DNA of 34,672 bases, taken from Nitrospira sp. CG24C. Lineage in GTDB: Bacteria; Nitrospirota; Nitrospiria; Nitrospirales; Nitrospiraceae. The notes beneath the pieces are model-generated. The model made no database searches and had not been told where the DNA came from. It saw nothing but the letters and a program-made list of their open reading frames with translations. How positions within the stretch are numbered: position 1 is the first letter of the stretch; each line of letters opens with the position of its first letter. The stretch spans positions 541,681 to 576,352 of the forward strand of contig NEWR02000009.1 in the NCBI GenBank assembly GCA_002869885.2. The letters run 5' to 3'. The position numbers and the translations under genes are program-made. Below, one piece after another: positions 1-34,672 of this stretch.

Positions 1-1483
1 AACTCTTGACGCGATGGCCAATGCCGGGCACCGGGCCGACATTTTTCTTCATATAGACGAGGAATTCGTCGACGGACATCTTGTTATCAACGGCATACTT
101 GAACCAACGGCCAGCATCCGTCACCGCTCCACCGAACCGAGGACCGATCATGATGAGTCCTGCTGCAACCGATTGGGACATGCCGATTCCGGCACAGGCC
201 GCGATGATCGTCCCAAGAGCCCCGCTCACGCAGGGGCCATGGTCTGCGGAGAGCATCATGATGCGCTTGATGATTTCAGCTTCTTGCTGGGAGATCAGGC
301 GCTTATCCCACAACAGTCCTACGACATGGGGAATTTGGTAGCCTTTATTGATGAGTTCGGAAGCCGGGTATCCGTCATAGCAGGGTTCGTCGCCACGATC
401 GTCGCTGATCGTGGTGCGGATCAGCGGAGCCACCATAACTTCGTCCGCCTTGATCGCCTCTTCAATCGTCTTCGGCAACTTCGGCAGCACAACCGGCTCA
501 ACCGGCTCCTTGACCTGGCCGGACTTCAACATCTCTTGATAGGCTTCCTTGATCGCCGGACCCAAAGCCCCGAACGTCGCAGGTACGATGGCGCCGTACT
601 TCTTCAGGGCATCGGACTTGGCACGGGCCGACCCTTCACCCTTCAGTCCTTCCTTGGCGCCTGCATGGCCGAACTTCATGCCCTTCGGCAAACTTTCCTG
701 GCAGAAGCCGGAGACGACAGCGATTAACTTCACACGCCGCTTCTTGGCTCCATACCACTCGGCTGCCCGCTCTTCAAGATTGCCGCCCATTTCACCGACG
801 ATGACGACTGCCTTCGTTTGCGGATCGTTCTCAAACATGTCGAGATAGCTGACATAGTCGGTTCCCGGGTAGGTATCGCCGCCGATTCCGATGGCCGTCG
901 TGATGCCGTCGGCGAACTGTGAGCAGATCCAAATAATTTCGTTGGAGAGACCGCCCGACTTGGTGATGACCCCGAACGAGCCTTCGCGGTAAAGCTTCGA
1001 CAACACCAGGTTGTCGAACGCGCCACCGATGACACCCAAACGGCAGGAACCGGCCGAGACAATCCCGATCGACGATGGGCCGTTGAAGACCTTGCCGAGC
1101 TTGGTCGCATGATGGGCCAGGATCTTGGCATCCTTTTCTGGCACACCCTCGGTAATCATGGAGACCACCTTGATGTGCGAATCGTCCAATGCTTCCATCC
1201 CGCCCTTCATGGCCCGATCCGCACCGATGTAGACAAGACTGGTGTTGATTTGGGGATGGTTCTTGGTCGCTTCCGAAACGCTCTTATAGATGGGAACGGC
1301 CACTAAGCCGCTGCCATAGGGAATTTCGTGCGTCTTGCCGGCGTCAGGCGGATAGACGAAGGCCAGGACGTTCAACGAGCGTTTAATCAGATAACAGAAC
1401 TCGCCCATCCGGCGCGCGGCGTTCACGCCTGCGACGCCCCCCTGAATGACTACATAGGTATCTTTGTTTGCCAGGATGCTCAT
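1..1483 (-). CDS. aclA: ATP-citrate lyase alpha (large) subunit, partial
   Basis: This is the large subunit of ATP-citrate lyase, which cleaves citrate with ATP and CoA into acetyl-CoA and oxaloacetate, the key step of the reductive TCA cycle. About 494 residues are visible and the 3' end lies beyond the left edge; family members have about 600. The N-terminal part is succinyl-CoA synthetase alpha-like. It ends in the GHAGA motif at about residues 272-276, where His273 should be the phosphohistidine. A citrate-synthase-like part follows, with DHGPCVSGA near residue 425. The ATG at 1483 is preceded by a GGGGAGA ribosome site. It lies 91 bases downstream of aclB in the same direction, so the two probably form an operon. 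Family and motif order are read directly; the pathway role is established knowledge. Confidence 0.93.
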   Translation of the reverse strand, partial: MSILANKDTYVVIQGGVAGVNAARRMGEFCYLIKRSLNVLAFVYPPDAGKTHEIPYGSGLVAVPIYKSVSEATKNHPQINTSLVYIGADRAMKGGMEALDDSHIKVVSMITEGVPEKDAKILAHHATKLGKVFNGPSSIGIVSAGSCRLGVIGGAFDNLVLSKLYREGSFGVITKSGGLSNEIIWICSQFADGITTAIGIGGDTYPGTDYVSYLDMFENDPQTKAVVIVGEMGGNLEERAAEWYGAKKRRVKLIAVVSGFCQESLPKGMKFGHAGAKEGLKGEGSARAKSDALKKYGAIVPATFGALGPAIKEAYQEMLKSGQVKEPVEPVVLPKLPKTIEEAIKADEVMVAPLIRTTISDDRGDEPCYDGYPASELINKGYQIPHVVGLLWDKRLISQQEAEIIKRIMMLSADHGPCVSGALGTIIAACAGIGMSQSVAAGLIMIGPRFGGAVTDAGRWFKYAVDNKMSVDEFLVYMKKNVGPVPGIGHRVKS

Positions 1484-1574
1484 CGGGATCTCCCCTTTTC
1501 AAAACGAGGTACTTGAAAAGATGGACTCAGAATGGAAGCGACTCCCCCATTCATCATTCAACTTTCATCATTGA

Positions 1575-2774
1575 TCACTTATTTTGAAGCGCCTTATCGA
1601 CGATATCGGTCAGCGGCGTGTTGCGGTCGAAGACGTTGATGTCGAACCCTTCGTCCTTGAGTGCACGCATCGCATCGAGCCCTTCCTTCTCACGCGGGCC
1701 GCCGCGACGCACCCAAATCTTCACGCCCTTGAGCTTGCCCTCGGACTTTGCCTTGCGGAATCCGTTGATGATGCCGCCGAATGTCTTCTTCACGTCGGTG
1801 AAATTGGCAATGGCCCCGCCGACAATGATGTTCTTGATCCCTGGCAACGAACAGACCTTATCAGTCAGGACTTCGACTGCCCAGTCCGGTGGATCACCGG
1901 AGTATTCGGCATAATTGGCCAACTTGCCGCCACGGGCGACAACTGCATCGGAATAATAGACGCTGGCCCCGCCGCCCGCCGGGAGCATGGCCGTATCCCC
2001 ACCTGGAATCTCGATAAATTTGACCGAACCTTTGATTTTCGAATCGACTGCCATCACTTCCATTTCGTGTTTGGAATAGGCTCGGCCGAATTCTGCAGCA
2101 AAGGCAAAGTTCCAATCGGGATGCCGGAACTTGGCGTCGCCATCGAGCAGCGTCACCGCATCCAGCGCGATCAGTTGACTATCCTGCTCGCGCAGAACCA
2201 CGGGGTTCACTTCCAAATACTGCGCATCTTCGCTGTCGAAACAGGTGAACATCTTGCCTGCGAAATCGGCCATCTTCTTCAGGAGCTGACCGGTAAAGCC
2301 CGCATCCTTGGCCAATTTCTCGATCGCATCCCCCGAGGGCTGCTGCCCGACTTCCACCGCCAAGCGCTTCACGCGATCCCAGTTCGATTCGACTTCAATG
2401 CCACCGCAATTGGCGACCAGAATGTCCGTCCCCTCTCGGGTGGACTTCACCGCACAGTAATATTCCTCCTTGTGCGGAATCATTTCGGACACGATCACTT
2501 GCGAGACGGTGATACTGCCCACTTGGCGGCCAATCATCTCCTTGGTCGCCGCTTCCGCTCCTTTGAGGTCCAGATCGACCTTGACCAAGCCGAGCTTGAA
2601 TCGCGAGCCGAGCGCTTCATGGGCCTTGACTACCAATTTTGACTTTTTGAGCCATTCATTGGCTTGGCCGAGCTTCGCCAATTCCTCGACCGAGGTGACG
2701 ACGACATAGTTGGGAACCGTGATGCCCCACTTCTTCATCAATCCCATCCCGGGACCTTCGAGCACCTTCGCCAT
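1575..2774 (-). CDS. aclB: ATP-citrate lyase beta (small) subunit
   Basis: This is the small subunit of ATP-citrate lyase, resembling the ATP-grasp and CoA-ligase parts of succinyl-CoA synthetase beta. It supplies ATP binding to the AclAB complex in the cytoplasm. The protein is 399 residues, close to the usual length of about 398. It opens MAKVLEGPGMGLMKKWGI, and the end of the ATP-grasp part is marked by EVNPVVL. An upstream GTG would add ten residues, but I chose the ATG at 2774 because AAGGAG lies 8 bases before it and because the upstream start overlaps a consensus -10 hexamer at 2804-2809. It is the first gene of the aclBA pair, the usual order in rTCA bacteria. Confidence 0.93.
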   Translation of the reverse strand: MAKVLEGPGMGLMKKWGITVPNYVVVTSVEELAKLGQANEWLKKSKLVVKAHEALGSRFKLGLVKVDLDLKGAEAATKEMIGRQVGSITVSQVIVSEMIPHKEEYYCAVKSTREGTDILVANCGGIEVESNWDRVKRLAVEVGQQPSGDAIEKLAKDAGFTGQLLKKMADFAGKMFTCFDSEDAQYLEVNPVVLREQDSQLIALDAVTLLDGDAKFRHPDWNFAFAAEFGRAYSKHEMEVMAVDSKIKGSVKFIEIPGGDTAMLPAGGGASVYYSDAVVARGGKLANYAEYSGDPPDWAVEVLTDKVCSLPGIKNIIVGGAIANFTDVKKTFGGIINGFRKAKSEGKLKGVKIWVRRGGPREKEGLDAMRALKDEGFDINVFDRNTPLTDIVDKALQNK

Positions 2775-2803
2775 AACGCGACTCCTTAGAATGGTGAGAA
2801 ACA

Positions 2804-2809
2804 ATTATA
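2804..2809 (-). promoter_or_regulatory. Candidate -10 box for aclBA
   Basis: A perfect TATAAT lies on the minus strand 30 bases before the aclB ATG. No good -35 hexamer is visible at 16-18 bases, so this may be an activator-dependent promoter or a chance match in an AT-rich stretch. Confidence 0.4.
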
Positions 2810-3038
2810 AAGGAGGTGGATTCTAACGAAATCGGCTGGGGGACTCAATATGTCAGATGAACTAAACCAGGAAGGCTCAAAAGGCCTAGTGGAAATGTCG
2901 AACGAGGAAACAGGGGTCTAACTAAATGAAATGTAAGCAGAAGTCTCAGAATGTGCCGGTGTATTGGATGACAGGGCACGATGAGCTTGTTCGATGGAGT
3001 CGTAAATTATCGGACAGGTCACATTGAGAGTAGCAGCG

Positions 3039-3941
3039 TCAGACTTTTTTCAAGAACTGGTTGCGCACCCATCCTTCAATATCTCCATTCTTCACCAATT
3101 CCACCTTGCTCCACCGATCGCGTTGTTCCAGAAGCAGTACCGTGACCCCCTTCTTAAGCGGTTCGGCAACAGCTGGAAATTCTACGCCTGGCCCACTTCG
3201 AATATTCAATGCGGACGCTGTCACCTCATAACGCTCCCGCTCTTCTTCTTTGCGCCCCAGCACCCTGGCGCGGATATGCTCCAAAGGAAATGCCGGGCCA
3301 GGATCCCTCTTCCGATCGGGAGCAATATCTTCATGCCCCACCACGTCCTTGAGGCCGTAGTGCCGAACAAGCAGCTGTGCCAGCTCCAAGGCCTTCTGGA
3401 TCTGCACCTCCGTGTAGGCATGCCACCAGCGGGGCTGAACATCCAGCTTGTGTTTGGCATAGATAACTTGGTCCTCCCTGTACAATGTCCCGAACCAAGC
3501 CTGATATTTATCGCCAACCTTCTTCAGCGGGCCCGCATTGTCCATTTCTATCCCAATGGAATAACTGTTCAAGCGGCTCAACCCATCCCAATGGCTGATG
3601 CCCGCGTGCCAGGCCTTCACGTTGAACGGTGCGAGTTGGGTGATCCTGCCATTCCTGGCCACCACCAGATGCGCTGAGGCCTGCGACTCCGGATTCGTCA
3701 GCCAGCCGATCGAATTCGCAGCACTCTTCCCGGCCGTGTAATGGAACACAAGATAACGGGGAGAAAGGTCGCCGCCTTTGTTCGGAGTCTCAATGAAGGA
3801 AACGCCCGGCCCAACAAGCCGATTGCCCTGGATGGAAAAGACCGAGCGGGGGGCGATGGCGGCCTTACGCGCTGCGGCAGTCCTTACAGTTACCTTCTTC
3901 TTAGAAGCACTGCGTCTTTTCGAAGATCCTCTACGCGCCAT
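3039..3941 (-). CDS. N-acetylmuramoyl-L-alanine amidase (Amidase_2) with C-terminal SH3 domain
   Basis: This is a 300-residue peptidoglycan amidase of the AmpD/T7-lysozyme type, expected to cut the bond between N-acetylmuramic acid and the stem peptide. A very basic N-terminus (residues 1-30, rich in Lys, Arg, Ser) precedes the catalytic domain at about 45-225. Likely zinc ligands are His67 (FHYTAG), His203 (VVGHED) and Asp213 (KRDPGPAFP), with Glu132 (IGIEM) as the probable catalytic acid. A bacterial SH3 domain fills about 238-300 (ALNIRSGPG). No classical signal peptide is visible, so the route to the cell wall is unclear. Genes on its minus-strand side are separated by repeat-bearing spacers rather than packed as an operon. 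Family assignment is firm, substrate inferred. Confidence 0.88.
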   Translation of the reverse strand: MARRGSSKRRSASKKKVTVRTAAARKAAIAPRSVFSIQGNRLVGPGVSFIETPNKGGDLSPRYLVFHYTAGKSAANSIGWLTNPESQASAHLVVARNGRITQLAPFNVKAWHAGISHWDGLSRLNSYSIGIEMDNAGPLKKVGDKYQAWFGTLYREDQVIYAKHKLDVQPRWWHAYTEVQIQKALELAQLLVRHYGLKDVVGHEDIAPDRKRDPGPAFPLEHIRARVLGRKEEERERYEVTASALNIRSGPGVEFPAVAEPLKKGVTVLLLEQRDRWSKVELVKNGDIEGWVRNQFLKKV

Positions 3942-3965
3942 CGTGAACTTCCTCCCTCAGTGATT

Positions 3966-4064
3966 CGTGAGACGTGAATCGTCAAATGTGAAACGTTTCG
4001 ACGGAAAAGCATTTGGTTGTCCTGCGTTTCACCTTTTACCTTTCACGTCTTACGTGTTACGGTT
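3966..4064. repeat. Inverted low-complexity tract of CGTGAAA-like units
   Basis: The spacer between the amidase gene and the next minus-strand gene holds degenerate CGTGAAA-like units. They read forward at about 3966-4000 and reverse-complemented at about 4024-4068, so the spacer can fold back on itself. The 14-mer at 4038-4051 recurs in reverse complement at 32483-32496, just before queF, so this is a dispersed family rather than a local accident. Function unknown. Confidence 0.6.
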
Positions 4065-4832
4065 TCAGCCCCGCTTCTTGGACAACTGATCCGCATACCG
4101 CTTATACCTGATTCCACGCCGCGCCCCTTTAGCCTGAGACTTGAACTTCAATCGCCTGACTGCCACCCTATCGCCTTTCAGCGAAAAGGTTTCGTGGTCT
4201 CCCGTTTCAGGGTCGAAAAATCCGACATAGCCTCCGGGATTCACGCCAAAAGAACGCAAGGTTTTCCCCTTATAGGCACGTCCGAGAAAATCATTCCGAC
4301 CGCCCTTTTCCTCTCCACCAGTGAAGTACAACGGGAGCACAAAATTTGAGACGCCGACTCCATCGATTTCGTAGGTTTCCGCTTGCACTGCATCACACAT
4401 TTCATACCAATGAAAGACCACCCGTTTTGATTCAGCCGGATGTGGCCCCTGCACCAACAGATTGACTTCAGGATCACCGACCAGCTCCAGTGCTTCATGC
4501 GACAAGGTGACTGTCCAATCCTCTTTTAATTGCTTCGCCAGCTCAGTAAAGACAAAGCCATAGGGCACTCCCGCATTGTTGGTATCGTGATAGCCAAGCG
4601 CGTCTTCGACATCCACTGCGTCCCAGAGATACAACACCGCATCGCCTCGCATGTCGGCAAGGCTTTGCTTCGATGGCTTCGCCCCACTCTTCCCCTCCAA
4701 CCGGAGTCCCCCCCCGATATGCCAATAGGGCTCATAGTCTTCACGTATCTGCCGGTTAATCGCGCGCACTGCAACCTGCACAGCTTCATCAGAAATCTTC
4801 CCGTTTGTGTGATTAATGACTGAAATGATCAT
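4065..4832 (-). CDS. Unknown protein with a HEALE/DP metallohydrolase-like motif
   Basis: This 255-residue protein is not one I can assign to a named family. At residues 112-121 it has HEALELVGDP, a HExxE-type helix followed by DP that resembles a metal site. A conserved-looking EMCDAVQAE segment follows at about 144-152, then EIDGVGVSNFVLP. The C-terminal 60 residues are strongly basic. There is no signal peptide or membrane segment. The ATG at 4832 is chosen over an upstream start (4859) because GGAGGGG lies just before it. It sits between an amidase and a metzincin on the same strand, which makes a hydrolytic role plausible but unproven. I recall proteins with a similar HE-LE-DP and E-CD pattern in actinobacteria, without certainty. 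Confidence 0.7.
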   Translation of the reverse strand: MIISVINHTNGKISDEAVQVAVRAINRQIREDYEPYWHIGGGLRLEGKSGAKPSKQSLADMRGDAVLYLWDAVDVEDALGYHDTNNAGVPYGFVFTELAKQLKEDWTVTLSHEALELVGDPEVNLLVQGPHPAESKRVVFHWYEMCDAVQAETYEIDGVGVSNFVLPLYFTGGEEKGGRNDFLGRAYKGKTLRSFGVNPGGYVGFFDPETGDHETFSLKGDRVAVRRLKFKSQAKGARRGIRYKRYADQLSKKRG

Positions 4833-4884
4833 GGCCCCTCCGTTTTCCCTTTGTCCCACGCACTACTCCACAGGTCTCCGTCCA

Positions 4885-4907
4885 CCGCATTATTCATGAC
4901 GGTTCGT
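4885..4907. repeat. Solo end of the GCCCGCATTATTCATGA-type repeat
   Basis: These 23 bases are an exact reverse complement of 34467-34489, the inner part of one end of the MITE-like element near panB. The rest of that element is absent, so this is a remnant or a solo end. Confidence 0.6.
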
Positions 4908-4934
4908 GGCAGAGTACTACACGTCGGTCACCAT

Positions 4935-5115
4935 TAGCAGGATGCTCAAAAAGGCCGTTCTCGTCGAGCATGGCTCGTCGGGTTGATCGGTTTGTTTTGT
5001 TTATTTGGTTGATTTGGATCGTCTGGTAAGTGTCGCTCAACCAAACAAACGAAACAAACCCAATAAACCAACTAACGGTTTTCTTACGCTGGCGGACTTT
5101 TTCAGCATCCTGCTA
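4935..5115. mobile_element. MITE-like palindromic element, TAGCAGGATGCT ends
   Basis: The 181-base element begins TAGCAGGATGCT and ends AGCATCCTGCTA, giving perfect 12-base terminal inverted repeats, followed inward by A-rich/T-rich arms. Its centre holds a low-complexity fold-back of TTTGTTTGGTT units facing AACCAAACAAACG (about 4985-5075). It carries no gene. Its last three bases, CTA, are the stop codon of the metzincin gene that ends at 5113. Copies or partial copies with the same terminal sequence lie at 6290-6374 and 13992-14198. Confidence 0.65.
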
Positions 5116-6141
5116 CAATTTTCGCACCTTGATCGAATACTTCCCTATCCCGCTCTGACGGCTATAGTGACGAACCTGTACAAAATACTCGCCAGCGATC
5201 AAGTCTCCAGCGATCCTGGCGTTGGTATCGAGTCCGGAATCGTCATCTTCTGCAATCAATGACGTCTCGCTGTTCGGCCCGAAGAGCTTCATGACCACAT
5301 CCGTCTCGCCCCTGGTGTCAATCACATATCGTCCGTCCACAGTTGCCCTAAACCGATACAGATCTTCTTCGCCGACCTTCCCGATCGACGCCTGCTTGCG
5401 GCGCTTGGGATTCACAAGTAACTCGACTGCATTAGAAGTCGTGCCACCCGCCTTCGGATACATTTTGGCTCCGGCGACGAAGGCCTTGTCCATCGCAGAA
5501 AGAACCTCATTCGCTTTTGTACCGATACCGTTGAGCGTCCAGGAAGCAGGAAAGAAGTAGAGCATGATCGAATCCGGATCGAACGAAGTTCCATTGATCT
5601 GAGCGGCGGTATATTTTCGAAGAATGTTGTGGCGTGTCGTCTCCTCATCCCAGAAGTTCGGCGATTTGGCCGCTTCGCGAATCACCACTGCTTCGTTCCA
5701 TTGGATTCCGCCCGCAGGGTTTTGATGTTCATGGGCCAATCCAATAGCGTGGCCAAACTCATGGCCCGCAGTCCCTCCATCGAGAAACCCTAGGTTCATG
5801 GTCGGTTCGTCCAATGGGATGCTACGGCCATCGGTGCCGACGTAGGACCAGGCCCCGTCGTTGTGATCGAACGCAATGCGAATCTCGGCATTCAACGCGT
5901 TGTTGAAATCGAATTTTAGATTTGCCACCTGGGCCCACCATCCAGCCTGTTGCTTGGCGATGGCTTGTTCGGTTGCGGTGCCTCCCATAAACCGCACTCT
6001 GAGCGTCGAGCCATTCATCCAGGTCTTCCCGATGGGAGCGATTGCACGCCTCCCGCCGTCGCGCATCGGTTTGGTAAGCTGAAGCCGCATAAGATCTCGA
6101 GGCAAGATCCGGTCGATACATAGCTTAGGCTGGTTGTCCAT
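5113..6141 (-). CDS. Metzincin-type zinc metalloprotease with C-terminal PPC-like domain
   Basis: This is a 342-residue protease of the metzincin clan. The zinc motif HEFGHAIGLAHEH at 127-139 provides three His ligands (127, 131, 137) and the catalytic Glu128, and a Met-turn, SIMLY, follows at 191-195. The HExxHxxGxxHE form is closest to astacin/matrixin-like proteases. The C-terminal 100 residues (about 245-342) look like a pre-peptidase C-terminal beta-sandwich (EEDLYRFRA, DDDSG, AGEYFVQV). There is no signal peptide, propeptide or membrane segment, which is unusual for this clan. Start ATG at 6141 follows AGGATGAG. The stop codon is the terminal TAG of an adjacent palindromic element. Substrate unknown. 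Confidence 0.85.
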   Translation of the reverse strand: MDNQPKLCIDRILPRDLMRLQLTKPMRDGGRRAIAPIGKTWMNGSTLRVRFMGGTATEQAIAKQQAGWWAQVANLKFDFNNALNAEIRIAFDHNDGAWSYVGTDGRSIPLDEPTMNLGFLDGGTAGHEFGHAIGLAHEHQNPAGGIQWNEAVVIREAAKSPNFWDEETTRHNILRKYTAAQINGTSFDPDSIMLYFFPASWTLNGIGTKANEVLSAMDKAFVAGAKMYPKAGGTTSNAVELLVNPKRRKQASIGKVGEEDLYRFRATVDGRYVIDTRGETDVVMKLFGPNSETSLIAEDDDSGLDTNARIAGDLIAGEYFVQVRHYSRQSGIGKYSIKVRKL

Positions 6142-6205
6142 TTCTCATCCTCCTTTGCTAAAAGGGTCTTCGCGCGCCCTCACCCAGATCTTGTCGTGGC
6201 CCTCA

Positions 6206-6288
6206 GTGATCCTCCCCCGAGATAGTGGACACCTCGAAAAGGGTGGGGCATGCTCACCCAGGAGGTGGTCAACATGGGGCAAAGACGA
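6206..6288 (+). mobile_element. Solo left end of an IS3-family element (83-bp remnant)
   Basis: These 83 bases are identical to 21838-21920, the left end of the intact IS3-family element in this window. The match includes the terminal GTGATCC, the ribosome site and the first codons of orfA (MGQRR). After 6288 identity stops abruptly and a palindromic repeat begins, so this is a deletion remnant. Perfect identity suggests recent activity of this IS in the genome. Confidence 0.85.
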
Positions 6289-6289
6289 A

Positions 6290-6374
6290 AGAGGCGAGGC
6301 GTACGCTTCGGTACGTTGAGCCTCTGAGCGATGCGAGAACGATGCTGGCGGACTTTTTCAGCCTCCTGCGGCTA
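6290..6374. repeat. Right end of the TAGCAGG-type palindromic element
   Basis: This stretch closely matches the reverse complement of the start of the element at 13992-14198, sharing the run GCGATGCGAGAACG and then GCTGGCGGACTTT. It ends CCTGCGGCTA, whose CTA is the stop codon of the FadL fragment beginning at 6372. Its left part has been replaced by the IS remnant. Confidence 0.6.
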
Positions 6375-6890
6375 AAACAGGAATTTGACGCTGACCGTCC
6401 CTAGATGGATATAGGCATGGTATGTCCCGTTGACGGTGGGATTCAGATTTCCGGTAACCGTCCGCGGCTCATAAAACCATTCCTGAAATGCCACATCGAG
6501 TCCGATTCCCTTGGGCCAGAGCGCGGAGGTTCCTCCGCAAGGTACTAATCCTAGAAACCGGCCCTGGCCCTTGCACAGAAATCCGGCCCCCAGGGACAGC
6601 GTGTTGGAAGATAAAGACACGATTGCCGGATTGAACGTCATGTCAGGAACGGGATCCTCGGTGCGCGTGTACCCTGATCGCACCGCCACATTCCAATCAG
6701 GTAACCACGCGGGGTTGAGCCATTTGTATTCGGTTCCGACCGCCACGACCGGCACGGTCTTCCATTGTTGCGGTTGCGGGATGATTCCGCCGGAGGAGAG
6801 GTGGATGTCGAGGTCGCGATTCGATTTCCATCCCAGCCCCTCGATTCCGCTTCGCTTCAATGAACCAAGTCGACACCTCGTTACGTCCAT
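6372..6890 (-). pseudogene. 3' remnant of an OmpP1/FadL-family outer-membrane porin gene
   Basis: The deduced 172 residues align from about residue 19 to the end with the C-terminal third of the intact porin at 8364-9725. Shared stretches include GWKS, LDHLS-type, GTEYKWL, FLGLxPCGG and GTY. The product would lack the signal peptide, the N-terminal hatch and most of the barrel strands. The final residues KFLF fit the C-terminal aromatic rule for outer-membrane proteins. The first 18 residues do not match and are probably not coding. It is best read as the leftover of a second porin copy; the sequence between the copies is now occupied by the CapA-family gene. Confidence 0.8.
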
Positions 6891-6892
6891 AA

Positions 6893-6922
6893 TTGACAGC
6901 TCACTGTACCTTCAGTTAGAAG
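6893..6922 (+). promoter_or_regulatory. Candidate sigma-70 promoter for the CapA-family gene
   Basis: TTGACA at 6893-6898 is followed after 18 bases by TAGAAG at 6917-6922 (four of six matches to the -10 consensus). It lies about 100 bases before the ATG at 7024. Candidate only. Confidence 0.3.
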
Positions 6923-7023
6923 TGGCTTCTCCCCTGTGTATTCTTAATCGTGACGATATTCTGACTGGCAAGACCAATGAATCTTTTCCGTATTGTCCGA
7001 TGGGTTACCGCTGAAGGACACGC

Positions 7024-8367
7024 ATGTCTCAAGATTTAGCAGCGACACCCGCAGATGCGGTTCAAACTTCCGGGGTGCTTCGATTTTTCCTGCGGGCCGT
7101 GTGCAAGTCGGCGGAGATTTGTAAATATTGGGGTCGGCCGTTCACGAGAGCCGCAACCGCATTCGAGGAAATGACGTTGCTGGACAAGATATACTGGGTC
7201 TACAAGTGCGCACACCCGATCATTCGTCCGGAGCGCGGCACCGCCGTCGGCGCCCTGTGTGGCGCCGACAACATGATCCAATTGCCGGAAGACTTCGAAA
7301 CGGAGCGCTCCATCAGCCTCGCCGCGGTGGGGGATTTGATACCGAGCGACGGGCTTGAACAGTCCAAAGATGTGTTGTACGAGCATGTCGCCGACCTGAT
7401 CTTCGACCGAACAATTTCCTACGCGAGCCTCGAAGCTCCGCTCACCGACCAGGAACGGAAAGCAGAGGTGATCAGCGAGAAGGAAAGCCCGATCGAGTGT
7501 TGTTCTCGGGAGCAGTTCGACGTCATGAAAGGTCACAACGGCAAGTGCCTGACGGTCATCCACACGGCCTCCAATCACATGTTCGACATGGGCGCAGAGG
7601 GCGTGCACACGACGCTCGATCAGTTCGCGCAGGACGGCATTGTCGACATCGGCACGAATCGGGAACCATCACAATATGGCAAGGGGAGGATCCTGGAAAG
7701 GAACGGGATCAAGGTCGGATTCATTTCCGCAGCATTCGGGCTGAACGGCAGGAATCCGGCGCCGGACCAGGCGTACCTGATCCATGTTGCGAAACTGCTC
7801 CCGAAGCGGGGCCCCTCCGATCTGTCACTGCTGAAACGGCAGATCGATCATTGCCGGGAGCAACGATGCGATGTGATCATCGCGTCCCTGCATTGGGGCT
7901 ACGAATTCGAATTCTTTCCGCGCCTACGACAGATCGACATCGCGCATACCTTGATCGAATGGGGGGTCGATGCGCTGATTGCCCATCATCCCCATGTCAT
8001 CCAGCCGGTGGAATATTACCGAACACAACGTGACCCGGATCGGGTTGCGGTGATTGCGTACTCGCTCGGAAGCCTGCTCTGGTCGTATACCGCGCCGCAC
8101 CTCGCGTTGAGCGCCATTCTGAACCTGTCGTTCGCCAAGGGAACGTATCGAGGCAAGCCGAAGACTTTGATCCAAAGCGCATCAGTCACGCCGGTCTTTC
8201 GTGCCCAAGTACGGGACGGCGACCGGACCCTGACCAGGATTGAGAGGCTGGATCGCTGCATGGGGACGCAGGACAACCACGAGAAGACGCAATACGTTGC
8301 CGAGATCCGGCGCTATGCCGAGCTGGCGCTTGGCGGCAAGCTGTCGGGAATGCACTCGCTGGATTAG
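7024..8367 (+). CDS. CapA-family (PGA_cap) metallophosphatase-like protein
   Basis: This 447-residue protein belongs to the CapA family, whose founder takes part in poly-gamma-glutamate capsule export. The fold is calcineurin-like. Visible motifs are AVGDLIPSDG (101-110), SLEAPL (135-140), TASNHMFDMG (181-190), SLHWGYEFE (288-296) and AHHPHVIQPVEYY (320-332). The first 95 residues are a poorly conserved extension without a signal peptide or membrane helix, so it may act in the cytoplasm. No capB/capC partners are nearby, so a role in polyglutamate synthesis is not supported here. It ends four bases inside the convergent porin gene. Family firm, function open. Confidence 0.87.
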   Translation: MSQDLAATPADAVQTSGVLRFFLRAVCKSAEICKYWGRPFTRAATAFEEMTLLDKIYWVYKCAHPIIRPERGTAVGALCGADNMIQLPEDFETERSISLAAVGDLIPSDGLEQSKDVLYEHVADLIFDRTISYASLEAPLTDQERKAEVISEKESPIECCSREQFDVMKGHNGKCLTVIHTASNHMFDMGAEGVHTTLDQFAQDGIVDIGTNREPSQYGKGRILERNGIKVGFISAAFGLNGRNPAPDQAYLIHVAKLLPKRGPSDLSLLKRQIDHCREQRCDVIIASLHWGYEFEFFPRLRQIDIAHTLIEWGVDALIAHHPHVIQPVEYYRTQRDPDRVAVIAYSLGSLLWSYTAPHLALSAILNLSFAKGTYRGKPKTLIQSASVTPVFRAQVRDGDRTLTRIERLDRCMGTQDNHEKTQYVAEIRRYAELALGGKLSGMHSLD

Positions 8368-9725
8368 AAGATCAGATTGAGGTTGAAGGTTCCCATGTGG
8401 GACCACAGTCGATAGGTCCCGTCGACGGTGGGATTTATATTGCCCATGACAGACCGATCTTCATGGATATACGAGAGATACGCAACAGAGGTTCCAATGG
8501 CCTTAGGGAAGTACCATTGGCCCTCGGCCCCTCCACAGGGAATGAGTCCAAGAAAATGACCACCTGGTCGACACAGGAGGCTAGTCCCAAGAGTCATACC
8601 ATGACTATTCAACGTGGCTGCAGCAGGAGTAAACGTACTGTCTGGGCCTGGATTTTCCGTGTAAGTATAGCCACCGCGCAGGGCAGCTTCCCAATTGGGC
8701 AGCACGTCCAGATGCAACCATTTGTATTCCGTCCCGAGCATGAAGACAGAGCTGTTGCGCCAGTTTTGTGGTTGAGGGAGCGTGCCGCCTGTCGATAAAT
8801 GAACATCGAGGGATCGGAATGATTTCCACCCGACATAGTCGACATCGAACTCGATCTTCCATTCGTGGTCGCGGTCCCGCACCGGCCAGAGAGCGACAGC
8901 AAGCGTAAATATTTGCGGAAGTGTGACGGGAATTCTGGTATCAGCCGCAAGGGCTCCGTTCACCAGAAATTGCCCTGTTAACTCCGTCCTGGCCTGACTT
9001 CTATATTGCAGGCCGACATTGACAAGCGGCTTCCCATCTTGGTTCCGGAACGGAGTGTACAGAAGACTCAAATTAAAACCCAGCGCCGTTCCGCTACCGT
9101 TGACTTCGACCGGCGTGCTGGCGGGAATGCCTCCGCCCCCAGGCCAGTTGAATTTTTGTTCGAGGTGGCCTTCCCCGATGAATCTGGCGAACGTATAAAT
9201 ATCCGCTCCCACACCGATGGAAAGTTGATCGTTTATTTGATACGCCACAGTGGGTTTAATGTCCAAGAGAGGGAGGGCGGCCGATGTGACAGCCGTTTGA
9301 AATGGGCCATCGAGAGGATAACGTGCCTGGAGCGCATACGGGGTCGTGAGCCCCAGACCAATGACGGTGTTGCCCACATGGCGGAATCCTAGGTCTCGAA
9401 GATTGGCCGTAAAGTACGATTGAGTTGGGGGAGGCCAGGCGATACTACCGCCGAAATCCCCTTGGGTGTTGACGCCGGCTGGACTCGTAAACTTGACGGA
9501 TCCTCCGACCAAGAATGTATTGAGTTGCATGTGGATGCCGGAAAGTTGGGTCATCCCGGCAGGGTTGTAATGAATGGCGGAGGCATCGTCTGCCTGAGCG
9601 GCAAAGGCGTTCCCCTGACCAGCCGCGGCAGCTCCTTGCGGTTGAAATCTAATCGCTTGGGCAGAAGTATACGAAGGGAGCAAGAGAATCACCATCAAGA
9701 TCAGCGAATATAAGACCCAGTTCAT
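8364..9725 (-). CDS. OmpP1/FadL-family outer-membrane transport protein
   Basis: This 453-residue protein is a FadL-type 14-stranded outer-membrane channel for hydrophobic compounds. It has a clear signal peptide (about 1-23, ending TSAQA). The typical hatch start follows, with FQPQGAAAAGQGNAFAAQADDASAIHYNPAG-type features; the NPAGMTQLSG motif is at about 55-64. The C-terminus ends NLIF, with a terminal Phe as expected for barrel assembly. Substrate is unknown; in the family it ranges from fatty acids to aromatic hydrocarbons. It starts divergently from luxR with 169 bases between them, and converges with the CapA-family gene. A truncated paralogue lies at 6372-6890. Confidence 0.88.
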   Translation of the reverse strand: MNWVLYSLILMVILLLPSYTSAQAIRFQPQGAAAAGQGNAFAAQADDASAIHYNPAGMTQLSGIHMQLNTFLVGGSVKFTSPAGVNTQGDFGGSIAWPPPTQSYFTANLRDLGFRHVGNTVIGLGLTTPYALQARYPLDGPFQTAVTSAALPLLDIKPTVAYQINDQLSIGVGADIYTFARFIGEGHLEQKFNWPGGGGIPASTPVEVNGSGTALGFNLSLLYTPFRNQDGKPLVNVGLQYRSQARTELTGQFLVNGALAADTRIPVTLPQIFTLAVALWPVRDRDHEWKIEFDVDYVGWKSFRSLDVHLSTGGTLPQPQNWRNSSVFMLGTEYKWLHLDVLPNWEAALRGGYTYTENPGPDSTFTPAAATLNSHGMTLGTSLLCRPGGHFLGLIPCGGAEGQWYFPKAIGTSVAYLSYIHEDRSVMGNINPTVDGTYRLWSHMGTFNLNLIF

Positions 9726-9894
9726 GTTTCCTTGCTCCCTTGAAGGTAAAAAATGTGTGATGTTAACGATAAACAGAGCATCCAGATAGAGCCATTTAGC
9801 TCCTCCGCAACAGAAAATTTTATATTTCTTCTTTTAAATTATCGGTGTACAATCCTCCTCCTAGATTCACCTGCACGTTCAAGCTGGATTTGTC

Positions 9895-10710
9895 ATGGCC
9901 CTAAGTTTCAAGCATCCCCTGCCAAGTCAGTTGTTCGAGAAGTTTTCAAAGCAAGAGTGTCAGCACGCGCTGGAAGTTTTCCACTACGCCGCTCAAGCAG
10001 AAACCTCTGAGGACGTGAGAGACGTCCTGATTCGGTTTCAGGAACTGTTCCCGTTCGACCATCTACTCGGTGGGCTGGCACGTCTCAGTCCTACCGGAAA
10101 ATTTGAGGGCTTCACGAACGTTGTCAATGTGAGCTACCCTGACGAATGGCTCTACCTCTACTGGAAGAATGGGTACGCCGAAGTTGACCCAGTGTTCCGA
10201 GCGGCTTCCCGATCTCCCGGCACCCAGATCTGGAAGCAGACCTACCAGCAAGCGACATCTGATGTGGAACTAGACTTTATCGAAACCGCCAGAGGATTTG
10301 GCCTGGCTGACGGAATCACCACCAGTTCAGTCGATCAGGCATGCGGCCTCGCCACGTTTTATTCCTTTGCGGGAGAAGCGGACGTGGACGCGGAACGGTA
10401 CGTTCAACTCGTGGAGTATTTTGGACACCATCTCCATCTTGCTCTCATGAGAACAGCTCGGAAGAATGCTCCTGCGACGGAGAAATGCGTGAAAGAACTG
10501 TCCCCGCGTGAAGTGACCATTCTGAATTGGATCAAGAACGGCAAGACGAACTGGGAAGTCGGCCAGATTCTTGGGGTAACGGAGCGGACGGTGCGATTCC
10601 ATCTTGCAAGCATCTTTTCCAAACTCGATGTCACCTCCCGCTCACAGGCAGTTGCGGCTGCCATGGAACATGGCCTTCCTGTCCTACATGGTCTTCCGAG
10701 CGCGAGCTGA
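9895..10710 (+). CDS. luxR-like: LuxR-family quorum-sensing transcription regulator
   Basis: This 271-residue regulator has an N-terminal autoinducer-binding domain (about 25-180) and a C-terminal LuxR helix-turn-helix (about 200-262, ELSPREVTIL and TVRFHLASIFSKL). Five of the ligand-pocket residues conserved in TraR (W57, Y61, D70, P71, W85) appear here as W85, Y89, D98, P99 and W113, all with the same offset of 28, and the conserved Gly is near 140. It should therefore bind an acyl-homoserine lactone. It lies tail-to-tail with the AHL synthase gene, 73 bases apart, so the pair is very likely cognate. No strong ribosome site is visible before the ATG. Confidence 0.93.
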   Translation: MALSFKHPLPSQLFEKFSKQECQHALEVFHYAAQAETSEDVRDVLIRFQELFPFDHLLGGLARLSPTGKFEGFTNVVNVSYPDEWLYLYWKNGYAEVDPVFRAASRSPGTQIWKQTYQQATSDVELDFIETARGFGLADGITTSSVDQACGLATFYSFAGEADVDAERYVQLVEYFGHHLHLALMRTARKNAPATEKCVKELSPREVTILNWIKNGKTNWEVGQILGVTERTVRFHLASIFSKLDVTSRSQAVAAAMEHGLPVLHGLPSAS

Positions 10711-10728
10711 TCGTCCCGCTAACGAATC

Positions 10729-10750
10729 ACTTCGCTGACGTAGGCGAAGT
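10729..10750. terminator. Possible bidirectional hairpin between luxR and luxI
   Basis: ACTTCGC at 10729-10735 pairs with GCGAAGT at 10744-10750 across an 8-base loop, between the two convergent genes. No T-tract follows on either strand, so it is a weak terminator candidate. Confidence 0.3.
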
Positions 10751-10783
10751 AAGTAACTCCACCATCCACACAGAATGCGCGCT

Positions 10784-11461
10784 TCACGCTCTTGCCGCAA
10801 TGTTTGCCGTAGCAGGCTCCGTGGAAATGAGCCACTCCAGCATTTCGGGCCGCTCGGCTGCTGCAGCTGAGCGAAACTCGTCGAGGTCGAGTAGTGCCCC
10901 GACCGAGAGCACATCCGCCGGAGGCAGTGCGACGGGAGCGCCGATCGCATGGCAGGGCCACCCTATCCGCTGCACCACTCGGAGAAGCCTGCTTTCAACA
11001 ACCAGGTACGTGTATCGGATATCGTTCGCGAGAGTCCAGTGATACATGGCCTTGAAAATAGTCCGCATCAGCCTTGCGGAAAGACCCCGGTCGGCAATTG
11101 CAGGGTCTACGGCCAAGCGGGTAATTTCCGCTGTATCGAGCTCCTTGCGAACGTGATGTGACCCGACCAGGCATCCGCTGAATTCACTTTCCAGCATAAA
11201 TGGAAATGGAGCGGGTGTCATCCGTACCATGCCCAACAGTCGATGATTGGAAAAAAGACCGATCGAGGTGCTCCATGCATCGTAGACATCAGACTCGAGT
11301 TGATCCTTCCTCTCCGGCACCCACTTGAGCTTCTCGGCAAAGACTCTATGCCGAAGATGGTAGGCCTGTCGTAACTCCTCCTCGCTTTCGAGTGTCTTGA
11401 TCAGAAATTCCCCATCGCAGAACGTAATCTGTCTGGCCTCTTGTTTGACTCCGTCATTCAT
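10784..11461 (-). CDS. luxI-like: Acyl-homoserine-lactone synthase (LuxI family)
   Basis: This 225-residue enzyme should make an acyl-homoserine lactone from S-adenosylmethionine and an acyl carrier. All ten residues invariant in LuxI proteins are present in order: Arg37, Phe41, Trp47, Glu56, Asp58, Asp61, Arg80, Phe94, Glu112 and Arg115, offset 10-12 from LuxI numbering. The longest open frame starts at 11608, but the ATG at 11461 has CGGAGGTG just before it and matches the family N-terminus. It is convergent with luxR and divergent from a histidine-kinase operon. A lux box lies 88 bases upstream, which predicts autoinduction. LuxI/LuxR systems are known in Nitrospira; acyl chain length cannot be read from sequence. 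Confidence 0.92.
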   Translation of the reverse strand: MNDGVKQEARQITFCDGEFLIKTLESEEELRQAYHLRHRVFAEKLKWVPERKDQLESDVYDAWSTSIGLFSNHRLLGMVRMTPAPFPFMLESEFSGCLVGSHHVRKELDTAEITRLAVDPAIADRGLSARLMRTIFKAMYHWTLANDIRYTYLVVESRLLRVVQRIGWPCHAIGAPVALPPADVLSVGALLDLDEFRSAAAAERPEMLEWLISTEPATANIAARA

Positions 11462-11535
11462 GGGCACCTCCGATAGGTTAAGCAACAAAAGACATACGTA
11501 ACGATACGTAATTGGACTGAATGGTTCCAAATTTA

Positions 11536-11581
11536 CATACATCCCGTCACCTGGCGATTCCGCCAGGTGACGGGATGTATG
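11536..11581. promoter_or_regulatory. lux box within a 21-bp-arm perfect palindrome
   Basis: Two perfect 21-base arms (11536-11556 and 11561-11581) flank the 4-base centre ATTC. The inner 20 bases, 11549-11568, have the form ACCTG-N10-CAGGT, the canonical lux box spacing and half-sites. It lies between luxI (minus) and the histidine-kinase operon (plus). TACAGT at 11590-11595 could be a -10 hexamer for the kinase operon, placing the box centre near -43, as in LuxR-activated class II promoters. The geometry towards luxI is less obvious. The extra 13 paired bases per side beyond a lux box are unusual. Confidence 0.85.
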
Positions 11582-11680
11582 GATTTGCGTACAGTAGTTT
11601 TCTGTCAAACGGATTAAATCGGCGAGAGGAATAGTTCTGCTGACGTTCTACGTCACATGAATTAGAAGGAGAGGTTCCAA

Positions 11681-12502
11681 ATGATGAAAGATCGACGGGG
11701 GTTCCAGATTCTCGACGGGTTTCGGCAATCCCTTAGCAAGCAGGCGCACCAGCATGCGGTTCTCGCCCCGAGACCTTCATCCGACAGAAACCAGTCCTGT
11801 GCTTGCCCGCTACATGAACAAGTCGGAAGTAGCCTCGCCACGGCCCTTGCAGCGTCAGAACGGCGATTGAGCGACCTGCTTCACGATCGCAGCCGCATTG
11901 GACGGGAATTGCACGAATCTGTGCTGCAAGCGCTCTATGCGATCAGGCTGACCATTGAGCAAGCCCCTGGAATGCGTGAGGGGGTGCCGCAAGCTGTGCC
12001 CTGCTCCCGCGATCTGGCAACCGACCAGCTCCATTCGCTTATCCGAGACATCCGACGCATGATTCTGAATGTGGAGTCTGACTGTGTGGATCCGTTTAGG
12101 CTGGTCTCCGAGTTACAGGCTCTCGCTCAGACGGTTGAGCGGGTGAGCCAGGTACGGATTCGTGTGGACATCGACCGGGCGGCGGAGGAGATTCTGACCG
12201 GCGAAGAAGCACGTGAACTCGTCACAATCGCTAGGGAAGCCTTGAACAATTGCGTCCATCACGCCCAGGCCACCAGGGTCGTGATTGCCCTTCGGCCCAT
12301 CGGCTCACGAGTCCGCCTGACCATTCGCGACAACGGGTCAGGCTTCGACATCGACCAAAGACGGCCAAAGGGCCTAGGGTTCTCGCAAATGGAAGCGCGG
12401 GTTCGGAAGATCGGCGGTCGCCTGGAGATCCAATCTACGGTGGGTCGAGGCACCTGTATCTCTGCTGACATTTACCCTGAACCGATACTCACAACGATAT
12501 GA
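11681..12502 (+). CDS. Soluble sensor-less histidine kinase (HisKA_3/HATPase_c), first of pair
   Basis: This 273-residue kinase is of the NarX/DegS type. The dimerisation and phosphoacceptor helix carries His78 in RELHESVLQALYAIRL (about 76-91). The ATPase domain at about 180-265 has the N box EALNNCVHHA, the G1 box DNGSGFD and a KGLGFSQMEARV segment. The first 60 residues have no PAS, GAF or membrane segment, only a short Cys pair (CAC), so the input is not apparent. Start ATG at 11681 or 11684 follows AGGAGAGG. It overlaps the next kinase by ATGA, and its promoter region contains the lux box. Quorum control is inferred. Confidence 0.88.
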   Translation: MMKDRRGFQILDGFRQSLSKQAHQHAVLAPRPSSDRNQSCACPLHEQVGSSLATALAASERRLSDLLHDRSRIGRELHESVLQALYAIRLTIEQAPGMREGVPQAVPCSRDLATDQLHSLIRDIRRMILNVESDCVDPFRLVSELQALAQTVERVSQVRIRVDIDRAAEEILTGEEARELVTIAREALNNCVHHAQATRVVIALRPIGSRVRLTIRDNGSGFDIDQRRPKGLGFSQMEARVRKIGGRLEIQSTVGRGTCISADIYPEPILTTI

Positions 12503-13350
12503 GACACCCAGTTACTCGCCGCGGCACAGGTTCATCGTCTTACGCTCTCAGTCGAGGAGTAAGCGAGAGCAATAGGATCAAGGCTATCGGCTCTCCAAAG
12601 CCGATTCCTCGTCCAGGGTCCGTCGTGTCGGCTACCAATGTGGAAGAAGAACTCCGGCTGGCCTATGTTCGACTACGCGGCGAGGCTCGTCGGGTGCAGA
12701 GAGCTGCAGAAGAAGAGCGGCGCAGAATTGCACGGGAACTACATGACGAGTTTGGACAGGCCTTGACTGGCTTGAAGTTCGACCTGGCATGGCTCAGCAC
12801 GAAGTTGATGCAATCGCCCACTCCAACCAACTGTGGAGATCTGCTGAGCAAAGTCCAGGCTATGTCGGGATCGATCGATGGACTCATGGGGTTCGTTCGG
12901 GCGACAGCATCATCCCTGCGCTCCGCGATGCTGGATGATCTCGGGCTGATCCCGGCGTTGGAGAGCCTGGCCACGACATTCCAGCATCGAACGGGCGCTC
13001 GTTGCGAAATAGACGCGGCCCCTGAGTTGTTATCCATCATGCTGCCTTCCGAAGTGTCTGCCGCGCTATTTCGTATTGCGCAGGAATTACTGACGAATGT
13101 GATGCGTCACGCTGCCGCCTCGCAGGTTCGCATGCGGCTGTACCAGGACGGCGTCACGGTGACGTTAGAAGTGATTGACAACGGAAAGGGGATTACCATC
13201 AAGAGGATGAGCAGGCCTCATTCCTTTGGACTTCGAGGTATGCAGGAGCGGGCCTCTCTCCTGGGCGGCCACTTTCATATCGAAGGGGAGTCCGGAGTCG
13301 GAACCAGGGCCTACGCCTCCCTGCCGGTTACGGAGTACGTCGCCCCATGA
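12499..13350 (+). CDS. Soluble sensor-less histidine kinase (HisKA_3/HATPase_c), second of pair
   Basis: This 283-residue kinase has a coiled region (about 48-72) leading into RRRIARELHDEFGQAL with the phosphoacceptor His82. The ATPase domain has QELLTNVMRHAAA, DNGKGI and GLRGMQERASLLGG. No sensory or membrane domain is visible in the first 48 residues. It differs clearly from the preceding kinase and looks closer to the C-terminal half of the large PAS/GAF kinase at 18199. ATGA overlaps with both neighbours imply translational coupling of kinase, kinase and response regulator. The two kinases might form a heterodimer or feed one regulator with two inputs; this is inference. Confidence 0.88.
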   Translation: MRHPVTRRGTGSSSYALSRGVSESNRIKAIGSPKPIPRPGSVVSATNVEEELRLAYVRLRGEARRVQRAAEEERRRIARELHDEFGQALTGLKFDLAWLSTKLMQSPTPTNCGDLLSKVQAMSGSIDGLMGFVRATASSLRSAMLDDLGLIPALESLATTFQHRTGARCEIDAAPELLSIMLPSEVSAALFRIAQELLTNVMRHAAASQVRMRLYQDGVTVTLEVIDNGKGITIKRMSRPHSFGLRGMQERASLLGGHFHIEGESGVGTRAYASLPVTEYVAP

Positions 13351-13994
13351 TTGCGACGCAGCCGGTGAAAATTCTCGTCATCGACGATCACGAGGTCGTA
13401 CGCCGGGGTGTGAAACAGATCCTTGAGGAGAACTTCCTCCTGGTCGAAGTCGGTGAGGCCGATAGCGGGCAAAAAGGGATTGCTGCGGTGCGGCAGGAGC
13501 CTTGGGATCTGGTAATCCTGGATATCAACCTTCCCGACCAGAGTGGATTGGAGCTGCTGGGTGAGCTACACGGTACATGGCCCGGACTCCCACTGATGGT
13601 CTTGAGCCTGCATCCTGAGGAGCAATACGCTGTTCGTGTCTTCCGTGCAGGGGCCATGGCCTACCTCACCAAACAGACCGCACCGGAGGAGTTGGCCAAG
13701 GCCGTCAAGCAAGTTCTGAGTGGTCGTAGGTATGTCACCGCCTCCCTCGGAGAACATCTGGCCGGCAGCTTGAGCAAGAGTCCTGCCGGTCCCGTCCATC
13801 CCGCATTATCGGAGCGAGAACTTGAAGTTCTAGTATTAATAGCCCAAGGCCAGTCTCTCAAGAACATCGCGCAGTCTCTCATTCTCAGCGTCAAGACCGT
13901 CAGTACCTATCGAGGCCGTCTCCAGGATAAGCTGCAACTCACAACCACCGCCGAATTGATTCGCTATGCCATCGACCATCATTTGGTTGACTAG
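13347..13994 (+). CDS. NarL/FixJ-type response regulator
   Basis: This 215-residue regulator has a receiver domain with Asp13/Asp14, phosphoacceptor Asp59 (VILDINLPD) and Lys in the LTKQ loop, then a LuxR-type helix-turn-helix (about 148-208, ALSERELEVL, SVKTVSTYRGRLQDKL). It starts inside the stop of the second kinase (ATGA), so these kinases are its likely phosphodonors. Its stop codon TAG is the first base triplet of the adjacent palindromic element, yet the protein ends at the expected place (compare the regulator at 17564, which ends EQHLTH). Targets are unknown. Confidence 0.92.
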   Translation: MIATQPVKILVIDDHEVVRRGVKQILEENFLLVEVGEADSGQKGIAAVRQEPWDLVILDINLPDQSGLELLGELHGTWPGLPLMVLSLHPEEQYAVRVFRAGAMAYLTKQTAPEELAKAVKQVLSGRRYVTASLGEHLAGSLSKSPAGPVHPALSERELEVLVLIAQGQSLKNIAQSLILSVKTVSTYRGRLQDKLQLTTTAELIRYAIDHHLVD

Positions 13995-14198
13995 CAGACT
14001 GTTGATAAAGTCCGCCAGCGGCGTTCTCGCATCGTTCAGATCCTCAACGTACCCCAGAGGGTACGCTTCCGGTCTTCACTCGCTGCGGCCTTGCTGGACG
14101 GCCTTTCTGAACAGCCTGCGAAGAATTCTGAGAGAGTCTGTGGGCATTCATGTGCTCATGGTTTCGAGGTGCTCAAGTAGTTTGTCAACAACCTGCTA
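13992..14198. mobile_element. MITE-like palindromic element, TAGCAG...CTGCTA ends
   Basis: The 207-base element starts TAGCAGACTGTTGATAAA and ends TTTGTCAACAACCTGCTA, imperfect terminal inverted repeats of about 18 bases. CTAG occurs at both outer edges (13991-13994 and 14196-14199). The part near the left end matches the reverse complement of 6290-6369. An internal GTACCCCAGAGGGTAC hairpin is present (about 14050-14065). No gene is carried. The left TAG is the stop codon of the response regulator. Confidence 0.65.
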
Positions 14199-14218
14199 GG
14201 AAGTCTGTCTCGACATCC

Positions 14219-14255
14219 GTGAAGCGTCGTTCGTATCCGGATTCGGACGCTTCAC
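14219..14255. repeat. 10-bp-arm palindrome upstream of the UPF0114 gene
   Basis: GTGAAGCGTC (14219-14228) pairs perfectly with GACGCTTCAC (14246-14255) across 17 bases. It could be an operator or a transcript hairpin; no T-tract follows. It lies in the 319-base gene-free stretch 13995-14313, which otherwise holds the palindromic element and a promoter candidate. Confidence 0.4.
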
Positions 14256-14275
14256 GAACGGCAGGGTCGTTCAAA

Positions 14276-14305
14276 TTGACAGCTCCCCCTCTTGCCGACT
14301 AGGAT
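14276..14305 (+). promoter_or_regulatory. Candidate sigma-70 promoter giving a near-leaderless transcript
   Basis: TTGACA at 14276-14281 and TAGGAT at 14300-14305 are spaced by 18 bases. The GTG start of the following gene begins only 8 bases after the -10 hexamer, so transcription would start at or next to the start codon. No ribosome site is visible there, which agrees with a leaderless mRNA or with a later start codon. Confidence 0.4.
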
Positions 14306-14313
14306 AGCGCGCC

Positions 14314-14877
14314 GTGAGTCATTCCGATTCTTCAGAATCTGCCGCAGTGAAGCACCCACACGCTCCTATCAACCGTGTTGAGCACCTGTTTGAAACAGTC
14401 GTGTTCGCCAGCCGGTGGATTCAAGCCCCGCTTTACGGCGGCTTGATCGTGGCCGAGCTGCTGTACGCTTATAAATTTCTCATCGAACTGTGGGAGATGG
14501 TTTGGCACGTCAATCAGCAACAAGAGACCGTCTTCATGCTGGGCGTCCTGGGGCTGATCGACGTGACAATGGTGGCGAATTTGCTCACGATGGTGATCAT
14601 CGGCGGCTACGCTACCTTCGTGAGCAAGCTGGACTTAGAGGGACATGCCGATCGACCGGACTGGCTGACTCATATCGACCCGGGCACTATTAAAATTAAA
14701 CTCGCCGCCTCACTGATCGGCATTTCCAGCATTCATCTCCTGAAATCGTTCGTCAACATTGCGAATGAAGATCTCGAGCAAATCAAGTGGAAGATCTTTA
14801 TCCACATGACCTTCATTGGATCCGCCATTCTGTTGGCCTGGACCGACAAGATCATGCAGAAAGATCGTAAACACTAA
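14314..14877 (+). CDS. UPF0114 (YqhA/TIGR00645) family inner-membrane protein
   Basis: This 187-residue membrane protein matches the YqhA family, whose function is unknown. Four hydrophobic segments are visible at about 35-57, 75-103, 126-147 and 157-177. Family-like stretches include ASRWIQAPLYGGLIVA, the GLIDVTMVANLLTMVIIGGYATFVS region, and HIDPGTIKIKLAASLIGISSIHLL. The start is GTG with no clear ribosome site. It is followed after 40 bases by a lipoprotein gene on the same strand. Confidence 0.88.
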   Translation: MSHSDSSESAAVKHPHAPINRVEHLFETVVFASRWIQAPLYGGLIVAELLYAYKFLIELWEMVWHVNQQQETVFMLGVLGLIDVTMVANLLTMVIIGGYATFVSKLDLEGHADRPDWLTHIDPGTIKIKLAASLIGISSIHLLKSFVNIANEDLEQIKWKIFIHMTFIGSAILLAWTDKIMQKDRKH

Positions 14878-14917
14878 CCCAGGGGTTCAGGCTGAAGGCT
14901 GTTAGGGGGAGGCACTA

Positions 14918-16048
14918 ATGACGCGATGGCCTTATGCCGTATGTGCCTTGCTGGCTCTCCTGCTCGTGCAAACGGGTTGCAGTTCCTCAGTTCTGCAGCT
15001 ACGCGACCAACTGGATCTCCATTTCGGAGGGTACCGCCAGAAGTTTGATGACAAGAAAGAGCTCGTGACGAAGTTCCTGGCCTGCACCAGGCAAGCTCAC
15101 GACGAACCTCTGAACGAACGACGTGACCCCAGTGCCTCGCCCGATCCCCTGTCCCTGCAGTCACCGGAGGGTCAAGCAACCAGCGTCCGTCCCCTGATGT
15201 CCCTCATTGATAGGGTCCGTTGGCGCCATCAGGGCAAGGACGCTTCCCTCTACATCCTTGCCGACGTCCTCGATGACGTGGCCAACGATGCGAACGCGCG
15301 CATCGATCTGGACAAACTCAAACAAGTCGTCGAAATAGTCAGACAGTGGCATGGGCATCTCGGTCTGGATGAGGATCAACTCGAGCAGGATGCTTCTCGC
15401 TTCGCTCGAACGCTGTTGGCGTACAATAAAGCCTATTTTGGCGATCTCAGTTTCACGGCCAGATCGGACTATGCGGGGGCCGGTCTTCGCGGGGTGGTGA
15501 AAATTACCTCGAAGGGATTTGTCGATCGAAGCGGCAACGCCTTGCTGTTTCCAGGGATCTCGGCAGAGCTTGAAGTAAGCCCTGCCAACTCAGTTCGCAT
15601 GTCGGCCGGCACGGTCGACTCTCAACGTGTCAGCGCCGATCTGATGCGTATTTTTCTGGAAGCCTTCTTCGATGCGGCCTATCGCGTGCCGGCTGTGCAT
15701 GGCGCGACCGCATTGCAAGTGGGACCGGACTCCCTGGAATCGCCCTACCCAGAATTCGATGCCAATCGTCCCATGATTTCACTGGAGGCTTTGGCCCGAG
15801 TGACCCGTGACGCCCTGCGCGCCGAAGCCGCCGTGACATCGTTCGTGGGGAAAGCGGTGCGCGGAGGAAGTGTCTTCAGTGCCCAGAACGAGACGCTCGC
15901 CGCCACCCTTGAAACAGCCGCAGGAGTGATCGCAAAGAAGCTCGTCGAGCACGAAGGGTTCTGCTATTTCCAAGTGACTGAGGGTAAGCCAGCCATCGCC
16001 GCGAACGATCAAGCCGGAGCGGAATATGTACCGGTCGCGACACCATAA
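14918..16048 (+). CDS. Putative lipoprotein of unknown function
   Basis: This 376-residue protein starts with a short positive n-region and a hydrophobic core, then LLVQTGCSSS, where Cys21 would be lipidated (an imperfect lipobox with Gln at -3). The mature part is mixed alpha/beta without a domain I recognise. It includes a GFVDRSGNALLFPG-type stretch near residue 205 and an alpha-rich C-terminus. A GGAGG site precedes the ATG. It probably sits in the inner or outer membrane facing the periplasm. It may be co-transcribed with the UPF0114 gene. Confidence 0.75.
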   Translation: MTRWPYAVCALLALLLVQTGCSSSVLQLRDQLDLHFGGYRQKFDDKKELVTKFLACTRQAHDEPLNERRDPSASPDPLSLQSPEGQATSVRPLMSLIDRVRWRHQGKDASLYILADVLDDVANDANARIDLDKLKQVVEIVRQWHGHLGLDEDQLEQDASRFARTLLAYNKAYFGDLSFTARSDYAGAGLRGVVKITSKGFVDRSGNALLFPGISAELEVSPANSVRMSAGTVDSQRVSADLMRIFLEAFFDAAYRVPAVHGATALQVGPDSLESPYPEFDANRPMISLEALARVTRDALRAEAAVTSFVGKAVRGGSVFSAQNETLAATLETAAGVIAKKLVEHEGFCYFQVTEGKPAIAANDQAGAEYVPVATP

Positions 16049-16135
16049 GCCAATGGTGTCGGAAAAGAGGAATGACTTACGACGCCATGTACGCTCTTCC
16101 GTGAGCCTGTCCGGCATTGACCGTTTTATTCTCCT

Positions 16136-16272
16136 TCGCCGAATACCCCGTAGCTCGCTACGGGGATGAAAGCGGGGGAGAACCCTCCGTAGCCTTGGCG
16201 AAGGAGGGTGGTGGCTTCGGAGAATTCCGCAAGATACCCCGCAGCTTGCTGCGGGGAGCTTCATTACGGCGA
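16136..16272. repeat. Composite element of three hairpins (CCCCGTAG/CCCCGCAG type)
   Basis: Two sister 20-base hairpins with 8-base arms lie at 16146-16165 (CCCCGTAG-CTCG-CTACGGGG) and 16237-16256 (CCCCGCAG-CTTG-CTGCGGGG). Arm changes between them are compensatory. A third hairpin, ACCCTCC/GGAGGGT, lies at 16182-16209. Outer TCGCCG (16136) and CGGCGA (16267) frame the whole. It lies between the convergent ends of the lipoprotein gene and a response-regulator gene, and resembles REP/BIME-type clusters. Confidence 0.6.
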
Positions 16273-16276
16273 ACGA

Positions 16277-16657
16277 TCAGTCAGTCTTCAGGAGGGTCTC
16301 TATTTGGCCCAATAACTCCTTTGTGCTGAACGGTTTTGGTAGAATTGCGTTGGCCCCGAAGGCTTTCGCTATTGTGCTCACATCATAGCCCTCGTAGAAA
16401 TGGCCTGAGATGGCGAGGATCTTGACGGTTAAATGTTGTTTCCTCATCAGCTGGATCGTTTCTAAACCTTCCTTCCCCGGCATGTACACATCTATCACGA
16501 CCAGATCCGGTTGATGGAGGGTAGACAGAGCAAGAGCTTCGTTCCCGTCTTTCGCCTCAAGAGCCTCATACCCTTCCACTTCTAGAAATGTCAGCGTCCA
16601 TTTCCGAACTTGAACATCGTCATCGACGACTAGAATCAACGGTGTGTCTTTGCTCAT
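16277..16657 (-). CDS. Single-domain CheY-like response regulator
   Basis: This 126-residue protein is a receiver domain only: Asp12-14 acidic cluster, phosphoacceptor Asp56 (VVIDVYMPGKEG), Ser/Thr position in AISGH, and Lys in LPKPF. It has no output domain, so it acts through protein contact or as a phosphate shuttle. It starts 9 bases after the upstream NarL-type regulator on the same strand, suggesting one operon and perhaps competition for the same phosphodonor. No kinase is in this pair. Confidence 0.92.
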   Translation of the reverse strand: MSKDTPLILVVDDDVQVRKWTLTFLEVEGYEALEAKDGNEALALSTLHQPDLVVIDVYMPGKEGLETIQLMRKQHLTVKILAISGHFYEGYDVSTIAKAFGANAILPKPFSTKELLGQIETLLKTD

Positions 16658-16666
16658 GTTTTACGC

Positions 16667-17344
16667 TCAGAGTGAGACGTTCAAAAGGTCACAATGCTGC
16701 TGTTGCCGCTGGTACAGCGTCACGGCTTGCGTACGACGCGTAATCTTCAATTTTCTAAACATATTTGCCAGGTAGTTCTTGACGGTGTTTTCAGAGAGAG
16801 CTAGCACGAAGCCGATCTCTTTATTAGTCCTGCCTTCCCCCAACAACGGAAGGATCCGTTGTTCTTGCCGGGAAAGCTTCCCCAGTCCGTAGAGTGCTTC
16901 CGGATCGGAAGGCGCAGAGGAAGCGGACAGAACCTCGTGTATCGAGCGGGGATGAAAGAACGAGGCCCCGCTCGCGACTGCCCGTACCGCCTCTAGCAGC
17001 ATGTCCGGCCCGACGTCCTTGAGCACGTACCCATGAGCGCCCGCCGCTATGGCCGAATGCACCGCTGCGGAATCGTCGCAGATTGTCATGATCAGCACAC
17101 GCGTGGCTGGCACGCCGGCGAGGATTCGGCGACAGGCCTGATGGCCGGACCCGTCCGGAAGATTCAGATCCAGCAGCACGACCTGAGGGGTGAGACGGCG
17201 GGCAAGTTCGACCGCTTGTTTGACGGACGCAGCCTCGCCGACGACAGAAAAATCCTGACAACTGGCCAGTTGTTCCCTGATTCCGATTCTGACCAAGCCA
17301 TGGTCATCGACCAAGAGCACGCGAATTAGAGACCTGCGTGTCAC
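16667..17344 (-). CDS. NarL/FixJ-type response regulator
   Basis: This 225-residue regulator has a receiver domain with Asp13/14, phosphoacceptor Asp59 (VVLLDLNLPDGSG) and Lys in YVLKDV, and a C-terminal LuxR-type helix-turn-helix (about 153-212, LSRQEQRILPLLGEGRTNKEIG). The start is GTG at 17344 with GGAGGG upstream. Together with the following CheY-like protein it forms a kinase-less pair; the large kinase at 18199-21864 is the closest candidate partner, though that kinase has its own regulator. Confidence 0.9.
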   Translation of the reverse strand: MTRRSLIRVLLVDDHGLVRIGIREQLASCQDFSVVGEAASVKQAVELARRLTPQVVLLDLNLPDGSGHQACRRILAGVPATRVLIMTICDDSAAVHSAIAAGAHGYVLKDVGPDMLLEAVRAVASGASFFHPRSIHEVLSASSAPSDPEALYGLGKLSRQEQRILPLLGEGRTNKEIGFVLALSENTVKNYLANMFRKLKITRRTQAVTLYQRQQQHCDLLNVSL

Positions 17345-17396
17345 AGATGAGCCCTCCTAAGGATTGACTTCTCGAACGGACGGTATTGGTATTCTT

Positions 17397-17402
17397 ATTA
17401 TA
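17397..17402 (-). promoter_or_regulatory. Candidate -10 box for the NarL/CheY-like operon
   Basis: A perfect TATAAT on the minus strand lies 53 bases before the GTG at 17344. No convincing -35 hexamer lies at 16-18 bases, so an activator may be needed. Confidence 0.35.
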
Positions 17403-17563
17403 GTATCGACACATCGCCTGTATGAAGGTATCGGACAAGCTTTGAATGCGTTGTCAGTGTTTCTCTGACAGCACCGCTCAGGTAGATAGGCTGAAGGTTT
17501 TTAGGGGCAGAAACCAACTTCAACTTGAATACCTGAGTAGTTACTCTCTGAGCGGGAGGGAGG

Positions 17564-18202
17564 TTAGTGGGTCAAGTGCTGTTCGATCGCGTAGCGCATG
17601 AGATCGGCGGTCGTCCGGCAGGAAAGCTTATCGAGGATGCGTGAACGGTAGGTGCTGATCGTCTTGACAGAAAGACAGAGATCTTTGGCAATCGCAGACG
17701 CGGTCTTGCCCTTTCCCAGCAGGCGTAGTACCTGCATTTCGCGGTCGGAGAGCATGGCGTGCAGCCGTTCGGGTTGCCCCGTTTCCAACATGGTCGCCAT
17801 CTGTTCGGCCAGATCTTCGGTGATGTAGCGGCCGCCCCGCAGCACCCGTTTCACCGCAGCCATCAATTCAGACGGTGCGCGGTCTTTCGTGAGGTACCCG
17901 GATGCGCCGGCCTTGATTGCGCGCAAGGCAAATTCCTTCTCGGGATACAAGCTCAGCATCAGAACGGGCAGTCGAGGCTGGAGCAGCTTGGCCTCTTTCA
18001 ATACTTCCAGGCCATGCTTGTCAGGAAGCGCGACGTCGAGAATCAGCAGATCCCACGGCGCCTGCCGAATCTCTGCCAGCGCCGCCTTCCCGCTGCTCAC
18101 TTCGAGGATCTCCGAACAGAGCCGTTCTTCCGTGAGCAGGTCCCGGACGCCGCGCCGCACGATAGGGTGATCATCCACAAGCAAACAGCGGCATTTAGTC
18201 AT
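17564..18202 (-). CDS. NarL/FixJ-type response regulator paired with the large kinase
   Basis: This 212-residue regulator has Asp10/11, phosphoacceptor Asp56 (LLILDVALPDKHG), Lys in YLTKDRAP, and a LuxR-type helix-turn-helix (about 145-205, LSDREMQVLRLLGKGKTASAIA). Its start codon overlaps the stop of the large PAS/GAF kinase by 4 bases, so the two are co-translated and presumably cognate. It is closely similar to the regulator at 13347 (shared APWDLLILD-like, LTK and SVKTISTYRSRILDKL regions), pointing to duplication. Confidence 0.92.
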   Translation of the reverse strand: MTKCRCLLVDDHPIVRRGVRDLLTEERLCSEILEVSSGKAALAEIRQAPWDLLILDVALPDKHGLEVLKEAKLLQPRLPVLMLSLYPEKEFALRAIKAGASGYLTKDRAPSELMAAVKRVLRGGRYITEDLAEQMATMLETGQPERLHAMLSDREMQVLRLLGKGKTASAIAKDLCLSVKTISTYRSRILDKLSCRTTADLMRYAIEQHLTH

Positions 18203-21200
18203 GAGCGTGCTTTTGCCCGCCGGGGCCGTGCGGATGGCACCCGCGTCAGCTTCCGAGCAGTCTGTAGAGGCGGGTCCGCAACAACTGGAATCCAGACGGC
18301 GACCAATGTCCCCTGTCCTCGCTGTGAGGTAAGGTCGATACGTCCGCCAAGAATCTCAACCCGTTCCCGTATCCCACGAAGTCCGACCCCGCCGGTCAGC
18401 GGCAGAGCTGTGGGATCGAATCCGATCCCGTCATCCTCCACGGTGAGAATCCAGTGATCCGGGCCTAACGTGAGACTGATGGATGCGGTTTTGGCCTGAG
18501 CATGCCGTATCACATTGGTCAGCAGTTCTTGGGCGATCCGATAGAGTGCCGTCTCCCGGGTCGGTGAGAGGCCAGGCTGACGGTCGTCTCCCTCGATGAC
18601 CACTGAGCATGACAGGCTGGTGCGGGCTTGCACATCAGCGGCCAAGGATTCCAGTGCCGCTTTCAAACCCAGCTCTTCGAGCACCTGAGGACGCAAGGTG
18701 CGCACGATCTGCCGGAGTCGGGTAAAGAGGAGATCGGTAGTTTCCAGCGCACGGGTGAGCCGCTCTGCGACCTGTGTTGTCGTCAACTTCTTCTTGCCGA
18801 GGCTCTTTCGCCTGACGGACTCCAGATCGAACTTCAGGGCTGTCAGGAGCTGGCCCACCTCGTCGTGGAGTTCCCGCGATAGCCGGCGGCGCTCGTTCGA
18901 TTCGACCGTCTGCAGTTCGTTCGCCATCGCCTGCAAACGACGATAGGCCTCTTGGAGAGAGGAGTAGGCTTGTTTGGCGCCCGTCACGTCGATCATGGCG
19001 CCGATTACGCGGGTCGGCTTTCCCGAACCGTCCCGCAGGATGTAGGCTCGATCGTAGAAATGACCGTAAGATCCGTTCGCAAGACGGAAGCGATACTCTC
19101 CGGAAAACATGCGCAGATTCGAGGACAGCGCATCCTGTACCAGGGCGAGGATTCCGTCCCGATCGTCGGGGTGCAGCCTCAATGCCCAGGCCTTGTCGTC
19201 GGGCATGCCGTTCAGATCGCAGTCGAATTTTTCCTGCCCATTCTGACTCCACCAACGCGTATCGGTAGACAAGTCCCAATCCCATAAAATGTCCTGAGTC
19301 GCCTCGGTTACAAGGCGGAACCGTTCCTCGCTGGACCGCAGTGCTTCCTCCGCCAGATTGCGCTCGATGGCAATTCCCCCGAGATAGACCGATATGTCGA
19401 TCAACTTCATGTGCGCGGGCGATGGCGTCGCAGCAGTGCGATAGTAGACCGCGAAGGTACCCAGGACGACACCTGCTGCATCGTGGATCGGTGTCGACCA
19501 ACATGTCTTCAATCCATGGCGCAACGCCAGGTCTTTATAGTCGGCCCAGAAAGGATCGGTGGCAATGTCTCCGACGACCACTGTTTCGTTCGTGTATGCA
19601 GCCGTCCCGCACGAGCCGGACGAGGGGCCGATCGTCATTCCGTCAATCGCGTGATTGTACTCGTCAGGCAAGCTTGGCCCGGCGCCGTGCCGCAGCTTCA
19701 CCCCCTCCAAGAGGAGAATTGAACAGAGCATGCCGTCGCTCTGTTTCTCTATTTCCAAACAAAGACTAGATAGGATGTCCGGTAACGGCGCATTCTTCGC
19801 GATCAGGTCCAGCACGATTCGTTGACCCTCTGCAAAGGCCTCAGCCTTCTTCCGTAGAGAGATGTCGCGCACAAATGCGCAGTGGTATTCCTTTCCTTCG
19901 TAGGCCAGATAATTGACACTCACCTCGATGGGGATCAGCCGGCCATCCTTAGCCCGATGGGCCGTCTCCAGCACCATGGTCCCGCGCTGCTGAGTTTCTG
20001 TCCAAAACCCTGGCCATATGTCCGACGGAAAATCGGGATTCAGATCGTGCACAGTCATGGCGCATAACTCGTCTTTCGAATAGCCCAGCATAAAGCTGGC
20101 CGCCTCGTTCACATCCAAGATCTTGGCCTGCGCATCGATCCAGTAGACGGCGTCAGCGGCCCGGTCCATCGAGAACTTTGCAAGCCGCAACGCCTGCTCC
20201 GTCCGCTTCCGCTCGGTGCTGTCGCGCACGACCGCGACGAGATAGTCTTTGTTCAGACGGATCAGTTGCGCGCTCACCTCGACGGGAAACGTCGTGCCGT
20301 CTTTCCGCCGATGGAGGCTGTCCAGGATCATCGGGTTGGGTGTGTTCCTCAGCTGTTCCATCATGCCCGCGAAGACCGGCCCTGTGACCAACGGGTCGAT
20401 GTCGGGCACGGTCAGAGTGAGGAATTCATCGCGCGTGTAGCCGATGTTCGATGAGGCGCCCTTATTGCCGTCCAGGAATTGCCCGGTCTGGGGATCGATG
20501 ATCTCGATGGAATCATCGATATGGTCGAGCAAGGTTCGGAAAAACGTCAGCGCCTGCTCCGTCCGCATGCGCTCAGTGACGTCCTCGCATGTCACCAACA
20601 CGACGGTCTCTCCGGTAGAAGACTGACCGACACGGGCCACTTCTCTCACCCACATCATGCTCCCGTCTTTCCGTACCTTCCGAAACTCCCAATGTCTCGT
20701 GATCTCCGGTGTCGCGAGGCACTCCGACAGACTCGTGGAAACAGCCTCCTTATCCTCTTCGTGAAAAACGCCCAGTACGGATTGGCCGACCAATTCATCT
20801 GCTCGATATCCTAACTGCTTAGCCCCGAAACGGTTGACAGAGCGCACCATGCCGTCCGTGGCCAGCGTGAAGTACATAGTCGGAGTCTCATCGTAGAGCG
20901 CCCGATAGCGTTCTTCGCTTTGTTTCAGCGCCTGTTCCGCCATCTGGCGATCCAACTCCCCGCTGATCCAGCGGGCCATGAGCTGGATGAAGTCATTGTC
21001 GGATTGACTGAACGAGGCTGGGAGCGGGTTCTGGCCCGTAAAGCAGATCGTGCCGTAGACCCGCTCTCGACCGATGAGCTTGGTTCCGATATAGGCCTCG
21101 AGGCCTAGCGCCTTGTAGCCAGGATGGTTTCGCCATTCTGAAACGTTTGCATGTTCGAAGCACACCGGACCGGTCGCCTGAAGAGTCGTGTTGCAGTAGG

Positions 21201-21864
21201 TGGCGCCAAGTGGCACGTCCATGCCGACCGTGAAACCGGTGCCAGGCGCACAGACATGGGTGAATTCAAGTTTCTCATCCACGGCTCGAGTGAGCATGCC
21301 GATCGGTAAACCGAACCGCCGACAACCGACCTCCAAGACTGCCTGCATTCGCTCATTGAAGGACAGTCCTACCGCTGCTGTCGCTTCGTGAAGGGCTCGT
21401 ATCACCTTCTCGCTCTCACGCAGCGCCTCTTCGGCCTGCTTGCGCTCGGTGATGTCATGGGTCACCGCCAGATGTTCCATGCTGCCGGTGACGGGATTCT
21501 GGAAGGGCACGGCATGGGTTTCCATCCACCTGCGGCCTCCCTTGAGACCTTGAATTTCGAACTGGAGGGTTCGCGAAGCTCCGTTGATCACGTCCTGATG
21601 CATGTTTATGAACACAGTACGATGCTCGGGGAGAACAAGATCGAACACCGAAAGGCCGATTGCTTCCTCCTCCCGGCAGGCTTCGATCATTGTCAGACCC
21701 GCCAGGTTCATGTGCAGCAAGGTGCCGTCGGCTGCGACGCGCTTGATGCAGCCGGGGCCCATGTTCATCATGAGTGTAATAAGCAATTCCTGCTTCGACC
21801 GTTCCTCCTCGGTCCGTTTGCGCTCCGTAATGTCAGTGTGATCCTCCCCCGAGATAGTGGACAC
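18199..21864 (-). CDS. Multi-PAS/GAF soluble histidine kinase, 5' end separated by an IS
   Basis: The remaining open frame encodes up to 1221 residues with no membrane segment. Approximate order: PAS 25-140, GAF 150-310, PAS 318-440, PAS 440-565, PAS 565-690, GAF 695-850, PAS 860-985, HisKA_3 with the phosphoacceptor His near 1003 (RRLSRELHDEVGQLL), and HATPase_c at about 1115-1205 (QELLTNVIRHAQA, DDGIGFD, GLRGIRERVEILGG). Repeated DITERK-type PAC endings mark the PAS units. The first ten codons now come from the IS end (a GTG at 21864), and the original start lies beyond the IS at 23150 or nearby. Expression now depends on a promoter reading out of the IS or an internal start. Everything downstream appears intact. 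Confidence 0.88.
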   Translation of the reverse strand: MSTISGEDHTDITERKRTEEERSKQELLITLMMNMGPGCIKRVAADGTLLHMNLAGLTMIEACREEEAIGLSVFDLVLPEHRTVFINMHQDVINGASRTLQFEIQGLKGGRRWMETHAVPFQNPVTGSMEHLAVTHDITERKQAEEALRESEKVIRALHEATAAVGLSFNERMQAVLEVGCRRFGLPIGMLTRAVDEKLEFTHVCAPGTGFTVGMDVPLGATYCNTTLQATGPVCFEHANVSEWRNHPGYKALGLEAYIGTKLIGRERVYGTICFTGQNPLPASFSQSDNDFIQLMARWISGELDRQMAEQALKQSEERYRALYDETPTMYFTLATDGMVRSVNRFGAKQLGYRADELVGQSVLGVFHEEDKEAVSTSLSECLATPEITRHWEFRKVRKDGSMMWVREVARVGQSSTGETVVLVTCEDVTERMRTEQALTFFRTLLDHIDDSIEIIDPQTGQFLDGNKGASSNIGYTRDEFLTLTVPDIDPLVTGPVFAGMMEQLRNTPNPMILDSLHRRKDGTTFPVEVSAQLIRLNKDYLVAVVRDSTERKRTEQALRLAKFSMDRAADAVYWIDAQAKILDVNEAASFMLGYSKDELCAMTVHDLNPDFPSDIWPGFWTETQQRGTMVLETAHRAKDGRLIPIEVSVNYLAYEGKEYHCAFVRDISLRKKAEAFAEGQRIVLDLIAKNAPLPDILSSLCLEIEKQSDGMLCSILLLEGVKLRHGAGPSLPDEYNHAIDGMTIGPSSGSCGTAAYTNETVVVGDIATDPFWADYKDLALRHGLKTCWSTPIHDAAGVVLGTFAVYYRTAATPSPAHMKLIDISVYLGGIAIERNLAEEALRSSEERFRLVTEATQDILWDWDLSTDTRWWSQNGQEKFDCDLNGMPDDKAWALRLHPDDRDGILALVQDALSSNLRMFSGEYRFRLANGSYGHFYDRAYILRDGSGKPTRVIGAMIDVTGAKQAYSSLQEAYRRLQAMANELQTVESNERRRLSRELHDEVGQLLTALKFDLESVRRKSLGKKKLTTTQVAERLTRALETTDLLFTRLRQIVRTLRPQVLEELGLKAALESLAADVQARTSLSCSVVIEGDDRQPGLSPTRETALYRIAQELLTNVIRHAQAKTASISLTLGPDHWILTVEDDGIGFDPTALPLTGGVGLRGIRERVEILGGRIDLTSQRGQGTLVAVWIPVVADPPLQTARKLTRVPSARPRRAKARS

Positions 21865-21905
21865 CTCGAAAAGGGTGGGGCATGCTCACCCAGGAGGTGG
21901 TCAAC

Positions 21906-22202
21906 ATGGGGCAAAGACGACGAGCCTTTACTCGGGAATTCAAGCAGGAGGCCGTGAAACTGGTGGCGGCAGGCGGACATCCCACCGCCCAGGTCGCTCG
22001 GGATCTCGGGATCACGCCGAATCTGTTGCGGCGTTGGAAGCAAGAGGCCGCCGGCGATCCGGTCGCCGCCTTCCCCGGCAAGGGACGGCGCAAGCCCCAC
22101 GAAGAGGAGCTCGCCCGACTTAAACGGGAGTTGGCCCGTGTGACGCAGGAGCGGGATTTTTTAAAAAGTGTGGCGGCGTACTTCGCCAAGCCGTCATCAT
22201 GA
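21906..22202 (+). CDS. IS3-family transposase OrfA (helix-turn-helix protein)
   Basis: This 98-residue protein carries the DNA-binding helix-turn-helix (about 8-45, RREFKQEAVKLV-like and QVARDLGITPNLLRRWKQE) and a leucine-rich coiled part (about 62-85) used for multimerisation. The ATG at 21906 is chosen because a perfect AGGAGGTG lies 7 bases before it, although the frame is open further upstream. It recognises the terminal repeats and is fused to OrfB by frameshifting. Confidence 0.9.
   Translation: MGQRRRAFTREFKQEAVKLVAAGGHPTAQVARDLGITPNLLRRWKQEAAGDPVAAFPGKGRRKPHEEELARLKRELARVTQERDFLKSVAAYFAKPSS
22160..22166 (+). promoter_or_regulatory. -1 programmed frameshift heptamer T TTA AAA
   Basis: In the orfA frame the bases read TTT TTA AAA, so T-TTA-AAA at 22160-22166 is a classical X-XXY-YYZ slippery site. 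The -1 frame is open from here through orfB, so slippage would give the OrfAB transposase. The ATGA overlap at 22199-22202 offers an independent restart for OrfB. Confidence 0.75.
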
Positions 22203-23062
22203 GGTGCCGAGCCATTCGTGCACATGTTGGCCGTGTTCCGGTGCGGCTAATGTGTCGCATCCTGGCGGTGTCACCATCGGGTTACTATGCGTGGGTGGCC
22301 CGGCCCGAGAGTCGCCGCGCGGCAGAGAATCGACGGCTGGTCGCCGAGATTCGAATCATCCACGCCGCGTCGCGAAAGACCTACGGCAGCCCCAGGGTCC
22401 ACGCGACCCTTCAGGCCCAGGGCAAGCAGATCGGTGAACACCGGGTAGCTCGGCTCATGCACGCGAATGCCATTCGTGCGAAGACGATTTCGAAGTGGCG
22501 GGCCACCACGGATTCGGCGCATCGGCATCCGGTCGTGCCGAACACGCTCAACCGTCAATTTACGGTGACCGCCCCCAACCGGGTGTGGGCCGGCGACATC
22601 ACGTATGTCTGGACCACCGAGGGCTGGCTCTATCTGGCGGTCGTGCTTGATCTCTACTCGCGTCGGGTCATTGCCTGGGGAATGGGGAGCCGCCTGACTC
22701 AGGAATTGGCCACGGCGGCACTCACCATGGCCGTGGAACACCGACGACCAGCGCACGGCGTGGTGCATCATACGGACCGCGGGTCTCAGTATGCCGCTAC
22801 CACCTACCGCGCATTGCTCGCCGAGCACGGCCTGACGGCGAGCATGAGTCGGCGCGGGAACTGCTGGGACAATGCCGTGGTGGAAAGCTTCTTCCATACG
22901 CTGAAAACGGAACACGTGCATCATCAGCGCTATCGGACCCGTGAGGAAGCCAGGCAGGACATTTTCGAATGGATCGAGGTATTCTACAATCGAGTCCGCC
23001 GCCATTCGACCCTCGGCTATCGTTCTCCCGCCGAGTTCGAAGCCATGGCGATGGAATCTTAA
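22199..23062 (+). CDS. IS3-family transposase OrfB (DDE integrase core)
   Basis: This 287-residue protein has the HTH_21-type N-terminal region (about 40-95) and the retroviral-integrase-like core. The catalytic triad is visible as Asp in WAGDITYV, Asp in HHTDRGSQY and Glu in NAVVESFF, with the CWDNA signature before the Glu. It ends RRHSTLGYRSPAEFE, typical of the family. All key residues are intact, so the element may be active. Confidence 0.95.
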   Translation: MRCRAIRAHVGRVPVRLMCRILAVSPSGYYAWVARPESRRAAENRRLVAEIRIIHAASRKTYGSPRVHATLQAQGKQIGEHRVARLMHANAIRAKTISKWRATTDSAHRHPVVPNTLNRQFTVTAPNRVWAGDITYVWTTEGWLYLAVVLDLYSRRVIAWGMGSRLTQELATAALTMAVEHRRPAHGVVHHTDRGSQYAATTYRALLAEHGLTASMSRRGNCWDNAVVESFFHTLKTEHVHHQRYRTREEARQDIFEWIEVFYNRVRRHSTLGYRSPAEFEAMAMES

Positions 23063-23093
23063 CCCGGTGTCCATGAAATCGAGGGAAGATCAC

Positions 23094-23150
23094 AGTCAGC
23101 CTAGTCCGAATCAAAAGACCTTGCATATCGGTGGAGAGTGCAGCTCTCAT
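23094..23150 (-). pseudogene. Detached 5' codons of the large kinase gene
   Basis: If the IS and one AGT copy are removed, the frame of the kinase continues through this stretch as MRAALSTDMQGLLIRTRLT and then DITERKR. Possible starts are ATG at 23150, ATG at 23126 or GTG at 23159; an in-frame stop lies about 30 bases further upstream. No clear ribosome site is visible. The short leader before DITERKR means the original protein also lacked a PAS domain before this PAC-like sequence. Confidence 0.6.
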
Positions 23151-23338
23151 ACCAAGCACTACTGTACTACTGCGAATACCTTACTCGCACAAAATAAGGA
23201 TTATTAGTTACTTCTTCTCAAGGTGTATTGGCTGTCTTGTCGAGTGCGGTACGTCACGAGACAGGCTACTGTATGCAATTTCATCCGCATTCGGATGGTT
23301 GGAGATCGGTTCTCTAGAGATCGAACGATGTGTAGGCT

Positions 23339-24199
23339 TCAATGGGCTGCGACAGGATATCGACGAGGCGGTTTACAAATCTGGCAGGCAGGACAATAAA
23401 ACGAGCTGCGCTCGCTTTGGAGACGGCGAATTTTCTTTCCGCATCGGTTAGGACAAGGCTGGCCTTCTTTGCCGTAGACGAGATGGTGTTGCTTGTAACG
23501 GCCTTCTGTGCCGTCCGGCGCAAAGAAATCCTTGACGCTCGATCCGCCACAGGAAATCGCCTCGCGCAACACTGCTTGCATAGTGTCATAGAGTTTAATC
23601 ATCGTCGCCCCTCGTAACCGATTCACCTCACGGTTCGGATGGAGTCTGGCGCGAAACAGTATTTCGTTCGCGTATATATTTCCAATCCCCGCGATGACTT
23701 GCTGATGCATCAACAGCGGCTTCAACCGTCCACGCCTGGCTTGCATGAGATGGACGAACTCATCGCGTGGCACCGTGAGGGGGTCGATCCCGAAGCGGCG
23801 AGTACGATAGCGGTCGAGGCCTGCCTGATCAAGCAAAGATAGCCGCCCAAACCGCCGAGGATTCCAATAACGCAGTTCTGATTCATGGCCACCCGTGAAC
23901 GACATACGGGCATGCACGTGCTGAGGGTGTTTCGTCTGCGTTGCGCGAAAGAGAAGGAGGCCGGTCATGCCAAGCTCCGCGACGACATATCGATGTTCGC
24001 CCTCTTTTTGAAACTCCAGCGCGACGCTCTTACCGTATCGCTCCACCCCTTCCAGCCGTGCGCCGTGATACCACTGAACCGTGGGCAACCCTTCCCGGAC
24101 AATATCCGCCCGTCCAACCCAGCAGTCGTTGAGCTGAGCGCCGAGGAGATGAGTCCGTAGCTGCTGAGCAACGACTTCGGCTTCCGGCAATTCGGGCAT
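23339..24199 (-). CDS. mutM: Formamidopyrimidine-DNA glycosylase
   Basis: This 286-residue enzyme removes oxidised purines such as 8-oxoguanine from DNA and nicks the abasic site. After Met removal the N-terminus is PELPEAE, giving the catalytic Pro and Glu. The conserved Lys (RYGKSV, near 57), the NPRRFG motif, the helix-two-turn-helix (HQQVIAGIGNIYANEILFRA, about 165-184) and the C-terminal zinc finger (about 248-272) are present. The zinc finger is CPNRC...CPAC, with three rather than two residues between the first Cys pair, a small oddity. Start is ATG at 24199. Confidence 0.95.
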   Translation of the reverse strand: MPELPEAEVVAQQLRTHLLGAQLNDCWVGRADIVREGLPTVQWYHGARLEGVERYGKSVALEFQKEGEHRYVVAELGMTGLLLFRATQTKHPQHVHARMSFTGGHESELRYWNPRRFGRLSLLDQAGLDRYRTRRFGIDPLTVPRDEFVHLMQARRGRLKPLLMHQQVIAGIGNIYANEILFRARLHPNREVNRLRGATMIKLYDTMQAVLREAISCGGSSVKDFFAPDGTEGRYKQHHLVYGKEGQPCPNRCGKKIRRLQSERSSFYCPACQICKPPRRYPVAAH

Positions 24200-24321
24200 T
24201 GAGAAAGGCCCTCAGTAAAGCGGTTGTATCTGTGCCATACGATTTTAGATTAGGCCACGGGCGGCACAAGAAAGGCAATGTGTGAAGAGTAGCTGCGAGG
24301 GAAAGCACTTCGCTACTGTGG

Positions 24322-24777
24322 TTAGGTACCGGAGGCTGGCCGTGAAGCGCGCTTCTTCTTATCCTTCGCGCGTGCCTCGCGCAAAAGACGAACTTGCCTG
24401 ACGGCTTCTTCAAGATTTGGAAGGGGTATGGCGCCGGGCCGGCGCCTCATGACCAACTTCAGAACCTCGGCATACTCCATCCCTTGGACACAACAGAGAT
24501 AAGCCATCACCACCGACACGGATCGGCCCATTCCGGCGCGGCAGCAGACCATGACCCGATTGCCCGGCTGGTGCTGTTCAACCCAGCTCACTGCTTGATC
24601 CAGTAAGAGCGGTTCGGCTTCTGCATACTCCGAAAATGGAATCCTGCCGGAAACCAGCCAATCAGGGGACTCTACCGTATACTCAGCGGCGACGAGGAGC
24701 AATGCGCCGATCTTGACCGGCAGTTCCCTCGCATCGTTGATATTTCCGACCAACAGACTCTCAGTGATCAAGTGCAT
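24322..24777 (-). CDS. Dual-specificity/tyrosine phosphatase-like protein
   Basis: This 151-residue protein has the Cys-based phosphatase signature as CCRAGMGRS at residues 78-86, with nucleophile Cys79 and phosphate-binding Arg85. The usual His before the catalytic Cys is replaced by Cys78. The family start ITESLLVGNINDA and the AYL/RRRPGAIP region (about 92-117) are typical. A general-acid Asp is not obvious in the expected loop (GRIPFSEYAEAE), so activity may be reduced or use Glu. The C-terminus is a Lys/Arg-rich tail. Substrate unknown. Confidence 0.82.
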   Translation of the reverse strand: MHLITESLLVGNINDARELPVKIGALLLVAAEYTVESPDWLVSGRIPFSEYAEAEPLLLDQAVSWVEQHQPGNRVMVCCRAGMGRSVSVVMAYLCCVQGMEYAEVLKLVMRRRPGAIPLPNLEEAVRQVRLLREARAKDKKKRASRPASGT

Positions 24778-24908
24778 AATGGGTCTAGTATATGCGGCAC
24801 TCTCGCCAGGTCAAAGGAAAATCTAGCCTTGTCTCGTTGCAGTCGCTTCCACGTGAACGCTATACTGACTGCACGACATTGCGAACCTCTTTACAAGGAA
24901 CCTGCCAG

Positions 24909-25268
24909 ATGCCAAACCCGACCATGAAAGAAGTGGAAACCAGGCTTGGAACTGTTCAGTGCGCTATTTGTAAAGGGTCAAGCTTCGGAATCGATGAGCG
25001 CTCTATGCAGGCAGACGGTGAATGGCGAGGGATCTGTAGAAAATGCTACTACACCTTCCCAATCTACACAGATATGGAGTTCTACCAGCGCACACAACCG
25101 GATATTCCCTACCGTCTCAAAGAGATGTCCTGTCCAACCTGTAACCATAAGGGCGTGAGCCTCAATTTTCGCATCACCATGTCCGTCCGAGAATCGATCT
25201 ATTTCCTGACCTGCACCTCGTGCCAAAAAACATATCCGGAGCCTTCCTCCCTGGAAGCGTTTGAATAG
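24909..25268 (+). CDS. Small protein with two four-Cys zinc-ribbon units
   Basis: This 119-residue protein has four CxxC pairs: Cys18/21, 43/46, 75/78 and 102/105, consistent with two zinc ribbons in tandem (or rubredoxin-like knuckles). No catalytic domain is visible. I chose the ATG at 24909, which follows AAGGAA, over an in-frame start at 24792. It may bind nucleic acid or protein; family not recognised. Confidence 0.75.
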   Translation: MPNPTMKEVETRLGTVQCAICKGSSFGIDERSMQADGEWRGICRKCYYTFPIYTDMEFYQRTQPDIPYRLKEMSCPTCNHKGVSLNFRITMSVRESIYFLTCTSCQKTYPEPSSLEAFE

Positions 25269-25307
25269 CTCCCCTTTTCACCACCTGCGTGGTGTATACT
25301 CTTCAAC

Positions 25308-25502
25308 ATGAGTGAGACACCAAAAACTCCAGCCACGCCACCCGAAGCTCCCGCGCAAGAGCCAGTAGTCAAGGTGAGAAAAGAAATCCCGCTCATTGCC
25401 ATTCAAGACGATGGCGACATGATCGCCGAGGAAATGGCGGAGATGTTCGACGAAGACCGGGTGAGTCACCAGCACGGCAGCGCAGAACCAGAAGCGGATT
25501 AG
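25308..25502 (+). CDS. Small acidic protein of unknown function
   Basis: A 64-residue frame with a Pro/Ala-rich N-terminus (1-20) and an acidic core (DDGDMIAEEMAEMFDED, about 34-50). The reading frame has the composition of a coding sequence, and it follows the zinc-ribbon gene by 39 bases. There is no clear ribosome site, so it is a tentative gene. Confidence 0.45.
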   Translation: MSETPKTPATPPEAPAQEPVVKVRKEIPLIAIQDDGDMIAEEMAEMFDEDRVSHQHGSAEPEAD

Positions 25503-25895
25503 TCCTCTCCTCCCCTAACCATCCTCAGCCATCAGCCTTTCCGATCCCATAGCAGTGTGACCGCTTCTGCCCTGCTCAAACGCTTCGGCTCGACCGCACT
25601 AAGCCTCTCATCTGCTCGGCTGTGAAACTCGTTCCTTCCCAGGCTTCGCCTGAAAGGAACTTCAAACAGTCCTCGCCGTCCGCCTTGGGCGGATCGCATC
25701 TGTTCGGCAAGTGCGGTGCCCTCGCCTACGCGATTCGCGACGCAGAAGCGGTCACCCTGCTACGTGCTGCTGCTCTAAAAGAAAAGGAGCCGGCGACGAG
25801 TCGCTCACAGACTTGTCGCCTTCACAAAGGAATACAGCAACCAGTGAAAAGACTATGAACGAGACCAGTTTAATTTCCTTGCAAGTGCTAGATGC
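25503..25895. other. Gene-free stretch with a hairpin and GGCTGA-type repeats
   Basis: About 390 bases with no supported gene. It contains a degenerate GGCTGATGGCTGAGG-type tract on the minus strand near 25517-25545, related to tracts at about 14886 and 17486. There is also a palindrome at about 25631-25660 (GTTCCTT...AAGGAAC with an inner AGGC-TTC-GCCT). The 78-residue open frame at 25622 has no family features and reads across these repeats. Confidence 0.5.
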
Positions 25896-26522
25896 CTAGA
25901 GCTCTGAATCCGCAGTGAATCCAAAACTGCCGACCTCGATAGTAAGCGGGACGAACGTCACACTAAACCCAAACCTTGAATTTTCGACAACATTGGCGTT
26001 TACACCATTCGGAAGACCGCTGAATTCGAGCTTAGGAGGTATTCGCATAGGCACTGCGAACAAAATGCGAAAGAAATTTGCCCCCACCCGAATGATAAGA
26101 GGATGCCCTGGAAGATTTGGATCCACTCTTATTGGATTGAGATCAGATCGAATCATGTCGAGGATATTTTTCGCTAGTTCCTCGCTTTCTGATGCCTTAC
26201 CCTTCCCCCGCATTCGATCGAGAGCATCGACTGCGAACTTCATGCGCTCATATTGAACGAGGACTGCTGATAAAACTTGATCGCGCTCATTAGCCCGAGC
26301 AAGCGCCTGCTCGTAGCTATGCAATGTGGCAATCTGATCGGCTAACGGAGCCAGCTTCCTATCCAGATCGGTGAGTTGGGATTCAACCTTCGTTCGATGA
26401 TCCTCATTCTTCACACGAGTATTCAAAGCATCCCATCCAAGATACGCACCGACAAGCCCTCCTGCGAAAGGCAATACGACTGTGAGCAGGAAGATCACTG
26501 GATATGCCTTGATCAATTCCAT
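25896..26522 (-). CDS. Membrane-anchored coiled-coil protein of unknown function
   Basis: This 208-residue protein has one N-terminal membrane segment (about 8-30, VIFLLTVVLPFAGGLVGAYLGW), a charged helical region likely to form a coiled coil (about 34-105) and a beta-rich C-terminal part. No family is recognised. Isolated between gene-free stretches, it could be strain-specific; it is fully open with coding-like composition. Confidence 0.65.
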   Translation of the reverse strand: MELIKAYPVIFLLTVVLPFAGGLVGAYLGWDALNTRVKNEDHRTKVESQLTDLDRKLAPLADQIATLHSYEQALARANERDQVLSAVLVQYERMKFAVDALDRMRGKGKASESEELAKNILDMIRSDLNPIRVDPNLPGHPLIIRVGANFFRILFAVPMRIPPKLEFSGLPNGVNANVVENSRFGFSVTFVPLTIEVGSFGFTADSEL

Positions 26523-27110
26523 GGTCAGTCACTAGCCACTATCTCTCTGGATAAACGGATCAATCTATGCCCACCAGTCACATTTCTGATCGAGTGAATC
26601 CTATTCGCTTTCTCCATGCAGAGCAATAACATTGGTCCCACCTCACTCCGAGCAGGGACAGGCCGATTGGGGGGTCTGTCCCCGCTATTCTTTAAACGGA
26701 TGGCTGGGGTGACCCCTAAGTATGCGGCACCACTATCCGAGAAACGGGACCGGTCTATGAGCGACCAGTCCGGTTCTATATCCTACAACGAAGCATGCGG
26801 CTTAGAGCGACTTGCGCCGGAGCGGCGAGGTCCCCGCCCGGCGTCTGAAGAAGGAAAGCTGGAACTGACTGAAGCACTGCGATCGAATGATCGCAGCTGA
26901 AGGAATTCCAGAAGGCTTCCGCTTCAGAGCGCCGAGGAAGGGGTGCCGCGGGAGGCGCCGAAGCGAGAGGGTGCATGCTTCCTTCTGGTCTAATTGCATC
27001 GAATTCAGTAACGACGCTGGCCCGCCCGCCATTCGTCAGCCGAGGCCCTCTTTCTGCATGATGTCATACCCAAAGCATTCGCCCTTTCCCATCTGCCTTC
27101 TATCCTTGAC
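26523..27110. other. Gene-free stretch of about 590 bases
   Basis: No supported gene is visible. Near 26653-26685 there is a GGGACAG...CTGTCCC palindrome followed by GGGGTGACCCC, resembling the repeats left by REP-associated elements. Several short open frames cross the region on both strands (for example 26616-26900), but none shows family features or a ribosome site. Confidence 0.5.
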
Positions 27111-28162
27111 TCAGACCGGACGAACAATCTGCACCGCCGCATCACTCTCAATCCTTCCAACCGGCGAGACCTTCCCATCCCGTTCCTTGCGCACAATCCT
27201 CTCGATCTGCACGATGGCGCCGCGATGCCAACTATCGACAGCTGTATTGTGAGAAGAAGCCTTCCTATCCAGCCGCCCGACTTCAGGCCGGCCTGTTTCA
27301 TTGCAGAGCCAGGCTCGCTTCTCCCCTTTCAATTCTCGTAGTTCGCTCACGACCCGGAAGGTCTGCGGACTCCGCTGCACGATCGTGCGACCGTCTGTAC
27401 GCAACAACAGATAGGAAAACTTCAACGCGTCTTTAATGAATCCTACATCCCTATCGAGTGCAGCGATCGCAGGAGGCGTCTGCCAGGGTCGCTCCTCGTG
27501 ACACCAATCATCCGGATGGTCTAAGGCCGGACAGGCTTTCTCGTGCAGACAAGGGCTATAGACCGTACAGAGCCCCTGTTTGAGCAGGTGATTACGCACC
27601 TGATGTAAGGCACGGGCCGTCTGCCGCAATGCCGGCTCGACGATCATGATGGTGCCGTGCGGTGCGAGAAACGGAAGCAGTTGGCCGACAACCGCGGCCC
27701 GCTCTGCCGGAGGGTCGGCCGCTGTAGGAAATGATTCATTCAGACAGTTCGCCATAATAATCAGATCATACGGCCCGCCCCGCACAATCTGCTGCGATGC
27801 CACAGCCAATCCAGCAGGGCTAGAGCTCCAGTCCCTGGGCCACAACCGAGATCGAGCACTGCCATCGGTCGGTCTGGTGTTTCAGTGCTGTTGTCGTTCG
27901 GCAGCTCATCCAGCAGGACTTGGATTTTGGAGAGGTTCACAGGGAGAAAATACGAGAAATAGGCGGCAGCATGGTTTGGATCATCCAGGTAACGGATCGG
28001 CAACGATGGCCGTGCGGTTGTGAATAATCGTGACAGATTCACGACCGCTTGCGCCAGCGCGTGACCGCTGAGATCCCTGTCTGACGTTACCCTTGCCAGA
28101 ACCTTTAGAACTTCCGATGACAGGGCCGCCGGTTTCTTCTCGTTGAAGGGTTGCATGGGCAT
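27111..28162 (-). pseudogene. Rsm22-type methyltransferase, frameshifted and internally deleted
   Basis: Two overlapping frames together encode a protein of the Rsm22/METTL17-like family, SAM-dependent methyltransferase relatives associated with small ribosomal subunits. The first (28162 to 27761) carries the N-terminus and SAM motif I, LDLGCGPGTG. The second (open from about 27845 to 27111) carries DLIIMANCLNES, a VEPA strand, the Cys region CLHEKACP...DWCH, and a KFSYLLLRTD segment. They differ in frame, and only about 20 residues separate motif I from the DLIIMANCLNE strand, where intact members have about 70-80. So a frameshift accompanies loss of about 50 codons of the SAM domain. The gene is probably inactive, unless this is an assembly error. 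Confidence 0.8.
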
Positions 28163-28194
28163 AGTGTAAGCTGATGGCGATTAGGAGGACAACC

Positions 28195-28443
28195 ATGACA
28201 GACGCAATTCTACTGGCCTACAAAGATGTCGAGAACTCGATGGAACGATTCACCATGCTCCTTCAAAGCCACGTGGAGACGATGGGGGCAGCACCAGCCC
28301 ACAACCCAGACCAAGTCTTTCGCATATCCCAAGGCACCAAAGCGATGAGAGATAGCGCCATGATCTATCTCTCCTATGCCAAGTATGTCGCCTACGGCAT
28401 GCCCGAGACTGAGGAAATGGTGCAAGACGAGCTGCAAGGGTAG
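28195..28443 (+). CDS. Small helical protein of unknown function
   Basis: An 82-residue protein, predicted mostly helical (TDAILLAYKDVENSMERFTMLL...). The ATG at 28195 is preceded by AGGAGGA, a strong ribosome site; an upstream in-frame start at 28174 is less likely. It is divergent from the broken methyltransferase gene and convergent with the oxidoreductase operon. Family not recognised. Confidence 0.7.
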   Translation: MTDAILLAYKDVENSMERFTMLLQSHVETMGAAPAHNPDQVFRISQGTKAMRDSAMIYLSYAKYVAYGMPETEEMVQDELQG

Positions 28444-28445
28444 AA

Positions 28446-28520
28446 GAAGGTCTGTTTGGTCTGTCTGGTCTATCCGGTCTGTCTTGTTCACGAGATAGAC
28501 CAGACAGACCAGATAGACTG
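28446..28520. repeat. Inverted tract of GTCTGTCTG-like units
   Basis: Nine-base units of the form GGTCTGTCT repeat at about 28449-28488 and reappear in reverse complement (AGACCAGACAGACCAG) at about 28495-28518, giving a long imperfect fold-back. It resembles the TTTGTTTGG tract inside the element at 4935-5115. It lies just before a terminator. Confidence 0.6.
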
Positions 28521-28527
28521 CAAAACA

Positions 28528-28561
28528 AAAGAGCCCGATCCTGAAAAGGATCGGGCTCTTT
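28528..28561. terminator. Strong bidirectional rho-independent terminator
   Basis: A perfect 14-base stem (AAAGAGCCCGATCC / GGATCGGGCTCTTT) with loop TGAAAA, flanked by A-rich and T-rich tracts. It separates the small + strand gene from the oxidoreductase operon on the minus strand and should stop both transcripts. Confidence 0.9.
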
Positions 28562-28581
28562 ATTTTAGCTTCAAGACCTCG

Positions 28582-29937
28582 TCAGATACTGCGCATGAAG
28601 TGCGCGACGTCATCCTGATTGACGGCACCACCCATAATCGAAGACTGGGCGACATTGCTCGACTTCTTCCCGGTCAGACCGGACTCAACTTCGTCCACGA
28701 TCAACTCTACCGGCATTGACTGACCACCGTACACCCGGGGCCCGCCGATGATTTTGGCGTTAGAGTACCCGTAAATCGCAGTAGCCACCTCTTTCGCCAA
28801 CCATCCGACATAGTTGAACTCGGGGACAACAATGAGTTTCGCTTTGCCGCAGAGCTTCCGTAACTCCTGCGTCGGAAACGGACGGATCGACCGAACCTTG
28901 ATTAAACCGATCTTGATACCCTTTTCCGCGCAAATACGAACGGCTTCTCTCGACTGAGCCGCGGCGCTACCTGAGGCAATAATCACCGCCTCGGCATCTT
29001 CCACATTCTCAGCCGTGAGCAACCCGCCCATATACTGATTGATGTACTTGCGCGACCGTTCAACTGCCGCCCACACTTCCTGTTGCCAGACCGCATGGAT
29101 GTTGTAGGCCATAAAGTTCGACTTCTGAACCGGGGCGTCACGGGATAAGCGGGCGGGAGGATTCTCCGCATCGAGTACCGGCACCGCGCCACGCCAGGCG
29201 TCACGAGGAGGCAGCTTCATGCTGCGGTCCTGCATCCGGACGTACCCACGGGCATGGGTCACGAAGAACCCGTCACAGCAGACACCGACTGGGAGCGTCA
29301 CATCGTTTTTCTCACTGATCGTAAACCCCGCCAGGATGAAATCGTACATGTCCTGCTGATTCTCGGCATGGAAAACGATCATGCCGGAGTTCAATAGATA
29401 GGCCACTTCGATGTTGTCAGGCTGAATGGCCAAGGGGGCATTCACGACGCGGCACGTGAACATGGCGACAATGGGCAGCCGATGCCCAGGCCAGGACGCG
29501 ATGCCTTCAAGACCCCTGAGCGTACCGGGACCTGCGGTCGCAGTAAAGCAGCGGACACCGGCGCGAGATCCGCCCGCCATCGCCGCCATGACGCCGACTT
29601 CTTCTTCACCACGATAATACTCTTTCACATAGCCTTCGCCGTAGAGCACGCCGATGAGCTGCATCGTTTCGCTCTGCGGGGTAATAGGATAGGCAATGGC
29701 CAGGTCCACGTTGGAGCGCCGAACAGCCTCTTTCGCCGCTTCGCTGCCCGTGATGAATTCTTTCGTTCGCGGGGCTTCGAGGAACAAGTATTCCGGCGTG
29801 ACCACCTTCTGCCGTTTCGCTTCGGCATGGGGGTCTTTCCTTGCGCCCGCCGCCTCGGCCGGTTTAGGGGCCGCGACACTCGTGATGGGATCGCCCTGGG
29901 GATTTGTCTTCTGTTCTGCTTCGAGTGCTTCGCTCAT
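28582..29937 (-). CDS. 2-oxoacid:ferredoxin oxidoreductase, alpha subunit
   Basis: This 451-residue alpha subunit belongs to the thiamine-diphosphate pyruvate/2-oxoglutarate:ferredoxin oxidoreductases, which reductively carboxylate acetyl-CoA or succinyl-CoA in the rTCA cycle. An N-terminal extension (1-55) precedes the pyrimidine-binding domain, with YPITPQSE near 80, a GEEEVGVMAAMAGGSRAG-type region near 106, and TATAGPGTLRGLEG. The C-terminal part carries VRSIRPFPTQELR and EFNYVGWLAKE. An AAGAGGTGT site precedes the ATG. It is the last gene of the operon, followed by a strong terminator. Pyruvate versus 2-oxoglutarate cannot be decided by eye. Confidence 0.92.
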   Translation of the reverse strand: MSEALEAEQKTNPQGDPITSVAAPKPAEAAGARKDPHAEAKRQKVVTPEYLFLEAPRTKEFITGSEAAKEAVRRSNVDLAIAYPITPQSETMQLIGVLYGEGYVKEYYRGEEEVGVMAAMAGGSRAGVRCFTATAGPGTLRGLEGIASWPGHRLPIVAMFTCRVVNAPLAIQPDNIEVAYLLNSGMIVFHAENQQDMYDFILAGFTISEKNDVTLPVGVCCDGFFVTHARGYVRMQDRSMKLPPRDAWRGAVPVLDAENPPARLSRDAPVQKSNFMAYNIHAVWQQEVWAAVERSRKYINQYMGGLLTAENVEDAEAVIIASGSAAAQSREAVRICAEKGIKIGLIKVRSIRPFPTQELRKLCGKAKLIVVPEFNYVGWLAKEVATAIYGYSNAKIIGGPRVYGGQSMPVELIVDEVESGLTGKKSSNVAQSSIMGGAVNQDDVAHFMRSI

Positions 29938-29994
29938 AGTGACACCTCTTCGCTATATCGCCCGTGCAGTTCGACCCTACTCAGCCTTCACGCT

Positions 29995-30144
29995 TCATCT
30001 GTTCAGCCGAATGTACTTGAAGCCCTTATCCGTCCCCATGGTTTCGCTATACTGAATGGTATTCGCTTCAGGACAATATTGCGTACAGAGTTTGCAACTC
30101 TTCGAGGCACATATCTCAACATTGATATTGGCTACCAGATACAT
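29995..30144 (-). CDS. Short ferredoxin-like subunit of the oxidoreductase (49 aa)
   Basis: This 49-residue protein has Cys12, 17, 20 and 24 in the pattern CX4CX2CX3CPE, enough for one [4Fe-4S] cluster. It opens MYLVANINVEIC and ends YIRLNR. AAGGAGC lies just before the ATG at 30144, and the gene sits in the operon between gamma (25 bases upstream) and alpha (57 bases downstream). It corresponds to the small delta/epsilon-type electron-transfer subunit of multisubunit oxidoreductases, but with half a normal ferredoxin domain. It is easily missed because of its length. Confidence 0.85.
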   Translation of the reverse strand: MYLVANINVEICASKSCKLCTQYCPEANTIQYSETMGTDKGFKYIRLNR

Positions 30145-30169
30145 GGTGCTCCTTCGTGCTAAATCCTAG

Positions 30170-30883
30170 TTAGGCGCTTACGGTCGCACGGGCTTCCGAC
30201 CGTTTGACCGTTGTTGCAGCCCAACCGTGATCGACTGCGTAGTTCCAGCCGGCCTGTATCACCGCCACATTTTTATCGATCAACTCTTGCTTCTTCTTGA
30301 ATTTCCGCTCAACGACACTGTCTAAGGCCGCGGTTCCACCGGAGACGACAAATCCCTTGCCAAGGAACCGGTCCTTCACCGACTGCTCCAGCGCCTCAAC
30401 CGAAGTCAGTCCCGTGATCGCTCCGATGCAACCCATCAAGGCCATGTTCGTCGCCAGATCCATCCCTGCGACTTCGAGGGACAGTTTGGTGGCGGGGAAA
30501 TAGTAGAGCTTCGCACGGCGCTCATCCAACTCACGCTGTTGATCCCTATGAAGGCTCATGGGCCCATCATGGTTGATCAGTGCAATCCCATCTTCCTTCA
30601 ATCCGAAGTAGAACGGCATCGTATAGGACTTGCCGTGGGTGATGACCTGGGGATGGAAGATAATGATGATGTGAGGGAAAGTAATTTCCCCGATTTCATA
30701 GATCGGTTCATCTGACACACGGACGTAGCTCTCGACCGGCGCCATCCGTTTTTCCGACCCATAAAATGGGACGATCGTGCTTTCACCGCCGGCATGGATC
30801 ACTGCGGTGCTCAGAATGTGTGACCCTGTCACAACACCCTGACCGCCGACCCCTGCCATTCGTATGTTAAAGCGCTTTGCCAT
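30170..30883 (-). CDS. 2-oxoacid:ferredoxin oxidoreductase, gamma subunit
   Basis: This 237-residue protein has the gamma-subunit fold, with the nucleotide-like loop GVGGQGVVTGSHILSTAV at about 11-28 and PFYGSEKRMAPVESYVRVS at about 39-57. It forms the CoA-binding region of the complex in known enzymes. It lies 23 bases after beta and 25 bases before the 49-residue ferredoxin-like gene, all on the minus strand, clearly one operon. Confidence 0.92.
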   Translation of the reverse strand: MAKRFNIRMAGVGGQGVVTGSHILSTAVIHAGGESTIVPFYGSEKRMAPVESYVRVSDEPIYEIGEITFPHIIIIFHPQVITHGKSYTMPFYFGLKEDGIALINHDGPMSLHRDQQRELDERRAKLYYFPATKLSLEVAGMDLATNMALMGCIGAITGLTSVEALEQSVKDRFLGKGFVVSGGTAALDSVVERKFKKKQELIDKNVAVIQAGWNYAVDHGWAATTVKRSEARATVSA

Positions 30884-30906
30884 ATCCGAATCTCCCTCCG
30901 AATCGT

Positions 30907-31809
30907 TTACGCCTTGGTTGGAATTGCTGCGGCAGGAGCAGCCGCCTTCGGAAGATAGTCCTTATAGCCATACCGCTCAGTCAGATACTGCTTGGCTTCA
31001 TCACTCACATATTCCGTGAATTGATACCGGTCATTCTCAACGGTCTTTGCGTCTTCCATCACCTTGTCGGTGGGAATCGCGTACTCGATGTTGCAGGAGG
31101 TATAGGCTTGAATGTAGGTCGAGCCCACTTCGCGGGCAATCAGCACAGCCTTCTTGATGACGCTCTCGACGCGGCGGGGATTGTTCGGAACCACCGTCGC
31201 CACATAGGCGCACCCGGCTACCTTTGCCATTTGCAACATGTCCATCTTCTCAAACTTCTTCCCCAACGGAGCCATCTTCAAGACGGCGCCACGGTTGGTC
31301 ATGCCGCTCTCCTGCCCCCCGGTGTTGCCGTACACTTCATTGTCCAGCATGATCGTGGTGAATCGTTCCTTTCGGAACCAGGAGTGGAGCACTTGCTGGA
31401 AACCGATATCCGCAGTTCCGCCGTCCCCCGCCATGACGACCACATCTTTCGGCTTGTCACCGAACCGCAGCCGCAGCCCACGGGACAGTCCGCTCGCGAC
31501 ACCGTTCTGATCGCCATAGTTGCCGTACACAAACGGAATCGCAGCCTGTGAAATCGCCAACCGTCCACAGCCTGCCGTGCCAACAGTAATCGTATCTTCC
31601 GGGTTGGGGAAGGCAATGATCGCCAGCCGGATGAACAGCGTCATCGCGCAGCCGGCGCACATCGGATGCTCTTCAAGAATTTCCTTGAAGCTTCCCATTT
31701 GGGAGACCGAAATTTTCTTTCCAAACGGGCCATGTTCAACCATGTCCCGATATTCTTTAGGCATGAACTTTTCAAATCCACCGGAAAATTTTACATAATC
31801 AAGACTCAT
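30907..31809 (-). CDS. 2-oxoacid:ferredoxin oxidoreductase, beta subunit (TPP-binding)
   Basis: This 300-residue beta subunit binds thiamine diphosphate and a [4Fe-4S] cluster. The cluster Cys are probably 51 and 54 (CAGC), 81 (AGCGR) and 239 (YTSCN). The TPP motif runs from GDGG at 128 to Asn157 (LDNEVYGNTGGQ). The ATG at 31809 is supported by GGAGGTG; an upstream start at 31866 is less likely. It is the first gene of the operon: beta, gamma, ferredoxin-like, alpha. The separate two-cluster ferredoxin (delta) subunit found in five-subunit enzymes is not in this operon. The C-terminal tail is Ala/Pro-rich. Confidence 0.93.
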   Translation of the reverse strand: MSLDYVKFSGGFEKFMPKEYRDMVEHGPFGKKISVSQMGSFKEILEEHPMCAGCAMTLFIRLAIIAFPNPEDTITVGTAGCGRLAISQAAIPFVYGNYGDQNGVASGLSRGLRLRFGDKPKDVVVMAGDGGTADIGFQQVLHSWFRKERFTTIMLDNEVYGNTGGQESGMTNRGAVLKMAPLGKKFEKMDMLQMAKVAGCAYVATVVPNNPRRVESVIKKAVLIAREVGSTYIQAYTSCNIEYAIPTDKVMEDAKTVENDRYQFTEYVSDEAKQYLTERYGYKDYLPKAAAPAAAIPTKA

Positions 31810-32214
31810 CGGAACACCTCCCTCTATCGCGGCAACGGCAATCCATTGCCTGTCGGAAAGATACAACTATTTGCAACAGCGTAGGAATTCGAGACTGAAC
31901 GAACCGGACTGAATACCCACTCAGGGAGGGGGCATGGTAACAAAGCCTAAAAAAGACTGTCAATGAGAAACGTCTATAACATCCTCGAACAGTGCACGAA
32001 CCGGGGTAATAATATAACTTCCTGATAATCAACGCAACTTTTCAGAAGGCCCACCATGCTAAAAAGAAGACCTAGCCTAGTCCTGGCCTGTAGGCCATTC
32101 GCCCTAACCGCTTACATTTCGCCCTGTTTCCACACCAGCCGAAAAGGCGACTGATTTCACAGAATTGGAAAGAGACATTGCTGATTCCGTAAAACCTGTC
32201 TAGACTAGACTCCT
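31810..32214. other. Gene-free divergent promoter region
   Basis: About 400 bases between the oxidoreductase operon (minus) and the MTHFR_C-type gene (plus). Apart from the promoter at 31934-31963 I see no gene, repeat or clear second promoter. Confidence 0.5.
31934..31963 (-). promoter_or_regulatory. Candidate sigma-70 promoter of the oxidoreductase operon
   Basis: On the minus strand TTGACA (31963-31958) and TACCAT (31939-31934) are spaced by 18 bases. The leader to the beta-subunit ATG would be about 115 bases. The -35 is a perfect consensus; the -10 matches at four of six positions. Confidence 0.5.
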
Positions 32215-32463
32215 ATGTCAACACGCGTAATCATCCTTGGGGAAGACGAAGGCGCTCAACAGGCCGGTGGAGTCCATAAGCGCCCTCCGATTCCGGATAG
32301 TTCGCTCAAAGCCGAGTGCCCGAAATTCATGAGCCACGGCCCTTGCGGAGGCGTCCGAAAGGGGGGGCTGTGTGAAGTGTACCCGGAAATGGCCTGTCCC
32401 TGGGTGACGCTCTACATTCAATTGGAAAAAATCGGCCAAGTCGAGTGGATGAAACAAGTCTAG
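32215..32463 (+). CDS. MTHFR_C-type small cysteine protein
   Basis: This 82-residue protein matches the methylene-tetrahydrofolate reductase C-terminal domain family (MTHFR_C), often a stand-alone partner or fused to MetF/MetV. Cys35, 44, 53 and 61 lie in CPKFMSHGPCGG, GLCEVYP and ACPWV and probably bind a metal or Fe-S cluster. It ends YIQLEKIGQ. No MetF gene is adjacent, so the partner is elsewhere. The queF start lies 38 bases downstream. Confidence 0.82.
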   Translation: MSTRVIILGEDEGAQQAGGVHKRPPIPDSSLKAECPKFMSHGPCGGVRKGGLCEVYPEMACPWVTLYIQLEKIGQVEWMKQV

Positions 32464-32469
32464 GAAGAC

Positions 32470-32517
32470 GTGAGGGGTGCTGAAGACGTGAAAGGTGAAA
32501 CGTGAAACGTGAAACGC
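32470..32517 (+). repeat. Tandem GTGAAAC heptamers overlapping the queF start
   Basis: GTGAAAC-type units repeat three to four times at period 7 (32495-32516), preceded by related ACGTGA copies. The queF start codon GTG at 32502 lies inside the array. The 14-mer at 32483-32496 is the reverse complement of 4038-4051. Confidence 0.7.
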
Positions 32518-32918
32518 TAGGGAAGAAACCCGGGAGCACCAAGCTCGGATACAACGAGCGGCATGCAAAGAGCGGGATTACCGACCCCTTGCCGGGCATC
32601 GAAACATTTCCGAACCAATACAAGGGCTACGAAATCACCATCGAGATCCCGGAATATACCGCGATTTGCCCGAAAACTGGCCTCCCGGACTTCGGCATCA
32701 TCACACTGCACTACATGCCGGACAAAGAATGCCTAGAGCTGAAGTCGTTGAAGATGTACCTCCATGAGTACAGAAACCTCGGTATCTTTTATGAAAACGC
32801 AGTCAACCGAATTTTACACGACATCGTGAAAGCCTGCCGCCCCGTCTGGGCCAAAGTGACCGGCACCTTCGCCGCCCGTGGCGGGCTCCGTAGCATCATT
32901 GAAGCGAAATACCCTTAA
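32502..32918 (+). CDS. queF: NADPH-dependent preQ0 (7-cyano-7-deazaguanine) reductase
   Basis: This 138-residue enzyme reduces preQ0 to preQ1 in queuosine biosynthesis. It is the short, single-domain type. The catalytic Cys56 is in EYTAICPKTGLPDFG, with Asp63 as acid and the substrate-binding ELKSLKMYLHEYRN motif at about 78-91. The start is GTG at 32502, within a heptamer repeat; AAGGTG lies close upstream and may serve as ribosome site. No preQ1 riboswitch-like structure or other que gene is adjacent. Confidence 0.93.
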   Translation: MKRETLGKKPGSTKLGYNERHAKSGITDPLPGIETFPNQYKGYEITIEIPEYTAICPKTGLPDFGIITLHYMPDKECLELKSLKMYLHEYRNLGIFYENAVNRILHDIVKACRPVWAKVTGTFAARGGLRSIIEAKYP

Positions 32919-32963
32919 GCCTCTTCCGTCATTGAGGCCCCGAAGCCTGATAAATTCCCACTC

Positions 32964-33779
32964 ATGGCCACCTACGCAATCGGCGACATTCAAGGCTGCC
33001 TTGCTTCCTTCCGACAACTTCTGGACCGGATTGCTTTCACTCCCGGCTCCGACAGACTTTGGCTGGTTGGAGACCTTGTCAACCGAGGCCCCAACTCTTT
33101 GGGTACTCTCCGGTTCATCAAGAATCTTGGCACATCCGTTCGCCTCGTCTTGGGAAACCATGATCTGTTTTTGCTGGCAACAGCTGAAGGCGTCACGACG
33201 CTTCGGCCCAAAGATACGATCCAGGACATACTTTCCGCCTCCGATCGTGCCGATCTCATCGATTGGCTGAGGCGCCAGCCGCTTCATCATCGCGAAGGAT
33301 CGTTCCTCATGGTCCATGCCGGCATCCTGCCACAATGGACCATTGAAGAGGCAGCGGCTCTGGCGCATGAAGTAGAGACCCTACTGCGCGGACCAGAGTA
33401 TCGAACCTTTCTTCAAGCGCTCTTTCATGGGCCGGCCCCGCAATGGAACTCCTCGCTCAAGGGACTCGAACGTCTCGTGAGCATCACCCGTGTATTGACC
33501 AGACTCCGAACCTGTACGCCAACCGGTGAGATGTCGAGCTTTTCAGGTTCTCCAGACGAAACTCCCGTCGGCTTCACTCCCTGGTTTCGCATTCCCGGTC
33601 GGCGCAATACCGGCGCGACAATCATCACAGGCCATTGGGCGGCACTCGGGCTGCACCTGGAACCCCATCTGCTTGCCATCGATAGCGGATGCATATGGGG
33701 CAGGCAACTGACGGCTGTTCGGCTGGAAGACCGCTCCGTTTTTCAGGTCGATTGCGCGGATAAACCACGCCGTGACTGA
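32964..33779 (+). CDS. apaH: Symmetrical bis(5'-nucleosyl)-tetraphosphatase
   Basis: This 271-residue enzyme hydrolyses Ap4A to two ADP. Metal-binding metallophosphatase motifs are GDIQGC (7-12), GDLVNRGP (36-43) and GNHD (64-67), with later HAG (about 118) and TGHWAALG (about 217). Length matches the family. It starts 46 bases after queF and overlaps the DUF309 gene by 8 bases, so the three may share a transcript. Confidence 0.95.
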   Translation: MATYAIGDIQGCLASFRQLLDRIAFTPGSDRLWLVGDLVNRGPNSLGTLRFIKNLGTSVRLVLGNHDLFLLATAEGVTTLRPKDTIQDILSASDRADLIDWLRRQPLHHREGSFLMVHAGILPQWTIEEAAALAHEVETLLRGPEYRTFLQALFHGPAPQWNSSLKGLERLVSITRVLTRLRTCTPTGEMSSFSGSPDETPVGFTPWFRIPGRRNTGATIITGHWAALGLHLEPHLLAIDSGCIWGRQLTAVRLEDRSVFQVDCADKPRRD

Positions 33780-34287
33780 GCCTCACCCCTCTGATACTTC
33801 CTGGCCTCGCTACTCCGCACGTCCCTTCCCCGTTTACCGTTTCGTGCCTGGTAAAAATCCTCATCCACGCCGTGATCCACACGGCCACTCCTACGGCAAA
33901 CCCGAGCCTGCGCCATCGGCATTTCCACCTGAGGCATGGAAGAAATCAGACGACTACCTGTATGGGATCGACCTCTACAACTTTGCCTACTGGTGGGAAT
34001 GCCACGAAGTCTTCGAAGGGCTCTGGCATGCAGTTGGTCACGACACCGAACAAGGGAACTTCTTCCAAGCCCTCATCCAGTTCGCCGCCGCCAACCTCAA
34101 GCAGTTCCTCGGCAACCACCAGGCAGCGGGAAAACTACTGACCAGCGGCATGATTCGTTTGCAGAAAATACCCAGGTTCTATATGGGGATTTATGTGGCC
34201 GACCTCAACGAAAACTTGCGTCGGCACGTGGCCGATTCGGACTTTCGCGCACCGCTCATTCGCCTGCATGAGCAGAATCTCATGTAG
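33772..34287 (+). CDS. DUF309-family protein
   Basis: This 171-residue protein has the DUF309 signature YWWECHEVFEGLWHAVGHD (73-91, with Glu76, His78, Glu79 and Trp85) and the following QGNFFQALIQFAAANLKQFLGN region. The family fold is helical and its function is unknown. The N-terminal 60 residues are Pro/His-rich and variable. The start is GTG at 33772, overlapping the end of apaH by 8 bases, which suggests translational coupling. Confidence 0.85.
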   Translation: MTEPHPSDTSWPRYSARPFPVYRFVPGKNPHPRRDPHGHSYGKPEPAPSAFPPEAWKKSDDYLYGIDLYNFAYWWECHEVFEGLWHAVGHDTEQGNFFQALIQFAAANLKQFLGNHQAAGKLLTSGMIRLQKIPRFYMGIYVADLNENLRRHVADSDFRAPLIRLHEQNLM

Positions 34288-34299
34288 AACTTCGCCTAC

Positions 34300-34493
34300 T
34301 AGCCCGCATTATTCATGAACACTTCTGCTGCAATCGCGGATTCGCTGCTGCGACAAGCCTTCGGCTGGCAGGCTCGCCGTTCGCTCCCTCGACGTACTGT
34401 TCAAGTACGCCTCGGGCTCTCACGGCTCCGCATGCCCGTCTCACGACGCGACTGCGCGATTTCGCAACGAACCGTCATGAATAATGCGGGCTA
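34300..34493. mobile_element. MITE-like element with 19-bp perfect terminal inverted repeats
   Basis: The 194-base element begins TAGCCCGCATTATTCATGA and ends with its exact complement. The interior is an imperfect palindrome with a central GTAC-type hairpin and no gene. If the target was TA, the flanking TA pair would be the duplication. Its terminal CTA at 34491-34493 is the stop codon of panB. A 23-base match to one inner end lies at 4885-4907. Confidence 0.75.
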
Positions 34494-34672
34494 ATGATAG
34501 CTTTCTGTTTCAGACGGAAACTTGCCCTGCTCGACTTCTTCTTTATAGCGACGAAGGGCTTGGAGTGCATCAGCCTTGAGATGGGCATAGGGTTTGACGA
34601 ACTTCGGCACGAATTCATCGAAGAGCCCGAGGAGATCGTAGAGCACAAGCACCTGGCCATCACAGTGGGGAC
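34491..34672 (-). CDS. panB: 3-methyl-2-oxobutanoate hydroxymethyltransferase, C-terminal part
   Basis: About 60 C-terminal residues of PanB are visible; the rest lies beyond the right edge. The enzyme adds a hydroxymethyl group from methylene-tetrahydrofolate to 2-oxoisovalerate in pantothenate synthesis. The signature CDGQVLVLYDLLGLF, then PKFVKPYA and the final YKEEVEQGKFPSETESYH, is typical. The stop codon TAG is formed by the end of the adjacent MITE-like element. Confidence 0.9.
   Translation of the reverse strand, partial: PHCDGQVLVLYDLLGLFDEFVPKFVKPYAHLKADALQALRRYKEEVEQGKFPSETESYH

Follow-up and report, generated by a model that had tools for sequence, protein, structure and literature searches.

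Elements next to gene ends

The window is a stretch of 34,672 nt from Nitrospira sp. CG24C (NEWR02000009.1). The original prediction placed palindromic elements against the TAG stop codons of four genes in it, and the stop coordinates were confirmed at all four sites when the window was re-read. The stop lies exactly at the element end in the metzincin, NarL-type regulator and panB genes; at the FadL fragment it lies near it.

The metzincin gene (5113-6141, minus strand) ends with its stop at 5113-5115, and CAGGATGCTGAAAAAG follows immediately on the 3' side. The junction reads GTAG (5113-5116, minus strand). The sequence beyond it is a type-A element (4938-5112, minus strand; ends read directly), a foldback whose core consists of TTTGG repeats. 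Its foldback end abuts the metzincin stop, and its far end adjoins TTAG at 4934-4937. A partial type-B end (4884-4910, plus strand) lies near this element, away from any stop. The NarL-type regulator gene (13347-13994) has its stop at 13992-13994, within the left target copy CTAG (13991-13994, plus strand). The type-A element immediately 3' of it (13995-14195, plus strand) has both ends, CAGACTGTTGATAAAG on the left and, on the right, CAGGTTGTTGACAAAC on the minus strand, which differs by one base from the ends of the IS in locus L266; the right target copy CTAG follows at 14196-14199 (plus strand).

The panB stop (34491-34493, minus strand) is followed immediately on its 3' side by CCCGCATTATTCATGA. 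This belongs to a type-B element (34303-34490, plus strand) with CCCGCATTATTCATGA ends of probable IS1380 type, placed between the left target copy CTAG (34299-34302, plus strand) and the right target copy CTAA (34491-34494; TTAG on the minus strand), whose TAG is the panB stop. panB is broken by an assembly gap just past the window, and its last 58 codons and stop are readable in this copy. At the FadL fragment (6372-6890, minus strand), the stop TAG (6372-6374, minus strand) is followed by CCG and then by the CAGG of the element, which is only a half type-A copy (6300-6368, minus strand; inner limit 6300 approximate) fused to an IS remnant as its other half. Because CCG intervenes and the element is a half copy, this site was rated near rather than exact. 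In a by-eye comparison the fragment was short on its 5' side and ended like the full FadL gene (8364-9725), so its 3' end looks intact.

Element families and related transposases

The elements are MITE-like and belong to two unrelated families, type A and type B, in one Nitrospira genome, with lengths from about 125 to over 250 bp. Type-A ends are common to IS5-family elements, and type-B ends appear to match an IS1380-family element. Of 23 loci fetched from the genus, 6 (L261, L264, L266, L268, L276 and L281) have type-A-like ends on both sides of a DUF772 transposase gene. L261 and L264 carry CAGGCTGCGGAAAAAC at both ends, so type A shares its ends with an IS5-family transposon. The transposases of L261 and L281 pass the NCBIfam IS5 model, and that of L266 falls below both cut-offs (136 vs 140 for IS5, 235 vs 270 for IS1182).

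The transposase of locus L252 passes the NCBIfam IS1380 model and is adjoined by a type-B end on one side only; type B itself is non-coding. Single type-B ends were found in 2 further loci of the 9 fetched, and no IS1380 transposase with type-B ends on both sides was seen in these 9 loci (one intact gene, with one end). The home genome gave no match to the two transposase families, DUF772 included, and mobilisation by the transposases of relatives is for this reason only inferred. From the shared ends, IS5- and IS1380-family transposases presumably move type A and type B, respectively.

Insertion target and duplication

The terminal TAG lies outside the element and belongs to a copy of a 4-bp YTAR target duplication. 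On transposase-bearing relatives of the IS5-type element, YTAR stands before 126 of the 133 ends that were found. Of 57 transposase-bearing copies with two ends, 41 are flanked by the same 4-mer left and right, and these matches include the asymmetric pairs TTAG and CTAA. Because asymmetric copies such as TTAG match on both sides, the TAG was assigned to the target; thus the elements adjoin TAG but do not themselves end in it. A 2-bp TA duplication, as in IS630, was rejected on the same identity of asymmetric 4-mers.

Among the type-A MITEs, TTAG/TTAG and CTAG/CTAG pairs occur, and identical flanking 4-mers were counted in only 7 of 61 copies (mean 3.6 after shuffling; 4% of shuffles reached 7), a loose set that takes in copies without a true right end; the 4-bp YTAR duplication of type A is supported by the 41 of 57 transposase-bearing copies and the MITE pairs. 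In type B, identical 4-mers were found in 10 of 31 pairs (mean 6.0 after shuffling; 1.8% of shuffles reached 10), including TTAG/TTAG, CTAA/CTAA and TTAA/TTAA, and these pairs together with an empty panB copy give type B a 4-bp target duplication as well. Several type-A stop junctions read GTAG or ATAG rather than YTAR, which calls for either mutation after insertion or a less strict target. In the related genome G021, 1220 of 1566 YTAR sites lie inside genes, and 91 of the remaining 346 (26%) are stop codons.

IS5 of Escherichia coli likewise produces a 4-bp Py-T-A-Pu duplication, CTAG being the most frequent (PMC5493358). It differs in carrying its own transposase, and the available parts of PMC5493358 and PMC11677980 describe no stop-codon preference for it.

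Occupied and empty orthologous sites

Where a TAG or TAA stop is the target and is copied on insertion, the gene keeps its stop and C-terminus. Occupied and empty orthologues agreed with this. The C-termini of accC, tgt and purF were mostly unchanged between the two. The empty tgt site reads GAC-TAA-CCCTG, and the occupied one reads GAC-TAG, then the element from CAGG to CCTG, then CTAACCCTG. The same genome has another panB copy, and its site is empty. In element-free orthologues the stop was often TGA or TAA and the C-terminus mostly the same; of the counter-case named in the original prediction, different stops together with different C-termini, the first part was thus often seen and the second mostly not.

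In the orthologue table, a type-A end stood behind 37 of 84 TAG or TAA stops compared to 1 of 21 TGA stops. This table enters L199 as a foldback end although its next bases are a tail end, L183 as TGA owing to a frameshift (the usual position is TAG without an element), and L167 accC and other near misses as empty. Occupancy was patchy across the genus. A type-A end follows panB in 11 of 26 relatives, where the home genome has type B, and tgt carries both element orientations, in different species.

Stop-codon excess and its orientation

The genome contains 149 matches to the type-A end pattern. Retrieval was guided by 100 listed of these 149 half-sites and by all 73 type-B places; ends with more than 3 mismatches or within 300 bases of a stretch end were dropped, leaving 178 of 239. 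A first gene caller, based on codon usage, performed poorly and left genes out. A hexamer-based one improved on it, with called stops coinciding exactly with 32 of 93 type-A ends and 11 of 85 type-B ends, yet it chose the wrong strand at panB. The main counts therefore rest on a frame test, which needs no gene calls: for ends preceded by TAR, at least 100 open codons upstream were required, and the TAG frame was compared with the two other frames. Among 41 stop contexts, 17 were ++, 15 were +-, and the calls for the other 9 reveal errors of the gene caller; convergent gene pairs were not clearly enriched.

In the part of the genome that was fetched, the TAG frame was open at 32 of 62 type-A foldback ends, against 2 and 1 for the other frames; in other genomes it was open at 28 of 38 (2 and 4). 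Two other-genome sets, which share one locus, gave 13/19 and 16/20. Binomial tests against 0.26 yielded P = 2e-5 (32/62), 1e-4 (13/19) and 7e-7 (16/20). The type-A tail end was in frame in 5 of 25 cases in the fetched part of the genome (other frames, 1 and 3) and in 0 of 7 in other genomes, and the foldback and tail ends differed (Fisher P = 0.008). Type B gave 12 of 56 in the fetched part of the genome (6 and 3). Among transposase-bearing IS5-type relatives, 17 of 129 TAR ends were in frame (22 and 10), in a sample that spans many phyla, with only ten from Nitrospira or Nitrospirae records; of the 80 loci behind it, L425 and L431 share the same beginning, and the L264 and L261 copies recur as L390 and L394.

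The excess is thus strong for the type-A foldback end, with little or none in the tail end, type B or transposase-bearing relatives. Chance alone was rejected by this test. The claim that four coincidences in four exceed chance holds for the type-A foldback end and not clearly for type B, and genome-wide enrichment at TAG stops is present in type A only. Part of the coincidence is built in, because the insertion target is itself YTAR.

Structure of the type-A foldback

The type-A foldback has a GC stem and a T run. Strong covariation among 46 foldbacks (17 of 32 pairs changed on both sides; 80 cells, compared to a shuffled mean of 19.8 and maximum of 29) shows that the palindrome is maintained, with figures that are inflated by related copies and fit an RNA or a DNA function alike. 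Mean arm pairs were similar at stops and elsewhere (20.3 in 31 copies, 20.6 in 16 and 21.0 in 21). As hairpin quality is equal elsewhere, selection for a terminator at stops has left no visible mark on the hairpin. The window had no Rfam match at gathering thresholds, and 52 tails aligned and inspected by eye contained no convincing promoter. When the inner arm was sought as a possible alternative end, most of the hits were the left ends again; by eye, 2 of 40 TAR rows were inner arms, neither on a stop.

Origin of the elements at stop codons

These results suggest that two MITE families, probably moved by IS5-family (type A) and IS1380-family (type B) transposases, duplicate a 4-bp YTAR target on insertion. 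Where TAR is a stop codon, one of the two copies remains the stop and the other lies beyond the element, leaving the product unchanged, as the orthologues show. The majority of YTAR sites lie inside genes, where insertions would be eliminated, and roughly one in four of the remaining sites is a stop. The excess of type-A copies with the foldback on the stop most likely reflects selection after insertion, because transposase-bearing relatives lack the bias; the hairpin directly behind the stop may serve as the 3' end, or the opposite orientation may be harmful. More tentatively, the type-A MITE may act across the genus as a portable gene 3' end, spreading by YTAR insertion, with foldback-first copies on stop codons being kept and the hairpin terminating or protecting the transcript. 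Retention at stops, as originally proposed, thus fits the oriented excess of type A and not type B. A dense genome could in this way be filled by a mobile element without gene breakage, through a stop-containing target tetranucleotide that is copied on insertion. An oriented excess in the MITE that is absent from transposase-bearing relatives allows insertion preference to be told apart from selection at a later stage, and stops that carry an element in one related species and none in another offer many natural replicates for testing whether mobile hairpins turn into gene 3' ends.

An alternative is that the type-A complex reads a stop context beyond YTAR, such as a terminating ribosome or transcript end, in fixed orientation. 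The oriented excess, the repeated use of one stop (panB and tgt) and the two transposase-bearing copies that do sit on stops (L266 and L281) are consistent with such targeting. We consider it unlikely, because the ends of transposase-bearing relatives lack the in-frame excess and the tail ends of the same MITEs show at most a weak one. The transposase itself apparently has no preference for stop codons, and of the proposed specific, harmless insertion at TAG stops the harmlessness is retained, the target being YTAR.

Pure tolerance, in which copies survive only where genes are unbroken and stops are merely common tolerated YTAR sites, was already disfavoured and is more doubtful still. The share of stops in G021 agrees with it, and type B and the type-A tail ends lie near half of 26% per end. 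However, all three foldback fractions exceed 0.26, and tolerance predicts no orientation, contrary to the difference between foldback and tail ends.

It is very improbable that the element carries its own TAG, truncates genes and replaces their true 3' ends: its ends bear TAG and CTA in inverted order, but element-free orthologues mostly stop at the same residue and asymmetric target copies place the TAG in the target, and the orthologue comparison ruled out truncation for accC, tgt, purF and panB.

Comparison with known repeats

BOX and GTAG-tagged REP elements are published precedents for repeat-supplied stop codons. BOX encodes the stop codon of 36 pneumococcal genes, with no strong evidence of truncation, and SPRITE repeats near pneumococcal gene 3' ends were proposed to be co-opted terminators (PMC3049150). 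Both resemble the Nitrospira elements as small interspersed repeats at gene 3' ends and differ in sequence and host; BOX is said to encode the stop itself, whereas in Nitrospira the target duplication contains it. In the portion of PMC3049150 consulted, end orientation is not compared between the repeats and transposase-bearing copies.

GTAG-tagged REPs are palindromes of 20-40 bp with the tag at one end, often found with Y1 transposase genes, and ORFs beside them often take their stop codon from the TAG end (PMC3733652). The Nitrospira elements share the palindrome and the TAG at a gene stop, but their size, 4-bp duplications and DDE-type ends set them apart, and none of 30 fetched Y1 loci had elements on both sides of the gene; they were not placed among these REPs. 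The reading of the elements as REP-type palindromes moved by a tyrosine (Y1) transposase is very improbable: hairpins with a TAG-bearing end and one Y1 match in the home genome would agree with it, but the duplications and the ends shared with DDE transposon families argue against it, as do element ends near Y1 genes at 7 of the 30 loci (type A 6, type B 1) and the 13 of 32 genomes with no Y1 match, all of which carry type-A half-sites (121 in G001).

Insertion of the elements at stop codons

The repeats found behind stop codons belong to two unrelated MITE-like families, with ends like those of the IS5 family (type A) and the IS1380 family (type B). Type A comprises a foldback of ~125 nt, whose core is often variable, and complete copies add a tail of ~75 nt; the left end is CAGGATGCTGAAAAAG and the right end CAGGCTGCGGAAAAACT. 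The original prediction regarded TAG as the terminal part of the element, but asymmetric 4-mers repeated at both flanks revealed that TAG is instead the target. The 4-mers before element ends were mainly CTAG, TTAG, CTAA, ATAG, and TTAA, and single copies carried TTAG/TTAG (types A and B) or CTAA/CTAA (type B). Flanking 4-mers were identical in 10 of 31 type-B pairs (shuffled mean, 6.0) and in 7 of 61 type-A pairs of a loose set (shuffled mean, 3.6). Duplication of the YTAR target was clearest in 80 relatives of the IS5-type transposase, where YTAR preceded 126 of the 133 ends found and the same 4-mer stood on either flank of 41 of 57 two-ended copies. IS5 of E. coli is described in an excerpt of PMC5493358 as duplicating Py-T-A-Pu, with CTAG the commonest.

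When the window was read directly, the expected direct contact between a stop and the terminus of a palindromic element at four genes was seen at three: the metzincin (5113-5115) and the NarL regulator (13992-13994), both with type A, and panB (34491-34493), with type B. At the FadL fragment (6372-6374), CCG separates the stop from the type-A element, which is a half copy.

Comparison of occupied and empty orthologous sites

Orthologous genes bore out the proposal that insertion at a stop leaves the gene undamaged, as the stop and the C-terminus survive: occupied and empty orthologues of accC, tgt, and purF mostly share the last residue, with ends of tgt and purF shifted by a few residues in some orthologues. 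Empty relatives of tgt (e.g. L205) read GAC-TAA-CCCTG, and the occupied locus L199 reads GAC-TAG, then the element (CAGG...CCTG), then CTAACCCTG. A second panB copy in the home genome, past an assembly gap, represents the empty site for the type-B insertion. Across accC, tgt, purF, and panB, whose orthologues are non-independent and of which the first three were selected for their occupancy in the home genome, a type-A end directly followed the stop in 37 of 84 orthologues with TAG/TAA and in 1 of 21 with TGA, the latter including a frameshift case (L183) that should be counted as an empty TAG.

On a 27-genome tree, at least 5 (accC), 4 (tgt), and 9 (purF) changes of state were required, gain and loss being indistinguishable. 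At tgt, three loci (L192, L197, L201) carry the element foldback-first and three others (L194, L198, L199) carry it tail-first, which points to separate insertions at a single stop. The panB stop, occupied by type B in the home genome, was followed by a type-A end in 11 of 26 relatives.

Two copies of panB, each with the end of the preceding gene, flank a 100-base N run (window 33772-34672; home contig C22, 576352-576958), reflecting either tandem duplication or misassembly. The panB-plus-type-B sequence also occurs at a contig start in another genome (G025, locus L388), identical over the part compared.

Transposase-bearing relatives

A DUF772 transposase gene with type-A-like ends on either side was present in 6 of 23 fetched loci of relatives: L261 (651-1968), L264 (651-1969), L266 (966-2325), L276 (1277-2631), and L268 and L281, each with one end at the stretch edge. 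The transposases of L261 and L281 passed the NCBIfam IS5 model, and that of L266 scored under both cut-offs (IS5, 136 of 140 bits; IS1182, 235 of 270). Among named genomes, the closest relatives of the L264 transposase were Nitrospira records; together with the grouping of the home genome with its same-genus relatives, this suggests that the home genome belongs to Nitrospira. An IS1380-family transposase (L252) adjoins a type-B end on one side. PF05598 and PF13701 had no match in the home assembly, which is estimated to be 94% complete. The elements presumably move in trans via IS5-type and IS1380-type transposases.

Stop-codon excess at the foldback end

As a null, YTAR sites in 320 kb of a same-genus genome (G021) were sorted by called genes. 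Called genes contained 1220 of the 1566 sites, and 91 of the remaining 346 (26%) were stops, so a neutral end is expected at a stop in ~13% per orientation. We then counted ends preceded by a stretch of 100 or more open codons, for the TAG frame and the two other frames, respectively. In the part of the home genome covered, type-A foldback ends gave 32, 2, and 1 of 62, tail ends 5, 1, and 3 of 25 (3, 1, and 1 of 20 in a second, overlapping set from the home genome), and type B 12, 6, and 3 of 56. With a 60-codon limit, the counts were 42, 6, and 9 (foldback), 7, 3, and 5 (tail), and 17, 13, and 10 (type B). Foldback ends gave 13, 0, and 3 of 19 in 29 loci of relatives, some from other genera, and 16, 2, and 1 of 20 in 30 loci of four same-genus genomes (19, 2, and 2 of 35 including ends without TAR); pooled, with one locus common to both sets, they gave 28, 2, and 4 of 38. 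Tail ends in the 30 loci gave 0, 1, and 0 of 7.

In contrast to this oriented excess at one end, the ends of transposase-bearing relatives gave 17, 22, and 10 of 129, with no in-frame excess, indicating that the IS5-type transposase family as such does not choose in-frame stop codons. Two full copies within the genus lie on a stop (L266, L281), and stops are thus permitted as targets. Foldback-first copies have probably been retained by selection.

The foldback shows strong covariation and contains a GC-rich stem and, on either strand, a T run, so that a predicted role as a bidirectional terminator or transcript end is a natural guess. However, the hairpin is kept equally well at stops and elsewhere, and convergent gene pairs showed no clear enrichment.

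Repeats supplying stop codons are already known. According to part of PMC3049150, BOX provides the stop in 36 pneumococcal genes, which show no strong sign of having been truncated, and SPRITE repeats located close to 3' ends are proposed co-opted terminators; part of PMC3733652 describes GTAG REPs as a frequent source of TAG stops. No description of these Nitrospira elements was found in the part of the open-licence literature surveyed. The oriented stop-codon excess in DDE-transposon MITEs, set against their transposase-bearing relatives, appears to be new.

Copy number, core variation, and other repeats

With up to 3 mismatches and the two strands summed, the home genome (3.0 Mb) contained 149 matches to the type-A end pattern, 73 to the type-B pattern, and none to a reversed control. 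The type-A pattern gave at least 44 matches in each of 31 same-genus relatives, except G021 (5) and G016 (12), and 0 to 22 in 29 other-genus genomes. Runs of N begin within type-A elements in several assemblies (L373, L171, L167, and others), so these numbers are probably lower bounds; the repeats may break assemblies.

Type-A copies kept the terminal end and differed in the core (L001, L003, L016, L061; orthologue loci L201, L228), which contained GTTCTCGCATCG or GTGCTCGCGCAACGCGCG hairpins or TTTGGTTTGTTT or GTGAAACGTGAAACG repeats; core modules seem to have been swapped within a conserved frame. A GTGAAACGTGAAACG-type repeat resembling a core module of some type-A elements occurs in opposite orientations at window 4025-4051 and 32483-32509.

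An identical 83-nt stretch occurs at window 6206-6288, beside the FadL fragment, and at 21838-21920, where it runs into ORFs 21882-22202 and 22199-23062; the copy beside the FadL fragment therefore appears to be left over from this mobile element. Of two adjacent inverted repeats at 28450-28518 and 28520-28569, one is of the TTTGG type and the other has a AGGATCGGGCTCTTT arm of terminator-like appearance.
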